Positions 1 to 64,000 of a DNA stretch of 64,000 nucleotides are shown piece after piece. The DNA is from Streptomyces sp. ICC1 (GTDB lineage: Bacteria > Actinomycetota > Actinomycetes > Streptomycetales > Streptomycetaceae). The stretch is taken from the NCBI RefSeq assembly GCF_003287935.1, contig NZ_CP030287.1, positions 1 to 64,000 on the forward strand, given 5' to 3'. Under the pieces are notes generated by a model. It saw only the letters and a list, made by a program, of their open reading frames with translations. It ran no database searches and was not told where the DNA came from. Made by a program: the position numbers and the translations under genes. Positions within the stretch are counted from its first letter, which is position 1. Each line of letters begins with the position of its first letter.

Positions 1-136
1 GGGCGGGGGTGACGGCGCAACCGACGATGGTGAGCGGTTCGCCGCAGCGCGGGCAGCGCGGGCAGCGCCGAAGTGGCCGGCTCGGCTCCCGCACCTGCGC
101 GATCGGCCGCAACCGATCACGTGAGACCCCCGTCAT
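1..136 (-). CDS. Zinc-knuckle-like protein, N-terminal part (runs off window)
   Basis: The first 45 residues are readable before the window edge. They carry a cluster of cysteines (CPRCPRCGEPL, then a further Cys), as in small zinc ribbons, so metal binding is likely but no family can be named. The ATG overlaps the TGA of the upstream DUF1772 gene as ATGA, which indicates translational coupling and places this gene third in the ECF41 sigma operon. The product and full length are unknown because the 3' part lies outside the window. Confidence 0.5.
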   Translation of the reverse strand, partial: MTGVSRDRLRPIAQVREPSRPLRRCPRCPRCGEPLTIVGCAVTPA

Positions 137-621
137 GGGCAGCGGCTGATCCCGGGCCGGGCCGTCGGTGACTGCCACAGGGCGAGGGCGATCAGCAGGA
201 CGAACGCCGTGAGCGCGGTCAACGTACGCAGGTTGTTGAAGAGTTCCCAGAGCCGCAGGGTTTCCGCGTGATCGGCCGGTGCCGAGGTGCGGGCCCATTC
301 CTTGATCCGGCCGTTGATCGGCACGTTGCCGAACCGGGTGATCAGGAAGGACGAGAGGGTCAGCAGACCTGCCGCCCCCGCGATCAGCCGGGGGCGGCCC
401 CGTGTCAGGGTCGCGAGGGCGAGGGAGCTCAGCGTCGACACGGCCATCGCCGCCTGCATGGTGATGCCGTTCATCTTCATCAGTTCGGCGTGGAACGACA
501 GGCGCATGTCGAGCGGCACCGCGTTGAAGGTGGGGACGAGGTTGGCCGCGCCGTAGCCGAACGCGCCGGCGAGCAGGCCGGTGGCGAGCAGGGCGAGCCC
601 CTGGAGAAGTCGTATGCGCAT
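133..621 (-). CDS. DUF1772 (anthrone oxygenase-like) membrane protein
   Basis: A protein of 162 residues with four hydrophobic segments (about residues 5-25, 52-70, 77-95 and 138-155) and the sequence RFGNVPINGRIKEW between the third and fourth. This matches the DUF1772 fold, whose members include anthrone oxygenase-like proteins of unknown substrate. I chose the ATG at 621 because the first transmembrane helix starts right after it; the longer frame adds only a His/Arg-rich low-complexity leader. It follows the ECF41 sigma gene by 118 bp and overlaps the next gene by four bases. ECF41 sigma genes are usually next to a small oxidoreductase-type gene, so this may be the regulated partner. Confidence 0.75.
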   Translation of the reverse strand: MRIRLLQGLALLATGLLAGAFGYGAANLVPTFNAVPLDMRLSFHAELMKMNGITMQAAMAVSTLSSLALATLTRGRPRLIAGAAGLLTLSSFLITRFGNVPINGRIKEWARTSAPADHAETLRLWELFNNLRTLTALTAFVLLIALALWQSPTARPGISRCP

Positions 622-739
622 GTGCGATGGCTCCCATACGTGGACGTGAAGGTGGCGGCGAACGTGGAGGCGGACGTGGCGGCGGACGTGGGCAGGGGGC
701 ATGAACGGGGGGCATGAACGGGGGAGTCGGCGCCGAACG

Positions 740-1696
740 TCAGCTCTGTCCGTTCCCGGTCCACGGGCGGAGCTTCTCCGGGTTGCGGACCGCCCAGATG
801 CGGGTGACGCGGTCGCCGGCGAGGCTGAACGCCGCCACGGTCACGGTGACCCCGGCGTGCTGGGCCACCAGGCCCGGCCCGCCGTTGACCGTCCGCTCCA
901 GGAGCGTCAGCCCGGGCGCCTTCTCGGCGATGTGGATCAGGTACTCGGCGATGCGCTCGCTGCCCTCGACCGGGTGCAGGACGGTGCCGGCCAGGCCGCC
1001 GCCGTCGGAGGTCATCGTGGCGTCGGGGTCGAGGAGGCTGACGAGGGCCTCGATGTCCTTGGCCTCCCACGCCTCCTTGAAGTGCCGTACCACGACGGCC
1101 TGTCCGGCCGTCGCGGCCGCCGGAGCCCGTGCGGCGCGCACGCGCCGGCGGGCCGAGGACGCCAGCTGCCGGCAGGCCGCCGGAGTGCGGCCGACGATCC
1201 CGGCGATCTCGGCGAAGGGGTACCGGAAGACGTCGTGCAGGACGAACGCCACGCGTTCGGCGGGCGTCATCGACTCCAGTACGACGAGGAAGGCCATGCC
1301 CACCGACTCGTCCAGGGTGACGTGGTCGGCGGGATCGGCCTGCTCGCCCCTGCCGCCGCCACCGGCCCGCCCGCTGAACCATTCCGTACGGTCGGGCAGC
1401 GGCTCGGGGATCCACGAGCCGACGTAGCGCTCGCGCCGGACCCGCGCCGAGCCGAGCACGTCCAGGCAGATGCGGCCGGCCACCGTCGTGAGCCAGGCTC
1501 CGGGCGACTCGACGGCCTCCTGCTGCCGGCGCGACATGGCGTACCAGCGCGCGTACGTCTCCTGCACGGCGTCCTCGGCCTCGGCCAGCGAACCGAGCAG
1601 CCGGTAGCCGAGGTTGATCAGCCGGCGCCGCTCCTCGACGACCGCGCTCAGGTCCGGATCGGCCCCGTCGTGCCCTGCCCCGGATGTGCTGCTCAT
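740..1696 (-). CDS. ECF41-type RNA polymerase sigma factor with SnoaL-like C-terminal domain
   Basis: A protein of 318 residues. Sigma region 2 is at about residues 20-90 (RLINLGYRLLGS, DAVQETYARWY) and region 4 at about 140-195. The linker holds WIPEPL, and the last third is a SnoaL/NTF2-like domain ending in NPEKLRPW, close to the NPDKL motif of ECF41 factors such as SigJ. In that family the C-terminal extension replaces a separate anti-sigma factor and tunes activity. The gene is divergent from the kinase-like gene at 1877 and leads a likely operon with the DUF1772 gene. ECF41 factors commonly control their own operon; no promoter was confirmed here. Confidence 0.88.
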   Translation of the reverse strand: MSSTSGAGHDGADPDLSAVVEERRRLINLGYRLLGSLAEAEDAVQETYARWYAMSRRQQEAVESPGAWLTTVAGRICLDVLGSARVRRERYVGSWIPEPLPDRTEWFSGRAGGGGRGEQADPADHVTLDESVGMAFLVVLESMTPAERVAFVLHDVFRYPFAEIAGIVGRTPAACRQLASSARRRVRAARAPAAATAGQAVVVRHFKEAWEAKDIEALVSLLDPDATMTSDGGGLAGTVLHPVEGSERIAEYLIHIAEKAPGLTLLERTVNGGPGLVAQHAGVTVTVAAFSLAGDRVTRIWAVRNPEKLRPWTGNGQS

Positions 1697-1876
1697 GGCT
1701 GCGACCGCCCCCTGGTTCCCCCTGGTTCCCCTGGCCCGCTCCGGCCCTCGGAACTTCGACGAAACACCGCACCGGATTGTGAGTCCCCCGGAGGGCCGAC
1801 CGGCGCCCGCGCTCCGCCGCCCGCTCTCCGCCGCGCGCCCGCTCGCGCGTGCGAAGCTGCGGCTACGCTCGTCGGC

Positions 1877-2935
1877 ATGCCGAACCGTCTTCCGTTCAAC
1901 GAGGCGCTGCGCTCCACCGTGGGCACCCCCGAGCAGGCCAAGCTCCTGGACAGCAGTCCGCGGTCACGGGTGTGGCGGGTGCGGCTGGCCGACCAGCGGC
2001 TGGTGATCGTCAAGCAGATCACCGACGGCGGGGACACGGGCGCCGACGCGAACACGCGCTTCGCGCGGGAGCTCGCCGGGCTTCGCCTGGCGGGTCGGGC
2101 CGCCGGGCCCGCCGTGGCCCCCGCGGTCCTCGCCACGGACCCGTCCTCGCGGGTCATGGTCCTCGAGCACTTGGACGACCTCGGCAAGACGGCCGACTGG
2201 ATGCCGGGGTACGCCGAGTCGCTCGCCCGGCTGCACGCCCTGACCGGACCCGCCGACGCGGGCGCGCTACCGGTCTCGTCGGGGCCCACGGCCACCGACG
2301 CGGAGTCCTTCCTCGCCCTGGTCGGGGCGCTCGACGTACCCGTACCGTCCACGGTTCCCGATGAACTCGGCGGTCTCCTGGAGCGGTTGGACCCCGCACC
2401 ACACCATGCGCTGCTGCACGGCGACCCCTGCCCCGGCAATGATCTGCGCACCGCCGACGGCGTCCGATTCGTCGACTTCGAGCGGGCCTCGCTCGGCAAC
2501 GGCCTGATCGAACTCGCCTACTTCCGCATCGGCTTCCCCACCTGCTGGTGTGCCATGTCGGTCACCGCGGCCCCCCTCACGGAGGTCGAGGACGTCTACC
2601 GGACCACCTGGCGCGGCCTCACCGGGAAGGACGTGCCGGGTGACCTCGCCGACGCGTGCGCGGGCTGGCTGATCCAGGGCGACGCGCTCGTCGAGCGGGC
2701 CCACCGCGGAACGGCCGACCAGCTCGCCCGGGTCCCCGCCGAGGACTTCAAGTGGGGCTACGTCTCCGCCCGCGAGCGGCTCGTCCACCGCCTGGGCGTG
2801 GTCGCCGACATGACCCGCGACCACGACCACCTGCACGCCGTCGGCCGCCTCAGCTCCGCCCTGGCCGACCGCCTGCTCGCACGCTGGACGAACCTCCGCC
2901 CGCTGCCCACCCCCGACGCCCGCCCTTGGTACTAG
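1877..2935 (+). CDS. Aminoglycoside phosphotransferase-fold kinase (APH family)
   Basis: A protein of 352 residues. The N-lobe has VIVKQI (ATP-site lysine) near residue 50. The catalytic loop is HGDPCPGND at about 176-184, followed by a metal-binding segment VDFERA. This is the APH/choline-kinase fold, which phosphorylates small molecules. The DFE in place of the common DWE and the lack of neighbours with a known substrate make a specific resistance role doubtful. The ATG at 1877 starts the conserved region; frames reaching further upstream run into non-homologous DNA. It stands alone, divergent from the sigma gene. Confidence 0.75.
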   Translation: MPNRLPFNEALRSTVGTPEQAKLLDSSPRSRVWRVRLADQRLVIVKQITDGGDTGADANTRFARELAGLRLAGRAAGPAVAPAVLATDPSSRVMVLEHLDDLGKTADWMPGYAESLARLHALTGPADAGALPVSSGPTATDAESFLALVGALDVPVPSTVPDELGGLLERLDPAPHHALLHGDPCPGNDLRTADGVRFVDFERASLGNGLIELAYFRIGFPTCWCAMSVTAAPLTEVEDVYRTTWRGLTGKDVPGDLADACAGWLIQGDALVERAHRGTADQLARVPAEDFKWGYVSARERLVHRLGVVADMTRDHDHLHAVGRLSSALADRLLARWTNLRPLPTPDARPWY

Positions 2936-3132
2936 GGCTGGTACTAGGGCGCGCTCGGAAGGACATGCGGTGCGCGGCGTCCCCGGCGTGGCGGCCCGCT
3001 CCGTGCACGGCTCTGACCAGGTACTCAGGGCCGATCAGGATGAGTAGGCGTACTCAGGTGGCGGGACCCGGCAGCTTCGAGACTGGCAACAGAACGAACG
3101 AAGCGGAACGTGGAACGGGAACGGGGAACGTC

Positions 3133-3576
3133 ATGGTGCGGCGCTGGTCGAAGGCTGAGATGTGGGTGCCCGGTGCGTACCTGGCACTGGTGGCCGCGCT
3201 GCTGGTCTACTTCGCGATCGGCCAGTGGAACGGGGACAGCGGGATGTTCGGGGTCTTCCCGATCCTGGCCACGGCGCCGGTCAGCCTCCTGCTGCTCTCG
3301 TTCCTCGTACCCGCGCCGGACGCCCCGGACTCGGACACGCCCTTCGACCCCCAGTACGAGGGCTCCGAGCCGCCCGCGAAGCTGCCCACGGACTTCCCCT
3401 CGGAGTCGGACCCGCTCCCCGCGGACTGGGTGGCCCCGGACACCTCCATGGCCGACGACCCCTCGATGTGGGTCGGACTCGGCTTCTGCGCCGTGATCCT
3501 GGTCAGCGCCCTGGCCAACGCCGCGGCGATCTGGTCCCTGCTCCGCTACGTGGCGCGGCGGCGTGCCAACATCTAG
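3133..3576 (+). CDS. Small membrane protein, SCO4225-like
   Basis: A protein of 147 residues with two N-terminal membrane helices (about 10-28 and 40-58), an acidic proline-rich hydrophilic loop of about 55 residues, and a C-terminal helix (about 112-138) ending in RRRAN. A Ser/Asp/Pro-rich loop between helices resembles the SCO4225 family of actinobacterial membrane proteins; I place it there from memory with moderate confidence. Function unknown. GGAACGGGGAACG precedes the ATG. Its stop codon is eight bases before a fragment matching the att right arm, so it may mark the left edge of the integration zone. Confidence 0.6.
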   Translation: MVRRWSKAEMWVPGAYLALVAALLVYFAIGQWNGDSGMFGVFPILATAPVSLLLLSFLVPAPDAPDSDTPFDPQYEGSEPPAKLPTDFPSESDPLPADWVAPDTSMADDPSMWVGLGFCAVILVSALANAAAIWSLLRYVARRRANI

Positions 3577-3583
3577 GTCATCT

Positions 3584-3603
3584 GGCGCCTGACCTGCGAA
3601 AAC
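3584..3603. other. Oldest att right-arm remnant
   Basis: The 20-bp string GGCGCCTGACCTGCGAAAAC is identical to the right arm of the att block at 16.49 kb, where it follows the tRNA core by about 25 bp. Similar CTGACCTGCGAAAA strings occur near 12.24, 16.5, 18.58, 29.56 and 34.67 kb. No tRNA core or hairpin remains here. I read it as the trace of the earliest insertion. Confidence 0.5.
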
Positions 3604-3837
3604 GTACTCCGGCAGCTGACCGGGCACGGGCGTCTACGCCCCGGACCGCACGGGGACGTTCCAGAGCCGGTCCCCGGGGGCGAGGGGCGCACCCCACTGC
3701 CATTTTGGCCGTAAGATCCGTTTTGCACATAATGTACCGCCTGTGGGGGTGCATCCTGCCCGGTGTCACACGTGACGCTGTTCGCCGCCCGTCCCAGCAC
3801 CGCCGGGTGCGGGTGTACCAGCGACGAAAGCGTCACC

Positions 3838-5369
3838 GTGACAGCCACCTCGCCCCAACCCGCCATGCCCGTCATACCCGGCGCGTCCGCCGGCCGTGCC
3901 TTCTGGATGCGCGCGGCCGGGTGGGCGCCCCCGGTCGTCGGGCTCGGCCTCGGGCATGGGGGAACACGGACCCCTCCGCGTGGACCGATGAAATCGTCAC
4001 CATCGATGTGGCGCGGCGGACTTGGCCGCAACTGATGGAGCTGATGGGGCACGTCGATGCGGTGCACGGCCTGCACTACGTGCTGATGTACCTGGTCGGG
4101 CAGGTGGCCGGGGTCAGCGAGTTCACGATGCGGCTGCCTTCCGCGGTGGCGGTGGCCGTCGCGGCAGCGGGCCTTTCGTGGCTGGGACGGCTGCTCGGCG
4201 GCCCCCACCTCGGACTCTGCGCGGGGCTGCTGCTCGCCGTACTGCCCACCGCGTCGCGGTACGCGCAGGAGGCCCGCTCCTTCGCTTTCGTCATGGCCGT
4301 GGCGGTACTGGCCACGGGTGCCCTGGTGAAGGCCCTGTCCAGTGACTCGCGGGTCCGTCGGCCGGCCGGCTATGCCGTGCTGATCGCCCTGCTCGGCTGG
4401 TTGAACGTGCTGGGACTGCTGCTGGTGGCCGCCCACGCGGCCACCATCGCCCTGCGGCGCCCCGGCCGCCGCAGCGTCGTACGCTTCCTGCTGGCCCAGG
4501 CCGCGGGCATCGCCGCCGTCGTCCCGTTGTTGATCCTCGCCTCCGCCCAGCGCTCCGCCGTCGGCGAAGCCGCGCCGGTCACCGCCGGGACCCCGTTCAA
4601 CTACTTCACCTGGCTCCTCACCCCCGGCCAGGACACCCTCCCCTCCGCACTGAAGCTCCTGCTCACCTGCACCGCCCTCACGGCCCTGATCCTCCTCGTG
4701 GTCCGCCGGCGCAACGCCCCGCCCCTGGCCCTCGCCGTCGGCGTGCCCTGGCTGGTCGTGCCCCCGCTGCTCCTCGCGGCCGTCTCCCTCGGCCACCCCC
4801 TCTTCTCCTACCGCTACTTGCTGTTCTGCCTGCCGGCCCTGGCACTCCTGCTCGCGACGGCCTTCGCCGTCGCCCCCTCCCGCCTACGACTGCTGTTCGC
4901 GCTCCTCGCAGCGGTCCCCCTCGCCGCGTCCCACCTCGCCATCCGCCAGGAGGGCAGCCGCCCCTGGGACAGCCACGCCGTGATCAGCACCCTGCGCACG
5001 CACGACACCCCCGGCGACGCCGTCCTCTTCAGCGGAGGCCGGTGCGGGCTGATCGGCATCGCCTTCAAGGAGGCGTTCACGGGCCACCCCGACCTGGGCA
5101 CGACTCGGACAGCCGCCGAACTCGGAGCCCTGAACCACCTCCCCGCCGACCCGGCCGTCCTGCAACGGCGACTGGCCCACACCTCCCGCGTCTGGCGCAT
5201 CACCTGCAACCACCTCTCCGCCGACGCCCGCCAAGCCGCCATCCAGACCACTGCCGTCCAAGAACAGCTCCTCAAGCGCGCCGGCTTCGCCCCGGCCGAC
5301 CACTACAGCGTCCGCGGCCTGGACATCACCCTCGAACAACGCCCCACCATCGGCCATCCCGCCCACTGA
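3838..5369 (+). pseudogene. Glycosyltransferase family 39-like membrane mannosyltransferase with one frameshift
   Basis: After about 40 residues the frame breaks near 3950-3960, inside a G-rich stretch (GGGCATGGGGG). Restoring one base joins the N-terminal RAFWMRAAGW segment to WGNTDPSAWTDEI, the acidic first-loop motif (DE) of GT39-type lipid-linked sugar transferases. The remaining 460 residues are continuous, with about ten helices and the loop EARSFAF. The enzyme would move a sugar from a polyprenyl phosphate to a protein or lipid at the membrane. GTG at 3838 follows GAAAG. The break may be a real mutation or a sequencing error. It is the only gene between two att remnants. Confidence 0.65.
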
Positions 5370-5387
5370 CGCAGGCGTCGCAGAGGC

Positions 5388-5824
5388 GTGGCTCTCTCCC
5401 AGGCCGAGGCAGACCTGACGCCGGGGCGCCCGGCGGGACCCGGACCCGGAGCGGTCACCTCCGAGGAGTACGTAACGAAGCGCGTTGCCGAACCCAGAGT
5501 CGGCTTGCTCACGGAGGAGTTGCACCGCGGCTACTGCCGACTGCACCTGGTGCTGTTCCCGGGGGAGCTGGAACCTTGACCAGCTCACTCCGCCCCACAT
5601 CCGTGAGTGGCGATCCCACCATCCGGCGGCGCCGAATACGCCGACCACGGTTGCCACGTCGCAGTCCTCGGAGAAGGCCGCGCCGAATCCACCAACACTC
5701 GGACCACGAGCGTCAGAGGGAGGTCACCGGTGGGCTGGATGGGATGGTGCGGGCCGCTCGGCGGAAGGTCGTTGACCAGGCCGGTCAGGCGTCAAGTGGG
5801 GCGCAAGTGGTGCGGGACTCCTGA
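5388..5824 (+). pseudogene. Degenerate tyrosine integrase
   Basis: Four pieces in shifting frames match the intact integrase at 54240-55391 in order: a piece reading LLTEELHRGYCRLHLVL (compare TTDELYRRLLRLHVLPG), LDQLTPPHIREWR (compare LDEITPPTVRTWR), QSSEKAA (identical), and QHSDHERQREVTGGLDGMVR (compare QHSDDERQQEVAGGIDARVR). The catalytic arginine region is deleted. 21 bases over QSSEKAA are identical to the intact gene. The last codons run into the left arm of the decayed att block, the usual place for int next to attP. This is the best evidence that this integrase subfamily acts on the tRNA-Gly site. Confidence 0.82.
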
Positions 5825-5945
5825 ATGGGTCTGGACAACGGAGAAGGCCCAGGTCGCTGACCTGGGCGAGAGGTGTGTCGCCAGGGTCCATCCATACCCG
5901 AATTGACCGCTGTTCACCGCTCCGAAGGGCATGCATGGGGCACGG
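5790..5945. other. Decayed att block (tRNA core lost)
   Basis: The left arm (AAGTGGTGCGGGACTCCTGAA, shared with the block at 18.43 kb) is followed by most of the hairpin AAGGCCCAGGTCGCTGACC at 5844-5867. The right arm TTGACCGCTGTTCACCGCTC, GAAGGGCATGCATGGGGCACG lies at 5903-5943. The second half of the hairpin and the whole tRNA-derived core between them are missing, so this site can no longer recombine in the normal way. Confidence 0.75.
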
Positions 5946-6098
5946 TTGCAGAACGTCGCGGCCGGTGCTCCCTGTGGCGCGGCGACGGTGACACAACGGC
6001 CCCGGCACATTCACACGCCGGGGCCGCCCTTCCGGGCCGCGGCACGTGAGAGTGCAATGACCCATCTATCAGGCTATGCCTGTGGCGAACTTCCGGCA

Positions 6099-6470
6099 TC
6101 AGGGACATGGGCGTGACGGCGATCGTGACAAGGGCAACGCCGAAGCGGGTTCGCCGAAGCCGGCGAGATCAGGCAGCGCCCCGTAGCGGACGCTTCCGCG
6201 ATGACTGCGGACGAGGCAGCCTTGGCCGGTGTACCGGAAGGCGTAGAGCGGCAGGCCGGAGCCGTCGAAGCGCTCGGGTCCCGGCGCGTAGGAATACGGG
6301 GCGCCGTGCTTGGAGCTGGCCACGGCCACGGCCCTGATGTCGTGCGGTGCGGCCGCGTCGGCCTGGGCAGCGGTGACATTTGGCGTGATCGAGGTGCCAA
6401 CTCCCGTGAGTGGGCCGCGATCATGCGGGGCGGGCTCTCTGCCGCTGGCATATTGCGCAGAAAGCTGCAT
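6099..6470 (-). pseudogene. NlpC/P60-type peptidase fragment, catalytic Cys lost
   Basis: The 123-residue frame contains ASSKHGAPYSYAPGPERFDG followed by SGLPLYAF, which lines up with the NlpC/P60 motif in which FDCSG carries the nucleophilic cysteine. Here the Cys is Gly. The downstream His motif is not present: after about 50 residues the sequence degenerates into Arg/Ser-rich text. There is no signal peptide. I read it as a decayed cell-wall peptidase gene. The 270 bp before it (5830-6098) hold only the att remnant. Confidence 0.6.
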
Positions 6471-6710
6471 CGGGGTGCGGCCGATTCGGGGGGATTTTCG
6501 ATTATCCGGGTCGCCTCGAGACGGTATTCGGATTCCTGTTAATTTGAACCGGAAAATATGGCCGGCCGGGTGCGGAGAATGAGAATTATGGTCGTTCTTC
6601 GCTCGACGTGAATCACCGTGTACGACACGGAGCCAAGGCGGATCCGGCGGCCCCGGCCGTGGCAGTCTGTTCGCCAGTGCAAGGTTTTTTGGAGCGGAGG
6701 TACGCGTCCC

Positions 6711-7643
6711 GTGGGCGTCACTGTGAATCCCACCGTCAGCAGACGCCGACTGGGGTCGGAGCTGCGCCGGCTTCGGGAGATCAGCGGAATGACGACGCAG
6801 CAGGTGGCGGAACGCCTGCTGATCTCCCAGCCCAAGATCAGCCTGCTGGAGAACGGCCGCCGACTCATCAAGCCGCGCGACGTGCGCGATCTCTGCGGGC
6901 TGTACGGAGTCCAGGACCAGCGGCGCGTTGACCACCTGATGCAACTGGCCAAGGAATCGGGTCAGCAGGGCTGGTGGAACTCCTACGGCGATATCTCGTA
7001 CGGCGCCTACATCGGCCTGGAGGCCGAGGCGGCCGCGATCCGTGTCTACGAGCCCATGGTGATCCCCGGCCTGCTGCAGACTCCCGCCTACGCCCAGGCG
7101 GTCATCGCAGGAACGATCCCTCACGCCACGGCCGAACAGGCCGCCACGCGTCTCCAGGTGCGGCTGCGGCGTCAGAGCCGGCTGGATGCCCTGCGCAACC
7201 CGCTGCGCTTATGGGCCGTACTGGACGAATCGGCGCTGCGGCGCGTCGTGGGCAGTCGTGAGGTCATGCGCGAACAGCTGGACCATTTGATCAACCTCAG
7301 CGCCCAGCCGCACATCACCCTGCAGGTCCTCCCTCACGATGTGGGTGCGCATCCGGGTGTCTCGGGACAGTTCGCGCTGCTCGAATTTGCCGACGCCACC
7401 GATGTGAGCGTGGTGTATCTGGAAAGGTTCACCAGCGACCTCTATCTGGAGAAACGATCCGACGTGCGGCTCTACAGCGATATGTATGCGCACTTGCAGG
7501 CCCAGGCGCTGGGCCCGGACCGTACGCGGCATTTCGTCGCCGCAGTCGTCACGACGTACGGCCATACGGAATTCCGGCCTGACCCCCGCCGGCCAGGGCA
7601 GGGAGTTCAGTGCGTGCAGGCACCCTGCCCCTCGATGTCCTGA
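6711..7643 (+). CDS. XRE-family regulator with DUF5753
   Basis: A protein of 310 residues. An N-terminal XRE helix-turn-helix (about 15-70: LGSELRRLREISGMTTQQVA, then ISQPKISLLENG) is followed by the DUF5753 region with YEPMVIPGLLQTPAYAQAVI and, towards the end, PHDVGAHPGVSGQFALLEF and VVYLE. This is the abundant Streptomyces regulator family, normally paired with a small DUF397 gene. No DUF397 gene follows here, so it may be an orphan left by rearrangement. GTG at 6711 has GGAGCGGAGG ten bases upstream; the ATG at 6618 lacks a good ribosome site. Confidence 0.88.
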   Translation: MGVTVNPTVSRRRLGSELRRLREISGMTTQQVAERLLISQPKISLLENGRRLIKPRDVRDLCGLYGVQDQRRVDHLMQLAKESGQQGWWNSYGDISYGAYIGLEAEAAAIRVYEPMVIPGLLQTPAYAQAVIAGTIPHATAEQAATRLQVRLRRQSRLDALRNPLRLWAVLDESALRRVVGSREVMREQLDHLINLSAQPHITLQVLPHDVGAHPGVSGQFALLEFADATDVSVVYLERFTSDLYLEKRSDVRLYSDMYAHLQAQALGPDRTRHFVAAVVTTYGHTEFRPDPRRPGQGVQCVQAPCPSMS

Positions 7644-7762
7644 CGGCCAGTCCGTCCGTGAATCCGGCCGCCGGATGATTCCTCACCTCCAACTCCTCTC
7701 CCTGCGCGGGTTGTTCTGAGCCGCCGGACCTGGGTCCGGACCTGGGTCCCCCGAGGGTCACC

Positions 7763-7791
7763 GAGCCCCTGGACGACGAGTCCAGGGGCTC
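7763..7791. terminator. Bidirectional terminator
   Basis: The perfect inverted repeat GAGCCCCTGGA / TCCAGGGGCTC with a 7-base loop lies between the convergent XRE regulator and the ice-binding protein gene. Confidence 0.75.
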
Positions 7792-7889
7792 AGCCGCCGA
7801 ACGGCTGACAGGGCGCCGCGTGCGCGTGACCGAGCGTCAGCCCAGGCCTCCGATGGCTCAGGGCGTGAGGTGGTCACGTCCGCGATGGG

Positions 7890-9731
7890 CTAGTCCTGTC
7901 GAGTCGCCGTACGTCGGACTCTCTTCATGGTGAAGAGGACCGAGACTCCGAGGAAGGCGAGGGCGGCTGCGGAGACGGGCAAGATGCCGAGCCCGCTGCT
8001 CGCGTGGTTCGCGGCGAGTACGGGCGATGCTCCCTCCGGCTGCTGGCGGGTAGCGGCGCTCACGTGGGCGAAGTTGACGCTCTTGGCCGTGTGGCCGGCA
8101 CCCATGGGGCCCAGAACACCGTCGAGGTTGCCCGGCAGGAAGCCGGCCCCTGGAGGCTTGCCGTGGTTGCCGTGACCGTGACCGTGGCCGGGTCCGCCGT
8201 CGTCGGGCCCGTCGTGGCCGTGGCCGTGCTCGCCGTCGTCCTCGTCCTCGTCGTCGTGACCGTGGCCCGGTCCGCCCTCGTCGTGGTCGTGGTCGTGGTG
8301 CCCGTGGCCGTGCTCGCCGTGGTCACCCTTTCCACCCTTGTCGCCGCGCGGCCCCTTGGGCCCTGCAGGTCCGGCGGGTCCTGCGGGTCCCGCGGGTCCG
8401 GCGGGTCCGGCGGGCCCAGCGGGTCCTGCGGGTCCGGGTGCGCCGACGGGTCCGGAGCTGCCGACCGGGCCGGGCGAGCCGTCAGGGCCGGGAGCGCCGG
8501 TCGGACCGGGGCTGCCGGGGGAGCCGGGGGCACCGGGCGAGCCGTCAGGGCCGGGAGCGCCGGTCGGACCGGGGCTGCCGGGGGCACCGGGCGAGCCGTC
8601 AGGGCCGGGAGCGCCGGTCGGGCCGGGACTGCCGGGGGAGCCGGGGGCACCGGGCGAGCCGTCAGGGCCGGGACTGCCGGTCGGACCGGGGCTGCCGGTC
8701 GGGCCGGGACTGCCGATCGGGCCAGGGCTGCCGGTCGGGCCAGGGGCGCCGGGCGAGCCGGTCGGGCCGGGCGAGCCGTCAGGGCCGGGCGAGCCGGTCG
8801 GGCCGGGCGAGCCGTCAGGGCCGGGCGAGCCGGTCGGACCGGGCGAGCCGTCAGGGCCAGGAGCGCCGGTCGGTCCGGGCGAACCCGTGGGACCGGGCGA
8901 ACCCGTGGGGCCGGGCGAACCCGTGGGGCCGGGCGAACCTGTCGGTCCGGGAGGCCCCGGCGGGCCAACGGCGCAAGCCGCCCTCGTAATGGTGTTGTTG
9001 TCCAGCGTGACCGCGCCGTTGCGCGCGAGGGCGCGGCCTTCGATCACGGCGCCGGTGTTCACCGAGATGGACTCCAGGGCCAGGATGTTGCCCTTGAACT
9101 GGGAGGTCGTGTCGATGGTGGCGGAGCTGCCCACCTGCCAGAACACGTTGCAGGCGTTCGCTCCGTTGATGAAGGCCACGACACTCGCCGGAGCCGTGAT
9201 CAGGGTCGAGGGGATCCGGAAGATGAAGACGGAGGCGGGGTCGTTCTGGCCGTCGAGAGTGACCGTGCCGGTGATGCCCACGGTCGACGGGGCTGTGTAG
9301 ACGCCGGGCGCCAGCGTGAGTCCGCCGATCTCGGCCGAAGCGAGCACGTTCCCTGGTCCCCGGCCTGCCGCGTCGTTGTAGGCGGTGACGAGGTCGTTCT
9401 TCGCCTGAAGGGCGGCGGCGTTGGGGGCGATGCGCTGCACTCCGTTGACGATGCCGGGCGGAAAGCCGGTCACCGATGTGCCCGGATAGAGTCCCAGGTC
9501 GCCGTTGATGATGGTGGGGGTGTTCGTGTTGGTGACCGTCGAACCGGCCAGAACCGCGTAGTTGGTGGCGGTCCCCAGCCCCACGGGAGCTTCCGCGGCG
9601 TGAGCGAAGCTCGGGACCAGGGTGGCCGCCGCAAAGAGCGCGGTGGGCAGCAGGAAGATGGCTCCCCGTTTGAGCACTCTGCGTTGAGGCGTTCGGTCGG
9701 GCGGATCCGACCGAATGGCATCCAATGCCAT
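7890..9731 (-). CDS. Ice-binding (DUF3494) surface protein with collagen-like stalk and His/Asp-rich region
   Basis: A protein of 613 residues. A long basic signal peptide (cleavage probably after FAHA, near residue 45) is followed by a DUF3494 beta-solenoid domain (about 50-250: [43 protein letters not shown]). Residues about 256-464 are Gly-X-Y collagen-like repeats, mostly GSPGPTGS and GAPGPDGS units. Then comes a region of about 75 residues rich in His, Asp, Glu and Gly ([12 protein letters not shown]), and finally a membrane helix (about 585-605) with a KRVRR tail. No LPXTG is visible, so it is probably membrane-anchored. DUF3494 proteins bind ice or act as adhesins; the acidic-His part suggests metal or calcium binding. 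No partner genes are adjacent. Confidence 0.85.
8340..8965. repeat. Collagen-type coding repeats (9- to 18-bp units)
   Basis: On the plus strand the unit reads about GGGCGAGCCGTCAGGGCCG in many imperfect tandem copies, encoding Gly-X-Y triplets on the minus strand. Blocks of about 60-110 bp recur almost exactly (compare 8540-8600 with 8590-8650), as expected for slippage and length variation. This is protein-coding repetition and not a CRISPR array. Confidence 0.9.
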
Positions 9732-10509
9732 AGCAGGACCTTTCTGTTGCTTGGCGCCTCAGTCCTCCCGAAGGAGAACCACGGCCGCTCGTGACGATCA
9801 CTGGCCAGGGCGGAGGGCCCCCTACCTGCGATCCCTCGCGAAGGCTCACCCTGAGCAGGGGCCGCCGAGCGGCTCCCTGCCAGAGGTAGTGATACGCCGT
9901 TACCCGGTAGTACTCACGCATATTTCAGAGCAATAGGCCGTATATCAGAAAAATAGGTCTGCATGGGTGACGGAATGTCAGGAAGGTGGAAACGTCTCGC
10001 ACGCACATGCGAATCTGTCGCGCCGTCAAAGCGGACAGGGCGCGTCGGGCCGGGCCCGAACTGCTTGGACGGGATTGTGGGATCGGCGGCTTCGCATCCG
10101 GAAGCCCGTGACGCGGGCGCAGGTGGCGCTCCGTAGGGAGTCGCTGCGACCGGGCCATGGGGTCCCAGCCTTCTTGGTCACCGAGTCCGCGCAGCCAGAA
10201 GGCCTGGCCGGCCTCGGCCTCCACCAGAAGCTGTGCGGGTCGCCTGTCGTCAAGTGAGGCCCACCAAAAGGTGTGCTGGCGAGGGTGCGGCGGCGGTCGA
10301 GGCCGTGGATGTCCATGGCGGGGCCGCCGGGGCAGGCGAAGGCCGCCACCTCCGGTGTCGTATGCCGGTATCCGGTGGCGGCGGGTCGGCGGGTCGGCGG
10401 GTCGGCGGGTCGGCGGGTCGGCTCGGCCTGGACGCACCTACCGGAACCTGGTCCGTGCCCGTGCCTGTCATCCGTGGTCGGTCGTCATCCGCACTGTCAA
10501 CTGCCCGTC
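9732..10509. other. Intergenic stretch without a supported gene
   Basis: The open frames here have no recognisable domains. The part just upstream of the ice-binding gene (about 9900-9965) is unusually AT-rich and probably holds its promoter. A tandem repeat lies at 10382-10421. Confidence 0.5.
10382..10421. repeat. Five tandem copies of CGGGTCGG
   Basis: Perfect 8-bp tandem repeats, too GC-rich and short to assign a function; a typical slippage-prone simple repeat. Confidence 0.85.
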
Positions 10510-10526
10510 ATTACCCCTGAGGTAAT
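10510..10526. promoter_or_regulatory. Candidate operator ATTACC-N5-GGTAAT
   Basis: The dyad ATTACCCCTGAGGTAAT is AT-rich against its surroundings and lies 70 bp before the start of the secreted SnoaL-like gene. Its size fits a dimeric repressor. No regulator gene is adjacent, so the binding protein is unknown. Confidence 0.45.
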
Positions 10527-10596
10527 CGTTCTCTCTGGCGCCCTCGAAGAAGCTTGGTCCATCGAAGCGATCAAGCGATCACGAACGGGGAACGAC

Positions 10597-11598
10597 ATGA
10601 ACATGCGGCGGTACACGCGCACCGGAGTGTTCGCGGCGGCCACTCTCCTCGCAGGCCTCACCATCGGTGCCGCGCCGGCCACCGCCACCGCCGAGGGCGG
10701 CGAGTGCGCCGAGGTCCGCGAGAAGGTAGACCGGCTCGAAGGGCGGATCACCCCGAACGCCTGCGCATTCATGAAGCGGCAGATCGTCTTCGGCGAGGCC
10801 CCCAGCCTCCAGACCTACCTGGACATCTTCGACGAGGAGGCCAGCCTCTGGGAGGCCGGCGGCAAGCCCCAGCGCGGCCACGAAGTGATCGGCGCCTCGA
10901 TCAGCAACTCACTCCGCCTTGTGCCGGACCTCCGCTACCGCGGCACGAACGTGGTCGCCGACGGCGCCGTGATGATGTTCGGCCAGCAGAACACGGTCAC
11001 CCTCAAGGGCCACAAGGTCAGCTACCCGCAGATCGCCCGCAACGTCCTCGGCGATGACGGCAAGACCATCCAGGCCCGCCGCTACTACGACCGCTACGAG
11101 CTGTTCCAGGTCTTGCCCGAGTCTCAGCGGCCCCGCCCCCTCTTCGCCGGCATCGCCGACCCGGCCGGCCCCGGCCCGCGCGGAGCGGCCCCCGACCGGT
11201 TCCACGCCCAGGAAATCCCCGCCCGCCTCGCCGCCTGGAACAGCGGGGACGCTGCCGCGCTGGCCGCCCGTACCGGCAACGCCAAGCTGGCCGGGCCCGG
11301 CCTGGACCGGTCGCTGACCACCCGGGAGGGCAAGACCGCCTACCTGCAGCGACTGTTCGAGAACGCCGACGTCGAGTTCAAGGCGGGCCAGGTCGCCTTC
11401 GGCCGCACCACCACCTACATCGAGTGGCACGGCACGATGACCGACCCCAAGGGCACCGACCCCAAGGGCACCGACATCCCCTTCGGGATCGTCGAGCGCA
11501 TCGGCCCGAAGGGCGAGTGGGAGCTCTACTTCGACACCCTGCCGGTGATCGCGGACGAGGACGAGATCCGCGGCCTGTTCAAGGCGCTCGCGAGCTAG
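10597..11598 (+). CDS. Secreted protein with two SnoaL/NTF2-like domains
   Basis: A protein of 333 residues with a signal peptide (MNMRRYTRTG, then a hydrophobic stretch, cleavage after ATA near residue 32). Residues about 45-165 and 195-325 look like two tandem SnoaL-like (NTF2 fold) units: each starts with a helix, has a D/E-rich turn (YLDIFDEEASLWEAGG and ARLAAWNSGDAAALAA) and ends in beta strands. Such domains bind or isomerise small hydrophobic molecules, but no catalytic residues can be assigned. A short duplication PKGTDPKGTD is present near residue 285. GGGGAACG precedes the ATG. Confidence 0.65.
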   Translation: MNMRRYTRTGVFAAATLLAGLTIGAAPATATAEGGECAEVREKVDRLEGRITPNACAFMKRQIVFGEAPSLQTYLDIFDEEASLWEAGGKPQRGHEVIGASISNSLRLVPDLRYRGTNVVADGAVMMFGQQNTVTLKGHKVSYPQIARNVLGDDGKTIQARRYYDRYELFQVLPESQRPRPLFAGIADPAGPGPRGAAPDRFHAQEIPARLAAWNSGDAAALAARTGNAKLAGPGLDRSLTTREGKTAYLQRLFENADVEFKAGQVAFGRTTTYIEWHGTMTDPKGTDPKGTDIPFGIVERIGPKGEWELYFDTLPVIADEDEIRGLFKALAS

Positions 11599-11735
11599 GT
11601 GCGGTCGTGCACAGACCGCTCCCTGAGCTGGCCTCCGGCCCGCCGGAACAACTGCGGTTCAGTGTGAACGAAGGACGCCGGTGGTGGGTCATGACGAACA
11701 CCGGGGAGTGCAACGGCGGCTCATCACCCTCGGCA

Positions 11736-11768
11736 TGTTCACCGCTCTGAAGGCAGGGATGGGGCACG
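11736..11768. other. Isolated att right-arm remnant
   Basis: TGTTCACCGCTCTGAAGGC, AGGGATGGGGCACG closely matches the distal right arm of the full att blocks (TGTTCACCGCTCCGAAGGGC, ACGGATGGGGCACG). No core or hairpin precedes it. The stretch from 11599 to about 12070 has no gene I can support, so this is probably the stump of a module largely deleted when the next block formed. Confidence 0.6.
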
Positions 11769-12069
11769 CCCCCGGGCGGTCGGCTGGAGTGTCACTCGGG
11801 TAGTCCTCGCCCCGACGGTGGTGTGCGCGCCGGGAGACTGCGCTGTCCAGGTCGTCGAGGCCAGGGTGTCCGGGGTGGAATTCCAGCAGGCCGCCGTCGG
11901 CGCGCCGGGAATCCAGGAGCGCCGGGGTGGCGGTGCGGCCGGCACGGTGCGGGGCAAGCGCCGACCCGGTTTCGGCGGCGCCGTAGGACGGCGGGAGGTG
12001 CCAGTCGGAGAGGCCCGGTCCGCCCGGTCGGTTCCGGCCGGCAGCGACTCGGCGAGCAATCTGGAGCGC

Positions 12070-12335
12070 CGTCAGGGCAGTTATGGCACGCGAATGGCAC
12101 GCGGGCCGGGAGAGGTCCAGACAACGAAGAAGGCCCAGGTCGCTGACCTGGGCCTTCTTGCAAGAGCGGATGACGGGAATCGAACCCGCGCTATAAGCTT
12201 GGGAATCCATGCGCGGAACGTTCTCGTACGGCTCCTGACCTGCGAAAATCGGCCCTGCTGGGTTTCCATCGGGGCCTATCCGTGCTCCGGTCTTGACCGC
12301 TGTTGGCCGCCCCTAAGGGCACGGTTGGGGCACGT
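12070..12335 (-). other. Complete att block, tRNA-Gly 3' half (left end of M2)
   Basis: Left arm with TATGGCACGCGAATGGCACG at 12081-12100, hairpin AAGAAGGCCCAGGTC / GACCTGGGCCTTCTT at 12127-12159, tRNA-derived core of 41 bp at 12165-12205, then CTGACCTGCGAAAA and the right arm TTGACCGCTGTTGGCCGCC, CTAAGGGCACGGTTGGGGCAC ending at 12333. The left arm reads YGTRMARG in the plus direction, similar to the last codons of Streptomyces integrases, so it is probably the 3' end of a lost int. Confidence 0.85.
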
Positions 12336-12454
12336 CCTTCACGGTGGCCCCCGTGAAGGGATCTGAGCCGCCGGACCGTCTGCGAGGTGCCATCGGCCGT
12401 ACGCGGCTGCGCCCGGGATTGCTGCGGCAAGGAGTCGGGCCGGGTCCCCGGCCG

Positions 12455-13963
12455 TCAGGCCGCTGCCGTCAGTGGGGCGGCTCCGGCAGCCGGGGGGTTC
12501 TCGCCCATCTGCTGCTTCAGGCGGCGGGTGAACAGCGACATCGTGGCGCCCGCCACGACCAGCAGGCCGCCCTGCCAGAGGAAGTTCGCGCTCTGGCTCA
12601 TCACCGAGTGTGCGAGGCGCGGCAGTTGGCCGCCGATGGCCTGGCCGCTCGCCATGGCGAGCAGCCACACGCCCATCATCTGGTTGGCGTAGGCCTTCGG
12701 TGCCAGCTTCGGCGTCACCGAGAGGCCGACCGGGCTCAGGCACATCTCGCCCGTGACCTGGATGACGTACACGCCCACCAGCCACATCAGCGATACCCGC
12801 ACCCCGCCGGAGGCGATCGAGGAGGCCGCGGACATCACCACGAACGAGATGCCCGCCAGGATCAGCGCGACGGCGAACTTCAGCGGCGTGCTCATCCGCC
12901 GGCCCCTGCGCACCCAGAAGGAGGCGAAGAGCGGGGCGAGCAGGATCACGAACAGGTAGGGGAGCGACTGGGTCCAACTCGCCGGCATGCGCCAGCCGAA
13001 GAGGCTGAGGTCGGTCTTCTTGGCGGCGAACAGGTTCAGCTCGTTGCCTATCTGTACGTAGACCGCCCAGAACAGCGCCGCCGCGACGAACAGCCAGATG
13101 TACCCCTTGAACCGGATCCGCTCGGCGGCGGTGATCTTCGGGCTGCGGAGCATCGAGAAGATGTAGCCCGCCGGGACGGCCACGGCGAGCACCGTGAGCA
13201 GGAACGTGACGTTGTCGATGCTGCAGGCGTGCAGGAGGACCAGGGTCCCGAAGAGGATGCCCGCACCCGTGAGACCGTAGGCGACGCCGCGTACGAGTTT
13301 GCGGCGCTCGGCCGGCGTGAGTTGGTCGACGGGCTCGTCCCGCAGTGCGGGCACCTTGCGTCCGCCGATGACGTACTGGGCGAGGCCGAACGCCATGCCG
13401 ACGGCGGCGGCGCCGAAGCCCAGGTGCCAGTTGACCTCCTCGCCGAGGTATCCCACGACCAGCGGCGCGATGACCGCGCCGACGTTGATGCCCATGTAGA
13501 AGAGCGCGTAGCCGGCGTCGCGGCGCTGGTCGTCCTCCCGTGCGTAGAGGCGGCCGACCATGGTGGAGATGTTCGCCTTGAGCAGGCCCGTGCCGATGGC
13601 GATCAGGGCCAGGCCCGGCCAGACGAAGGCGCGGCCGGGGACGGCCAGGGAAAGGTGCCCGGCCATGATGACGAGGCCGCCCCACAGGACCGCGCGACGG
13701 GCGCCGAGGAGCCGGTCTGCGATCCAGCCGCCGGGCAGGGCGAGCAGGGCGATCATCGCCAGGTAGACGCCCTCGACGGCCTCGGAGGTCCCCTCGGCGA
13801 GCCCCATGCCGCCGTGCGAAGCGGAGGCGGAGAGGAAGTGGACGAGGATCGCGACCGTGCCGCACAGGCTGAATCGCTCCCACATCTCGGTCATGGCAAG
13901 GGTCGCGAGGCCGCGGGGGTGACGGCGGCGGCCGGCATGCTGCGCATCTTTGGCTTGGCTCAC
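12455..13963 (-). CDS. Proton-dependent oligopeptide transporter (POT/PTR family)
   Basis: A protein of 502 residues with about 12-14 membrane helices. It has the POT signature FYMGINVGAVIAPLVVGYLG at about residues 145-165, the start TLAMTEMWERFS that corresponds to the proton-coupling ExxER-type region of helix 1, and the late motif GEMCLSPVGLSVTPKLAP. It would import di- and tripeptides with protons. I chose GTG at 13963 because the usual POT start lies about 25 residues before EMWERF; longer frames extend into Arg-rich non-coding text. A Zur-box-like dyad sits about 20 bp upstream. The gene is divergent from the FUSC gene. Confidence 0.9.
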   Translation of the reverse strand: MSQAKDAQHAGRRRHPRGLATLAMTEMWERFSLCGTVAILVHFLSASASHGGMGLAEGTSEAVEGVYLAMIALLALPGGWIADRLLGARRAVLWGGLVIMAGHLSLAVPGRAFVWPGLALIAIGTGLLKANISTMVGRLYAREDDQRRDAGYALFYMGINVGAVIAPLVVGYLGEEVNWHLGFGAAAVGMAFGLAQYVIGGRKVPALRDEPVDQLTPAERRKLVRGVAYGLTGAGILFGTLVLLHACSIDNVTFLLTVLAVAVPAGYIFSMLRSPKITAAERIRFKGYIWLFVAAALFWAVYVQIGNELNLFAAKKTDLSLFGWRMPASWTQSLPYLFVILLAPLFASFWVRRGRRMSTPLKFAVALILAGISFVVMSAASSIASGGVRVSLMWLVGVYVIQVTGEMCLSPVGLSVTPKLAPKAYANQMMGVWLLAMASGQAIGGQLPRLAHSVMSQSANFLWQGGLLVVAGATMSLFTRRLKQQMGENPPAAGAAPLTAAA

Positions 13964-13981
13964 CTCACCACTCAACACTAT

Positions 13982-13996
13982 TGGAAACCGTTTTCG
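13982..13996. promoter_or_regulatory. Zur-box-like dyad upstream of the peptide transporter
   Basis: TGGAAACCGTTTTCG differs at two positions from the pattern TGAAAACCGTTTTCA typical of Streptomyces Zur sites. It lies 19-33 bp before the GTG start on the minus strand, in a locally AT-rich patch, where a bound repressor would block transcription. The assignment rests on pattern similarity only. Confidence 0.35.
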
Positions 13997-14166
13997 TTTA
14001 GCCTCAAGTCCTGACTTCGTGGGCCGGACGGCAGGGCTGGACGCCCCCGAGGCCGTGCTCCGGCGGGTGGTGCGCCACTCACGCGGGAGGCATGTGCGGC
14101 GCCGCGACGTCCGGGTGATGCGTAAATGCACAGGTATCATCCGAAACCGAACGAAGAAGCTGCCCG

Positions 14167-14203
14167 GCCGTACTCAACTGGCCGTACTCAACTGGCCGTA
14201 CTG
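14167..14203. repeat. Tandem 14-bp repeat GGCCGTACTCAACT
   Basis: Two full copies and a partial third lie in the leader of the FUSC gene, between the alternative ATG (14126) and the preferred TTG start (14240). It could be slippage-prone or a regulator site; no dyad is visible. Confidence 0.8.
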
Positions 14204-14239
14204 CTCAACCCACGTCGGCCGTCCGTCCGAGAGGTCGCC

Positions 14240-16381
14240 TTGCCCGGTATCGAGGACAGCCCCGGCTCCCCGCACTGGTTGCGCGCGCTGAAGGCGACCG
14301 CCCATACGGGCCTGCGGGCCGAGCGGAGGCGCCTCGAACCCGTCCGCGTCCTGCGTGACGCCGCCGGGCTGGCAGCCGTCATGGCCGTCAGCCTCGCTCT
14401 CTTCGACCAGGCCGTCGCGCTGAGCGCCGGACTCGGTACGTTCCTGGGCTCCATCGCCACCTATCAGCGCAGCTGGCGGCCCAGTCCCGTGCTGGCCCTG
14501 GCCTCCGGGATCTCGCTGGCCGCCGCCGTGTTCCTCGGCCATCTCGTCGGAGCCGAGTCACCGCTGTTCCCGCTGGTCCTGGCGGTGTGGACGTTCCTGG
14601 CCGGCCTGTCCTGGGCCGCAGGGCCCACGGTCGGCGGGATCGCCACGCCGACCGTCGCGGTCATGCTGGTCCCCGCCACCCTGGCCGGCTCGCTCGCCCA
14701 CGCCACCGGCCAGGCCGCGATGACCGCGCTGGGCGGGATGGTCCCCGTCCTGCTGACCCTCCTGCTCCCGGTACGCCGCTGGGGCGCCCGCCGCGACGCG
14801 CTCGCCGACGCGCTGGCCTCCGAGGCCGACTACGCCCGACGGCTGCGCGAGGACCCCGTAGCCCTCAACGACCCGCAGCCGCTCATGACCGCCCGGCTCG
14901 CCGTCGCCGTCACCCCCCGGGAGGCACGCCGCGGGCCCGCCGAACTCCACGGCACCCTGGCCCTCGCCGAACGCCTCCGCCCGGTCCTCGCCGCACTGGC
15001 GGACCCGGCCCCGGGCGTACCCGGGCGGGGAGCCGCACGCGACCGGATCCGCGAACTCCTCGATGGAGCAGGCCTCGTACTGGACGCCGCCGCCCGTGCC
15101 GTCCGCCGGAGCGGCCCCGTCCGCGTCCCGCCCGCCGCGCGGACCGCCCTCACGAGCCCGGACACCGCCGACGATCCGCTCCCCGGAGCAGCCCGCCGCA
15201 CCGCCGCCCGCCTCGTCGCCCTCCTCACCGACCTCGTCGAGACCACCGACAGCCGGCACACCGCCGGGGCGGAGGAACCGCTACTGCGCCCCGCCCTGCA
15301 CCGCCGCGTCCCGGCCGCCCTGCGCCAGATGCGCGACCAGTTCCGGCGCCCCGCGTCACCGGTCCTCCGCCACGCGATCCGCCTCTGCACCGTCGTGACG
15401 CTCTGCTACGTCATCAGCGCCCAACTCCCGCTCGGCCACAACTACTGGGCCCCGCTGGCCTCCCTCATGGTGATGCGCCCGGAGTTCTCGCTCACCTACT
15501 CCCGCGCCATCGGACGCATCGGCGGCACGCTCGTCGGGGCCGCACTGGCCACCGGCATCGTGCAGCTCACCCATCCCGGCACCGCGGCCTGCGCGATCCT
15601 GACAGTCATCTGCGCCGGCCTCGTCTACCTGTTCATGTACTCCGGGTACGGCCTCGTACTCGCCTGCGCCTCCGGCTACGTCGTCTTCCTGCTCGCCATG
15701 GCCGGCGAGCCCTGGACCCAGACAGTCCCGGACCGCGTCCTGCTCACCGTGCTCGGCGGCGCGCTCGCCATGGCCGCCTACGCCCTCTACCCGGCCTGGG
15801 AGACCCCCGCACTGCACGCCCGCCTCGCGGACTGGCTCGACGCCGCCGGCCGGTACGCCGCCGCCGCGCTCGACCACCACGCCGACCCCCGACGCCCCCC
15901 TGCCGAGCTCACCCGGGCCCTGCTCGACGTCCGCACGGCCTGGGCCGCCTGGCGGGACGCCCTCGCCAAGGCCACCTTCGAACCGGTACGCCACCGCGGC
16001 CTGTCCGACGCGGCGGCCGACGAGGCCACCCACGCCCTGCGCCGCCTCGGCCGCACCGCCATGCTCATCGAAGCCCAGCTCCCCGAACACCCCGTACCGG
16101 CCGCCGCCCACCTCGCCGAAGCCCTCCGCCACACCACGCAACAGGGCCGCGCAGCACTCCTCGCGCACCGGGTCCCCCAGTGGCAGGACCTGGAACAGGC
16201 CCTCGCCGCCTGGGACACCGAGGAACCACCTGACCAGCCCGCCCGCCAGGGAGCCGGCCTCGCCCTCGACCACCTCAACGACCTGTCCCACGCCTTGGCC
16301 CAACCCCGTCGCCCGGCAAACGGCCCGGGCCTTCCCGGGAGTTGGGCCACCCGGACTCCGGGGCGAGGCCTGAAGGATTGA
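14240..16381 (+). CDS. FUSC-family (aromatic acid exporter-like) membrane protein
   Basis: A protein of 713 residues with the duplicated layout of FUSC proteins. One six-helix block lies at about residues 35-170, a soluble helical region at 175-365, and a second six-helix block at 375-530 containing NYWAPLASLMVMRPEFSLTYSRAIGRIGGTLVGA, the conserved FUSC loop (quoted in part). A long soluble tail follows. Relatives export aromatic acids or other small molecules. TTG at 14240 has GAGAGG five bases upstream; the alternative ATG at 14126 would add a leader of 38 residues through the tandem repeat. The last residues, GSWATRTPGRGLKD, are encoded by the left arm of the next att block, so the original C-terminus was replaced or extended when the element integrated. 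Confidence 0.82.
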   Translation: MPGIEDSPGSPHWLRALKATAHTGLRAERRRLEPVRVLRDAAGLAAVMAVSLALFDQAVALSAGLGTFLGSIATYQRSWRPSPVLALASGISLAAAVFLGHLVGAESPLFPLVLAVWTFLAGLSWAAGPTVGGIATPTVAVMLVPATLAGSLAHATGQAAMTALGGMVPVLLTLLLPVRRWGARRDALADALASEADYARRLREDPVALNDPQPLMTARLAVAVTPREARRGPAELHGTLALAERLRPVLAALADPAPGVPGRGAARDRIRELLDGAGLVLDAAARAVRRSGPVRVPPAARTALTSPDTADDPLPGAARRTAARLVALLTDLVETTDSRHTAGAEEPLLRPALHRRVPAALRQMRDQFRRPASPVLRHAIRLCTVVTLCYVISAQLPLGHNYWAPLASLMVMRPEFSLTYSRAIGRIGGTLVGAALATGIVQLTHPGTAACAILTVICAGLVYLFMYSGYGLVLACASGYVVFLLAMAGEPWTQTVPDRVLLTVLGGALAMAAYALYPAWETPALHARLADWLDAAGRYAAAALDHHADPRRPPAELTRALLDVRTAWAAWRDALAKATFEPVRHRGLSDAAADEATHALRRLGRTAMLIEAQLPEHPVPAAAHLAEALRHTTQQGRAALLAHRVPQWQDLEQALAAWDTEEPPDQPARQGAGLALDHLNDLSHALAQPRRPANGPGLPGSWATRTPGRGLKD

Positions 16382-16600
16382 GACAACGAAGAAGGCCCAG
16401 GTCACTGACCTGGGCCTTCTTGCAAGAGCGGATGACGGGAATCGAACCCGCGCTATAGGCTTGGGAATCTATGGCGGGCGGGCTATCTGTAAGGCGCCTG
16501 ACCTGCGAAAACAGCCCGCTGAGCGAGCTGCCGCGAGGGTCTGCGCGTGCCCGTATGGACCGCTGTTCACCGCTCCGCAGGGCACGGATGGGGCACGTGT
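16335..16600 (-). other. Complete att block (left end of M3)
   Basis: Left arm GAGTTGGGCCACCCGGA (compare GAGTTGGGGCACGCGGA at the tRNA), hairpin at 16389-16421, tRNA core at 16427-16467 with one change (ATAGGC for ATAAGC), GGCGCCTGACCTGCGAAAAC at about 16493-16512, and right arm TGTTCACCGCTCCGCAGGGC, ACGGATGGGGCACG near 16563-16596. A second GGATGGGGCAC copy follows at about 16616. Confidence 0.85.
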
Positions 16601-16869
16601 CTGCCGGATTGGCGGGATGGGGCACTTCCCCCACTCGGTAGGCGAATCGCCAAGGGTTCGACACTTCGCGGCGGGGCCCACGTCACGCCCGCAATCGGGG
16701 AGTGCGGTGCTGCTGAGGGCCACGTGCCACAGAGGTAGATCGTGCGTCGCCGCGTCGGTGATTGCGCCTTGCCTCCCGAAACCGTGAGAGTTGACGCAAG
16801 GGGACCGGGGCGAGAGACTGGTTGCGTGTTCTCTCCTTGGTCCGTGAGAGGAGGCGCAAGGAGGTGGTC

Positions 16870-17610
16870 ATGGAATTGCTGTCGGTGAAACAGGCTGCGG
16901 CCCTGCTCGGGGTGGACGACTCCCGTGTTCGTCAGTTGCTGCATGACGGAAAGCTCCAAGGGCAACGAGTCGGTGGTCGTTGGCTGGTCGCAGGGGACAG
17001 CGTCCGGGATCGCAAGGACCGTGGCCCTCGTTCGCGGAGACCGCTGTCGGCCCGCAATGCCTGGGGCGTTCTGGCGGTGCTGGACGGCCATCAGCCGGTG
17101 AGTCTGTCCGATGCCGAGAAGTCCCGGGTGCGGATGCGGTTGCGGAATCTCCTTGCCCACGGGCAACTGGCTCCGGACCTGCTCCAGGAGCTTCTTGCCG
17201 CCCGCGCCGAGGTTCGCTCGTACCGCGTTCATTCAGGCGTACTGCCGGTTCTGCTCGCCGCTCAGGATGTGGTGAGGGGGGGAGCGAGCGCCGCGGCGCA
17301 GGCGGGGGCGGACTACGTCGCTCTCGGGCGTGCGGAGATCTACGTACATCCCGACAGGCTTGACAAGCTGGAAGCCGAGTTCGGCATGGTCCGTGACGAA
17401 GAGCGGGGCAATGTCTCGGTCCGAATCCCCCCGGCGGAGATGTGGCCGTTCCTGACCTCAAGGTCTGAAACGCCCGGGCAGGGCCGTGACGTCCCCGCCT
17501 CAGTGGTGGCGGCCGACTTGCTGGACCGCCATGAGGGCCGAGCCGACGCTGCCGCAGCCGGGTTGCTTGAGTCTCTGCTGGCTCGCTACGCGCAGCCTCG
17601 GAAGGTGTGA
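16870..17610 (+). CDS. HTH antitoxin-like protein of a two-gene module
   Basis: A protein of 246 residues. Residues 3-45 form an excisionase/MerR-type helix-turn-helix (SVKQAAALLGVDDSRVRQLL, then GGRWLV). The rest is helical without a family I can name. Strong ribosome site AAGGAGG before ATG 16870. The stop TGA lies two bases before the next ATG. A DNA-binding protein directly upstream of a nucleotidyltransferase-like gene resembles AbiE-type and related toxin-antitoxin pairs, in which this gene would be the antitoxin and repressor. I infer this from layout and from the neighbour's motif. Confidence 0.6.
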   Translation: MELLSVKQAAALLGVDDSRVRQLLHDGKLQGQRVGGRWLVAGDSVRDRKDRGPRSRRPLSARNAWGVLAVLDGHQPVSLSDAEKSRVRMRLRNLLAHGQLAPDLLQELLAARAEVRSYRVHSGVLPVLLAAQDVVRGGASAAAQAGADYVALGRAEIYVHPDRLDKLEAEFGMVRDEERGNVSVRIPPAEMWPFLTSRSETPGQGRDVPASVVAADLLDRHEGRADAAAAGLLESLLARYAQPRKV

Positions 17611-17612
17611 TC

Positions 17613-18386
17613 ATGGCGGCTGATCTGCCCGACGTACGACTGGAGTCGGACCTGTTCACCAGCCCGCTGGTGGAGTTGTGGGGCGTGCTGTTCGACCTTG
17701 CGGAGCAGGTGCCGGACGCCTGGTCGCTGATCGGTGGGCAGATGGTGCTCCTGCACGGCCTGGAGCACGGTCGGACCCCACCGGCGGCGAGCGCCGACCT
17801 GGATGTCCTGGCTGACGTGCAGTCGGACCAGCAGAGCTTGCGCCGTTTGGTTGCGGCGCTGGAACGGCTCGGATTCTCCCCCGCCGGCATGTCGCCGCAG
17901 GGCAATCTGTTGCACCGCTATCAGCGCGGTGTGGAGCCACAGCGGTTGGTGGTGGATCTGCTGGCGCCTGACAACCTCGGCCCCCGTGCAGACCTCACAA
18001 CGACGCCGCCCGGTCGCACGCTGGAGGTGCCAGGGGGCCGTCAGGCTGCGCGGAGAACCGAGGCTGTGAGTGTGCAACTGGGGCCGCGGACCGGCCGGAT
18101 CCGTCGCCCCAGCCTGTTGGGGGCGATCGTGGCGAAGGCTGCAGCGGTGAGCATCAAGACCGCTTCACCGGAGCGGCACTACCGCGATCTGGCGTTCTTG
18201 CTCTCGTTGCCCGCCAATCCGCTGCAACTCAGAGATCAACTCGACAAGGGCGACCGTAAGAAGCTCGCGTTCGCGAAGGCCTTGAGCGAGCCGCAGCATG
18301 CAGCTTGGCGTCAACTGGCCGACGAGGGCGCCCGGGCGGACGGCCAGGCCATGTACGCGTTCTTGTCTCCGCCTGCGACGACGTGA
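17613..18386 (+). CDS. Nucleotidyltransferase-like protein (AbiEii/COG2253-type, putative toxin)
   Basis: A protein of 257 residues. The segment WSLIGGQMVLLHGLEHGR, then about 8 residues, then SADLDVLADV (about 37-72), fits the minimal nucleotidyltransferase core: a GG motif, then DxD metal ligands (DLDV). A later acidic residue in RLVVDLLAP may be the third ligand. AbiEii-like toxins transfer nucleotides to tRNA or protein; the substrate here is unknown. GTG at 17607 overlaps the upstream stop, but ATG 17613 is better spaced from GGAAGG. These two genes are the whole cargo of module M3, flanked on both sides by att blocks. Confidence 0.65.
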   Translation: MAADLPDVRLESDLFTSPLVELWGVLFDLAEQVPDAWSLIGGQMVLLHGLEHGRTPPAASADLDVLADVQSDQQSLRRLVAALERLGFSPAGMSPQGNLLHRYQRGVEPQRLVVDLLAPDNLGPRADLTTTPPGRTLEVPGGRQAARRTEAVSVQLGPRTGRIRRPSLLGAIVAKAAAVSIKTASPERHYRDLAFLLSLPANPLQLRDQLDKGDRKKLAFAKALSEPQHAAWRQLADEGARADGQAMYAFLSPPATT

Positions 18387-18419
18387 GAACAGCCGAAGGC
18401 CCGCGACCTCGTCGCCGTC

Positions 18420-18680
18420 AAGGTGGTGCACAAGTGGTGCGGGACTCCTGAATAGGTCTAGGCAACACAAAAGCCCCAGGTCACTGACCTGGGGCTTTGT
18501 CATGGAGCGGATGACGGGAATCGAACCCGCGCTATAAGCTTGGGAATCTATGGCGCGCGGCTGGCTCACATGGTCTCTGACCTGCGATTTCCTATCCTGA
18601 AGGGTCCCGCCGGGGGAGCCTCTGGCAACCGGCTTTGACCGCTGCTGACCGCCCCTAAGGGCACGACTGGGGCACGGCCC
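18420..18680 (-). other. Complete att block (left end of M4)
   Basis: Left arm CACAAGTGGTGCGGGACTCC, TGAATAGGTCTAGGC (shared with the decayed block at 5.8 kb), hairpin ACAAAAGCCCCAGGTC / GACCTGGGGCTTTGT at 18467-18500, core at 18506-18546, CTCTGACCTGCGA near 18578, and right arm TTGACCGCTGCTGACCGCC, CTAAGGGCACGACTGGGGCACG ending near 18677. The hairpin has CCCC/GGGG where other blocks have GCCC/GGGC. The 330 bp from here to 19013 hold no supported gene. Confidence 0.85.
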
Positions 18681-19013
18681 TGACCGTACGGCCATAGCGT
18701 CGTCTCACCTGAGCCGAAAACCGCCAAGGAACAGCCCCGACCAGCGGACCGGCTTTCGAGTTGCGTCCGCAAGCGGTCGGACAACCGGCGGATAAATAGT
18801 CCAGGCAAGATCGTGCCGGGCCATCCCGCTCGGTCCGCCGAGGTCCGGCAACGCCTGGTCAGAGAGCTGCACCATGCCGCACAAGTGCGGCCGCCTCGAT
18901 TCGGCCGGATCCCGCCGCGTCAGTGCGCCGTCACTCGGATGCCTCGCATGTAGTACCCCGCATCGGGGCGGTCAGAGCCTTGACTGGGCTGGACGAAGAG
19001 CTTGGGAGGCTTG

Positions 19014-19517
19014 ATGACGATTGTCTGGATGCGTGGCCTGACCGGTGTGGTCGTGGCGACGCTGGCATTTGGTGCGGCGGGATGCTCGGGTGAGAACAGC
19101 GATCCGGGCAGTGCGGCGTCGAAGGCGGCATCGGCTGTGGCGTCCGCCGGGGGTGTGGTCTCCTCCGCCGCGTCCGAGGCTTCGGACGCGGCGGCGTCCG
19201 CCGCCGCCGTGGCGAAGGACAAGCTCGGGCAGATCAAAGACGGTGTGGACGCGAAGGAGGAGGTGACTTTGGGTGCGCCCTCGACGGACGGGGAGGGTTA
19301 CGCCACGGTCCCCGTCTCCGTGCAGAACACGGACGGTTCGACGAAGTCGTTCGCAGTGCAGGTGAACATGAAGGACGAGAGCGGAAACCTGCTCGACACG
19401 GTCGTGGTGACGGTCTCGGATGTGCCCGGGAACGGCGTGGCGCAGGCGTCCGCGCGCAGTACACACAAGCTGTCCGGCACGGTCGTGGCGGAGACGGGTA
19501 CGGCGCTTCGCTACTGA
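19014..19517 (+). CDS. Small lipoprotein
   Basis: A protein of 167 residues. The signal sequence ends in a lipobox (FGAAGC, Cys near residue 25), followed by a low-complexity Ala/Ser-rich linker (about 30-75) and a compact beta-rich domain (about 85-165) with VPVSVQNTDGSTKSFAVQV and GNLLDTVVVTVSDV, resembling FxLYD or DUF4352-type extracellular domains. It would sit on the outer face of the membrane; function unknown. GGGAGG lies four bases before the ATG at 19014. Confidence 0.75.
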   Translation: MTIVWMRGLTGVVVATLAFGAAGCSGENSDPGSAASKAASAVASAGGVVSSAASEASDAAASAAAVAKDKLGQIKDGVDAKEEVTLGAPSTDGEGYATVPVSVQNTDGSTKSFAVQVNMKDESGNLLDTVVVTVSDVPGNGVAQASARSTHKLSGTVVAETGTALRY

Positions 19518-19527
19518 GGCGGGGCAC

Positions 19528-19562
19528 GAGCACCCGGACCGCACGGGGCGGTCCGGGTGCTC
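19528..19562. terminator. Bidirectional terminator
   Basis: The perfect 15-bp inverted repeat GAGCACCCGGACCGC / GCGGTCCGGGTGCTC with a 5-base loop separates the convergent lipoprotein and alkyl sulfatase genes. Confidence 0.85.
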
Positions 19563-19569
19563 GCCGTGG

Positions 19570-21393
19570 TCACGGCGTGACGACGGGGAAGGACCTGTCC
19601 GGTTCCGTGAGGTGGGAGAAGAGCCGCTCCAGGACTGCCGGGTCTCCTGTCGTCCCGCCCCCGGCGAGACCCCTGCCTGCGAGGATGCCGAGGAGCTCGG
19701 GCTTGGTGAGGGTCAGGGTGAGGGCCGCGGGGCTCTTGGGGGAATCACCGAGCGGGGCGCTGCGGTGGGTCAGGGCGCCGTTGTGGAGGGTGAGGCGGTG
19801 GCGGTTGCCCTCGTCGGTGAGGGCGAGGTCGATGGTGAGGTCCTCCTCCCAGGCGCTCGGGCCGTAGATGCGGACGGCGAGGGAGTCCAGGAGCATGTCG
19901 GTGGTGAGCGCGACCGCCATTTCGGGGTTCGACATGTCCAGCAGGATGGGGCTCTCGCCCTGGCGCAGTTCGAGTGCGGCGGTGAGGTAGAAGTTGCGCC
20001 AGGTACCGTTCTCGGCACCCTGACCGAGCGTGTCGTAGACCCCGGCCAGCAGGTCCTTCGCGTCGCTGTTGGTGGCGTCAGCGAAGACGATGTGGTTGAG
20101 GAGGGTGGCCGCGAAGCGCAGGTCCCCGGCTTCCACGTAGGCACGGGCCTTTGCCAGTGCCTGTTCCGGGCCGCCCGCGATGTCGACGTAGCGCTTGGCG
20201 AGTTCGACGGGCGGGTGTTCCCAGAGGTGGGCGGCGTTGCCGTCGAACCAGCCGAGGTAGCGCTGGTAGATGGCCTTGACGTTGTGGGAGAGGGACCCGT
20301 AATACCCGCGCGCGTGCCAGGCGTTCTCGAGGGCCGGTGGGAGCTTCATCTCTTCTGCGATTTCCGGTCCGGTGAGGCCGGAGTTGAGCATGCGCAGGGT
20401 CTGGTCGTGCAGGTAGGCGTACAGGTCGCGCTGGGCGGTGAGGAATGCCTCGACGTTCGCCTGGCCCCAGGTGGGCCAGTGGTGCGAGGCGAAGGCGACG
20501 TCGTAGCGGCCCTCGAAGTAGTCCATCGCCTCGTCCAGGTAGCGGGCCCAGATCCGGGCGTCGCGGACCACAGCGCCCCGCAGCGTCAGGATGTTGTGCA
20601 TGTTGTGGGTGGCGTTCTCTGCCAGGCACAGGGCGCGCAGGTCGGGGAAGAGGAAGTTCATTTCCGCCGGTGCTTCGGTACCGGGGGTGAGTTGGAAGAC
20701 GATCCGGACGCCGTCGACCGATTCTTCCTGGCCAGTCCGGGTGATGTCGCGTGTGGGCGGGATGAGGGTCATGGTGCCGGTGGAGGTGGTCATGCCCAGG
20801 CCGGCGCTGATCTGGCCGTCGGGCGCCTTGGGCAGGCGGTCGCCGTACATGAAGACGGCGCGGCGGGTCATGGCGTTGCCGGCGTAGACGTTCTCGCTGA
20901 CCGCGTGTTCGAGGAAGCCGGCGGGGGCGAGGATGGGGACCCCTTCTTCGAGTCCGGCCGGAAGGACGCCGCGGCTGCCACCGAAGTGGTCGCCGTGGGA
21001 GTGCGTGTAGATGAGGCCGGTGACGGGGCGGTCGCCGCGGTGTTCACGGTAGAGGGCGAGGGCCGCGGCGGCTGTTTCGGCGGAGATCAGGGGATCGATG
21101 ACGATGACGCCACGTTCACCCTCGACGATCGTCATGTTGGAGAGGTCGAGTCCCCGGACCTGGTAGACGCGTTCGGTGACCCGGTAGAGGCCTTGCTTCG
21201 CACAGAGCTGGGCCTGACGCCAAAGACTGGGGTTCGCCGTGTCGGGGCAGTCGCCCTTGAGGAAGGCGTAAGCGTCGTTGTCGTAGACGACACGGCCGTC
21301 GGCCGCGGTGACAACGGCTGGGGTCAGGGAGGCGATGAAGCCCCGGTCTGCGTTGTCGAAGTCCGTCATGTCCTCGAAGGGCAGGGTGCTCAT
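19570..21393 (-). CDS. Alkyl sulfatase, metallo-beta-lactamase fold (SdsA/YjcS-like)
   Basis: A protein of 607 residues. The MBL zinc motif is THSHGDHFGG at about residues 129-138. Further class motifs are NATHNMHNILTLRG and FASHHWPTWG at about 250-300, and a C-terminal SCP2-like domain spans about 480-600 (LTIDLALTDEGNRHRLTLHN). This is the type III alkyl sulfatase layout: MBL, helical dimerisation region, sterol-carrier domain. It hydrolyses sulfate esters such as dodecyl sulfate to alcohol and sulfate. No export signal is seen, so it is probably cytosolic. A SulP transporter lies directly upstream in the same direction, a sensible partner for sulfate handling. Confidence 0.9.
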   Translation of the reverse strand: MSTLPFEDMTDFDNADRGFIASLTPAVVTAADGRVVYDNDAYAFLKGDCPDTANPSLWRQAQLCAKQGLYRVTERVYQVRGLDLSNMTIVEGERGVIVIDPLISAETAAAALALYREHRGDRPVTGLIYTHSHGDHFGGSRGVLPAGLEEGVPILAPAGFLEHAVSENVYAGNAMTRRAVFMYGDRLPKAPDGQISAGLGMTTSTGTMTLIPPTRDITRTGQEESVDGVRIVFQLTPGTEAPAEMNFLFPDLRALCLAENATHNMHNILTLRGAVVRDARIWARYLDEAMDYFEGRYDVAFASHHWPTWGQANVEAFLTAQRDLYAYLHDQTLRMLNSGLTGPEIAEEMKLPPALENAWHARGYYGSLSHNVKAIYQRYLGWFDGNAAHLWEHPPVELAKRYVDIAGGPEQALAKARAYVEAGDLRFAATLLNHIVFADATNSDAKDLLAGVYDTLGQGAENGTWRNFYLTAALELRQGESPILLDMSNPEMAVALTTDMLLDSLAVRIYGPSAWEEDLTIDLALTDEGNRHRLTLHNGALTHRSAPLGDSPKSPAALTLTLTKPELLGILAGRGLAGGGTTGDPAVLERLFSHLTEPDRSFPVVTP

Positions 21394-21565
21394 GCGTCGT
21401 TTCCGTTCTTCGGGAGGTCTCCGGTTGGCGCTGTCGGCTTTGAGCTCGAAATGATCGGCGCGATGGATCTTTTCTCCACAAAACTGACATGCCGCGAATG
21501 TGTTCGCACGTGCTCAGGCGGCTTTGCGGTCACGGTGGCCGCGGAACCGGACGCCTTCTCGGGTG

Positions 21566-23272
21566 CTACGGACCGGGCGGACCGGTCCCCCGTTGTTGCG
21601 GTCCGCCGGCAGCCGTGACGGCGTCGTCCACGGTGCGGTGGATGCGCCCGGGTCCCAGATGGTCGTGGAGGGGATGCCGGGAGAACTCCTGGGCGGCGCG
21701 GGCACGCAGGTGCGCCACGTGCAGGCCGGCGCCTTGCCGTTCCAGTTCCTCGCGCAGTTCGTCGAGGGTGTCCAGGACGGGGATGCCGAGCTGGAAGCTG
21801 CCCGACAGGTCCAGTACGACGGCGCGAGGAGCGGGGTCCGCCTCCCCCAGCTGGTCCCTGACGGCGAGGCGGACGCGGTTGACGTTGCCGAAGAAGAGGC
21901 TGCCGTCCGGGCGGACGACGAGCACTCCGGGAACGGTCGTCGCGTCGGGGTGTTCGGCGGTGTCCACGTACAGCGTGCTTCCGGGCAGCGTGCCGAGGAC
22001 CGCGAGGTTGCGGCGGCTGGCGGCGGCGATGAACAGGATCAGTGAGAGTGCGACTGCCAGGAGGAGGCCGGGGAGGAGGTCGAAGAGGAGGACTCCGAGG
22101 AGGGCTGTGAGGGCAACCCAGAGGCTGGGCCGGTCCAGGCGTGCGTAGCGTCGCAGTTCCGAGGTCTTCAGGAATCCTCGGACCGCGACGATGACGATGG
22201 CGCCCAGTACGGGTTCGGGCAGGTCGGTGAAGAGCGGGGTGAGGAAGGCGCCGGTCAGTAGGATCAGGGCGGCCGCGATGACCGACACCATGGGCGTGCG
22301 GCCGCCGGCCCCCGCAGCCGCGGCGCTGCGCGAGGCGCTGCCCGAGACGACGAAGCCGCGTACGAAGCCGACGGCGATGTTGCTGAGGCCCACGGCGGCC
22401 ATTTCGCGGTTGGCATCGACTTCCTGACCGTGCTCACGGGCGAAGCGGTTGGCGATGCTGAAGGCTTCGGCGAAGACCACCAGGGCGACGCCGAGTGCCC
22501 CGCCGGCCAGGGCGATCCAGTCCTCGGCCGGAACTCCGGGCAGGTGCGGCACGGGAACGGCCGCGGGGATCTTCCCGACCGTCTCCACCCCGTGGTCGTC
22601 CAGCCGCAGCAGGGACGACGCTGCCAGCCCCAGGATCAGTACGATCAAGGCGGCCGGCAGCCGGGGCAACCAGCGCTCCAGCAGGAACAGCAGCACCAGG
22701 GCCACGATCGCGACCGCCAGGGTTGTCAGTGACCATTTCGGGGCCTGGCGCAGAACGGTCCACAGGCGTTCGAAGAAGTTCCCGTCCCCGCTGGAGACGC
22801 CCGTGAGCTTCGCGGCCTGGCGCACGACGATCGTCAGGGCCATCCCGAACAGGAAGCCCACCAGGGCCGGCTCGGCGAGGAAATTGGTGATGAAGCCCAG
22901 TCTGGCGAGCCCCGCGACCAGCAGCACGGCGCCGACGATGACCGCGAGCGCGGCAGACAGGCCGACGGCGTCAGCCGGATCGGCGCTGATCTCGGCGACC
23001 GTCGCCGCGGACAGGACCGCGGCCGCCGAGGTCGCCCCGACGACGAGGAAATTGGACCGCCCCACGAGGGCATAGACGAGCAGGGCGACAGGGGCGGCGT
23101 AGAAGGCGTTCTGCGGCGGCACTCCCGCGATCTGGGCATACGCCACGCACTCGGGGACGATCAGCGCCCACGCCGTCAGCGCCCCCAGGGTGTCGCCTCG
23201 CAGCCACTTCTTGCGGTAGCCCGGCAGCCAGGAGGCGACCGGCCGCGCCGCGGGGGTCGGCGTGCCCTTCAT
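21566..23272 (-). CDS. SulP-family anion transporter with STAS domain
   Basis: A protein of 568 residues. About 12 helices span residues 20-420, including the SulP signature near residues 38-52 (ALIVPECVAYAQIAGVPP) and the mid-protein segment SGSASRSAAAAGAGGRTP. The STAS domain is at about 450-550 (VLDLSGSFQLGIPVLDTL). Members move sulfate, bicarbonate or other anions with protons or sodium. The ATG overlaps the stop of a small membrane gene, so the two are coupled. The neighbouring alkyl sulfatase suggests sulfate as the substrate. Confidence 0.88.
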   Translation of the reverse strand: MKGTPTPAARPVASWLPGYRKKWLRGDTLGALTAWALIVPECVAYAQIAGVPPQNAFYAAPVALLVYALVGRSNFLVVGATSAAAVLSAATVAEISADPADAVGLSAALAVIVGAVLLVAGLARLGFITNFLAEPALVGFLFGMALTIVVRQAAKLTGVSSGDGNFFERLWTVLRQAPKWSLTTLAVAIVALVLLFLLERWLPRLPAALIVLILGLAASSLLRLDDHGVETVGKIPAAVPVPHLPGVPAEDWIALAGGALGVALVVFAEAFSIANRFAREHGQEVDANREMAAVGLSNIAVGFVRGFVVSGSASRSAAAAGAGGRTPMVSVIAAALILLTGAFLTPLFTDLPEPVLGAIVIVAVRGFLKTSELRRYARLDRPSLWVALTALLGVLLFDLLPGLLLAVALSLILFIAAASRRNLAVLGTLPGSTLYVDTAEHPDATTVPGVLVVRPDGSLFFGNVNRVRLAVRDQLGEADPAPRAVVLDLSGSFQLGIPVLDTLDELREELERQGAGLHVAHLRARAAQEFSRHPLHDHLGPGRIHRTVDDAVTAAGGPQQRGTGPPGP

Positions 23273-23547
23273 CTGTCGACCAGCTCCTGTCGTCTCGGGA
23301 TCCCCGGGGCGAGGCCGGCCCGGCGCAGGAAGCGGTCGGCGGGCTCAAGTCGCGCTGTGATCAGGGCAGCGAGGAGTAGGGGGACCACGGCTGAGCGCAA
23401 CAGTGCGGCGACTACGACGGTGGCGGCCACGAGCCCGGCGACGAGCGGCAGCACAGCGCTCCACCGGGCCACCGCTCGCAGCACGGGTGGAGGACCGGCA
23501 GGGGAGTTGGGGATGGGAGGGGGGTGTTCCCTGGTGGGTACGTCCAC
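23269..23547 (-). CDS. Small two-helix membrane protein coupled to SulP
   Basis: A protein of 92 residues: a short proline-rich start, two closely spaced hydrophobic stretches (about 32-50 and 52-68, broken by an Arg), and a basic C-terminus. GTG at 23547 follows AAGGAGGAG, a very strong ribosome site. The TGA overlaps the ATG of the SulP gene. No known family; tight coupling suggests an accessory subunit or a translational booster for the transporter. Confidence 0.6.
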   Translation of the reverse strand: MDVPTREHPPPIPNSPAGPPPVLRAVARWSAVLPLVAGLVAATVVVAALLRSAVVPLLLAALITARLEPADRFLRRAGLAPGIPRRQELVDR

Positions 23548-23903
23548 CTGTCTGCTCCTCCTTGGTCGGGCCGCGAAGTCGTCCCGCAGCCCTCTTCCCG
23601 CCCCGGCGATGGCGCCCGACCGCTCATCCAGTAGAACCCGATTCACACGAATATGCCCGGTTTGGTGGTTTTGGCGTCACGATCGAGGCTGCGTCGCCTC
23701 GGCGCGCCCTGTGAGCTACGCCCGACGGTGGGCACTCACCCCGGGGTGGGCCCAATGCGTGACAGCCAGCCCCACGGAATCAGGAACTGCCGCACTGGGG
23801 GAAAATTCACCCGAACGGCCGCGCCTCGGTATCACCTCCCCCACCCACCCTGAAGGATGAGGTTGCGCCTGAACTGGCGTTCCCTCAGGCCAAGGAGCTT
23901 CCC

Positions 23904-24353
23904 GTGGCCCAGCAGACGATCCCCCAGCCCCCCAGCCCCGCCTCCAACCGGCCCTACGACAGTCAGAGCGTCTGGGCGGCAGGCGGAACGGTGTTCGCCG
24001 CTGTCCTCCTTCTCGTGGACGGTGTCCTCGGTGTGATCAAGGGGATCGCCGGGATCGCCGAGGACGACGTCTACTCCCGCCTGGGCGACTACGTCTTCAA
24101 GTTCGACGTGACGGCATGGGGCTGGATCCACCTCATCCTCGGCGTCGTCCTGGTCATCGTCGGTGCCGGCCTCCTCAAGGGTGCTGGCTGGGCACGCGCG
24201 ATGGGCGTGGCGCTGGCCGCCTTCAGCGTGGTCGTGAACTTCATGTGGCTGCCCTACACGCCGATCTGGGCCATCGTCTCAATCGCCATCGGCGTCTTCG
24301 TCATCTGGGCCCTGTGTACCGACAGCAGCCGCCCCGGCTCCCGCGCAGTCTGA
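23904..24353 (+). CDS. DUF7144-like four-helix membrane protein
   Basis: A protein of 149 residues with four helices (about 25-45, 70-92, 96-116, 118-138) and the segment DVTAWGWIHLILGVVLVIVG after the first helix, typical of the actinobacterial DUF7144 membrane family. Function unknown. GTG at 23904 follows AAGGAGC. A 12-bp palindrome CACCCCGGGGTG lies at 23736-23747 in its upstream region. The gene is followed 21 bases later by the GAP-family gene, so they are probably co-transcribed. Confidence 0.72.
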   Translation: MAQQTIPQPPSPASNRPYDSQSVWAAGGTVFAAVLLLVDGVLGVIKGIAGIAEDDVYSRLGDYVFKFDVTAWGWIHLILGVVLVIVGAGLLKGAGWARAMGVALAAFSVVVNFMWLPYTPIWAIVSIAIGVFVIWALCTDSSRPGSRAV

Positions 24354-24374
24354 CCGAAGGAGAAGGAGCCCGCC

Positions 24375-25055
24375 GTGGGTGACGCCATCGGGCAGATGCT
24401 GACCTCCGCCGTCGGCATCGCCATCTCGCCCCTGCCGCTGATCGCCGTCATCCTCATGCTCACCACACCGCGGGGCCGCCTCAACGGCGTCGCGTTCGCC
24501 GCTGGATGGACCTTCTCCCTCGCGGTACTGGTCACCGCGATCGTGCTGGCGTCGGTAGGCGCCAAGTCCGTGCGAGCCGGCGGCGGGGCCGCGACCTGGA
24601 CCCTGTGGCTGAAGCTCGCCCTGGGTCTGCTCTTCCTCCTCATGGGCCTCAAGCAGTGGAGGAAGCGGCCCCGGGAAGGCCACGAAGCCGAACCGCCCGG
24701 CTGGATGAAGACGATCGACCGGTTCACACCCGGTAAATCCGCCGGTCTCGCCGCCGCACTCGCCGTGGCCAACCCGAAGAACCTCGTCCTCGCCGTCGGC
24801 GGCGCCGTGTCCGTCGCCTCCAGCACCGCCGACAGCGGTGGCAAGGCCGTCGCGGCCGTCCTGATGGTGCTCATCGCGTCCGTGTGCACCACCTTGCCCG
24901 TGGCCGTCTACCTCCTCGGCGGAGACAAGGCCACGCGGATACTCGCCGACTGGAAGCAAGGGATGGCCCGGCACAACACCGCCATCATGACCACCGTGCT
25001 GGTCATCCTCGGCACCAAGTACACAGGCGACGCCCTCAGCGGGCTCAGCGCATAG
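24375..25055 (+). CDS. GAP-family (LysE-like) membrane protein
   Basis: A protein of 226 residues with six helices. The layout (SPLPLIAVILMLTTPRGRLN near residue 20, a cytosolic loop, then ANPKNLVLAVGG at about 137-148) matches the Sap/GAP family, the LysE-superfamily proteins named for sulfolipid addressing in mycobacteria. It probably moves a small or lipid-like molecule across the membrane. GTG at 24375 follows GAAGGAGAAGGAG. Confidence 0.8.
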   Translation: MGDAIGQMLTSAVGIAISPLPLIAVILMLTTPRGRLNGVAFAAGWTFSLAVLVTAIVLASVGAKSVRAGGGAATWTLWLKLALGLLFLLMGLKQWRKRPREGHEAEPPGWMKTIDRFTPGKSAGLAAALAVANPKNLVLAVGGAVSVASSTADSGGKAVAAVLMVLIASVCTTLPVAVYLLGGDKATRILADWKQGMARHNTAIMTTVLVILGTKYTGDALSGLSA

Positions 25056-25147
25056 CCGCGCTCTCCCTCGTCATCCTCGCCACCGCGTGCCCGACCCCAC
25101 TCCCGCCGCTGCCCGGCCGGGCAGCCCCTGTCAGCCTTGGAGAGCCG

Positions 25148-27028
25148 ATGCGCCACTACCCGCCGATTGCCGAGCACGGCCTCATCGGAGACCTTCAGAC
25201 CTGCGCTCTCGTCTCCTCCTCGGGCGTACTCAACTGGTTCTGCTCGCCGCGCTTCGACTCGCCCAGCATCTTCGCCGGCCTGCTCGACCACGCCCGCGGA
25301 GGATACTTCGCCATCACCGCGGACGCCCCTGCCCTCACCGGCGACGACCCCGGCAACGCGTCCGCTCAGCCCGGCGTCACCACCCGCCAGCTCTACCTGG
25401 CCGACACCGCCGTCCTGATCACGCGTTTCCTCACCCCCGAGGGCGTAGGCGAGGTCGTCGACTTCATGCCGGTGCACGAACCGCACACCGTCACCGACCG
25501 CCACCAGGTCGTGCGCTTCCTGCGGGTCGTACGAGGGACCGTACGCTTCACGCTGGAGTGCCGCCCGCGCTTCGACTACGGACGGCAAGCGCACGGCCTG
25601 GCCTTGGACGGGGCCACCGCGCACTTCGAGGGACCGGGTACCACCGCGCACCTGCAGGCCGTCGGGCCCGTGCCGCTGGAGGCCGACGGCGACGATGTGC
25701 GCGCCACCATCACCCTGAAAGCCGGCGAGCACGCAGCCGTCACCCTGACGGTCTGTGACACTCGAAGTGCAGCCCCACCGCTGGTAACCATGGCCGACAT
25801 GGTGGAGAAGTTCACAGCCGTGCGCCGCTTCTGGCACGGCTGGATCGGACGCAGCCGCTACGGGGGCCGGTGGCAGCAGATGGTCAACCGCTCCGCCATC
25901 ACCCTCAAGCTCCTCACCTACGCTCCTACCAGCGCACCGATCGCCGCCGCCACCATGGGGCTGCCCGAGCAGGAGGGCGGCGAGCGCAACTGGGACTACC
26001 GCTACACCTGGGTCCGCGACGCCTCCCTCTCGGTCCGTGCCATGCGCGACCTCGGCTTCACCGAAGAAGCGAACGCCTTCCGCAGCTGGCTCGGACAGCG
26101 GCTCAAGGACGGCCCCGCCCCCAACGGCGAACCCCTGCAGATCATGTACCGCCTCGACGGAGACCCGTACCTGGACGAGGAGGTCCTCCACCACCTCGAA
26201 GGCTGGCGTGCCTCGGCCCCCGTCCGCGCGGGCAATGGCGCCGTCGGCCAACTCCAGCTAGACATCTACGGCGAGGCCGTCTACGCCCTCGCCCAGGCCG
26301 GTCAGGTCTCCGACGTCGTCGGCTACGACGGCTGGCAGCGCTTCGCAGGCCTGCTGGACTGGCTCTGCGAGAACTGGGACCGCCCCGACGAGGGCATCTG
26401 GGAGACCCGCGGCGGCCAGAAGGACTTCACCTACAGCCGCCTCATGTGCTGGGTCGCCTTCGACCGCGGCATCCGCCAGGCCACGGCCAACGCCCGGCCC
26501 GCGGACCTGATCCGCTGGACGACGGCACGCGACACGATCATGGACCAGATCATGACCCGTGGCTGGAGCGAGGAACGCCGGGCGTTCGTCCAGCATTACG
26601 GCAGCACCGTCCTGGACGCCTCTCTGCTGCTGATGCCGCTCGTCGGCTTCATCGCACCGACGGATCCGCGCTGGCTCTCCACCCTTGACGCCATGGCCAC
26701 CGAACTCGTCTCCGACAGCCTCGTCTACCGCTATGACCCAGCCGCCTCGCCCGACGGCCTGCGAGGTTCCGAAGGCACCTTCTCCCTGTGCAGCTTCCTG
26801 TTCGTCTATGCCCTCGCCAGGGCGGGACGACTCGAAGAGGCCCGGTACGCCTTCGACAAGATGCTCACCTACGCCAACCACGTCGGCCTGTTCGCCGAGG
26901 AGATCGGCCCCACGGGCGAACAGCTCGGCAACTTTCCCCAGGCCTTCACCCACCTCGCCCTCATCACGGCCGCCTTGGCACTCGATACCGAGATCGACCA
27001 GGCCACAAGCCGCACTCAGAATTCGTAA
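25148..27028 (+). CDS. Glycoside hydrolase family 15 (trehalase/glucoamylase-like)
   Basis: A protein of 626 residues. An N-terminal beta-sandwich (about 1-240, GLIGDLQTCALVSSSGVLNW) precedes the (alpha/alpha)6 barrel (about 260-615). The barrel shows NWDYRYTWVRDAS, DEGIWETRGG with the catalytic acid candidate Glu, and LFAEEIGPTGEQLGNFPQAF with the second Glu. Many actinobacterial relatives are trehalases, others glucan hydrolases; the substrate cannot be fixed from sequence alone. No signal peptide, so cytosolic. GGAGAG precedes ATG 25148. Confidence 0.9.
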   Translation: MRHYPPIAEHGLIGDLQTCALVSSSGVLNWFCSPRFDSPSIFAGLLDHARGGYFAITADAPALTGDDPGNASAQPGVTTRQLYLADTAVLITRFLTPEGVGEVVDFMPVHEPHTVTDRHQVVRFLRVVRGTVRFTLECRPRFDYGRQAHGLALDGATAHFEGPGTTAHLQAVGPVPLEADGDDVRATITLKAGEHAAVTLTVCDTRSAAPPLVTMADMVEKFTAVRRFWHGWIGRSRYGGRWQQMVNRSAITLKLLTYAPTSAPIAAATMGLPEQEGGERNWDYRYTWVRDASLSVRAMRDLGFTEEANAFRSWLGQRLKDGPAPNGEPLQIMYRLDGDPYLDEEVLHHLEGWRASAPVRAGNGAVGQLQLDIYGEAVYALAQAGQVSDVVGYDGWQRFAGLLDWLCENWDRPDEGIWETRGGQKDFTYSRLMCWVAFDRGIRQATANARPADLIRWTTARDTIMDQIMTRGWSEERRAFVQHYGSTVLDASLLLMPLVGFIAPTDPRWLSTLDAMATELVSDSLVYRYDPAASPDGLRGSEGTFSLCSFLFVYALARAGRLEEARYAFDKMLTYANHVGLFAEEIGPTGEQLGNFPQAFTHLALITAALALDTEIDQATSRTQNS

Positions 27029-27039
27029 CGAAATGATCT

Positions 27040-27480
27040 AGATCCGCCACCTTTTCGCCGGCGTCGAGCCCCAATCTGTGGCCATTGGTGATCACGAGCT
27101 TGGTGATGCCGGAGCGGGCGAGGGACGCCCGGATTTTGTCGATCACGGCGTAGAGGGTCTTCGGGCTGATGCTGGCGGTGCCGGGGAGCGCGGCGTGCTC
27201 GTGGCTGCATGACATCGTGATCGGCGGGAGCAAGTGCACGGGGTGGCGTTGACGATCTCCTGGCCGATGATGCAGGCGACCGCGCCGCGTACGTCGGCCA
27301 CCAGGGCGGCATCCGCGACGTCGGGGTGAGACGGGGCCCCAGCGGAAGGCGACAGAAGCCAGGCGGGCCGCTCCAGCCACGGGCGGGCCAGTGCGCCCGT
27401 GTCCCTGCGGAGCGCGGAGTGCAGCAGCGGCCACGGGCTGATCCTGCGCAGTTGAAGGCTCTTCCGTAGGTCCTGCAAGA
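27040..27480 (-). pseudogene. Creatininase-family (MftE-like) gene remnant
   Basis: One frame reads PVHLLPPITMSCSHEHAALP, then GTASISPKTLYAV and LVITNGH, which matches the core of creatininase-fold amidohydrolases (metal-binding SxEH, and the NGH turn that should continue NGHGGN). It breaks just after NGH. The N-terminal part continues in another frame (DVADAALVADVRGAVACI), and the metal-binding Glu-x-His-Gly start is missing. So the gene is both truncated and frameshifted. The 220 bp from 27480 to the att block hold nothing I can name. Confidence 0.55.
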
Positions 27481-27694
27481 TCGATTATGGCTCAGGACTC
27501 TCCCTGGCCCGCTCACCTGCGGGGAGGGGAATCGCGGGAACTCCCCGTTTACGAATGAATCGTGCTATTGGCTGCGCGCTGCCGAGGCCGACCACGGGTA
27601 GGCGCCCGGGACCGCAGCCTCGACGTGTGGCCCAAGTCGCATGAATCTCCGTCCCGGCATTCGGGACTCTTCGGCCCCCCGCCGCACTCAGTGG

Positions 27695-27985
27695 CGGCTC
27701 GGGGTCCAATCTGACGTCCTGTGAGGGCACTTATGGCATGCGGAGGGTGCGGCGAGGCCGGATAGGTCTAGACAGCGAAGAGGGCCAGGTCGCCGACCTG
27801 GGCCCTCTTGCAAGAGCGGATGACGGGAATCGAACCCGCGCTATAAGTTTGGGAATCACCCGACACTTGGCCCCGGCCAACCCCGTGACCTGCGCGAACG
27901 CCCATCTTCTGTCTGGTGTGACTGCTTCCGGTGTAGCCCTTGCTGACCGCTGGTTGCCGCTCCTGCTGGCACGTTGTGGCACGGT
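27695..27985 (-). other. Complete att block (left end of M5)
   Basis: Left arm CCAATCTGACGTCCTGTGAG, GGCACTTATGGCATGCGG (similar to that at 34.5 kb), hairpin at 27778-27809 with a one-base bulge, core at 27815-27855 with one change (AGTTTGGG for AGCTTGGG), GTGACCTGCGCGAA near 27887, and right arm TTGCTGACCGCTGGTTGCC, GCTCCTGCTGGCACGTTGTGGCACGG ending near 27982. It is the most diverged of the complete blocks. Confidence 0.8.
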
Positions 27986-28101
27986 CCTGCCGAGATGCCG
28001 AGCAGCACGTACGGGGCCATCCGGGTAGATTCCTACTTTTTCGTCTCGAAGCGACGCTAGGGTCCGGGAATCGGCTTCTCGATGATGAGGACGCACTGCC
28101 C

Positions 28102-28551
28102 ATGCGACGCGTTTTGGCCCTCGCCACCACAGTCCTGCTCGTCTCGTCCCTGAGTGGGACCGTCCACGCGGAACCGTCACCCCCTGAGCCCCGTGCGGGC
28201 AAGTTCATCTGCCAAGTCAACGAGTACGCTCCGACGCTGGATGCCGAGGGGCGGATCCACGGCTATGCGGATCACACGTGCGACTCACGCCCTGACTGGG
28301 CCCCGAAGTGGCTGGAGGTCCGCCTCCTGAGCCGGGCTTGCGAGCGGTGTGCGGACCGTGAGGTGACCGTCTGGCGCCGAAGCGACCGTAAGGAGGACAA
28401 CTGGAGGGTCTCCCGTATCTGGTTCGCAACGCCCTGCAAGAAGAGTTCCGCTGCTCGGTGGTACGTGACGGAGGCAAGGGCCTACGTCCAGAACGGTGCC
28501 TTCCATGGGGGCGGCAAGTCATCTCCGGCGAAGCTGGGGTGCTCGAATTGA
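28102..28551 (+). CDS. Small secreted Cys-containing protein
   Basis: A protein of 149 residues with a clear signal peptide (MRRVLALATTVLLVSSLSG, cleavage after VHA near residue 23). The mature part has six cysteines, including CERC, and many charged and aromatic residues; it looks like a compact disulfide-bonded domain. No family recognised. Its stop codon overlaps the possible TTG start of the next gene, so the pair is coupled. These two genes make up the whole 1.4-kb module M5. Confidence 0.65.
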   Translation: MRRVLALATTVLLVSSLSGTVHAEPSPPEPRAGKFICQVNEYAPTLDAEGRIHGYADHTCDSRPDWAPKWLEVRLLSRACERCADREVTVWRRSDRKEDNWRVSRIWFATPCKKSSAARWYVTEARAYVQNGAFHGGGKSSPAKLGCSN

Positions 28552-29267
28552 CGACGCCCACATCTGAGGGGCTGGGGTGGCTCCGGCCGCCGGCCGACGG
28601 GGCGGACGGCGCCGTCTGGTTGTTCGCCGAGCAGACGCCCTCAGGGACGGAACTCCTCGTCGGATCCGTAGTGGCCGCCGATCCTGACCGGGCCCCGGAG
28701 CCCGTCTGCTTCGTACCCGTCCCGGACGCGGCCCCGATCGCGGCCGACGAGCTGACCCTCCTCGGCCCACCGCGGGCCCGTCTGTCCCAGCTCATCCTCC
28801 CGGACACTCCCGGAAGCGCCGCCCGCATCCTGCTCCCCGACCGAGACGAGCAGTACGCACTCAACGGGCTCGCCGAACCCGACACCGAACCGGGCGCCTG
28901 CCTGCGCCTCCTGCTCCCGGGGGCTGTCGTGCACGAGGACGCCGAGTGGACCGTTCGGCACAGCGGGGTCGTGTCCTCCCCCGGAGGCTGCCACGTCGCC
29001 GCCCACGCCACGCGCCGCCCGGGCGCATCCGACTTCCCCGATCCCTGGCCGCGGCAGCCCCTGAGACTTCTCTTCGAGCACGCTCCCGACACGGACGACC
29101 CCGAGGAAATCTCCGGCGGAGGAAGCGGCACACCCCCGCACTTCGATGAATACCGTGCCGTCACCGCCACCGCGGACCGCCGACCGACCGCCGTTGTACT
29201 CGTCCTGGACGATCCGACCCGTGAAGGTCCCCCGATCCGGCTGAGGCTCCCGCTCCCCACAAGCTGA
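28539..29267 (+). CDS. Unknown cytosolic protein coupled to the secreted protein
   Basis: A protein of 242 residues (GTG 28539), or three fewer from TTG 28548, both overlapping the upstream gene. Rich in proline and acidic residues, probably beta-rich, with no signal peptide or helix. It reads as two similar halves with strands such as LLVGSVVAADPDRAPEPVCF and RPTAVVLVLDD. I do not recognise it. As the partner of a secreted Cys-rich protein in a mobile module it could be an immunity-type or regulatory protein, but nothing in the sequence proves that. Confidence 0.55.
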   Translation: MLELTTPTSEGLGWLRPPADGADGAVWLFAEQTPSGTELLVGSVVAADPDRAPEPVCFVPVPDAAPIAADELTLLGPPRARLSQLILPDTPGSAARILLPDRDEQYALNGLAEPDTEPGACLRLLLPGAVVHEDAEWTVRHSGVVSSPGGCHVAAHATRRPGASDFPDPWPRQPLRLLFEHAPDTDDPEEISGGGSGTPPHFDEYRAVTATADRRPTAVVLVLDDPTREGPPIRLRLPLPTS

Positions 29268-29409
29268 GCATGCACGCTCTTCGCCGTCATGCAGGCCGGA
29301 GGGGGCTGCCGGCGACCGTGCTCGGGCCGGCGGGTGGGCGGTGGCTCCGAACCATGCGTACAGGCGGCCCAGTTGGCCAGGTCTTCGGGCATGTGCAGGA
29401 GCGGGGTCA

Positions 29410-29655
29410 TGAGCAAGCCCAGCGAGGCTAGACAGGTCTGTGCACGACAAAGCCCCAGGTCGCTGACCTGGGGCTTTGTCCTGGAGCGGATGACGGGAAT
29501 CGAACCCGCGCTATAAGCTTGGGAATCTATGATGCGCAGCGCATCTGTAGGGCTCTGAGCTGCGAAAACACCCTGATGAGCGACCTGTGGCGAGGGTCCG
29601 TCCTGCCCCGTGGTGACCGTTGTTCACCCCTCCGAAGGGCACGGATGGGGCACGT
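29410..29655 (-). other. Complete att block (left end of M6)
   Basis: Hairpin GACAAAGCCCCAGGTC / GACCTGGGGCTTTGTC at 29446-29480, core at 29485-29525, CTCTGAGCTGCGAAAA near 29555, and right arm TGACCGTTGTTCACCCCTCC, GAAGGGCACGGATGGGGCACG ending near 29655. The left arm (GCTAGACAGGTCTGTGCAC) is shorter and less like the others. Confidence 0.85.
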
Positions 29656-29756
29656 ATCCGTCGGCTTGATGCCGTGGAACCTTCCGGCTGTGAGGGGGAC
29701 GCGGAACTGAAGTTCCCGTACCCAGGCGCCAGACCCTCTTCACGTGTGCGAGGGGT

Positions 29757-30029
29757 TCAGCCGTGCTCTTCCTCCTCGGATTCCATGTGTCGGATTCCTT
29801 CGTGGGTGAGGGTGACCATCGAGGGGGTGTTGCCCGGTTCCCAGTCGACGGTGATCAGGCCTTCGCCCGCCAGGTAGGTGCAGGCGGCGGCCAGGTCCTG
29901 TTCCGGTACGTGGAGGTCGCGCCGTAGCTGTGCTCCGGTGATGCCGAGGAGGCGGTTGCCTTCGACGGCTTCGTACAGGACCCGGAGCACCTGGTCGCGG
30001 TAGGTCTTGCGTTCGCGCAGTGTGGCCAT
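29757..30029 (-). CDS. Small winged-helix protein
   Basis: A protein of 90 residues. RDQVLRVLYEAVEGNRLLGI, TGAQLRRDLHVPEQDLAAAC and YLAGEGLITVDWEPGNTPSM form a helix-helix-wing unit, like a minimal winged-helix DNA-binding domain; it ends in an acidic tail (EEEEHG). A regulator of the DUF5994 operon is a fair guess, as it is last in that gene run. Confidence 0.65.
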   Translation of the reverse strand: MATLRERKTYRDQVLRVLYEAVEGNRLLGITGAQLRRDLHVPEQDLAAACTYLAGEGLITVDWEPGNTPSMVTLTHEGIRHMESEEEEHG

Positions 30030-30078
30030 GACCGCGTCCTCTCGTGTGCGGGGGTGGACTCCGGGGTCCGTGGGGTTC

Positions 30079-30345
30079 TCAGGTCTCGTCGGAGTGGGTG
30101 CCGGTGCAGACGGGGGTCCGGCTGGCGGCCAGCCAGGAGCGGGCGGGGCCGGCGGGTCTTGCCGTGTCCACGGTGAGGTGGAGGCGGGTGTTGCCGTCGA
30201 GGCCGGGATAGCTGCGCTGTTCCGCGCCGGCGAAGCAGCCGCGCAGTGCTTCTGCGACCGCTCGGGCGGCTTCGGGCGCGTGCGCGATGATCCGTACCTC
30301 GGCGTGCCCGAGCGACGGCAGTGTCTGGGTCTCGATGTACTTCAC
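30079..30345 (-). CDS. Small conserved protein, ferredoxin-like fold possible
   Basis: An 88-residue protein from GTG 30345 (KYIETQTLPSLGHAEVRIIA, then an AARAVAEALRGCF helix and LHLTVDT strand). The beta-alpha-beta pattern is compact. No named family. It lies between the small membrane gene and the winged-helix gene in the same direction. The longer frame from 30444 adds only a Pro/Arg-rich leader. Confidence 0.5.
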   Translation of the reverse strand: MKYIETQTLPSLGHAEVRIIAHAPEAARAVAEALRGCFAGAEQRSYPGLDGNTRLHLTVDTARPAGPARSWLAASRTPVCTGTHSDET

Positions 30346-30440
30346 GTGGGCGTGTTCCCTTCGTGGTGGGCGAGGAGCCGGCGGGTGGGGGCGCCGTGGC
30401 GCCCCCGTCCGCTGCCCCTGGTCGGAGGAAAGTCTGTTCC

Positions 30441-30638
30441 TCACCGGTCGGCATCCGTGTGGTGGGCTCGACGACTGGTGTCGTCCGGCAGGCCGGGAGG
30501 CCTCGGCAGGGGGTCGCTGAAGTTGTAGGCCTCGATCCGGGCGTCGTGCTGGGCGTTGAGCAGGTGGATCAGGCGCATTCCGATGCCGGCCGCGAGGATG
30601 GTCACGGCGATGAGGACGAGGGTCTCCACGGAGCTCAC
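30441..30638 (-). CDS. Single-helix membrane peptide
   Basis: A protein of 65 residues: one N-terminal helix (about 4-24, VETLVLIAVTILAAGIGMRL) and a polar tail. The GTG start overlaps the stop of the DUF5994 gene as GTGA, so it is translationally coupled. Function unknown. Confidence 0.6.
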   Translation of the reverse strand: MSSVETLVLIAVTILAAGIGMRLIHLLNAQHDARIEAYNFSDPLPRPPGLPDDTSRRAHHTDADR

Positions 30639-31213
30639 CTCCAGCCGTTCCCGGGCAGTGGGAGGGTGCGGCGGTCGATCGGATTTCCGAAGGGGGACAT
30701 GCAGGCTCCGCCTTCGCTCTCCCAGCCGGCTTCCTGGCGCCGGGCGTCGTCGCGGATACCGCGCCCGATGGCGGCTTCGTTGGCCATCAGGACGCTCGCG
30801 GTGAGGTCGCTGCCGGGGATCGCGGCGGCGGTCATGAGCCGGGCCGCGGCGGCGGGCTCGGTCTCGGGCGGGATGACGAGGAGGTCCCAGCGCCCGACGG
30901 TGTAGGAGAGCAGGATCAGTTTGTCGGGGTCCTGTTCGGTGAACCAGCCCACGTGCAGCGTGCGCCCGTCAGCGGGCACCGTGTGCGGTACCGCAGCCCA
31001 GTGGACGGGGTTCACGGTGACGCGGGTGATGCGTCCCCAGGGTTCCTCCAGGGCGGCGGCCAGCGCGGGGAGCTCGGTCGTGAGGTCGCGGGAGTGGGGC
31101 CACCAGGCCCCGTCCAGCTGGCCGGCGAGCATGGTCTTCGGTGCGAGGGACAAGCGGGCCGGGAGCTCTGTGGCGAGGTTGCGGGGCGCGGTCCGGTCGA
31201 GGGTCTTGGTCAT
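30635..31213 (-). CDS. DUF5994 family protein
   Basis: A protein of 192 residues. RLSLAPKTMLAGQLDGAWWP, HSRDLTTELPAL and WGRITRVTVNPVHW are typical of DUF5994, an actinobacterial family of unknown function often present in several copies and near stress-related genes. The family-like region covers about residues 18-150, and the C-terminal 40 residues are less conserved. First gene of a run with the membrane peptide, the 88-aa protein and the winged-helix protein. Confidence 0.8.
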   Translation of the reverse strand: MTKTLDRTAPRNLATELPARLSLAPKTMLAGQLDGAWWPHSRDLTTELPALAAALEEPWGRITRVTVNPVHWAAVPHTVPADGRTLHVGWFTEQDPDKLILLSYTVGRWDLLVIPPETEPAAAARLMTAAAIPGSDLTASVLMANEAAIGRGIRDDARRQEAGWESEGGACMSPFGNPIDRRTLPLPGNGWR

Positions 31214-31599
31214 GATGCGGACCTGCCTCCGGACTGCCCGTCGGCAGCCCGGACATTAGGCGATCGCCAGGAACGACACCCGCGTGAAAGCCGGTGCGCG
31301 AAGTACTCCCAGTGCTTTCACTGTACGCCCGTTCGGTGGAGTCTGACCGGCGTGACCAGCCATTTTCCGGCGGGCGGTGCACCGGGCGGCCGGAGTTTCG
31401 CGAAACGGCGGGCTCGCGCAGCTCGCCGACCGGGCACCGGCGTCGGCATCGGCACCGAACAGCGGTGAGGTGCGGCTGCACCCCGTGAACGGGCGGACTC
31501 AGATGGCTGACTCCGCCTCGCTGCTCGTACAGAGGTGCGGGGTCGGCTGTGGGGGAGGGAGGATGGGAGTCGCGGGCAGCGGGTGGAAGGAGTCCCGGG

Positions 31600-33674
31600 A
31601 TGCGCGCAACCGAACCCTTCCCGGCCTACCCCGGCCAGCCGTCGGATGGTGATTCCCCCGAGCCCGGTGGGCTACTGGATGTCCTGAAGGTGGCGGCCGT
31701 GGTGCTCGACGCGGACGGGCGGATCACCTTGTGGAGCCCGCAGGCCGAGGAGCTGTTCGGATACACCTCTGCTGAGGCTCTCGGCCGGTTCGCGGGCCGG
31801 CTACGGTCCACGAGCAGCACCTGGAGCTGGTGGTCGACCTGTTCGCTCGGGTCATGGCGGGCGGGGGGAGCTGGGCGGGCGTGTTTCCCGTGCGGCACAA
31901 GGATGGCGGCACGCGGCTGGTGGAGTTCGGAACATGCGGCTGGAGGACGGCCGGAAAGGCGTCTATGCCCTGGGCCTGGCCACCGACCAGGCGACGTTGC
32001 GGCGGGTGGAGCGGGATCTGGCGCTGTCCACCCGGCTGATTTCGCAGTCCCCGATCGGGCTGGCGGTGATAGACACCGATCTGCGGTACGTGACCGTCAA
32101 TCCGGCGCTGGAACGTATCAACGGTCTGCCGGCTGCCGAGCACGTCGGCCGGAACGTCCGCGAGGCATTGCCCTTCTTGGACGCCGAGGCCATCGAGTCC
32201 GCGATGCGTGACGTTCTGGCCGACGGAATCCCGATCCTTGACCGCGAGTCCAAAGCTGCGCACCCCGGCCGACCCCGACCGTGAGCACGTGTGGTCGGTG
32301 TCCTTCTACCGGCTGGAGGCTTCCAACGGGAAGGTGCTCGGCGTCGCGACGTCCGTCGTCGACGTCAGTGAGCGGCATCGCGACAAAGCCGAGGCCGCCC
32401 GGGCCCGGCAGCGCCTCGCGCTCGTAGCCGATGCCTCCCTGCGCATCGGGACCACGCTCGATCTCGACCAGACCGCCCGCGAATTCGCCGAGGTCTCCGT
32501 GCCGGAGCTGGCCGACGTGGCCGCGGTGGACGTGCTCGACAGCATCCTGCACAGCCGGGCAGCCGTTGCCGTACACGAAGGGTCAGCGGTGTTCAGGGCC
32601 CTGGCCGTGGCTGCCGCGTACCCCACCGACGCGGTGCGCGCGGCCGATCCGCCGGGTGAGGTGGCACGCTACGACGCCGACCGGCTGGTCACCCGGTGCG
32701 TGAACACCGGCCGCCCGGTCCGCGTGCCGCGCGTGGACGCCGATGACCTGATCCGCATCGCCCGCAGTCCCGAAGCCGTCGGCATGCTGGCCGCCGCAGG
32801 CCTCCACTCCTACCTGGCCGTGCCGCTCATCGCCCGCGGCGAAGTCCTCGGTGCCCTCGACCTCAAGCGCCTGCGCAATCCGGAACCGTTCACGGCCGAC
32901 GACGAGGTCCTGGCCGGCGAGCTGGCCGCGCGGGCCGCCGTGTGCATCGACAACGCACGCTGGTACCAGCAGGCACGCAAAACCGCCCTCACCCTCCAGC
33001 GCAGCCTCCTCCTTCAGGAGCCGCCGGACCCGCCCGGCCTGGACATCGCCTACCGCTATAAGCCCGCCCAAGCGGCGGACGAGGTCGGCGGCGACTGGTT
33101 CGACGTCATCCCCCTGACGGGCGACAAGACCGCCCTCGTCGTCGGCGACGTCATGGGCAGCGGCATCAGCGCCGCCGCAACCATGGGTCAGCTCCGCACC
33201 GCGACCCGCACACTGGCCGAACTCGACCTCGACCCCGCGCAGGTACTGCGTCACCTCGACCGCCTGACCGAACCCATGGGGCAGACCATCACGACCTGCG
33301 TCTACGCGGTCTACGACCCCCGCCACACCCGCTGCCTCATCTCCAACGCGGGGCACATGCCCCCCGTGTTGATGCGTCGCGGACGGCCGCCCAAACTACT
33401 GGAACTGCCCACCGCGGTCCCTCTCGGTGTCGGCGGGATCCTCTTCCACACCACCACGTTCGATCTGTACCCGGGCGACCAACTGGTCCTCTACACCGAT
33501 GGCCTGGTCGAAACCCGCGACCAGGCCATCGACGAACGCCTGAACGCCCTCCTCGCCCTCCTCGCAACGCCGCCGCGATCCCTGGAGGAGACCTGCGACA
33601 TGCTCCTCCACGCCCTGCGTCGCCCCGGCGACCACGACAACGTCGCCCTGCTCATCGCCCGGGTCCAGCCCTGA
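31600..33674 (+). pseudogene. PAS-GAF-SpoIIE (PP2C-type) phosphatase with three frame breaks
   Basis: Joined across breaks near 31800, 31935 and 32250, the sequence gives a PAS domain (VVLDADGRITLWSPQAEELF), a second PAS domain (GLAVIDTDLRYVTVNPALER), a GAF domain (about 32440-32960) and a full SpoIIE/PP2C domain with GGDWFDVIPL, VGDVMGSGISAAATMGQLR and the late DNVALLI. The 489-codon 3' part is open and has all metal ligands. Such proteins dephosphorylate anti-sigma antagonists in partner-switching. GGAAGGAG precedes ATG 31600. Three breaks in 450 bp suggest decay, but clustered sequencing errors are possible. Confidence 0.7.
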
Positions 33675-33720
33675 CACTCCCGCGGCCGGGCTCTGGGTGT
33701 GTGGGTGAGTGGTGCTCTGG

Positions 33721-33921
33721 TCAGAGCGACTCGTCGTGCAGGTCTTCCTCGCGCAACAGGTCGTCCTCGCGGCGGCGCGAAGTCTCCTTCCGGCCCTGCT
33801 TCTGTCCCTGCTCGCGGGACGCCTTGCCCGGCTGGGGGTGCGCGGGGTCACCGGGGCGATGATGCTCCTGCGCCTCGCGGCCCTTGCCCGGCTCCTGATG
33901 CCTGTCCTGTGAATCGCCCAT
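33721..33921 (-). CDS. Small highly charged hydrophilic protein
   Basis: A protein of 66 residues, almost wholly polar (HHRPGDPAHPQPGKASREQG, ending RREDDLLREEDLHDESL), probably disordered. GGAGGAG lies eight bases before the ATG. Similar small disordered proteins are common near general stress genes in Streptomyces. The plus-strand frame over the same DNA looks hydrophobic by composition alone and was not chosen. Confidence 0.55.
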   Translation of the reverse strand: MGDSQDRHQEPGKGREAQEHHRPGDPAHPQPGKASREQGQKQGRKETSRRREDDLLREEDLHDESL

Positions 33922-34127
33922 GACAGAGACTCCTCCAGATCCGTGGGGTTGGATTCCTCGCGGATCACGCTGACACGCATAGTGACAATCTGCATCATCT
34001 CGCCTACCTGGTGTGGCTTACGGGTGACACCCGTCCTCGGTGTGGCGGCGTCGGAAGGCGGGCCGTCCCTTCGGCGCCGAGGATGGGCGCGATTCCCACC
34101 CGCCCCCTGCTGTCAGGAGCCCGTCTC

Positions 34128-34403
34128 ATGCTGGAGCGCACGCTGCGCAAGGACCGCACGGAGGTCACCTTCGTCCTGCCCGCCGACACCCCGCCCGGCC
34201 CGGTCAGCGTGGTGGGCGACTTCAACGACTGGCAGCCCGGTACCCACACCCTGCGGCCGCGCAAAGACGGAAAACGGGCCGTCACGGTCGAACTGCCGAG
34301 CAAGAGCACGCATTCCTTCCGGTACCTGGCCGCCGGTGACTACTGGTTCAACGACGAGAGCGCCGGCGACCAGGACGGACCCAACAGCCGTCTGCACACC
34401 TGA
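34128..34403 (+). CDS. CBM48/AMPK-type glycogen-binding domain protein
   Basis: A 91-residue protein that is a single carbohydrate-binding module. VTFVLPADTPPGPVSVVGDF, NDWQPGTHTLRPRKDG and FRYLAAGDYWFNDESA match the isoamylase N-terminal / AMPK-beta fold, including the conserved GDFNDW and YWFND motifs. Free-standing copies are frequent in actinobacteria and may bind glycogen or sense starch-like polymers. TCAGGAG precedes the ATG. Confidence 0.82.
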   Translation: MLERTLRKDRTEVTFVLPADTPPGPVSVVGDFNDWQPGTHTLRPRKDGKRAVTVELPSKSTHSFRYLAAGDYWFNDESAGDQDGPNSRLHT

Positions 34404-34514
34404 TGGACCCAGCGGCGTGACCTGACACCGGCTGGCGCGGCACGTCGGCCTCCCTGTGGAAGACGACTGACGGCAGCCACTCGACATCGAGTAGGTCCTT
34501 GGGGCCCAACCTGA

Positions 34515-34772
34515 CGTCCCGCGAGGGCACTGATGGTAAGAGCCCAACAGAATCTGGGCAACAAACAAGCCCCAGGTCGCTGACCTGGGGCTTTGCTGTG
34601 GAGCGGATGACGGGAATCGAACCCGCGCTATAAGCTTGGGAATCTACTGCGCGGAGCGTGTGGAGATGGCACCTGACCTGCACAAACAGTTCCTGGGGTG
34701 TTCTTCGTAGAGCCCCTCCGCGATCCCCTTCTGACCGCTGCTGACCGTCCTTAAGGGCACGGTTGGGGCATG
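34515..34772 (-). other. Complete att block (left end of M7)
   Basis: Left arm CCAACCTGACGTCCCGCGAG, GGCACTGATGG, hairpin AAGCCCCAGGTC / GACCTGGGGCTT at 34567-34593, core at 34602-34642 identical to the tRNA over 41 bp, CACCTGACCTGCACAAACAG near 34667, and right arm TGACCGCTGCTGACCGTCC, TTAAGGGCACGGTTGGGGCATG ending near 34771. As the partner of the intact tRNA it is the left end of the newest element. The 230 bp from here to 35001 hold no supported gene. Confidence 0.87.
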
Positions 34773-35001
34773 TACCCGGCACACGCCCGGCGAGGGTTCG
34801 ACCCAGGTGGCGATACCGGCGATGCCGAGGCCCAACGACGGCATGCCCGAGAGGGGACCTTGCAAGCGCAATCGCTGCTTCGCTGGGCGGCTCGACCTGT
34901 GCGATGCCGAGGGCTGGTCTCTGGGTCAGGGGCTTCGGCTCCCGAGTGGCCCCGGCAGGCGAGTCTGAGCGTCGGCAGTCTGTCGTTGGCCGGGCGTGAC
35001 G

Positions 35002-35865
35002 TTACTGCGATGACGCCTTGGCCCGCTTTGCTCCACCCCAGAGTGAGCCCGGGTTCGCCCGGGTCGGGTACAGGGCGAGCATCGCCTCGTACAGTTCGGC
35101 CGCAGTCTTGGTCTCGGCGTCGAGCCGGTTGAAGTCCGCCAGGTACTGCTTGGTCTCGGCCAGGATCTTCGGGTCGTCGGGCAGGTCGGGGTTCTTGTGG
35201 CCGGCGACGACGTAGGCGGGGTCGAGTGCGGCGAGCGTGTCGGTGGCGCGCATCCACTCCTCGCGTGACGCGGTGGTGGTCTCGCCCAGGTACTGGTGGA
35301 TGCCGTTGTAGGCGACATCGCCGGCGACGACCAGCCGCAGGTCCGCCGCCCACAGCGCGGTGCTGCCCTCGCAGTCGGTGAAGCCGGTCTCCACTGCCCG
35401 TAGCTCATGGCCTTCGAGGGTGAAGGTGTCGCCTTCAAGGACTTCCGGGAAGACCTGGGGCAGCGGGACCTGCCCAGGGAAACGCGAGGTCCAGAAGGTG
35501 TCGACGTAGGGCGGTGTGCCCTCGAACCTCGCCTTGGCCACGGCTGCGGCGGTCGAGATCGCCTTGGCCTCGGGAAATGCCTCGAGGAGCTGCTTCACGC
35601 CGAAGCCGTGGTCGCCATGGCCATGCGTGATGTAGACGTAGGCCAGGTTGCGGTCGTGGGCCTTCACCCAGTCGACGAGCTGCTGGTTCTGTTCGACGGT
35701 GAGGAACGTGTCGACCAGCGCGGCGTCACGCTCACCGAGGATCAGTGTCGCGGTGTTGACCACCCACTGGAGCTCTGGCGGAGTGCCGGCCGGCAGGTCG
35801 CGGGTCAGACCTGACCGGCGCAAGCACAACGTCTCGTACCGCAGCGCTGATGTGGCTTCCGGCAT
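35002..35865 (-). CDS. MBL-fold metallohydrolase
   Basis: A protein of 287 residues. ATLILGERDAALVDTFLTVE leads to the metal motif THGHGDHGFG (about 92-101), a later DCEGSTALWAADLRLVVAGDVAYNG (quoted in two parts: the Asp and GDV turn) and AGHKNPD with the last His ligand. This is a glyoxalase II/SdsA-like MBL hydrolase; substrate unknown. ATG at 35865 follows GGAAGG; the longer frame adds a Pro/Arg leader. It may belong with the reactive-sulfur genes that follow, some of which share the MBL fold. Confidence 0.82.
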   Translation of the reverse strand: MPEATSALRYETLCLRRSGLTRDLPAGTPPELQWVVNTATLILGERDAALVDTFLTVEQNQQLVDWVKAHDRNLAYVYITHGHGDHGFGVKQLLEAFPEAKAISTAAAVAKARFEGTPPYVDTFWTSRFPGQVPLPQVFPEVLEGDTFTLEGHELRAVETGFTDCEGSTALWAADLRLVVAGDVAYNGIHQYLGETTTASREEWMRATDTLAALDPAYVVAGHKNPDLPDDPKILAETKQYLADFNRLDAETKTAAELYEAMLALYPTRANPGSLWGGAKRAKASSQ

Positions 35866-36256
35866 GTAGTGGCTACCTTCCACTCTCGTCGAGATCCAGG
35901 CCAACACATCCGGCTTGGTCGGGCGCCAGGTTGGCCTCGGACCCAGGGCCGGGACTCGACGAGCTGCCGACCCGACTTCCAAGACCCATCCTGCGGGCTC
36001 GCATCCGATCCGCAACACGACCACCAGCCCGCCGCCGTCCGGCGTCCAGGCCTGTCACCGGTCACGTAGGCACAGGCCGGCGTGTTCAGCCCTCGATGCG
36101 GGCTGCTCGTCCGCGTAGCTCCCGTGTTTCCGGGACACCACTGACGGGATCGCGGTGAAGGTCTCCGCAACCTCCTCGACGTGCTCCGGCGGGCCCCGAA
36201 GCCGAGCCTGGTCTAGCGTGGAAGGGGGCCGAAACCGCATCGCGACGACGGGTGGG

Positions 36257-36295
36257 CCTCCCGGCTCCTGATCGACCGGATCAGGAGCCGGGAGG
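36257..36295. promoter_or_regulatory. 17-bp perfect inverted repeat upstream of the monooxygenase
   Basis: CCTCCCGGCTCCTGATC / GATCAGGAGCCGGGAGG with a 5-base loop lies 30 bp before ATG 36325. It may be a terminator for upstream transcription, an operator or a leader hairpin. It is not followed by a T run. Confidence 0.55.
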
Positions 36296-36324
36296 GCGGT
36301 GCCGACCGATGGGCAGGTGGGGCC

Positions 36325-37572
36325 ATGTCCAGTGCAGCCGGCGCGACTGGCACCGACACCGGCACCCGCGACCACGACGTGATCGTCGTCGGTGGACGCT
36401 GCGCAGGGGCACCGACCGCCATGCTTCTCGCCCGCCTCGGACACAGGGTCCTCCTGGTCGACCGGGCGACGTTTCCGAGCGACACGATCTCCACCCATCT
36501 GATCCACCCGCCGGGCCTCGCCGCGCTGGAGCGTTGGGGGTTGCTGGATCGGGTGGTCGAGACCGGTTGCCCGCCCATCGACACCTACGCGTTTGACCTC
36601 GGCCCCTTCACCATCACGGGTTCGCCGGCCGGAGAGGGCTTCGACGCCTCGTACGCACCGCGACGCACCGTCCTGGACGAGATCCTCATCGACGCTGCGG
36701 CGGAGTCCGGTGCCGAGGTGCGCCAGGGGTTCACCGTCGAGGAGATCTTGACCGACGGGGACACGGTGACCGGTATCAAGGGCCACGGCAAGGACGGGAG
36801 GACCGTCACCGAGTACGCCCGGTTCGTCGTGGGCGCGGACGGACTCCACTCGTCGGTCGCGAAGGCGGTGGGCGCCGTCGGCTACGCGGAGAAACCGAAG
36901 ATCAACGCCTACTACTACACCTACTGGTCCGGGCTTCCGATGCGCGGGACGTTCGAGGCGTACGACCGCGGGGACCGGGCCTTCGCCGCCTGGCCCACCA
37001 ACGACGATCTGACACTGCTCATCTGCGCCTGGCCGATGCGTGACTTCGAGGCCAACCGTGCGGACGTCGAAGGCAATTACCGTGCGACGCTGGCCCTGGC
37101 GCCGGCCTTCGCCGAGCGGGTCTCGGCCGCCACCCGGGCCGAGCGGTTCCTGGGCATGGCCATCCCCAACTACTTCCGCAAGCCCTACGGCCCAGGCTGG
37201 GTGCTGGTCGGCGATGCCGGATACCTGAAGGACCCCATCACCGCCCAGGGCATCCAGGACGCCTTCCGGGATGCGGAGCGGTGCGCCCGGGCACTGGGCG
37301 ACACACTCGACGGACGGCAGCCCTTCGACGAAGCCATGCGGGCGACCCAGGAGGCGAGGGATGCCCAGGTCATGAGCATGTACGAATTCACGGCGGAGTT
37401 CGCAACGTTGGAGCCGCCGCCTCCCGAGATGGAGCAGCTGCTCCTCGCGGTGTCCCAGAGCCCGTCGGCGCAGGACGAGTTCGCCAGGGTGACGGCTGGA
37501 GTGACGCCGCCCGAGGTGTTCTTCGGACACATGGAGGAACGGATGAGCGGCCATACGGGGAACGCGGCCTGA
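36325..37572 (+). CDS. FAD-dependent monooxygenase/oxidoreductase (geranylgeranyl reductase-like family)
   Basis: A protein of 415 residues. The FAD Rossmann motif is VIVVGGRCAGAPTAMLLARL (about 19-38), followed by LLVDRATFPSDTISTHLIHP with the conserved start of the group A flavoprotein core, GADGLHSSVAKAVGA (the DG motif) and WVLVGDAGYLKDPITAQGIQ (the GD motif). Members hydroxylate or reduce hydrophobic substrates with NAD(P)H. No ferredoxin or pathway genes lie beside it, so the substrate is unknown. It is transcribed towards the MFS gene. Confidence 0.85.
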   Translation: MSSAAGATGTDTGTRDHDVIVVGGRCAGAPTAMLLARLGHRVLLVDRATFPSDTISTHLIHPPGLAALERWGLLDRVVETGCPPIDTYAFDLGPFTITGSPAGEGFDASYAPRRTVLDEILIDAAAESGAEVRQGFTVEEILTDGDTVTGIKGHGKDGRTVTEYARFVVGADGLHSSVAKAVGAVGYAEKPKINAYYYTYWSGLPMRGTFEAYDRGDRAFAAWPTNDDLTLLICAWPMRDFEANRADVEGNYRATLALAPAFAERVSAATRAERFLGMAIPNYFRKPYGPGWVLVGDAGYLKDPITAQGIQDAFRDAERCARALGDTLDGRQPFDEAMRATQEARDAQVMSMYEFTAEFATLEPPPPEMEQLLLAVSQSPSAQDEFARVTAGVTPPEVFFGHMEERMSGHTGNAA

Positions 37573-37691
37573 CCGCCTTGACCGGCGTAGTGGCACGCGC
37601 CCCGGCGTAGCGTGTCGTCACCGGGAGGTGCGGCGACGCCGACAGGTGCCCCGGCGCCTCGTGTGGCTGGGGAACCTCGACGGTGTGGTGG

Positions 37692-38960
37692 TCAGGTGCG
37701 GGGGTGTGTTTCGTACATGCGGACGGCGACGAGGAGGCCGGAGGCGGCGGTGAGGGCGGCGATGGCGTAGATGGCGGTGGTCAGGCCGTAGGCGTCGGCG
37801 AGGACGCCGGCGAGGAGGGCGCCGACGGCGAAGCCGCCGTCCCGCCAGAGCCGGTAGACGCCGACGGCGCGGGCTCGCCACGCGGGGTGGGCGACGTCGC
37901 CGATGATGGCGAGCAGGGTGGGGTAGACCAGGGCGGTGCCGATGCCCAGCAGGATTTGCGCGGTGGCCCAGACGCCGAAGGTGGTGCCGGCGGCGACGAG
38001 GGCGATGGCGGCGGCCTGGAGCAGCATGCCCGCGGTGATGAGGTGTTTGCGGCCGATGTGGTCGGACCACCAGCCGGTGAGCATCTGTCCTGCGCCCCAG
38101 ACGGCGGGGTAGAGGGCGGCGAGGATGCCGATCTGGGCGATGGACAGGCCGTGGGCGGCGAAGAGCAGGGGGAAGATGCCCCAGGCGAGGGCGTCGTTGA
38201 GGTTGTTGACGAGGCCGGCCTGGCTTGCGGCCGAAAGGGCTTTGTCGCGGAGGCTGGTCAGGCGGGCGATTTGCCCGGTGGTGAGTTCCCCGTCGTGGCC
38301 GCCGCCCGTGGGGTTGGTGTGGCGGTCGGCCTCGAGGCGGGCGTGGTCGCGGGTCTCGCGTACGGCGAAGACGGACAGGCCCAGAGCCAGGACGACGTAG
38401 GCGGCCCCGAGCAGGAACGGTGCTGGGCGTAGTCCGGCGTGTTCGGCGATGGCGCCGGTGGCCATGGCGGTCGCGGCGACGGCGCCGTATCCGGCGGCTT
38501 CGTTGAAGCCCATGGCGAGTCCCCGGCGTTCGGGGCCGGCCAGGTCGATCTTCATGATGACGGTGGTGGACCAGGTCAGGCCCTGGTTGATGCCGAGCAG
38601 GATGTTCGCGGCGATGATCCAGCCCCAGGACGGGCCCCAGGCCAGCATCGCGGGCACGGGCAGGGCGATCAGCCATCCGGCGATCAGGACCGGTTTGCGG
38701 CCGTACCGGTCCGACCAGGTCCCGGCGAAGAAGTTGGTGACGGCCTTCGTCGCGCCGAACGCCACGATGTAGGTGAGGGCGGCGGTGTAGGCGGAGAGGT
38801 GGAAGACGTCGTCGGCGAGCAGTGGCAGGACGGTGCGTTCCTGGCCGAGCATCCCGCCGACGAGCGCGTTGACCGCGACGAGCAGGGCGAACTGGGGGAG
38901 GTTGGCCCGCAGTCCGAGCCGTATGCCGGTACTGGAATCGCCGCTTGCGTGGATGCTCAC
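37692..38960 (-). CDS. Major facilitator superfamily transporter
   Basis: A protein of 422 residues with 12 helices. The MFS A-loop motif is GTWSDRYGRKPVL (about 79-91) and its copy in the second half is GWWSDHIGRKHLI. The GTG start overlaps the TGA of the MBL-rhodanese gene (GTGA), so the two are coupled. That partner handles reactive sulfur species, which suggests export of a sulfur compound or uptake of an oxidised one. Drug efflux is the alternative. Confidence 0.85.
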   Translation of the reverse strand: MSIHASGDSSTGIRLGLRANLPQFALLVAVNALVGGMLGQERTVLPLLADDVFHLSAYTAALTYIVAFGATKAVTNFFAGTWSDRYGRKPVLIAGWLIALPVPAMLAWGPSWGWIIAANILLGINQGLTWSTTVIMKIDLAGPERRGLAMGFNEAAGYGAVAATAMATGAIAEHAGLRPAPFLLGAAYVVLALGLSVFAVRETRDHARLEADRHTNPTGGGHDGELTTGQIARLTSLRDKALSAASQAGLVNNLNDALAWGIFPLLFAAHGLSIAQIGILAALYPAVWGAGQMLTGWWSDHIGRKHLITAGMLLQAAAIALVAAGTTFGVWATAQILLGIGTALVYPTLLAIIGDVAHPAWRARAVGVYRLWRDGGFAVGALLAGVLADAYGLTTAIYAIAALTAASGLLVAVRMYETHPRT

Positions 38961-40321
38961 GCCCCCTCCTGCAGGGGGCGGCCGGTGGCCTTGGCCCAGT
39001 CACCCGGGCCGCCGTCGAGGACGGCGAGATCCCGCTGCCCGGCGCGCTGCAGGAGGCTGGCGGCCGTCATGGCGCGCTCGCCGTGACCGCAGGCCACCAC
39101 GGCGCCGGCCGGAGCCTCGCCTGAGCGGGCTGCGAGATCGCCGAGTTCGATGTGGACCGCGTCAGCGATGTGCCCCGCGGTGTGTTCCGCACGCTGGCGG
39201 ATGTCCAGTACGGGCCGGCCCCCGATGCGGTCGGCGGTGAGCAGTTCGATGCTCTGGCGCTGTCCCCCGGCGGTGGTCCAGGCGTCCATGCCGCCTTCGA
39301 GGTGCCCGGCCAGCCGCTCGTATCCGATCTTCAGGGCCTGCCAGGTGAGCTCCGCGAGGTCCTGACCGGGGGAGGTGACGAACACGAGCGGGCTGTCGTC
39401 GGGCAGCAGCCAGCCGAGCCAGGTGGCGAACTGCCCGCGTAGCGGGTTGGAGATCGCGCCGGGTATGTGGCCTGCGGCGAAATCGGCGACGGAGCGGACG
39501 TCGACGAGCTGAGCGCCCTGGCCGAGGAGGCCGCGGACCTCGGCCACCGTGAGCGGGGCGAGCGTGGGCGCGGACCCTAGGACCGCGGGCCCGCGCCGGT
39601 TCACCTCACCGAGCCGGTCGAAGTACGCCGGGTAGGAACCGAGACTCCCCAGCAGCTGCCGCACGAAGGCGTCCTCGTCCGGCGCAGCGAGCAGCGGGTT
39701 GGCCCGACGCTGGTCACCGATGGTTGTGGTGCGCTCGGCGCCGGGAGGGGCGGAGCAGAACGAGCCCGCGCCGTGGGTGGGCCAGACCGCCGTGCTGTCC
39801 GGCAGCTCGGCCAGGCGCCCCAACGACCGGTACTGGGCACGGGCCAGCTCCTCGGCGCGGTCGGCGCCGAGGAGGTCGGTGCGCGCGGCTGAGCCGACGA
39901 TCAGCGAACCCCCGGTGAAGACGCCCAGCTCGCGGGTGCCGTCCAGGAGCAGGAAGGAGAGGTGTTCGTCGGTGTGGCCGGGGGTGGCCAGCGCGCGGAG
40001 GGTCAGGCCGCCGAGGTCGGTCTCGTCGCCGTCGGCGAGGGGCGTGTGCGGGAAGGCGCGGTGGCCGGCTGCCGAGGCCAGGACCGTCGCGTCGTCGTCG
40101 TGCGCGAGCTGGACGGCGCCGGAGAGGAAATCGGCGTGCAGGTGGGTGTCGGCCGCGTACGCCACCCGCAGCCGCCGCCGTCCGGCAGCGGCCCGCAGTG
40201 CGCGCAGGTCCCGGCTCGCGTCCACCGCGAGGGCGCGTCCGTCACCGAGGTCGACGAGGTAGGAGCTGTTTCCCAGCCCCTCGTCGACCAGCGGTATCAA
40301 TTGATCGTCGGCGAAGCCCAT
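38957..40321 (-). CDS. Persulfide dioxygenase-like MBL protein fused to two rhodanese domains
   Basis: A protein of 454 residues. The N-terminal MBL domain (about 1-240) has THLHADFLSG, the ETHE1/Blh-type metal motif, and PGHTDEHLSF. Rhodanese domain 1 is at about 265-350 (VDVRSVADFAAGHIPGAISN); its expected active-site Cys is replaced (VFVTSPGQD). Rhodanese domain 2 is at about 370-450 (VLDIRQRAEHTAGHI) and keeps a Cys in VACGHGERA. Relatives oxidise glutathione or mycothiol persulfide to sulfite and pass sulfane sulfur. It is divergent from the ArsR-rhodanese regulator with an 86-bp gap, and coupled to the MFS gene. Confidence 0.87.
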   Translation of the reverse strand: MGFADDQLIPLVDEGLGNSSYLVDLGDGRALAVDASRDLRALRAAAGRRRLRVAYAADTHLHADFLSGAVQLAHDDDATVLASAAGHRAFPHTPLADGDETDLGGLTLRALATPGHTDEHLSFLLLDGTRELGVFTGGSLIVGSAARTDLLGADRAEELARAQYRSLGRLAELPDSTAVWPTHGAGSFCSAPPGAERTTTIGDQRRANPLLAAPDEDAFVRQLLGSLGSYPAYFDRLGEVNRRGPAVLGSAPTLAPLTVAEVRGLLGQGAQLVDVRSVADFAAGHIPGAISNPLRGQFATWLGWLLPDDSPLVFVTSPGQDLAELTWQALKIGYERLAGHLEGGMDAWTTAGGQRQSIELLTADRIGGRPVLDIRQRAEHTAGHIADAVHIELGDLAARSGEAPAGAVVACGHGERAMTAASLLQRAGQRDLAVLDGGPGDWAKATGRPLQEGA

Positions 40322-40385
40322 CAGGTCCTCCAGGTGACACGGTAGGGGCTCGGTGGTTCCAGCGCCCATCCACGGATACAATATT

Positions 40386-40399
40386 CCATGGATCTATGG
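40386..40399. promoter_or_regulatory. Candidate ArsR-type operator
   Basis: CCATGGATCTATGG is an almost perfect palindrome (CCAT-N6-ATGG with a GATC centre) in an AT-rich patch (ATACAATATT) between the divergent regulator and MBL-rhodanese genes. It ends nine bases before the regulator ATG and overlaps its ribosome site, as expected for autorepression. Confidence 0.5.
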
Positions 40400-40407
40400 A
40401 GGATGCC

Positions 40408-41076
40408 ATGGGAGATGCCGTACGCAAGTCGGCCCTGTACGACGCTTTCGCCCTCACGGGCAAGGCACTGAGCAGCGGGAAGCGCTTGGAACTGCTCGAC
40501 CTGCTGGCGCAGGGCGAGCGCACGGTGGACGCGCTCGCCAAGGCGGCCGGACTGAACCTGACCACGGCCTCGGCGCACCTGCAGACCCTCAAGCAGGCCG
40601 GACTCGTCGCCACCCGCCGAGAGGGGGTACGGATCCACTACCGCCTCGCCGGCGACGACGTCGCTGCCCTCTACGCCCTCCTGCGCCAGGTCGCCCAAAC
40701 CCACCAGGCCGCCGTCGAACCGGCTCGCACCGCATACCTCGGCACGGACGCAGCGGAAGAGGTCGACCGAGAGGAACTACGGGCCCGCGCCCAAGCGGGC
40801 GAAGTCGTCGTCCTCGACGTCCGCCCGGCCGAGGAATACGCCGCAGGCCACATTCCCGGCGCGATCTCCATCCCGGTCGAGGAACTCGCCGAGCGCATCG
40901 CCGAACTACCGGACGACGTCGAGGTCGTCGCGTACTGCCGCGGCGCCTACTGCGTCCTCGCCCACGACGCCGTACGCCTGCTCCACCAGCACGGCCGCAA
41001 GGCCCTGCGACTCACCGACGGCATGCTGGAATGGCGTCTGGCCGACCTGCCTGTCGAGGCGGAGGCCGCCGCCTGA
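40408..41076 (+). CDS. ArsR-family regulator fused to a rhodanese domain
   Basis: A protein of 222 residues. The winged-helix ArsR domain is at about 5-95 (GKRLELLDLLAQGERTVDAL, then LNLTTASAHLQTLKQAGLVA). The rhodanese domain is at about 115-215 (VVLDVRPAEEYAAGHIPGAI) with active-site loop CRGAYC. Fusions of this kind probably sense persulfide or other sulfane sulfur through the rhodanese Cys and control the adjacent sulfur-oxidation genes, as BigR and CstR do by other means. ATG 40408 is used because GGAGG lies five bases upstream; an in-frame ATG four codons earlier is poorly spaced. Confidence 0.87.
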   Translation: MGDAVRKSALYDAFALTGKALSSGKRLELLDLLAQGERTVDALAKAAGLNLTTASAHLQTLKQAGLVATRREGVRIHYRLAGDDVAALYALLRQVAQTHQAAVEPARTAYLGTDAAEEVDREELRARAQAGEVVVLDVRPAEEYAAGHIPGAISIPVEELAERIAELPDDVEVVAYCRGAYCVLAHDAVRLLHQHGRKALRLTDGMLEWRLADLPVEAEAAA

Positions 41077-41131
41077 TCCTTTGCCTGCACCCGTCCCACG
41101 AGTCACGCGCTCCGCTGGGGGCTGTACCGGC

Positions 41132-41260
41132 TCATGGCGTCGCAGTCGAGGCGGGAACTGGCCAGGCCTTCTGGGTGACGAGGGTGTCCGGAGGGAGTGC
41201 GTCGAGGTCGATGCCGGGGTTGGTCATGCGGTGATCGTTCTTCCCGTTCTTCAGGTACAT
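41132..41260 (-). CDS. Possible 42-residue peptide
   Basis: A short frame with ATG at 41260 five bases after CGGAGC. It reads MYLKNGKNDHRMTNPGIDLD, then ALPPDTLVTQKAWPVPASTATP. The acidic, leucine-spaced middle followed by a short Trp/Pro tail looks like a leader and core of a modified peptide, but no modifying enzyme is adjacent on that strand. It fills part of the 360-bp space between the ArsR and cutA genes. Confidence 0.35.
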   Translation of the reverse strand: MYLKNGKNDHRMTNPGIDLDALPPDTLVTQKAWPVPASTATP

Positions 41261-41436
41261 GCTCCGAAAGTAGGGTTCCGGCAGGCGCGGTAAAGGCTCG
41301 CGTCACCCGTTTGGCCAGGAGCGCGTAAAGGTGCTGGGGTCGTGCGGGGCGCCCGGCGTGATCGGTTCTCGTCGATCTCGCCGGAATCAATGGCCTGTGC
41401 AAGCCAACGCAGCGTCAGGCCAGGTACGTTGCCCCC

Positions 41437-41754
41437 ATGGCTGACTTCTTGATCGTGATCACGACCGTGGACAATCAGGACGCCGCGCGGAAGCTGTCGC
41501 GCTCAGCAGTGGAGGCGAATCTGGCCGCTTCCGGGCAGGTGACCGGGCCCATCGAGACGACGTACCGGCACCTCGGACAGGTCTCCGAGGGGACTGAGTT
41601 CCAGGTGACCTTCCGTACGGCCGGTGACCGGCGCGAAGCGCTGGAGAAGCACCTGGCGGACAACCATCCCTACGACTCGCCCGAGGTCATCGCCTTCACC
41701 ATCGACGCCGGCCGTGCCGAGTACCTGGACTGGATCACGCGGGCCACCCGCTAG
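41437..41754 (+). CDS. cutA: CutA-like divalent cation tolerance protein
   Basis: A protein of 105 residues covering the full trimeric CutA1 fold: VITTVDNQDAARKLSRSAVE, then ANLAASGQVTGPIETTYRHLG, FRTAGDRREALEKHLADNHP and YDSPEVIAFTIDAGRAEYLDW. The usual WxG of the central strand is replaced by RHLG. CutA proteins are linked to copper tolerance and may bind metal or nucleotides. Its TAG stop and that of the convergent regulator share the four bases CTAG at 41751-41754. It is the only general metal-tolerance gene in the left half of M7. Confidence 0.85.
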   Translation: MADFLIVITTVDNQDAARKLSRSAVEANLAASGQVTGPIETTYRHLGQVSEGTEFQVTFRTAGDRREALEKHLADNHPYDSPEVIAFTIDAGRAEYLDWITRATR

Positions 41755-43028
41755 CCCTTGGCCCGTTCCAGCAGCGCACCGACCGGGGCGATGGACCGGT
41801 GGGGCTCCAGTCGCTTGACCATCAGGCGGGCCCGCACCATCGGCCGGATCGACGCGAGTCCCTCGGAGAGGTCGAACACCCGGGTCGTGATCACGGTCGC
41901 GTGCTCGATCTCGCCGGCGTCCAGGTAGGCCGCCGCCAGCCACGACAGGTAGAGCGCCTTGTCTCGGGACCGGGAGTCGTCGTACCGGCCCAGGGCGTCC
42001 TCCAGGGCCGGGATCGCCCGCAGGGGCCGGTGCAGCTCCGACCAGCACCTGCCCGTCATGATCGCGATCTCGTCGTGGTCCACCCAGTACGCCCAGTCGG
42101 GGCCCGGCTCGTCGCCGGGCTCGTGGATCGCCTCCTCGGCGAGGCCCAGGGCGTAGTCCGCTTCCCGGGCGTTCCCCGAGGTCGCGTGCTGCCAGGCCAG
42201 TCGGTCGGCCAGCAGTGCCCGTACGACGGGTGCCGTCCCCGGACCGAGCGCCTCGTACGCGGCCGTGGCGAAGCGGATCCCGGAGTCGCCGCCCACGGTC
42301 CATTCCAGGTACGCGAGGAAGGCCAGCGAGTTGCCTTCCAGGGAGCTGTCCTGGGCCGTGCGTGATGCGGCCAGGGCGGTCATGTAGTGCCCGCGGGCCT
42401 CCTCGTACTGGCCCGCGTCGTATGCCGCCCAGCCTGCGAGTTGGGCCTGTTCGGCGATGATTCCCCGCAGTCCCCTGCCGGTCGCCTCGCTGTAGACCCC
42501 CTCGTCGGCCAGACGGGTCGTGGTCGCCAGCTCGCGGACGTACATCTGGTAGGTGTCGCCACCGCCCACGAAGTCGTCGAGGCGCCGGAGCCGGGCGGTG
42601 CGCTGGCTCAACTGCCGTGGGACGTCTGCTCCGATCCTCCGTCCTGATGAGAGCAGAGAAGAGGGCTGTATGACGGCGATCCCGGCGCCGGCCGAAGCCG
42701 TCATGAATCCGCGGCGGTCGAACACTTCGTTCTCCTGGTCGGTCTGGTCCTTCTGCTCCTGTCGGCGAAGGCGTCGGGCGAGAGCGACAGCCCGACGGAG
42801 CTCCTCCTCCGGTACGCCGAACTCCGCGGCCAGCAGCGCCCGTGAAGCCGGGTCGGGCAGCCGCTCGTGGGTCTCCCACCTGGAGACCGCGCCCTGCTCC
42901 AGCGGGTACCCCCGGCGCACGGAGAGATCGGCCGCCAGACCCTCCTGCGTGCGTCCGCCGGCCATGCGCAGGCGCCGCAGCAGCGGCCCGATCGGCTCCA
43001 CACCGTCGCCCTCGTTCGTGGTCATCAT
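41751..43028 (-). CDS. XRE-family regulator with TPR-like domain
   Basis: A protein of 425 residues. An XRE helix-turn-helix spans about 8-80 (IGPLLRRLRMAGGRTQEGLA, then LEQGAVSRWETHERLPDPAS). A short twin-arginine-like segment DRRGFMTASAGAGIAV at about 103-118 is followed by helical repeats (about 160-420) of the tetratricopeptide type. Such regulators of Streptomyces act as peptide- or signal-responsive repressors or activators of the divergent operon. The start is one of three close ATGs (43034, 43028, 43025). It is divergent from the peptide/JmjC operon, with TGGCCAT repeats in between. Confidence 0.82.
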   Translation of the reverse strand: MMTTNEGDGVEPIGPLLRRLRMAGGRTQEGLAADLSVRRGYPLEQGAVSRWETHERLPDPASRALLAAEFGVPEEELRRAVALARRLRRQEQKDQTDQENEVFDRRGFMTASAGAGIAVIQPSSLLSSGRRIGADVPRQLSQRTARLRRLDDFVGGGDTYQMYVRELATTTRLADEGVYSEATGRGLRGIIAEQAQLAGWAAYDAGQYEEARGHYMTALAASRTAQDSSLEGNSLAFLAYLEWTVGGDSGIRFATAAYEALGPGTAPVVRALLADRLAWQHATSGNAREADYALGLAEEAIHEPGDEPGPDWAYWVDHDEIAIMTGRCWSELHRPLRAIPALEDALGRYDDSRSRDKALYLSWLAAAYLDAGEIEHATVITTRVFDLSEGLASIRPMVRARLMVKRLEPHRSIAPVGALLERAKG

Positions 43029-43067
43029 CGCCATCCCCCGACCGTCGGCAGAGCCCTGATCCCAGCC

Positions 43068-43104
43068 TGGCCATAAAACCTGGCCATGTCCCCGGAATGG
43101 CCAT
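43068..43104. promoter_or_regulatory. Three TGGCCAT repeats in the divergent promoter
   Basis: TGGCCAT occurs at 43068-43074, 43081-43087 and 43098-43104, the last as the palindrome ATGGCCAT. Three copies in 37 bp between the XRE-TPR gene and the peptide operon make this the best candidate binding region of that regulator. Confidence 0.45.
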
Positions 43105-43271
43105 GCCTTCTGGCCCATCCATCCAAACGCGTACGGCAGTTGACTGGTCACAGCCGCCCGGGAAAGGCGGCCTCCCCCTCGCAGCGGGCCGCAAGGCCGT
43201 ACCCCATGTCGCACCTGCGGCCCGCTGCGTCCCCCGGAGCGAAGAGCCAGCCCGAGCCCAAGGAGAGAGCC

Positions 43272-43499
43272 GTGGCCCCTCAGATCCGTCCGCGCCAGCG
43301 TCAGACCATGCCCGGCTGGGTCAGCGAAGGAACGCCGGTCTTCGACCCGCTGGAGAACCGGCGGGGCATCGTCCAGTTCATCGGCGAGTACGAAGACCCG
43401 GCCACCCGCGTCTCGTACGCGAACGCGGTCTTCGCCCGGCCCGAGGGCGGAGGCTCGGAGTGGATCGTCAAGGACCCCTCCAGCCTGGAGCGAGGCTGA
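43272..43499 (+). CDS. Small conserved protein at the head of the peptide operon
   Basis: A protein of 75 residues. GTG at 43272 has AGGAGAGAG a few bases upstream. GWVSEGTPVFDPLENRRGIV, QFIGEYEDPATRVSYANAVF and RPEGGGSEWIV resemble the short Streptomyces proteins that end in a GGxEW motif and lie next to XRE regulators. Its job is unknown; it may be a partner of the divergent regulator. The stop overlaps the possible CTG start of a membrane peptide. Confidence 0.6.
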   Translation: MAPQIRPRQRQTMPGWVSEGTPVFDPLENRRGIVQFIGEYEDPATRVSYANAVFARPEGGGSEWIVKDPSSLERG

Positions 43500-43609
43500 A
43501 CCGCAGGGCCCTGCGGGGATGGCGCCAGCAGCTCGCAGTCCTGATCTACATCGCGGCCACCTGCGTCCTGGTGGTCACTCTCGCCCTCGCCGGCGACACC
43601 GCGCCCTGA
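43496..43609 (+). CDS. Possible 37-residue membrane peptide
   Basis: The frame begins with CTG overlapping the previous stop (CTGA) and encodes a basic start (NRRALRGWRQQ) followed by one helix (LAVLIYIAATCVLVVTLALA). GGAGCGAGG precedes the CTG. Single-helix peptides of this kind are easily missed; the start codon is unusual and makes the call tentative. Confidence 0.35.
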   Translation: MNRRALRGWRQQLAVLIYIAATCVLVVTLALAGDTAP

Positions 43610-43700
43610 CACCGCGGGTGCACGCGCAGCACCATCCCCGCCCCCAGATTTCCCGCAGGAACCCCTGCGGGCCACATCAAGGATCAGGAAGGAGTACGGG

Positions 43701-43832
43701 ATGAACGAGAACGCTCCCACCGAGCAGGCCAGTGGTCTGCTGATCGGTGTCCGCCGGATCAACGCGGCGCGGTCGCGCGCCGAAGAGGCTTCGGACAACA
43801 CCGGTGGCAAGTCGGACATGAACGACACCTGA
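43701..43832 (+). CDS. 43-residue peptide, candidate RiPP-type precursor
   Basis: ATG 43701 follows the very strong ribosome site AGGAAGGAG by seven bases. The peptide starts MNENAPTEQASGLLIGVRRI, continues NAARSRAEEASDNTGGKSDM and ends NDT. There is an acidic/polar start, a short hydrophobic patch GLLIG, an Arg-rich helix and a flexible polar tail. It lies 19 bases before the JmjC gene in a run of coupled enzymes. A small peptide with its own strong ribosome site directly before an Fe/2-oxoglutarate enzyme is the layout of many ribosomally made, modified peptides. Substrate status is inferred only from position. Confidence 0.6.
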   Translation: MNENAPTEQASGLLIGVRRINAARSRAEEASDNTGGKSDMNDT

Positions 43833-43851
43833 TCGACCGAGGAGACCCACG

Positions 43852-45036
43852 GTGATTGATTCCGCATCGTGGGCGCAGCGTCTGGGCGGGGACACGTTCC
43901 TCGCCCAGACGTGTTTCCGCGCCCACGCAGTGATCCGTTCAGCCGGCGCCGCCGTTCCCACCCTGTTGACCTGGGACGACATCAACGAGATCGTCGCCGC
44001 GCACCGGCTGGAGCCGCCCCGCATGCGACTCTCCCGCGCGGGGGAGGCCGTCCCCGCGACGGCGTACTCCGTCCTGCGCACGAACCGGCGCGGGGTGTCC
44101 TGGTACCAGCCTCAGCCGACGGAGTTCCACGCGCGCCTCGCCGAGGGGGCGTCCCTCGTCATCGACGCGATCGACCAGATCCACCCGCCCGTCCGGGCAG
44201 CCGCCGCCGGCCTCGAACGGTTCTTCCGGACCCCCGTCCAGGCCAACGCGTACGCCTCCTGGACGTCCGAAGAGGGCTTCGGTACCCACTGGGACGACCA
44301 CGACGTCGTGGTCCTCCAACTCGAAGGCTCCAAGCGGTGGAAGATCTACGGACCCACCCGGCAGGCCCCCGCCTGGCGCGACGTCGAAGCTCCCGAGGCC
44401 CCGACGGGCGAGCCGATCGCGGACATCGTCCTGACGCCCGGCGATCTCCTCTACCTCCCGCGCGGCTGGTGGCACGCGGTGAGCGCCGACCAGGGCACCG
44501 CATCGCTCCACCTCACCTTCGGGCTGGCCACGCAGACCGGTGCGGAGTTCCTGGGATGGCTGTGCGACGACCTCCGGACCAGCGCAACCGTCCGCTCCGA
44601 CGTCCCCCGCTTCGGCACGCCCGAAAAGCGGGCGGACTACCTGGGCGCCGTACGCAAGGAGGTGCTGTCCGCTCTGGAGGACCCGGCGGTTCTGGACCGG
44701 TGGGAGAGGTCGCTGGACACCACACACCCGGGGCACCCGCGCCTTTCCCTGCCGCACCTGGCGACCGTTCCGCCCGAGCCCGGGATCACCGTCCAGGTCA
44801 CCGTGCCCCGCGCCCGGGTGGACCAGGACGCCGAGGCGGTGACCTTCTCCGGCGCCGGGCGCGAGTGGACCTTCGCACTGCGCGCCGCACCGCTGCTGCA
44901 CCGCCTGGCCGGCGGGCCGCCGGTCACGCTCGGGGACCTCGCCGCCGCATCCGGCCTCACCGTCGCCCAGAGCGCTGAGATCGTCTCGGCTCTGGTCGGC
45001 GGACAGGCCGCCGCCGTGATCGGGGCACCCAGGTGA
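43852..45036 (+). CDS. JmjC/cupin-domain Fe(II)- and 2-oxoglutarate-dependent hydroxylase
   Basis: A protein of 394 residues. The iron triad is His146 and Asp148 (FGTHWDDHD) with His208 (YLPRGWWHAVSA). A 2-oxoglutarate-binding Lys is likely in GSKRWKIYGP. A helical dimerisation region and a winged-helix-like C-terminus (about 290-390) give the layout of bacterial ribosomal oxygenases such as YcfD, which hydroxylate arginine. In this context the peptide encoded just upstream, rich in Arg, is the first candidate substrate. GAGGAG lies before GTG 43852. The stop overlaps the GTG of the aldo/keto reductase gene. Confidence 0.85.
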   Translation: MIDSASWAQRLGGDTFLAQTCFRAHAVIRSAGAAVPTLLTWDDINEIVAAHRLEPPRMRLSRAGEAVPATAYSVLRTNRRGVSWYQPQPTEFHARLAEGASLVIDAIDQIHPPVRAAAAGLERFFRTPVQANAYASWTSEEGFGTHWDDHDVVVLQLEGSKRWKIYGPTRQAPAWRDVEAPEAPTGEPIADIVLTPGDLLYLPRGWWHAVSADQGTASLHLTFGLATQTGAEFLGWLCDDLRTSATVRSDVPRFGTPEKRADYLGAVRKEVLSALEDPAVLDRWERSLDTTHPGHPRLSLPHLATVPPEPGITVQVTVPRARVDQDAEAVTFSGAGREWTFALRAAPLLHRLAGGPPVTLGDLAAASGLTVAQSAEIVSALVGGQAAAVIGAPR

Positions 45037-45926
45037 CCGCCGCCCTCGGCCTCGGGACGTACCGGGTGCGCGCTGTCGAGGAGCCGGCGCGCGCGGCGTG
45101 TTCCGACGGGCTGGTGTGGCTGGACACCGCACCCAACTACGCCACGGCCCACCAGGCACTCGGCCCGGTCATCGCCGACCACCCCCGCGCCATGATCGCG
45201 ACGAAGACTGGCTTCTTCACCCAGCAGGAAGGCGAGGCCGCAGTGGCGGCCGGAGTCCTCCCACCCGGGGAAGCCGCAGTCGGCCACAGCCTCCACCCCG
45301 GCTTCGCCCGCTGGCAGACCGATCGCTCCCTCGCGACCCTGGGCCGCGCCGACATCGTGTTCGTCCACAACCCCGAGCACGCCCACCAGGACCGTGGGGT
45401 GCTGCACGCCCGGCTGCGCGACGTGTTCTGCGAGCTGGAGGAGTACGCCGCCGAAGGCCGCATCGCCGGATACGGAGTGGCCACCTGGTCCGGCTTCCAG
45501 CACGAGGCATTCACCGTCCCCGAACTCCTCGGCCTGGCCAAAGAGGCCGCCGGATCGGGTGAACACCACCTCGGCGCGATCCAGCAGCCGGTCAGCCTCG
45601 TCATGGTCCGCCCGATCGCGCTCGCCCTCGGCGGGCGGGGCCCGCTCGTCCAGGCTCGCGCCGCCGGCCTGCTCACATTCGGCTCCTCACCCCTGCATGG
45701 CGGCGAACTCCTCGACTTGGCCACACCCGAACTCGCCGAGTTCATCCGACCCGGCACCAGCACGGCCGCCGCCTGCCTCCTGACTGCGGCGTCCTGCCCG
45801 AGCCTGGACGTGGTACTGCTGTCCGCCAGTACGCCGCAGCACTGGAAGGCCGCCAAGGAGGCCATCGCCTCGCCGCTCGAACCGGACCAGCTCAGGAGGG
45901 TCATCGATGTACTCGCCCAAGGATGA
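45033..45926 (+). CDS. Aldo/keto reductase
   Basis: A protein of 297 residues with the family tetrad: Asp31 and Tyr36 (DTAPNYATA), Lys58 (ATKTGF) and His112 (IVFVHNPEH). The barrel continues with GRIAGYGVATWSG and ends LSASTPQHW, a cofactor-binding segment. Such enzymes reduce carbonyls with NADPH. It is coupled on both sides: GTGA overlap with the JmjC gene and a 20-base overlap with the kinase gene. It could reduce or oxidise a group made by the hydroxylase. Confidence 0.82.
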   Translation: MTAALGLGTYRVRAVEEPARAACSDGLVWLDTAPNYATAHQALGPVIADHPRAMIATKTGFFTQQEGEAAVAAGVLPPGEAAVGHSLHPGFARWQTDRSLATLGRADIVFVHNPEHAHQDRGVLHARLRDVFCELEEYAAEGRIAGYGVATWSGFQHEAFTVPELLGLAKEAAGSGEHHLGAIQQPVSLVMVRPIALALGGRGPLVQARAAGLLTFGSSPLHGGELLDLATPELAEFIRPGTSTAAACLLTAASCPSLDVVLLSASTPQHWKAAKEAIASPLEPDQLRRVIDVLAQG

Positions 45927-46737
45927 GATCACCAGGGCCCGCATGGAGGACGCCCTCGCCACCGCATCCTCACATCTGGCCACCGCTCCGACGGGCCCGC
46001 TGTCCTGGGGATGGCTCGGCCGGACCGTCGGCTCCCGCACCGAGAACGGCCACTGGCTCCGCGTCCACTGCGGCGAAGCTGCCAAGACCCCCACCACCCG
46101 GAACGAGGGCATCGCGCTCGCCGAGGAACGGGTTTCGGACAAGGTGTCCCGCCCCCACCTTCACGACCTGTACCGATGGGAGGGTGGGGAGTACGTCTTC
46201 GAGGCCGAGCTGATCGACTACATCGCCCAGCCCGTCATCTCCCCGGAAACCCCCGACCTCACGGAGGACCCAGGTCTCCCGGGCTCCTGGTGGGCGACGC
46301 TGCGGGAGAGCCTGGACGCCCTCAGCGCTGCCGAGCCGCCCCGCGAGACCATCCGTCAGTCCTGGGCGGACCGCGTGTTCCCCGAGTTCCTCGGCATCCC
46401 CGCGCCGACCATCACCGAACGCGTCACCGGGCACGCCGATCTCCAGTGGGCCAACCTCACCCACCACCCCCTAGTCATCCTCGACTGGGAACGCTGGGGC
46501 GCCGTTCCTGTCGGCTACGACCCGGCCATGCTCTACGTCAACAGCCTCCGCGTCCCCGCCGTCGCCGCACGCATCCGCACCGAGTTCGCCGACGTCCTGG
46601 ACACACCCGCCGGCCGGATCGGCGAACAGGTCGCCCTCGCCGAAATGCTCCAGGCCGTCGGCCGCGGCTGGTACAGGGAGCTGGCTCCACTGTTGCGCCA
46701 GCGCGCGGAGGAAGTGACGGGCATCCTTCCTCGCTGA
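45907..46737 (+). CDS. Phosphotransferase-fold kinase
   Basis: A protein of 276 residues. The catalytic loop is GHADLQWANLTHHPL (about 177-191), followed by VILDWERWG, the metal-binding segment; this is the APH/HSK2 kinase fold. The N-lobe is short and its ATP lysine is not obvious. ATG 45907 lies inside the aldo/keto reductase gene, so translation is coupled. In this operon it would phosphorylate a peptide or small-molecule intermediate, or inactivate a product as a self-protection step. Confidence 0.75.
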   Translation: MYSPKDEITRARMEDALATASSHLATAPTGPLSWGWLGRTVGSRTENGHWLRVHCGEAAKTPTTRNEGIALAEERVSDKVSRPHLHDLYRWEGGEYVFEAELIDYIAQPVISPETPDLTEDPGLPGSWWATLRESLDALSAAEPPRETIRQSWADRVFPEFLGIPAPTITERVTGHADLQWANLTHHPLVILDWERWGAVPVGYDPAMLYVNSLRVPAVAARIRTEFADVLDTPAGRIGEQVALAEMLQAVGRGWYRELAPLLRQRAEEVTGILPR

Positions 46738-46765
46738 GCGTCAACAACCAAGGAGACAGACCAAC

Positions 46766-47203
46766 ATGATCGAACGAGTCCGAGCCGTCCTCGTCACCGC
46801 GGCCGACACGATGCTGGTCATCCGCCGCACCAAGCCCGGAATCCCCATGTACTGGGTGCTCCCCGGCGGCGGGGTCGAGGAGAGCGACGAGTCCCGGGAG
46901 GCCGCCCTCCACCGGGAGATCCACGAAGAGATCGCGGGGAAGGCCGACATCGTCCGCCTCCTGCACACGACGGAGTCCGACACCGAGCGTCAGCTCTTCT
47001 ACCTCGCCCGCATCGCGACATGGTCCTTCGAGGACCGGACCGGCCCCGAGTTCACCGCCGAGGGCCGTGGCGAGTACGCGCTGGAGGAGATCCCGCTGAC
47101 CGTGGAGGGGCTCGACGGCATCGACCTCAAGCCCGAGGAGATCGCCCGCGTCCTACGGGGCGCCATCGGCGCCGGCACGCTCGGAGCTGGGGTCGTGGCC
47201 TAG
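46766..47203 (+). CDS. NUDIX hydrolase
   Basis: A protein of 145 residues. The Nudix box is GGVEESDESREAALHREIHE followed by EIAG (about residues 32-55), with the REIHEE catalytic glutamates intact. It hydrolyses nucleoside diphosphates linked to another group; the substrate is unknown. AAGGAGACAG precedes the ATG. It is the last gene before a strong hairpin and so closes the peptide operon. A NUDIX next to a kinase may act on nucleotide-activated intermediates. Confidence 0.85.
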   Translation: MIERVRAVLVTAADTMLVIRRTKPGIPMYWVLPGGGVEESDESREAALHREIHEEIAGKADIVRLLHTTESDTERQLFYLARIATWSFEDRTGPEFTAEGRGEYALEEIPLTVEGLDGIDLKPEEIARVLRGAIGAGTLGAGVVA

Positions 47204-47223
47204 CCGTACGCCATGCGGACATG

Positions 47224-47261
47224 CCACCGGGGCCAACGCGGAATCGCGTTGGCCCCGGTGG
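47224..47261. terminator. Bidirectional terminator of the peptide operon
   Basis: The perfect 17-bp inverted repeat CCACCGGGGCCAACGCG / CGCGTTGGCCCCGGTGG with loop GAAT separates the NUDIX gene from the convergent 47272 gene. Confidence 0.88.
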
Positions 47262-47271
47262 GTGGTGTTGG

Positions 47272-47652
47272 TCAGAAGGTGTACGCGGTGAAGCGGCGAG
47301 GGGGCTCGGTCATTCGGCCAAGCAGCTGGTCCAGCTGGGCCCTTTCGGCCTCACCCGTGAGCTCGACGGCATTGCCGAGGGTCTTCTTCGTGAGTTGATC
47401 CATGAACGGGGCGAGGAACCGCTGGAGGGCTTCCGGGGCTTCCTCCGTCGTCCGCAGGTACTCCATGTAGCGAGTGTGCTGCGCGGCGAACTCTTCGAAC
47501 TCGTCGCGCGTGGCGTGCAAGGCGGTGGTCTGCTCCTCCTTGGTGAAGGGGCGGCCGTCTATGTGGGACCAGGTTTTGGTGTCGCGCCGGTATTTGAAGT
47601 CCGAGTCGCAGAGGAGGGCGACGACGGCGGGTCGGATTTCGGTTTCAGGCAT
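47272..47652 (-). CDS. Hypothetical helical protein
   Basis: A protein of 126 residues starting at ATG 47652 (MPETEIRPAVVALLCDSDFK). It has many charged helices and the stretch RRDTKTWSHIDGRPFTKEEQ. No family recognised. The longer frame from 47694 begins in low-complexity DNA. It is convergent with the peptide operon. Confidence 0.5.
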   Translation of the reverse strand: MPETEIRPAVVALLCDSDFKYRRDTKTWSHIDGRPFTKEEQTTALHATRDEFEEFAAQHTRYMEYLRTTEEAPEALQRFLAPFMDQLTKKTLGNAVELTGEAERAQLDQLLGRMTEPPRRFTAYTF

Positions 47653-48010
47653 GCGAGTGCTCCTCGAAAGTGTGCGGGAAGGGCGTTGTTTCAAGTGTCT
47701 GGAGATTCCCCGGTTTGGCTGACCGGGGATCGTCGGCTATGTTGCGCCGCGCGCTCCGGTCAGCGGTGACGGAAGCGGTGTGCAGCCTGGGCGGTCGGCC
47801 GCCCTGTGCCGAGAGGCCAGGTGGGAGCAGCGGGGTGAGCCTGGATGCTCGTGCCGCGCTTCGGGCACGATGATTCCGGGTCGGAATTTGGTTTGGGCAT
47901 ACGAGGATTCCTTGCGGGGCGATTGCTGGTGGTGCCTTCAATGCTCCGCAGGATCCGGGAATTCGATAATCCTGGATCGTCGGATATAAGCGGCGCCGCG
48001 ATGGGTCGGC
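47653..48010. other. Intergenic stretch without a supported gene
   Basis: No frame here shows a domain. The part near 47870-47995 is AT-richer than its surroundings (GGAATTCGATAATCC). It lies between the peptide-operon side and the end of the relaxase gene and may be a cargo junction. Confidence 0.4.
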
Positions 48011-49711
48011 TCAGCGACGGCGAGCGTTGTCGCCGGCGGCCTTGACGGTCGTCCGTGTGGTGGACGGCGGGGCCTGGACGCTGCCGGTGCGCGCGATGCC
48101 GGAGGGCGCGGTGACGGGGTCGGCGGGTAGCTGCGCAAGGTGCCGAAGCCGCCAGACGAGGACTTCGCTGATAGAGGTGGCGCTGCCCAACTCCCTCTGC
48201 TGGGCTGCTTCGGCGAGCAGGTCGGCGGGGCTGTGGCCAGCGGCCTGGGCGTAGGCGAGGGTGGCCGCCAGGCCGGGCCAGCCGGGTTCGGCCAGGATCT
48301 GTTCCGCCAGGTCGGGGATGGCGTGGCGCAGGGCCGCTGCTTGCCGGTCTTGCAGGGGCCGGGACATGTGGCGGCCCCGCTGCTGGAGGAGGGTCATGGG
48401 CTGGGCCGCGGCGGCTTCGTAGGCGGCCCGGAGGTGGTCGGCTGCCTGGAGGGCGGCGACGGCCTGCTGGGCGTGGTTCTTCTTGGCGTGCCAGGCGGAG
48501 GCCGCTACGGCGAGGAAGAACGCCATGTCGATCAGCATCGCGCCCGTGGCACCGTCCTGGCCCCGCCCCAGGGCCGGACCGCTGTGCACGAGATCGCGGG
48601 CAGCTTGGCGCAGGGCCTCGTCCTGGCCGCGTTCGGCGCGCACGTGGGAGCGGGCCGCCCGCTCGAAGGCCGTGGCCGCATGCCGCAGCTGGGTGCGGGT
48701 GTGGGCGGCGGAGGTCTTGGCGAGGGCGTCGAGGACTTCGCCGGCGGCGGCGAGCTGGGCGGCCACGGTTCCGTCGTCACCGTGATCGATGAGGAGCACC
48801 GCCTGCCAGACAGCTCCCGTGGCGCGGCGACGAGCGGATGCGGGACGGCTTGCCTGGGCGGGCGTAGGCCGGGCCTGTGCGCCCGTCCAGCGTTCGCGGA
48901 GGCGGGGCAGGGAGAGGTCGGGCGCGAGCTTGGACCCCGAGTAGTGGACGGGCGCACCGTCCTTGTTGCGGTCCTCGGGCAGGGCGACGGTGTAGCCGAG
49001 GGTGTCGCCGGAGGGGGCTATCCGGCGCTTGACGAGGAGGCCGGCGGAGGCGACGCGGTCGAAGAACTCCGCCTCCGACCCGGTACCCGCTGCAGCGCGG
49101 CGGACGGTCTCGCGCAGTTCCTCGCGGGCGGTACGGTCCCGGCCCTGTCGCTGGGCTTTGTGGCGTTCGGCGCTGGTGGGGCGCTTGGCTGCGGTCCCGT
49201 CCCCGGGCGCCACACGGTAGAGGTCGTAGTCGGCCTCGATGCGACGGCATTCCGCCTGGGCGCGCTTGCCGGAGCGGTGGTGGTCAGGCTTGCGGCCGTC
49301 TTCGCGTACGAGGGTGGCGATGAGGTGGACGTGGTCGTCGGCGTGGCGGATGGCCGCCCAACGGCAGCCCGCACCGTCGCCAGGGTCGATGCCGGTGGCG
49401 GCGATGACGCGGCGGGCGATGTCCGCCCACTCGGCGTCGGTGAGCGTGCGGTCGCCGGGGGCGCTTCTGACGGAGGCGTGCCAGACGTGCTTGTCCGGTC
49501 GGGTGCCCGCAGGGAGCAGGTGGAGGGGTTCGTCGAGGAGCTGCTGGAGATCCTCCTCGGTGGCGCCGAGGTCGCGGCCGGGGTCAGGGGCGAGGCCGTC
49601 GAAGGAGGCGACCAGGTGAGGGTCGACGTGCTCCTCGGTCCGGCCGGCGCCAAAGAGGTAGGCGAGCAGACCGGCGGTGTCGCCGCCCTGCTTGTGGATG
49701 GAGGGGATCAA
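48011..49711 (-). CDS. Relaxase (MobA-like mobilisation nuclease)
   Basis: A protein of 566 residues from TTG 49711. The relaxase domain is at about 1-200. WAAIRHADDHVHLIATLV (near residue 120) is the three-His metal motif of the MobA/VirD2 superfamily, and an N-terminal LLAYLFGAGRTEEHV carries candidate nucleophile Tyr. The second half is helical and Ala/Arg/Gln-rich, probably for interaction with DNA or a coupling protein. It would nick the element at oriT and lead a single strand into a recipient. Its TTG overlaps the stop of the MobC-like gene (TTGA). Confidence 0.82.
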   Translation of the reverse strand: MIPSIHKQGGDTAGLLAYLFGAGRTEEHVDPHLVASFDGLAPDPGRDLGATEEDLQQLLDEPLHLLPAGTRPDKHVWHASVRSAPGDRTLTDAEWADIARRVIAATGIDPGDGAGCRWAAIRHADDHVHLIATLVREDGRKPDHHRSGKRAQAECRRIEADYDLYRVAPGDGTAAKRPTSAERHKAQRQGRDRTAREELRETVRRAAAGTGSEAEFFDRVASAGLLVKRRIAPSGDTLGYTVALPEDRNKDGAPVHYSGSKLAPDLSLPRLRERWTGAQARPTPAQASRPASARRRATGAVWQAVLLIDHGDDGTVAAQLAAAGEVLDALAKTSAAHTRTQLRHAATAFERAARSHVRAERGQDEALRQAARDLVHSGPALGRGQDGATGAMLIDMAFFLAVAASAWHAKKNHAQQAVAALQAADHLRAAYEAAAAQPMTLLQQRGRHMSRPLQDRQAAALRHAIPDLAEQILAEPGWPGLAATLAYAQAAGHSPADLLAEAAQQRELGSATSISEVLVWRLRHLAQLPADPVTAPSGIARTGSVQAPPSTTRTTVKAAGDNARRR

Positions 49712-50307
49712 GCGGTCTGGGTTCCTTCGGGGTTGATCATGCGGGTCGTCAGCTGGCGGATGTCCTCGACGGCGCGGCGGACGGCGGCGATGGTGTCGTC
49801 GAGTCCTTCGGGGGCGATGCCCAGGTGCAGGGCTTTGGCCGTCTGGTTGAGGTTGTTGTTCGCGATGCCGAGCTGGCGGCGCAGTGCGAACAGGGTGGTG
49901 AGGACGTCCTGCTCGGTGGCGATGACGGCAGCGGTGCGGCTCAGGTCGCGGGCAGCGGCGAGTGTGCTGTGCGCGAGGAAGCCGGCCAGGGTCATGCCGA
50001 CGGCCGCTGCGCCGGCGGAGGCGAGCGCGAGCTCTGGCTCGCTGAGGCGGACGCTTCGTGCGAGGCGCTGCTCGCTGGCTCGGGGCCGGGGCTTGCCCCG
50101 GCGCTTGGCAGGCTGCGGTCCGCCCTCGGCCGCCGCCTTTCCGTCCCGTGCCCCCTGGCGCGGGACGGAGCCCGCCACCCCCGGGGCGGGCTCCGGTTCG
50201 GACGCGCCCCCGACGGGGGAGTGTCCGAACCTCCAACTTGCTGCGCTGTTTGCTGGGGTGGGGGTCGGCTGCTGGCCGATGAGTGGGGGCTTCTCGTAGT
50301 CGTGCAT
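49708..50307 (-). CDS. MobC-like mobilisation accessory protein
   Basis: A protein of 199 residues with a disordered start of about 75 residues. A ribbon/helix-like region RSVRLSEPELALASAGAAAV follows, then LRRQLGIANNNLNQTAKALH, the MobC signature (quoted as residues about 143-162). It would help the relaxase open oriT. Translationally coupled to the relaxase gene. Confidence 0.75.
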   Translation of the reverse strand: MHDYEKPPLIGQQPTPTPANSAASWRFGHSPVGGASEPEPAPGVAGSVPRQGARDGKAAAEGGPQPAKRRGKPRPRASEQRLARSVRLSEPELALASAGAAAVGMTLAGFLAHSTLAAARDLSRTAAVIATEQDVLTTLFALRRQLGIANNNLNQTAKALHLGIAPEGLDDTIAAVRRAVEDIRQLTTRMINPEGTQTA

Positions 50308-50372
50308 GTGCGGGTGCTGCTCCTGTCGTGGAGGTGGTCGGACCGGCTGGTTCGGGGCCAGTCGGGTATGCC

Positions 50373-51263
50373 TCAGGTGGTGCTGGTTGCCTCGTCGAGC
50401 TCGGCCTGTACCTGAAGGGTGAGTTCGTCCCGGCGGTCCCGGCCGATGGGCAGTCCGTGTGCGCGTACGGCTTTCTCGATGTGGCGGCTGGAGGCGCGGC
50501 CATTGCGTCCGGTCGGGGCGTTGCGCGCGATGACGAGGAGCTCGTCGAGCGGGACGGTGGCTTTGCGACCGGCGCGCTTTTTCGGCGGGGTCCGGGATTC
50601 CGCCACTTGCTCGACGCCTTGCGCCACTGTGCTGACGGCCGCTTGTTCCGTGGGAGTGCTCTCACCGTGGCGGAGGCCGCTGGGAGCGGACGAGGGGGAC
50701 TCGGGTAGGGGGGCGGTTCCGGAGTCCACCAAGGGGTTGTCGCGGTTGACCACAGAGTTTGTGGCGTCGGGGAGGGAGACCTCGGGCGGGCTGCTGGCAC
50801 CCGGATCCGGCATTGCGACGAGGCGGTGCACCTGACGCATCAGGACGCCGAAGGCGAGCAGCGCAGCAGTCGGCGGGACGGCGGCGACCACGTAGTCGAG
50901 GACGGGGACCGGGGTGTCCCCGCTGCCGCTGACCCCGGCCACGTTGAGCGCGATGGAGCCCACCGACCCGGCAGCGGTCAGCGCGATCGCCCAGCCGTCC
51001 GGCTCCCGGCGAAGGCCGGCATGGAGCATGAGCAGCTCGCCGATGACGATGAAGGTGTCCAGGGTCGCCGGCCAGGCCCACTGGCGTATGGGGGAGACCG
51101 CCAGGCCGTGGCGTCCGGCGACCTCGGCCAGGTGCGCGTACGAGAGCCAGAACGCGGCAGCGGTCAGCACGAGGATGAATGCTCCCGCTACGACGAGGAC
51201 GTACTTCCCGGCAGCCTGGGTGCTGGAGCGGGGGTGGGAGACGGGGGCGTTGTTGGTGCTCAG
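50373..51263 (-). CDS. DUF2637 (Spd-like) membrane protein
   Basis: A protein of about 296 residues with four helices in the first 150 (including AAAFWLSYAHLAEVAGRHGL and SPIRQWAWPATLDTFIVIGE, the DUF2637 core), then a disordered Pro/Ser-rich linker and a C-terminal helix-turn-helix-like part (RKATVPLDELLVIARNAP). DUF2637 proteins are typical of Streptomyces plasmids and integrative elements and are linked to spread (Spd). The start is uncertain: CTG 51263 has GGAG seven bases before it and restores the first helix, while GTG 51170 would cut it. Confidence 0.75.
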   Translation of the reverse strand: MSTNNAPVSHPRSSTQAAGKYVLVVAGAFILVLTAAAFWLSYAHLAEVAGRHGLAVSPIRQWAWPATLDTFIVIGELLMLHAGLRREPDGWAIALTAAGSVGSIALNVAGVSGSGDTPVPVLDYVVAAVPPTAALLAFGVLMRQVHRLVAMPDPGASSPPEVSLPDATNSVVNRDNPLVDSGTAPLPESPSSAPSGLRHGESTPTEQAAVSTVAQGVEQVAESRTPPKKRAGRKATVPLDELLVIARNAPTGRNGRASSRHIEKAVRAHGLPIGRDRRDELTLQVQAELDEATSTT

Positions 51264-51301
51264 AAGGGTGCTCCGTGTGGGTTTCTGCGGAGGCGATCAC
51301 G

Positions 51302-51510
51302 GCGTTCACGGAGGGGGCGTACACGCGAGCCCCCTTCTAAAGGGGGGCTCGCGCGTGAACGCTCTGGCACGTGTACGGCGTACGCGTGCGTGATCGTCTG
51401 ACCTGCGGGTTTGTGTGAATCGTGTACGTCGGCGAAACCGTGTGGGCGGGGGCGTGCCCCGGGGGCGCGTGTACGCCCCCGTGCACGGTTCGCAGGCCCC
51501 GACCGCGGAG
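51302..51510. promoter_or_regulatory. Candidate replication or control region: nested dyads and four CGTGTACG sites
   Basis: A hairpin CGCGAGCCCCC / GGGGGCTCGCG (51324-51353) lies inside a wider dyad GCGTTCACG / CGTGAACGC (51302-51310 and 51354-51362). CGTGTACG occurs at 51318 (reverse), 51370, 51421 and 51468, spaced 52, 51 and 47 bp. The region lies between the DUF2637 gene and the end of the helicase gene, and could be an origin, an oriT or a multi-site operator. Confidence 0.5.
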
Positions 51511-53028
51511 CTAGGAGACGGCGCCGATGTGCCTGACGGAGGCGCGGTAGCGGGCCTGCTGGCCGCCTCCGCTGCCGCCTGCGGCGCCTTCGGCCTTGAC
51601 CGCGAGTCCGGTCTTGACGAGGCGGTCCAGGGTGCGACGGGCCTTCTCGGTGGCGGCGCGGTCGGGGTTGTTCTCGCCGCTCTGGATGAGGGCGAGTTCG
51701 CGGACGGTCAGTCCGTCGGGGCGCCCCCGGAGGATCTCGACGGGATCCAGCGCGGGGTCGACCCTGGTGGTGCCGCGCTCGTGGTCGTGGATGACCTGGA
51801 GCGGGCCTATCTCCCCGGTGGGGGTCTTGAGGTGGTGGAGCGTGACGGCGAGGTCGCCGGCCTCTCCGCCCACGTACAGGACGCTGCCCGCGCCGGAGAC
51901 GATGTGCGTGGAGCCGTACACCCGGTCCAGGGTGGGCTTCTGGGCGCGCGGTGTGCCCTCGCCGGCCTTGCGCTGGTGGTGCAGTTCCAGGACCTCGACC
52001 CCTTCGCGCATGGCCCGTTGGCGGGCGTTGTTGTACGCGACGCCGAGGGCGTCGTCGACCAGGGTGCTCACCGCGTCCTTCAGGCTGTCGATCACGATCG
52101 TGTCGGCCCCGTGGGCATTGGCGAGGTCGGCAAGGAGGTCGGGCTCCTTGTCGAGCGTCGCGGGCAGCGGGCCCTGCCAGACGGCCAGCCCGTCGCGCAA
52201 CCGCGTCTCGTGCTCGGGCTTGATGCGGCGGGCCAGGGCGCGGGCGATCTGCTTGTACCGGTCCAGCGCCAGGTACAGCACCCGCTTGCCCGGTGCGACC
52301 GGCATGTCCAGGACGCTGTCGGCCAGGCCCAGGCGGGCGAAGATCACCTGGTGCGCGAGGGTCGTCTTGCCGACGCCGGGAGCGCCGACGATCATCAGGC
52401 TCTCCCCGGAGGACCAGGCGGTCTGCTCGCGGGTGCCCCACAGCGGGTCGGTGTCGGCACCGGATTCGGTGACGAAGCTCCACCCGTCGGTTATGAACCG
52501 GGATAGCCGTCCCTGTCCGGACGCCAGGGCGCGCTCGCCCTCGGCGCGGACCTCGGCCGCGACCTCGCTGCGGATCGAGTCGGGGTCGGCGCCCGGCTCC
52601 ATAGTCCGCTGCACGGTGCGCATGCCGGAGGCGCGCAGGCGCCGCAGGTCCGCCTTCCTCCGCACGATCCCGGCGTAGTGGATCGCGCCGCCGACCGAAG
52701 GTGTGGCCTGCGCGAGTTGGTGGAGGTAGGACGCGCCTCCGATGCGATTCAGGTCGTCCTGCTCCCGCAGCCGGTCGGCGAGCACGATCGGGTCGGTCGG
52801 CTTGTCCTCGCTGCGCAGGGCCAGGATCGCCCGCCACACAGTCTCGTGCGCGGGGCGGTAGAAGTCCGGCCCCTCAAGGAGGTTGCGGACCGCGTCGATG
52901 ATGTCGGCGCTGAACATGCAGGCGCCCAAGACCGCGGCCTCCGCGTCCGAGTCGTACGGCGGCACGGCGGTCATGTCGGTCGCGGCGAGGTGTGGCGGGT
53001 TCGGCGCGGGGTCGTCCATACTGGACAA
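51511..53028 (-). CDS. DnaB-like replicative helicase of the element
   Basis: A protein of 505 residues. The N-terminal DnaB domain is at about 20-125 (PPYDSDAEAAVLGACMFSAD, then FYRPAHETVWRAILAL). The RecA-like ATPase domain is at about 175-400 with Walker A GAPGVGKTTLA and Walker B TIVIDSLKD, and a C-terminal winged-helix-like region (about 425-490) follows. Host DnaB is encoded elsewhere, so this copy probably supports replication of the excised element or serves as its initiator-associated helicase. GAGGAGC precedes TTG 53028; an ATG three codons later is possible. Confidence 0.82.
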   Translation of the reverse strand: MSSMDDPAPNPPHLAATDMTAVPPYDSDAEAAVLGACMFSADIIDAVRNLLEGPDFYRPAHETVWRAILALRSEDKPTDPIVLADRLREQDDLNRIGGASYLHQLAQATPSVGGAIHYAGIVRRKADLRRLRASGMRTVQRTMEPGADPDSIRSEVAAEVRAEGERALASGQGRLSRFITDGWSFVTESGADTDPLWGTREQTAWSSGESLMIVGAPGVGKTTLAHQVIFARLGLADSVLDMPVAPGKRVLYLALDRYKQIARALARRIKPEHETRLRDGLAVWQGPLPATLDKEPDLLADLANAHGADTIVIDSLKDAVSTLVDDALGVAYNNARQRAMREGVEVLELHHQRKAGEGTPRAQKPTLDRVYGSTHIVSGAGSVLYVGGEAGDLAVTLHHLKTPTGEIGPLQVIHDHERGTTRVDPALDPVEILRGRPDGLTVRELALIQSGENNPDRAATEKARRTLDRLVKTGLAVKAEGAAGGSGGGQQARYRASVRHIGAVS

Positions 53029-53231
53029 GAAGCTCCTCTACGTGCGGGCCACATGGGACGGCAATCCCGGCCTCGCAGGTCAGTCGTTCAGGGATGGGCG
53101 GCGTGAGGTTTGCGCTTTGGGCCCCTCGGTGTTGGACCACCGGGGGGCTTTTTGCATGTCTGGCTACGGGATGGCGGGCTCCAGGGGATCGCTGCGGTCT
53201 TCTGGGGATGATCGAATCGTACCACAGATTA

Positions 53232-53261
53232 TGCGGTTCGCAGAGATCTATGCGAACCGCA
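53232..53261. promoter_or_regulatory. Operator: 11-bp perfect inverted repeat
   Basis: TGCGGTTCGCA-N8-TGCGAACCGCA lies between the divergent helicase and XRE genes, with AT-rich flanks (ACCACAGATTATG). It is 67 bp before the XRE start and is the likely binding site of that repressor, placed to control both directions. Confidence 0.7.
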
Positions 53262-53327
53262 GAAGGTGATGTATGGTTTTGGCATGCCGCGAAACTGTGG
53301 CCGCCGCAGCAACAGGAAGGAGGGGTG

Positions 53328-53819
53328 ATGCCGGACGACGAGAGCGACGCCCCCGAGGGGGTGCTGCTCAGCGGCGAGGAGAACGCCGCCGTGCGGATCA
53401 AGCTGGAGCGAGAGAAGCGCGGTTGGAGCACCACCGCGCTGTCCGACCTGCTCAACGAGTCGGGTTTCGACATGAATCCGTCCGCGGTCTGGCGCATCGA
53501 GAACCGCAAGCGCCGGATCAACCTCGACGAGGCCATCGGCTTCGCCGAGATCTTCGGCGTCCCGCTCAGCAACTTCGTCGGGCCGCCGAGCCTGGCGGCC
53601 ATGGGCCGCGCCATGGAGCTCATCGACAACGTGGTGGCCACCTATCGGGCCTCCGCGCGCGCCAGCTCCGAAGCCACTAAGGCTCGGGACGAGCTCTCCG
53701 CATACCTGGCCGACCATCCGGAGATCAGCGCCGAGGCCGACGCGATGGTCTCCAACGCCATCGCCGCCGAGCTGGTGAAGATCAACACGGAGCGGTACGG
53801 GCCACCTCCCGGCGCGTAG
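53328..53819 (+). CDS. XRE-family regulator of the element core
   Basis: A protein of 163 residues. The helix-turn-helix is at about 25-85 (VRIKLEREKRGWSTTALSDL, then MNPSAVWRIENRKRRINLDE), followed by a helical tail. AAGGAGGGG precedes the ATG at 53328. It probably holds the helicase and perhaps xis-int under control through the inverted repeat at 53232-53261, acting like a maintenance repressor of an integrated element. Confidence 0.82.
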   Translation: MPDDESDAPEGVLLSGEENAAVRIKLEREKRGWSTTALSDLLNESGFDMNPSAVWRIENRKRRINLDEAIGFAEIFGVPLSNFVGPPSLAAMGRAMELIDNVVATYRASARASSEATKARDELSAYLADHPEISAEADAMVSNAIAAELVKINTERYGPPPGA

Positions 53820-54021
53820 CCGCACCCCTCTCCACTCCGCTGCCCTGGGCCCGCAAACCCCCAGGTCGCAGCCGTAGTACCGCCCATCCCATCCCTGAAC
53901 GACACACCGGCCGGCTCAGGGGGTTGCCGCCCCCGCCCAGCCCGGCCAGAAACCGGAGCACTGCTTGCGCCACCAGGCGATACCCCACACCTCCACCCAG
54001 CGCCCGCGCACCGCGAAGGAG

Positions 54022-54240
54022 GTGACCACCCCCGACACCTTCCTCACCGTGGAGCAGGCCGCCGAACGCCTCGGCACCGGTGTGCGCTTCATCCGGCGCC
54101 TCATCCAGGAACGCCGCATCGGCTACGCCAAGTTCGGCAAGCACGTCCGCATCGCCGACAGCGTCCTGTCCGCGTACATCGACGCGAGCACCGTCCCCAC
54201 CCTCCGCGACGCCCGTTCCCGCTTCGGGAAGGCGGCCTGA
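54022..54240 (+). CDS. Excisionase-type HTH protein (Xis)
   Basis: A protein of 72 residues: FLTVEQAAERLGTGVRFIRR, then QERRIGYAKFGKHVRIADSV, a complete MerR/Xis-like winged helix. Its stop shares the ATGA with the integrase start (54240). It would bend DNA at attL/attR and favour excision. The start is uncertain: AAGGAGG sits only one or two bases before GTG 54022, and an in-frame ATG lies at 53965. Confidence 0.8.
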   Translation: MTTPDTFLTVEQAAERLGTGVRFIRRLIQERRIGYAKFGKHVRIADSVLSAYIDASTVPTLRDARSRFGKAA

Positions 54241-55391
54241 TGGCGGCCCGCAAGCCGCAGCGGCGGCGCGAATTCGGCACCACCCGCCAGCTCCCGTCCG
54301 GCCGTTGGCAGGCCCGGTACTGGGCGCCCGACGGTAGTCGGCGCACGGCTCCGGAGACCTTCGCGACGAAGACGGACGCGCAGGACTGGCTGACCCTCAC
54401 CAAGGCGGACATCCAGCGCAACCACTGGACCGACCCCGACGTGGGCAAGGTCAACTTCGAGGAGTACGCGCTCAAGTGGGTGGACGAGCGGGGCCTCGCC
54501 GCCACCACGGACGAGCTCTACCGCCGGCTCCTGCGCCTGCACGTCCTCCCCGGCTTCGGTGACCTCGACCTGGACGAGATCACCCCGCCGACCGTGCGAA
54601 CTTGGCGGGCCGAGCGCCTGACCGTCACCGGCGCCACGACGGTGGCCAAGTGCTACCGGCTACTGAGGGCCATCATGGAGACGGCGACCGACGACGAGCT
54701 GATCCGCCGCAACCCGTGCCGCATCAGGGGCGCGGGCAGCGAACAGGCCAAGGAGCGCTCGACCGCGACCGTCGCCCAGGTCGACGCCCTCGCCGAGGCC
54801 ATGGGCCCGCGCTGGCGGCTGATGGTCTACTTCTGCGCCTACGGCCCGATGCGCCCAGAGGAGCAGGCGGCCCTGCGCCGGACCTCGGTCACCCTGGACC
54901 CCCTCGCCGTACGGATCACGGAGGCGGCCCCGGAGCTGAACACCGGCCGCCGCGTCGAGGGCGACACCAAGTCGGCGGCGGGCGTCCGCACCATCCACCT
55001 GCCGGCCTTCCTCTACATGGAGGTCAAGCGGCACCTGGACTGGTTCGCGGAGAAGGAGCCCGACGGCCTGCTGTTCGTGGGGGAGAAGGGAGCACCGTTC
55101 CGGCGCACGTCCTTCGGCCGCAAGTGGGCCAAGGCCCGCGCGAAGGTCGGACTGCCGAAGGACTTCCGCTTCTACGACCTGCGCCACACCGGCCACACCC
55201 TCTCCACGCAGTCCGGCGCGACCCTCAAGGACACGATGGTCCGCGCCGGCCAGTCCTCGGAGAAGGCCGCGATGATCTACCAGCACTCCGACGACGAACG
55301 TCAGCAGGAGGTCGCCGGAGGCATCGACGCACGGGTCCGCGCCGCCCGCCAGAAGGCGCCGCCGAAGCCGCAGCTCGCGCGGGAAGCATGA
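54240..55391 (+). CDS. int: Tyrosine recombinase (integrase)
   Basis: A protein of 383 residues. An N-terminal AP2-like/arm-binding domain (about 10-55) and a SAM-like core-binding domain (about 70-165) precede the catalytic domain. The catalytic residues are Arg205 (YGPMRPEE), Lys244, Arg315 (FYDLRHTG) and the nucleophile Tyr347 (MIYQHSDDER). The usual His before LR is Tyr312 and the usual His/Trp of the LGH box is Gln338 (RAGQSS). The gene overlaps xis. It is the only full integrase in the window and matches the pseudogene beside the oldest att remnant, so it probably uses the tRNA-Gly site. It lies 6.2 kb from the tRNA, which is unusual. Confidence 0.9.
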   Translation: MAARKPQRRREFGTTRQLPSGRWQARYWAPDGSRRTAPETFATKTDAQDWLTLTKADIQRNHWTDPDVGKVNFEEYALKWVDERGLAATTDELYRRLLRLHVLPGFGDLDLDEITPPTVRTWRAERLTVTGATTVAKCYRLLRAIMETATDDELIRRNPCRIRGAGSEQAKERSTATVAQVDALAEAMGPRWRLMVYFCAYGPMRPEEQAALRRTSVTLDPLAVRITEAAPELNTGRRVEGDTKSAAGVRTIHLPAFLYMEVKRHLDWFAEKEPDGLLFVGEKGAPFRRTSFGRKWAKARAKVGLPKDFRFYDLRHTGHTLSTQSGATLKDTMVRAGQSSEKAAMIYQHSDDERQQEVAGGIDARVRAARQKAPPKPQLAREA

Positions 55392-55397
55392 CCGGCA

Positions 55398-55428
55398 GGG
55401 GCGGAGGCAAGGGAATTGCCTCCGCCCC
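55398..55428. terminator. Terminator after the integrase
   Basis: The perfect 13-bp inverted repeat GGGGCGGAGGCAA / TTGCCTCCGCCCC starts seven bases after the int stop codon. Confidence 0.85.
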
Positions 55429-55573
55429 GTGCGTCGGCGAGGCCACTCGGCATCGGAACCCATTCAAGGGACTGCGTGGCCCGTCGTCAGGGACCATTCG
55501 GCCCATGCCAGGAGCGGGGCGGCGCTGGACGATGTGAGTGAAGGCTTTCGTGGCCGTCGGGAGGTGATCGGTC

Positions 55574-55840
55574 GTGATGTTCTGGTACAACCACGACGTC
55601 AGCGGCTGGGGCTGGTTCGCGATGTCGGTCGGCATGATCCTGTTCTGGGCGCTGATCATCACCGTTGCGGTGCTGCTCTTCCGGGCTATCGCCCGCCCCC
55701 ACGAGCACACCCACGTGCCTGCGACGCCGAGTCCCGAGCAGGTCCTTGCCGCCCGGCTCGCTCGTGGCGAGATCGACGAGGACGACTACCGTCGCCGCCT
55801 CGGCGCCCTGCGCCGGGCCGGTCCCGACCCTCAACCATGA
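55574..55840 (+). CDS. Small SHOCT-domain membrane protein
   Basis: A protein of 88 residues. A helix (about 15-38) is followed by a His-containing linker (HEHTHV) and a C-terminal SHOCT motif (PEQVLAARLARGEIDEDDYR, then RRL). This is the YHS/SHOCT-type small protein often found with copper ATPases. GGGAGG lies nine bases before GTG 55574. First gene of the metal cluster. Confidence 0.78.
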   Translation: MMFWYNHDVSGWGWFAMSVGMILFWALIITVAVLLFRAIARPHEHTHVPATPSPEQVLAARLARGEIDEDDYRRRLGALRRAGPDPQP

Positions 55841-55892
55841 GGACGCGCGGGCACAGCACGCTCCCGCCCTCCCCCGAGGAAAGCGAGACGCC

Positions 55893-56132
55893 GTGAACAC
55901 CAACCGCAATTACGGCCTATACGCCATCGCCGCGGCGATCGTTCTGGTCGGAGCCCTCGCACTGGGAATCCCGCTGGCGGCCCTGGCCTGGATCGCGATC
56001 ATTGCCATGTGCCCGCTGATGATGTTCTTCATGATGCGAGGCATGCGCGACAACAGGGACGGCCACGACATGCAGGAAATGGAGGACATGGACCGCAGGC
56101 ACGACGACCATCCCAGGCCCCGACGGAAGTGA
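55893..56132 (+). CDS. DUF2933-like small membrane protein
   Basis: A protein of 79 residues. Two helices (about 10-28 and 30-50) are followed by a Met-, Asp- and His-rich tail (RDGHDMQEMEDMDRRHDDHP). DUF2933 proteins occur with copper and heavy-metal genes; the Met/His tail fits Cu binding. GTG 55893 follows GAGGAAAG. Confidence 0.75.
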   Translation: MNTNRNYGLYAIAAAIVLVGALALGIPLAALAWIAIIAMCPLMMFFMMRGMRDNRDGHDMQEMEDMDRRHDDHPRPRRK

Positions 56133-56329
56133 CCGCCTGGCAGGGGGCGGGAGGCGGGCACGTCCCGACTGACACCGCTGTCACGGGAACGTCGCCCTGC
56201 TCCCCTTCCGCGCCGTCATGCGCCCGCGTGCCGTATCAGCCGTTGCGGCGCGGCTGCGACCGCCGCAGGCTGCTGGCAGGCGAACCGTTTACATGGATGA
56301 GCACGTACGCGCCCAGGAGCTGAACGCGC

Positions 56330-58780
56330 ATGAGGCACCCGCCAGGACTTGGACCAAGCGATCCGCGAAAGGATCGGAGCACGGCGGTGCTGGACGTGCG
56401 GGGCATGGTGCGTGCCAGTCAGCAGAACACCGTCGCCGCTGTTCTGGGCCGCCGGCCGGGGGTCCTGGACGTCGAGGTCAACCCCGTGGCGCAGTCGGCC
56501 ACCGTCGTCTTCGACCCGACGCGGACCTCACTGGCCGAGCTGCGCGGCTGGGTGACCGAGTGCGGCTACCACTGCGCCGGCCAGTCGGTGCCGTCGCACA
56601 TCTGCGACCCGATGGACGAGCCTGACCCGCCCGGCCCCGCGCGAGCGCCCGAAGCCGTGCGGCCCGCGCACGTGGGGCACGAGCCAGAGGTCATGCACTC
56701 GCCCCACGAGGCGACGGTGGAGGATGACGGCCATCACGGTCATGGCGGCCATGCGGGGATGTCGATGGCGGCGATGGCCGCCGACATGCGCAACCGCTTC
56801 CTCGTCGCGGTGATCTTCTCCATTCCGATCGTGATCTGGTCCCCGATCGGCGAGGAGGTCTTCGGCTGGCACGTGCCCGTGCCGTTCGGGCTCCGCCAGG
56901 ACGTGTGGGCGCTCCTGCTGAGCCTGCCGGTGATCTTCTACTCGTGCTCGATCTTCTTCGTCGGCGCCGTACGGGCGCTGCGCGCCCGGACGCTGGACAT
57001 GATGGTGCTGGTGGCGGTCGCCGTCGGCGCGGGCTGGCTGTACTCCCTCATCGTCACGCTCACCGGCGGCGGGGACGTCTTCTACGAGGCCGCCACCGTG
57101 CTGGCGTCCTTCGTCCTGCTCGGCCACTGGTTCGAGATGCGCGCCCGCGGAGGCGCCAACGACGCGATCCGCGCCCTGCTGGACCTCGCCCCGCCCAAGG
57201 CCGTCGTCCTGCGGGACGGCGAACCTGTCGAGGTCGCCACCGCCGAGGTGGCCGTCGGTGACCTGCTGCTCGTACGCCCCGGAACGAAGATCGCCGCGGA
57301 CGGGGTCGTGGAGGAGGGCGAGAGCGAGGTCGACGAGTCGACGGTGACGGGGGAGAGCCTGCCGGTGCACAAGGCGCCGGGCTCCGCCGTGGTCGGTGCG
57401 ACCCTCAACGCCAACGGCACCCTGCGGGTACGGGCGACCAGGGTGGGCGCGGACACGGCACTGGCCCAGATCGTCAAGCTGGTCCAGGAGGCCCAGAATT
57501 CGAAGGCGCCGGGCCAGCGGCTCGCCGACCGAGCCGCATTCTGGCTGGTCTTCGTCGCCCTCATCGGCGGTGCGCTCACCCTCGCCGTCTGGCTGCTGGC
57601 CACCGACCGCCCCTTCAGCAGCGCGATGCTCTTCGCGATCACGGTGGTCGTCATCACCTGTCCGGACGCGCTGGGCCTGGCCACTCCCACCGCGATCATG
57701 GTCGGCACCGGCCTGGGGGCCAAGCGGGGAGTTCTGTTCAAGAACGCGATGGCCCTGGAGACGTCCGCCGGGATCCAGACCGTGGTGATGGACAAGACCG
57801 GCACCCTCACCAAGGGCGAACCCGAGGTCACCGAGGTGATCACCGCACCCGGCCGAGACGAGGACGAGATCCTGCGGCTGGTCGCGGCGGTCGAGCGGGA
57901 GTCCGAGCACCCGCTGGCCGAGGCGGTCGTACGCCACGCCGAGTCGCGCGGCGTCGGGCCGGCGCAGGCCCGGCACTTCGAGAACGTTCCCGGCCACGGG
58001 GCGACCGCCGTGGTGGACGGCCACCGGGTCGCCGTGGGCAACCGCCGGCTGGCCGAACGCGAAGGCGTGGACCTCGGTCCTCTGGCCGCCCGGCGGGACG
58101 ACCTCGCGGCCACCGGCCGCACCGTCGTCATCGCCGCTGTCGACGGCCAGGCCGCCGCCCTCATCGGCATCGCCGACGCACCCCGGGAGACCTCCCAGGC
58201 TGCCGTACGCGAACTGCACGCCCTCGGCATCGAGGTCGTCATGCTCACCGGCGACAACCAGGCCACCGCCGAACGGATCGCGCAGCGCCTGGGCATCGAC
58301 ACCGTCATCGCCGAGGTCCTGCCCGGCGACAAGGCCGCCACCATCGCCGAGCTCCAGCACGGCGGCCGCAAGGTCGCCATGGTCGGCGACGGCGTCAACG
58401 ACGCACCCGCCCTCGCCCAGGCCGACCTCGGCATCGCCATCGGCGCCGGCACCGACGTCGCCATCGAGACCGCAGACCTCGTCCTGATGCGCTCCGACCC
58501 CCTCGACGTCCCCACCGCCCTGCGCATCGGCAGGGGCACCCTGCGCAAGATGCGCCAGAACCTCGGCTGGGCCATCGGCTACAACGCCATCGCCCTGCCC
58601 ATCGCCGCAGGCGTCTTCGAACCCGCCACCGGCCTGATCCTGCGCCCCGAGATCGCGGCACTGTCCATGTCCGGATCCAGCATCATCGTCGCCGTCAACG
58701 CCCTCGCCCTCAAACGCCTCCACCTGCCACGCCCGGCCCCTACGGCCCCGGCGGATGGAGGTGATGGCAATGGCCGGTGA
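56330..58780 (+). CDS. P1B-type copper-transporting ATPase (CPD variant)
   Basis: An 816-residue ATPase. A degenerate HMA-like domain spans about 18-80 ([10 protein letters not shown] in place of GMTCxxC). A His/Met-rich segment ([14 protein letters not shown]) lies before helix 1. TGES is followed by the metal-site helix [11 protein letters not shown] with Cys444-Pro-Asp446, phosphorylation motif [11 protein letters not shown] (Asp488), and [16 protein letters not shown]. It exports copper or a related ion. CPD replaces the CPC or CPH of known groups. The start may be ATG 56330 or GTG 56387. Confidence 0.88.
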
Positions 58781-58829
58781 CCTGGCCCAGGTCGCGCGCC
58801 GGGTACGAGTGCGGCCTACGGTGGGAAAT

Positions 58830-59258
58830 GTGACCGTCCGCGAGCCCCGCACCCCGCCGCAGCCCCAGCCGATGCCGCGGCTCAGGCTGCTGCTCGTTCT
58901 CGGACTCACCCTCGGGCTGCTCGGCATGCACGCTCTGGGCACTGCCGCCGCGCTGCCGTCGACGGGCGGCACCGAGCACATGTCCCACCACGTGGCGGCG
59001 GCGCAGGCCGGCCCGCAGTACCTGTGCCCCGACGATGACCCGGGCCCGACCCGCCACGGCGGACACGCGGACCAGATGTGCGCATCCGCGGCCCTGCCCG
59101 GATCCCCCGGCATCGCCGCGCCGGACACCGCGCCCCTCACCGGCATGCCGAGCGGCATCGCCGACGCCTCGGCCGCGCTGCCGCTCGCGCCGGCCTACGA
59201 GCCCGCTGGCGGGCGGGCGCCACCCATGCTCGCCGAACTCCAGATCCTGCGGATATAG
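58830..59258 (+). CDS. DUF6153-like secreted or membrane protein
   Basis: A 142-residue protein with an N-terminal helix (LRLLLVLGLTLGLLGMHALG) followed by a His- and Met-containing exported part (HMSHHV, HGGHADQMC) with two Cys. This is the DUF6153 pattern, common beside copper genes in Streptomyces. GTG 58830 is the last start before the helix. Only 49 bases follow the ATPase stop, so the genes are probably co-transcribed. Confidence 0.65.
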   Translation: MTVREPRTPPQPQPMPRLRLLLVLGLTLGLLGMHALGTAAALPSTGGTEHMSHHVAAAQAGPQYLCPDDDPGPTRHGGHADQMCASAALPGSPGIAAPDTAPLTGMPSGIADASAALPLAPAYEPAGGRAPPMLAELQILRI

Positions 59259-59345
59259 GGGCTCCTCCTGTGGCACGCGCCCGAGGCGCAGGCCACGGAC
59301 GGCCCAGCCCTTCCTTCCCGCATCCGATCACTGGAGCCCAACGAA

Positions 59346-59975
59346 ATGAACACGAACCGATCCCTGCCGCACCGCGCGGCCCTGGCGGCCACCGCGGTCG
59401 CCGCCGGCCTGGTCCTGGCCGCGTGCGGCAGCGACAACAGCGCGAACACGGCCGGAACCACTCCCGCGACCACGACCGCCCCGGCGTCGACGGAGGCCGA
59501 CCGGCACAACCAGGCGGACGTCACCTTCGCGCAGGGGATGATCCCCCACCACCGTCAGGCCATCCTGATGTCCGACATGGTCGCCACCCACGGCGCCTCC
59601 GCCGACGTCAAGACACTCGCGGAGAAAATCAAGAAGGCCCAGGCCCCGGAGATCGAGACCATGTCCGGCTGGCTCAAGGAGTGGGGCGAGAAGGTCCCCA
59701 CCGGCACCAGCATGGACGGCATGGGCCACGGCGACTCCGGCATGCCCGGGATGATGAACGACCAGGACATGAACCAGCTCGGCAACGCCAAGGGCAACGC
59801 CTTCGACACCATGTTCCTGACCATGATGATCGAGCACCACGAAGGCGCCATCGACATGGCCAAGACGGAGAAGCAACAGGGCGCCTACAACCCCGCCAAG
59901 GCCCTGGCCGACGACATCATCACCTCCCAGACCGCCGAGATCGCCCAGATGCGCACCATGCTCAAGACAGGCTGA
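59346..59975 (+). CDS. DUF305 copper-associated lipoprotein
   Basis: A protein of 209 residues. The lipobox is VLAAC (Cys near 27), then a Thr/Ala linker, and a DUF305 ferritin-like helical domain with two repeats: FAQGMIPHHRQAILMSDMV and FLTMMIEHHEGAIDMAKTE. The paired MIPHH/MIEHH motifs bind metal. The middle is Met-rich (MDGMGHGDSGMPGMM). DUF305 proteins often accompany copper export genes and may store copper on the outer membrane face. Confidence 0.88.
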   Translation: MNTNRSLPHRAALAATAVAAGLVLAACGSDNSANTAGTTPATTTAPASTEADRHNQADVTFAQGMIPHHRQAILMSDMVATHGASADVKTLAEKIKKAQAPEIETMSGWLKEWGEKVPTGTSMDGMGHGDSGMPGMMNDQDMNQLGNAKGNAFDTMFLTMMIEHHEGAIDMAKTEKQQGAYNPAKALADDIITSQTAEIAQMRTMLKTG

Positions 59976-59980
59976 CAGCG

Positions 59981-60006
59981 GCAGGGCGGCGACCTCGCCG
60001 CCCTGC
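59981..60006. terminator. Terminator after the DUF305 gene
   Basis: GCAGGGCGGCGA / TCGCCGCCCTGC, a perfect 12-bp repeat with a 2-base centre, begins six bases after the stop codon. Confidence 0.7.
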
Positions 60007-60117
60007 TCCATCAGGGCCGAGCACCGCGGTTCCCTGAACCGGACAAGATCCCCAATTCGTGTGATCAACAACGGGGCTGCCGGACAGTGGGAGATGACAG
60101 CCGGATAGGGTCCCGGC

Positions 60118-60555
60118 ATGGTCACGGCCCGGGCTGCTTTCAGCACGAGGCGGACCCGCCGCCCGGCGGGCCCGCTGCGGCTGCTGTGGCTGGCCGCCCT
60201 GCTGTTCGCCTTCCTCTACACGCACGCCGCCGGAGCCGAAAGCGCCTCCGCGCATGTCACCGGTGGCGGCGTCGCAGTGCCCCACCCGGCGCTCGCGGAG
60301 ACCGAAGGTGCCCGGCCCGACCACGACGAGACGTCCGACGGGCGCGACCACGACAGCGGGCACTCCCACCCCGCCGCGGCGTGCGCCACCATCCACCTGC
60401 AGCAGGGCTGCGACCTGCCCGGCCCGCCACTGGTCCCCCTCGCGGAGCTGGCTCCCGCCGACGCCGGGACGACGCCGCAGTCCTGGTGCCGGACCTTCCC
60501 GGCAAGCCTTCCTTCCTTGCACAGTTCCCTCGGCTCAGTGGTGCAACAGGTATAG
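60118..60555 (+). CDS. Small exported His-rich protein
   Basis: A protein of 145 residues with a signal-like helix (about 20-42), then a polar part with HDETSDGRDHDSGHSHP and three Cys. It looks like a small metal-binding exported protein similar in layout to DUF6153. No clear family. It is followed by the membrane protein at 60666. Confidence 0.55.
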   Translation: MVTARAAFSTRRTRRPAGPLRLLWLAALLFAFLYTHAAGAESASAHVTGGGVAVPHPALAETEGARPDHDETSDGRDHDSGHSHPAAACATIHLQQGCDLPGPPLVPLAELAPADAGTTPQSWCRTFPASLPSLHSSLGSVVQQV

Positions 60556-60665
60556 ATCTGGGCGCTTTGCCCTGATCTGCCCTGACTCTCGTTGTCGACC
60601 CCGGCCCGCCCCACAGCGGGTTCGTCAGCGATGAGCCCCGCCCGCAGCACCCAAGGAACTCGCAC

Positions 60666-61391
60666 ATGACCTCCACCCAGCTCCTCGGCGCCCGGACCCC
60701 AGACGCCGCGCCCGCCCCTCCCGCCGTGGGGCGGGCCGCCCGGCGCAAGCAGCACTCCTCCCGCAAGCGGTCGTTCGCCGCCCGCTACCTCGGATACGTC
60801 GGCTACTTCGTCGGCGCCGGCCTCATCAGCGGCGCGGTCGTCCACCACCCGCTCGACCCCGACCGCTACACCCGAATCGCCGTCTACGGCGCCCTCGTCT
60901 TCCTCGCGGCGACGGTCCTCAACGAGTTCCTCCTTACCCGGGAGCGTCCCGGGCTCCCGCGCATGCTGGCCGTGATCGGCTCCTCGCTGCTGCTCTCGTT
61001 CGGCATCGGCATGCTGAGCGGCGGCCTCCAGCACTTCGACGACTTCCCTGCCCGCGGCGCCGTCCTCGTCCCCGCCGGTCTGGTCGTCTCCTTCGTCGCC
61101 TACGTCATCAAGGACGCAGACACGCCCTGGCACCGGATCTTCGGCCTTGTGGGACTCGCCGTCCTCGCCGTGGCGGCCCTCGCCCTCTTCGGCCTGCGCG
61201 AGGTCGCCGCCTCGATGGAAGGCGCCCCGGGCGGCGGGCACAGCCATGGAACCGAAGGGGAACCGGCAGACAGCCACGGCTCCGCCCCCGAACCGACCGC
61301 ACCCGTACCGACTACCCCTGCCCAGGGCGCCTCTCCCACGCCGAAGCCCTCTTCGCCTGCACCGACCCACAACGACGGGCATGCCCACTAG
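60666..61391 (+). CDS. Membrane protein with His-rich tail
   Basis: A protein of 241 residues with five or six helices (about residues 40-180; GYVGYFVGAGLISGAVVHHP, AVYGALVFLAATVLNEFLL, GSSLLLSFGIGMLSGGLQHF) and a Pro/Thr/His tail (GGGHSHG, ending HNDGHAH). The layout recalls small copper-responsive membrane proteins next to copper ATPases. Function unknown. A strong terminator follows. Confidence 0.65.
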   Translation: MTSTQLLGARTPDAAPAPPAVGRAARRKQHSSRKRSFAARYLGYVGYFVGAGLISGAVVHHPLDPDRYTRIAVYGALVFLAATVLNEFLLTRERPGLPRMLAVIGSSLLLSFGIGMLSGGLQHFDDFPARGAVLVPAGLVVSFVAYVIKDADTPWHRIFGLVGLAVLAVAALALFGLREVAASMEGAPGGGHSHGTEGEPADSHGSAPEPTAPVPTTPAQGASPTPKPSSPAPTHNDGHAH

Positions 61392-61406
61392 GGACTTGCC
61401 GCCAAC

Positions 61407-61442
61407 GGCGGCTTTGTGGAAGCGAATTCACACAAAGCCGCC
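61407..61442. terminator. Terminator of the metal cluster
   Basis: The perfect 12-bp repeat GGCGGCTTTGTG / CACAAAGCCGCC with a 12-base loop lies 16 bases after the stop. Confidence 0.78.
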
Positions 61443-61498
61443 CGAGTGTGGTGCAGGTCACACGAAAGGCGTCTCGCGATTCGAGACGACCTGGGCTT

Positions 61499-61596
61499 GA
61501 GGTGGCCGATGTGGTGCGCCGCGACCCCTCCGAGCAGGCGATTCCCGCGAGTTGGGGCACGCGGAGGGCACGGCAAGGGCTGAGAGGTCTAGACAA
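61499..61596 (+). pseudogene. Integrase 3'-end remnant / left arm at the tRNA
   Basis: One frame reads EVADVVRRDPSEQAIPASWG, then TRRARQG, and resembles the last residues of Streptomyces integrases (SGTxxAR endings). The DNA GAGTTGGGGCACGCGGAGGG includes arm-type GGGGCAC and AGGGCAC repeats. Similar GTxxxxR codings occur in the left arms at 12.09, 16.35 and 27.71 kb. It suggests that an int gene of another subtype once abutted the tRNA here. Confidence 0.4.
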
Positions 61597-61598
61597 CG

Positions 61599-61631
61599 AA
61601 GAAGGCCCAGGTCGCTGACCTGGGCCTTCTT
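61599..61631 (-). terminator. tRNA-Gly terminator hairpin (template of all att hairpins)
   Basis: AAGAAGGCCCAGGTC / GACCTGGGCCTTCTT with a 3-base loop lies five bases after the tRNA 3' end. The same hairpin, in two sequence variants, is at each att block. Confidence 0.85.
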
Positions 61632-61636
61632 GTAAG

Positions 61637-61707
61637 AGCGGATGACGGGAATCGAACCCGCGCTATAAGCTTGGGAAGCTCATGTTCTACCATTAAACTA
61701 CATCCGC
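61637..61707 (-). tRNA. tRNA-Gly (anticodon CCC)
   Basis: The minus strand reads GCGGATG (acceptor), a D-arm with TAATGGTAGA, anticodon loop CTTCCCAAG with CCC at 61673-61675, GGGTTCGATTCCC (T-arm), CATCCGC and the discriminator T: 71 nt with no encoded CCA. The 41 bases from the anticodon to the 3' end are the core repeated at six upstream sites. The gene is intact, so each integration restored it. Confidence 0.95.
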
Positions 61708-61943
61708 ATATCGGTCCAGTTGTCCGGAGCCGTATCGTTCCTCACCCTACCCCATGATCGGCCCCCGGTGAATTCACCGCGGGGTCGCCTTCGCGTGTGG
61801 GGTGCACGGAGGGTCGTGGGGGCGGGAGTTGGGGCGTACCGTATGCGTGCGCGGCGACCGCTGGAGTGGCGGCTGGAGTGGGTCTCGTTCATCCCCTAAT
61901 GTGGCGATTCGTCGCAGTACGGCTGGTTGGGGAAAGGGACTCG

Positions 61944-62111
61944 ATGGAGCACACCGTCGTCCGTTGTGCCGAAGGGCACGTATTCAGCACCGCTTCGTTC
62001 CCGCTGCAGCACCTCGGTGCCGGCCGGATCGGGCCGGGTCGGCTGCTGCGGTGTCCGCGCTGCGCGCGCCTGCGGCACGCCGTGCCCGTGGGAGCGGCGG
62101 CGAAGCGGTAG
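61944..62111 (+). CDS. Small zinc-ribbon-like protein
   Basis: A protein of 55 residues: MEHTVVRCAEGHVFSTASFP, then LLRCPRCARLRHAV. The C...H and CPRC spacing suggests one zinc site. GGGGAAAGGGA precedes the ATG. Probably a backbone gene. Confidence 0.65.
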   Translation: MEHTVVRCAEGHVFSTASFPLQHLGAGRIGPGRLLRCPRCARLRHAVPVGAAAKR

Positions 62112-62174
62112 ACACCGGCGCGCGGGGGTCCGCCTCGATTGGGGCGGCCCGCGCGCTCTGCGTATCCTCGGGAC

Positions 62175-62762
62175 GTGCTTCTCTCTGATAAAGACATCCG
62201 GGCCGAGATCGACTGCGGACGGGTTCGCATCGACCCCTTCGACGAGTCGATGGTGCAGCCCTCCAGCATCGATGTACGTCTCGACCGGTTCTTCCGGGTC
62301 TTCGAGAACCACCGCTACGCCCACATCGACCCCGCCACCGAGCAGGCGGATCTGACCCGGATGGTCGAGCCGGACGGGGACGAGGCGTTCATCCTCCACC
62401 CGGGTGAGTTCGTACTCGCCTCGACCTACGAGGTCATCTCGCTGCCCGACGACATCGCCTCCAGACTGGAGGGGAAGTCCAGCCTGGGCCGCCTCGGTCT
62501 GGTGACGCATTCGACCGCCGGCTTCATCGACCCCGGGTTCTCCGGCCACGTGACCCTCGAGCTGTCGAACCTCGCCACGCTGCCGATCAAGCTCTGGCCG
62601 GGTATGAAGATCGGGCAGCTGTGCCTGTTCCGGCTCAGCTCGCCCGCGGAGTTCCCGTACGGGAGCGAGCGGTACGGATCGCGGTACCAGGGCCAGCGCG
62701 GCCCGACGGCCTCGCGGTCCTTCCAGAACTTCCACCGGACCCAGGTGAGGCACGAGGCATGA
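62175..62762 (+). CDS. dcd: dCTP deaminase
   Basis: A 195-residue protein matching the family from [20 protein letters not shown] through [20 protein letters not shown] (active-site Arg/Ser and Glu region) and [20 protein letters not shown] to the C-terminal lid [12 protein letters not shown]. It makes dUTP (or dUMP in the bifunctional form) from dCTP for thymidylate synthesis. GTG 62175 is the conserved start. Its stop overlaps the next ATG. Confidence 0.93.
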
Positions 62763-63271
62763 GTGACGGAGTGAGTGGCGCAGTGCGCGAGAACCTTGAC
62801 TACGAGGGATTCGGGCGGGCCGTGCGCGAGCTGGCGCAGACCATCGCCGACGACGGCTACGAGCCCGACATCATCCTGAGCATCGCCCGGGGCGGGGTGT
62901 TCGTCGCCGGCGGGCTGGCGTACGCGCTGGACTGCAAGAACATCCACCTGGTGAACGTGGAGTTCTACACCGGCGTCGGCACCACCCTGGAGATGCCGGT
63001 CATGCTCGCGCCCGTGCCCGAGGCGATCGACTTCACCGACAAGAAGGTGCTGATCGCCGACGACGTCGCCGACACCGGCAAGACGCTGAAGCTGGTCCAC
63101 GACTTCTGCCTCGGGCACGTCGCCGAGGTCCGGTCGGCCGTCATCTACGAGAAGTCCCACTCGCTCGTGAAGTGCGAGTACGTGTGGAAGAAGACCGACG
63201 AGTGGATCAACTTCCCCTGGTCGGTCGAACCGCCCGTCGTGAAGCGTGAGGGTCAGGTTCTCGACGCCTGA
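62759..63271 (+). CDS. Phosphoribosyltransferase
   Basis: A protein of 170 residues. The PRPP-binding motif is [17 protein letters not shown] (about 97-113), with an N-terminal RGG loop ([13 protein letters not shown]). It joins PRPP with a base, most likely xanthine or guanine. The ATG overlaps the dcd stop (ATGA), so the two are coupled in nucleotide metabolism. Confidence 0.88.
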
Positions 63272-63287
63272 GGGTTGATGTTCGTGC

Positions 63288-63327
63288 GAAGGGGCCCGCC
63301 GCGCCGGAAAGCGTGGCGGGCCCCTTC
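63288..63327. terminator. Bidirectional terminator
   Basis: GAAGGGGCCCGCC / GGCGGGCCCCTTC, a perfect 13-bp repeat, separates the phosphoribosyltransferase from the convergent Yip1-like gene. Confidence 0.8.
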
Positions 63328-63339
63328 GTCACGGTCACG

Positions 63340-64000
63340 TCAGATCGTGCCCAGCTTGATGATCGACAGCAGGGCCACCAGCTGGATCGCGGACGCGCCC
63401 AGCGCCTTCGGCCACGGCAGGTCGTGCGATTTGGCGACGAGCGAGGTGAAGAGCGCGCCGGCCGCCACCCAGGTGGCCCAGCCCAGCACCTGGACGAGCA
63501 TGTTGTCGCCGCTCAGGAACATCGCGAACAGCAGGCGAGGCACGTCGGTGAGGCTCATGACCAGCATCGACAGGCCCACCGTCGGCTGCCACGCCCCGTC
63601 GCCGCCCAGCTGGCGGGCCAGCGTGTGGGTGACGGTGCCGAGGATCAGGCCGCAGATCACGAAGGCCACGCCCGCCGACAGCACGATCGGGATGGCGTTC
63701 GGCAGGGTCGCGTTGAGGACGTCCTTGCGGGTGTCGTCGAGGCCGAAGACCGCGAGCAGCCCGTAGAGGAAGGTCACGATCAGCGCCGGCCCCCAGACGG
63801 CGTAGTCACGCATCTGGAGGAAGGTCGGCCCCGGCCGCGTCACGATGCCGCGCAGCAGTTCCTTCCACGGCAGCCGCGGACCGGTGGGGGCGGCGGCCTG
63901 GGCCGCGCCGGCCTGGTAGGTCCCGCCCTGGTTGTACGGGTACGGGTCCTCGCCGAAGACGAAGGCGCGGGTGTGCCCCGGGGCGTCGCCCGGGTTTCCG
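63340..64000 (-). CDS. Yip1-family membrane protein (5' end outside window)
   Basis: The visible part, at least 220 residues, has a Gly/Tyr/Pro-rich start (GEDPYPYNQGGTYQAG), then five helices (about 60-215) with FVICGLILGTVTHTLARQLG, the Yip1-domain pattern. Function in bacteria is unknown. The frame is open to the window edge, so the true start lies beyond 64000. Confidence 0.75.
   Translation of the reverse strand, partial: GNPGDAPGHTRAFVFGEDPYPYNQGGTYQAGAAQAAAPTGPRLPWKELLRGIVTRPGPTFLQMRDYAVWGPALIVTFLYGLLAVFGLDDTRKDVLNATLPNAIPIVLSAGVAFVICGLILGTVTHTLARQLGGDGAWQPTVGLSMLVMSLTDVPRLLFAMFLSGDNMLVQVLGWATWVAAGALFTSLVAKSHDLPWPKALGASAIQLVALLSIIKLGTI

Follow-up and report, generated by a model that had tools for sequence, protein, structure and literature searches.

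Organisation of the tRNA-Gly(CCC) locus

In the window (the whole stretch of 64,000 nucleotides of Streptomyces sp. ICC1 analysed here), we found seven modules spread over 5.8-61.6 kb, up to a tRNA-Gly(CCC) gene (Table 1). They are divided by six complete blocks, the site at the tRNA and a block at 5.8 kb that lacks the core. Each complete block follows one order, an arm, a hairpin, a 42-bp core equal to the 3' part of tRNA-Gly(CCC) and a second arm, so that the division into modules by six repeated blocks, proposed in a sequence-only reading of this DNA, was confirmed by scans for core, hairpin and arms. The cores, found in a mismatch scan with 0-1 mismatch and all on the + strand, are identical with the tRNA from its 3' end up to the anticodon loop. 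Such a direct repeat of the 3' part of a tRNA gene, with the gene restored, is the arrangement expected of islands that a tyrosine recombinase inserts at a tRNA. Measured from core to core, the modules are 6.3, 4.2, 2.0, 9.3, 1.6, 5.1 and 27.0 kb long; of the range of 1.4 to 27 kb given previously, the upper end stands and the lower becomes 1.6 kb. At the tRNA-end site, the P-arm repeat GGCACGCGGAGGGCAC lies 80 bp upstream of the core. The right boundary of block 4 is approximate. No core within 10 mismatches was found in the 40 kb (including 119 N) at the opposite end of the contig.

Table 1. Features of the window (positions within the 64,000 nucleotides)
Feature	Position	Strand	Evidence and remarks
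Integrase remnant	5388-5767	+	tblastn, HMM; immediately upstream of outermost block
Outermost block	5790-5958	+	P arm, hairpin and P' arm kept, core absent
Module M1	5959-12069		HTH/DUF5753 regulator, ice-binding/collagen-repeat protein (7890-9677), SnoaL-like protein; Pfam
Block 1	12070-12348	+	core 12164-12205; exact repeats in both arms
Module M2	12349-16331		POT/MFS transporter (12455-14140, -), FUSC-family protein (14126-16381, +); Pfam
Block 2	16332-16611	+	core 16426-16467, 1 mismatch; P' repeat present, P repeat not found
Module M3	16612-18410	+	HTH_17/AbiEi_2 protein (16822-17610), nucleotidyltransferase-fold protein (17607-18386); Pfam, homologue names
Block 3	18411-18690	+	core 18505-18546; repeats in both arms, P a GGTGC variant
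Module M4	18691-27719		alkyl sulfatase, sulfate permease, DUF7144, Sap/SfLAP, GH15; Pfam
Block 4	27720-27998	+	core 27814-27855, 1 mismatch; P repeat (1 mismatch), no P' repeat
Module M5	27999-29389	+	two ORFs without Pfam match
Block 5	29390-29668	+	core 29484-29525; P' repeat only
Module M6	29669-34506		DUF5994, PAS and GAF/SpoIIE proteins, small proteins; Pfam
Block 6	34507-34786	+	core 34601-34642; P' repeat (1 mismatch), P repeat not found
Module M7	34787-61541		integrase-bearing element; cargo on either side of mobility genes
MobA/VirD2-type relaxase	48011-49711	-	PF03432
DnaB-N/AAA protein of M7 element	51511-53019	-	profile match
Excisionase-like HTH_17 protein	53965-54240	+	profile match
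Tyrosine integrase, 383 aa	54240-55391	+	PF00589, PF14659, PF22022
Heavy-metal (copper-type) P-type ATPase	56387-58780	+	between integrase and tRNA
att site at tRNA end	61542-61677	+	P arm, hairpin, core, then tRNA 5' half
tRNA-Gly(CCC)	61636-61707	-	ARAGORN; 3' part 61636-61677 is the core common to the blocks

Hairpins and arms of the blocks

Allowing up to 3 mismatches, the hairpin pattern had 8 matches in the window at 7 places, one match being the palindrome read on the other strand, compared with 0 in 100 shuffles; the 18.4-kb hairpin lies beyond this limit. Hairpins of the GCCC/GGGC type occur at 5.8, 12.1 and 16.3 kb and at the tRNA, with a variant at 27.8 kb, and those of the CCCC/GGGG type at 18.5, 29.5 and 34.6 kb. 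These variants, already pointed out before, support the participation of several related elements. Pairing is preserved despite sequence swaps, the fourth pair being C-G in 44 of 83 hairpins and G-C in 35.

In the P' arms of 64 non-tRNA blocks from 25 loci, CTGACCTG was found at +29/+30 in 57 and GACCGCTGTTSACCGC at +88..91 in 48. The exact repeat GGYRC-N6-GGYRC was present in 30 of these arms (control 0.9%), 26 times at +111..113, and in 28 of 89 P arms (control 1.3%), 23 times at -78..80. We used this stricter form because a looser GGGCACGNNTGGGGCACG scan of the window was weak against shuffles (11 matches, with a shuffle mean of 4.4 and a maximum of 11). A GGCACG repeat with 3 mismatches matches 68% of random 260-mers and was dropped as stand-alone evidence. 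With at most one mismatch, the arm repeat flanks M1, M3, M4 and M7 on both sides (exact for M3, one mismatch in one arm for the others), M2 and M6 on the P' side only and M5 on neither; seen from the blocks, it is absent on one side of blocks 2, 4, 5 and 6. The att sites therefore look functional, as had been suggested, around four modules, but less so around the other three and at the outermost block, where the core is lost.

Beyond core and hairpin, the blocks have in common only motifs at fixed spacing. Recent block duplication, which the sequence-only reading had named as a way to refute it, was thus rejected, since the flanks share short motifs at fixed distances, like attachment-site arms. 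The internal blocks turned out to be P-core-P' junctions, attP-like and not the attL/attR hybrids previously envisaged, in which the left arm of one element meets the right arm of its successor, as serial integration predicts.

Gene content of the modules

The integrase of M7 is the sole intact one in the window by tblastn, family HMM and PF00589, which matches only at 54777-55298, in agreement with the earlier claim that only the last module carries one. Besides this integrase and the excisionase-like protein, M7 encodes a relaxase, and none of its genes scanned with Pfam (small ORFs partly covered) has a TraB/FtsK, coupling or T4SS domain. On this predicted gene content M7 is an integrative mobilisable element (IME). 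An AICE would be expected to encode an FtsK/SpoIIIE-type TraB translocase, and none of the M7 proteins covered by the Pfam scan is of this type. An integron was also rejected: the integrase scores 13 bits against the cut-off of 265 of the integron integrase model, and the blocks consist of core sites between arms. Searches of phage records (all 871 below 60%, the best among the matches listed 39%) and of plasmid records (best match 62% over 74% of the integrase) gave no near relative of this protein. Part of the relaxase also matches a MobB model, far under the model cut-off.

Modules M1-M6 contain no integrase by tblastn and family HMM, and no transfer domain among the genes scanned with Pfam (small ORFs partly covered); with blocks related to those of M7 on both sides, they are, as judged from sequence, integrase-less cassettes (CIMEs). 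Weak spots in their flanks are the missing left core of M1, the missing arm repeats of M5 and the missing P repeat of M2 and M6. Matches of some integrase queries at the blocks were not counted, since the query frames, defined from stop to stop, continue there into the att site. M3 encodes a putative AbiE-like pair; a structure model for this module (pLDDT 91.1) has the MenAT1 complex as best PDB match. A defence library gave only weak matches. The FUSC-family gene of M2 extends into block 2.

Arrays and recurring modules in other species

An extra block at the same tRNA is present in at least 29 of 48 congeners drawn evenly, and three genomes (G004, G333 and G064) have 6 extra blocks each, so the view that six in a row is unusual did not hold. 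The blocks found share one polarity, and integrases of the M7 family occur at this tRNA. Eight multi-module arrays have an intact integrase, and in all eight the module nearest the tRNA carries one; seven integrase-poor arrays tested with PF00589 gave no match. Integrase remnants were seen in other loci too. The array sizes were not drawn from the genome-wide survey, which scored two candidates per genome. Among 24 relatives compared, mostly picked from the best matches of that survey with a few from another, and hence a biased set, M2, M5 and most M7 cargo have no counterpart and M4 at most one; M5 was found only in its own genome in the 392 surveyed with two candidates scored per genome (1/392). 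No empty site was found at the compared loci, across which gene conservation is confined to the dcd side.

M3 recurs in other species next to blocks of the same kind and with other neighbours. For its two genes, the similarity between the window genome and genome G024 is 92.9% (rpoB 91.9%), and the window copy is no closer to those of the near hosts G089, G098 and G054 (93.2-93.4%; rpoB 97.4-98.2%). Measured against rpoB, the window and G024 copies are more similar than the distance between their hosts allows, and a small module, or more than one, appears to have moved between species. The M3 copies of the three near hosts are congruent with their hosts (98.1-98.3%; rpoB 97.0-98.0%). A 5.49-kb module shared by G239 and G386 is homologous up to the blocks, with nothing alike in the ~0.9 kb compared past each end; its identity of 94.5% (rpoB 96.1%), like that of a module in G113 and G333 (91.8%; rpoB 95.1%), is compatible with vertical descent.

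Probable accretion, decay and exchange

We consider it quite probable that the array arose as mobilisable elements accreted repeatedly and decayed into CIMEs, with integrase-less cassettes also being exchanged to some extent; accretion at tRNA-Gly(CCC), with the integrase-bearing element at the tRNA end of modules without integrase, had been the central proposal for this locus and is supported here. Elements with one common attachment architecture would enter the tRNA gene serially in its 3' part, with the anticodon loop as the site of action of the tyrosine recombinase, and each newcomer would restore the 3' half of the tRNA and a terminator-like hairpin and shift older elements outward. The loss of the outermost core would leave M1 anchored. 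Because the sites all have the same orientation, integrase and excisionase should be able to cut out M7 either by itself or together with consecutive neighbours, beginning at any good block. The excised composite may enter another cell, and a subsequent loss of the integrase-bearing element would leave cassettes behind. A wider version, which we put forward tentatively, makes tRNA-Gly(CCC) across Streptomyces a shared cassette-trading site, where small integrase-less cassettes with conserved arms may ride any integrase-bearing element, which would rewrite the tRNA 3' half on every occasion. Cassettes would then be passive passengers, and therefore recombinase-free arrays would be reservoirs for re-stacking cassettes, such as the AbiE-like pair, in other species.

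Alternatively, the array could be a fossil in which elements integrated singly with their own integrases and decayed in situ, only M7 having moved since, and in which similar modules elsewhere reflect common descent. The integrase remnants, here and in other loci, the core lost at 5.8 kb and the missing arm repeats would fit, as would the modules of G239/G386 and G113/G333, whose similarity does not exceed that of rpoB, and the host-congruent M3 of the three near hosts. However, the M3 genes of the window genome and G024 are too similar for their hosts, the neighbours of M3 differ between loci and the spacing of P' motifs is preserved on integrase-less modules, and we regard this explanation as possible but somewhat doubtful. 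Streptomyces conjugation can transfer chromosomal DNA, and the ~90 bp of high identity in hairpin and core could serve homologous recombination, so that blocks born as tRNA/terminator duplications or repeats might have exchanged modules without an integrase. The fixed-spacing motifs outside the identical part, the single polarity of the blocks and the same-family integrases at this tRNA make this improbable.

A further question concerns M7, whose integrase and att site at the tRNA are 6.2 kb apart. It might comprise two modules that lost their common block, an integrase-ended element from 34.6 to ~55.4 kb and a copper cassette at 55.4-61.6 kb. Consistent with this, the integrase ends 0.09-0.34 kb from the core in six other loci, and G377 has a block-type hairpin, without core, ~28 bp past its integrase. 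Intact integrases of G024, G377, G214 and G022 likewise lie 3.7-13 kb from the att site, the other intact ones 0.06-0.34 kb. Against the division, no core or P' trace follows the window integrase (the nearest hairpin is a 5-mismatch match at 58786), G024 shows nothing and G214 has only 5-mismatch hairpin matches more than 1 kb away, and we lean towards a single module.

Relation to known systems

In the part of the literature covered, we found no report of an array at Streptomyces tRNA-Gly. The CIME-IME/ICE accretion reviewed in PMC5704250, including the ICESt1 work in S. thermophilus, likewise has integrase-less elements between att sites, an integrase-bearing neighbour at the target gene and chimeric internal sites. 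Unlike there, the window array has six integrase-less modules, and arrays occur in many species of one genus, some integrase-free, with cassettes recurring between species. In Dehalococcoides, several tandem islands also lie downstream of one RNA gene, ssrA, and for 15 islands without an integration module the authors suggest possible CIMEs; a serine recombinase and a 20-bp repeat are described there, in contrast to the tyrosine recombinase, 42-bp core, hairpin and two arms found here (PMC3146451). AICE accretion at tRNA-Arg (PMC9513070) and XSAM1 beside pSAM2 (PMC4891641) share with our case the genus, a tRNA target and remnants adjoining functional elements, and their authors raised possible cis-mobilisation; that site has one to three AICEs or defective AICEs, whereas tRNA-Gly has a relaxase-type element and several small modules free of mobility genes. 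In PAISt of S. turgidiscabies, an internal att site splits the island into modules, integrase remnants occur at internal sites and modular excision was demonstrated and a tyrosine recombinase tested, but there are two very large modules, a bacA target and an 8-bp site (PMC4057263). The additive flexible islands of Methylophilaceae resemble the window array in repeating the last 20 bp of a tRNA gene and in variable gene content; they differ in phylum and in using tRNA-Lys, and the text compared describes no att arms (PMC10872708). The same paper gives the tycheposon as a large cargo transposon with a tRNA and a xerD-type recombinase.

If recombinase-less cassettes keep working arms and move between species, tRNA-linked accretion in Streptomyces would be somewhat integron-like, with small adaptive modules (metal export, transporters, toxin-antitoxin-like pairs) stored over the long term and visiting integrases acting on them, an idea that the arm motifs and the M3 cassette render directly testable. 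Arrays like these would be missed by tools demanding an integrase in every tandem member; across 2168 genomes the Islander database, which states this rule, gives 4 tandems with three or more members (PMC4383910).

Tandem arrays at tRNA-Gly(CCC) across Streptomyces

We found that an array beside tRNA-Gly(CCC) is a feature of the genus Streptomyces. Of 48 further congeners, sampled evenly (match threshold E <= 1e-8), 28 had two or more matches by hand count, and in 25 an extra match lay on the tRNA's own contig (a partial match in congener G057). A core scan of 12 of the 20 single-match congeners, with 18-38 kb read in each, revealed extra blocks in four of them (G012, G018, G044, G059) and none within that span in the other eight, so that at least 29 of the 48 congeners have an extra block, and the arrangement is not the unusual one that the sequence-only reading took it for. 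Among the 24 fetched relatives, a biased choice with 40-60 kb read at each locus, 21 had an extra block, two of them (G004, G333) having six each, and none was seen over this length in G014, G400 and G006. Six extra blocks were also present in G064, from outside this set. No empty site was found in the loci compared. The genes that most loci share are those on the dcd side of the tRNA. On the array side no gene was found in more than roughly 17 of the loci under comparison (L189-L200 plus the 24 fetched relatives); the whole array side is variable.

The window covers the first 64 kb of a genome that consists of a single 9.03-Mb contig (genes called with a codon-usage script), and in it dcd (PF22769) comes after the tRNA. 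A mismatch scan placed the 42-bp tRNA 3' part at seven positions, in a single polarity and with 0 or 1 mismatch each. The six complete tandem blocks described from sequence alone are present outside the tRNA, together with an outermost, core-less one. The hairpin pattern gave 8 matches at 7 places, compared with none in 100 shuffles, and the core-to-core module sizes are 6.3, 4.2, 2.0, 9.3, 1.6, 5.1 and 27.0 kb. The last module holds the only intact integrase, as had been claimed, and a PF00589 search of the window returned no second one.

Principal features of the array in the window
Feature	Position	Strand	Remark
Integrase remnant	5388-5767		ends ~25 bp from P arm of outermost block
Outermost block	5790-5958		arm, hairpin and right arm present; core absent (eighth place)
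Tyrosine integrase, intact	54240-55391		only intact one in window
tRNA-Gly(CCC)	61636-61707	-	sole tRNA gene in window

Block anatomy and site type

On the + strand each block reads P arm, hairpin, core, P' arm. In the 83 alignable of 89 blocks from 25 loci, the fourth hairpin pair reads C-G 44 times and G-C 35 times; the sequence thus changes without loss of pairing. The blocks cease to match the tRNA at its anticodon loop (TTCCCAA, tRNA strand), and this suggests the loop as the point of strand exchange; anticodon-centred sites are described for Islander as one of two common classes (PMC4383910). In the P' arms of 64 non-tRNA blocks, CTGACCTG (<=1 mismatch) sits at +29/+30 in 57 and anywhere in 61 (19% of random 260-mers contain one), and GACCGCTGTTSACCGC (<=3 mismatches) at +88 to +91 in 48 and anywhere in 56 (control 1.4%). 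Both arms may also contain a direct repeat, 11 bp apart, GGYRC-N6-GGYRC. Of 64 P' arms, 30 carry its exact form (control 0.9%), in 26 cases at +111 to +113; for the P arms the figure is 28 of 89 (control 1.3%), in 23 cases at -78 to -80. The exact form is thus missing from roughly half of the P' arms and from two thirds of the P arms. The P' spacing of 29/30, 89/90 and 112/113 is preserved in each of the six window blocks, the third motif being non-specific alone. With up to one mismatch in the repeat, window modules M1 (its P' arm taken from a separate repeat scan), M3, M4 and M7 have both arms, M2 and M6 the P' repeat only, and M5 neither. Motifs at fixed spacing in DNA that is otherwise variable between blocks look like integrase arm-type and accessory sites. 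They do not fit recent block duplication, which we rejected: the blocks do not align outside the core and hairpin as such copies, sharing only these motifs there.

The blocks had been described as attL/attR hybrids. Instead, each internal block takes its P side from one module and its P' side from the module that follows and is hence attP-like, and only the tRNA-end site is hybrid (P-core-tRNA 5'). Such P/P' junctions are what would be predicted if each new element entered the site at the tRNA end. Since internal blocks are attP-like, canonical excision would most simply pair the tRNA site with the outermost one, which in the window has lost its core. In G062, G022 and G064 the cores match the host's own tRNA variant, single changes aside. 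Core variants are mixed inside one array in G305 (loci L180-L181) and G225 (L103-L104), and in G305 the T-stem of the tRNA differs from that in older blocks. The mixture would fit an incoming element that brings its own tRNA 3' half and replaces the resident one.

Integrase position and the nature of M7

Full-length integrases of the window family (at least 60% identity, no stop) were present at the locus in 9 of the 48 congeners (G002, G006, G018, G022, G024, G042, G045, G051, G062), with no block seen between them and the tRNA. Across every locus read, an intact integrase occurs in eight arrays of two or more modules (the window's genome G000, G018, G024, G239, G322, G399, G062, G305), and in all eight the tRNA-proximal module holds one; G239 has a second in the adjoining module. 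Were integrases placed at random among the modules seen (M1 counted as a module), multiplying the individual chances would give about 1 in 8400. An extra block without an intact integrase of this family was found in 14 of the 24 fetched relatives. PF00589 searches for integrases of other families covered G000 and seven of these 14 genomes (G004, G333, G053, G113, G386, G225, G283), and gave no match inside the arrays of these seven; the family HMM detected short integrase remnants in G333 and G113.

From the end of the integrase to a core, the distance is 0.09-0.34 kb in G006, G018, G239 (both), G322 and G399, and 0.06-0.33 kb in G051, G062 and G305. Between integrase and tRNA lie 3.7 kb in G022 and 6 to 13 kb in the window, G024, G377 and G214, the last three having integrases 89-96% identical to the window's. 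A core-less block-type hairpin 28 bp after the G377 integrase makes fused modules possible; directly after the window integrase no trace of one was found. The window integrase adjoins genes for an excisionase-like protein, a regulator, a DnaB-N/AAA protein, a DUF2637 protein and a MobA/VirD2 relaxase. Since a relaxase is present and the M7 genes scanned gave no TraB/FtsK or T4SS domain, M7 is IME-like; for want of TraB/FtsK in these genes, its assignment as an AICE was rejected.

Possible movement of integrase-less modules

Module 2 of G239 and the sole module of G386, which stands alone at the tRNA, are 94.5% identical over 5.49 kb, running from one block to the other. Past either end, ~0.9 kb was compared and showed no similarity; the module match alone is also compatible with descent (rpoB 96.1%). 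The second gene of the M3 pair occurs in 11 of 392 genomes. Three copies are divergent (G401, 66% identity) or fragments (G213, G004), with no block in the flank fetched around them. Seven of the remaining eight have at least one block in the fetched flank (G000, G024, G054, G089, G098, G305 and G272, whose copy is interrupted by a stop), and the eighth (G224) reaches a contig edge. In G000, G024 and G089 the pair is enclosed by two blocks. S. katrae, S. avidinii (G054) and G098 have a block to its left and the tRNA site to its right, with an intervening 0.75-3 kb of other DNA. Its neighbours differ between loci, and a search of named records gave at least five loci.

Between G000 and G024 the M3 genes share 92.9% identity (rpoB 91.9%); between G000 and each of G089, G098 and G054 they share 93.2-93.4% (rpoB 97.4-98.2%). 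Equal closeness to a distant-host copy and to near-host copies would be explained most simply by at least one transfer between species. Against transfer, the G089, G054 and G098 copies are host-congruent among themselves (98.1-98.3%; rpoB 97.0-98.0%), and that of G305 is more distant (84-86%; rpoB 91-94%). In the 24 loci of the fetched relatives, M2, M5 and most M7 cargo had no counterpart, and M4 had one at the most. A search of 392 genomes, with two candidates scored per genome, detected M5 DNA in none but its own.

Blocks also occur away from the tRNA locus, in G069 (L168, ~2.17 Mb), G053 (L169, 1.45 Mb; L170, 7.39 Mb) and G283 (L171, 4.60 Mb). The core of the G069 block shows no mismatch, and over 3.2 kb the cargo of this block is ~86% like the tRNA-side module of G069. 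Such blocks may be secondary sites, or else arrays that were relocated.

Already known are tandem islands at ssrA of Dehalococcoides, some carrying an integration module and some lacking it (PMC3146451), AICE accretion at tRNA-Arg in Streptomyces (PMC9513070) and modular excision in PAISt (PMC4057263). New relative to these are the scale in one genus, the arrays without integrase, the integrase-less cassettes retaining arms, and a cassette with copies not all following their hosts.

Cargo

The first M3 protein matches HTH_17 and AbiEi_2 in Pfam (the latter at 24.3 bits, cut-off 21), as well as an excisionase HTH model. The second has no Pfam match; among 120 homologues listed of 614, the name AbiEii/AbiGii toxin family occurs once and a name beginning 'Nucleotidyl transf' once, most others being hypothetical or without a name. 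Its structure model (mean pLDDT 91.1) has a chain of the MenAT1 toxin-antitoxin complex as sole PDB match at E <= 0.001 (E 1.1e-4, TM 0.40/0.52). M3 is likely an AbiE-like toxin-antitoxin pair, as predicted from these matches.

M1 encodes a protein in which an ice-binding domain precedes collagen-like repeats (7890-9677). M7 carries an NsdA-family regulator (41751-43034), then a row of a 43-aa ORF, a JmjC/cupin protein, an aldo/keto reductase and an unknown protein (43701-46737), which could be a small peptide-modification cluster, and a NUDIX protein (46766-47203). Pif of pSAM2, described as preventing redundant transfer, is also a NUDIX protein (PMC3218068). An 85% inverted repeat (39443-39507 and 40811-40875) arises because two adjacent opposite-strand genes both encode rhodanese domains.
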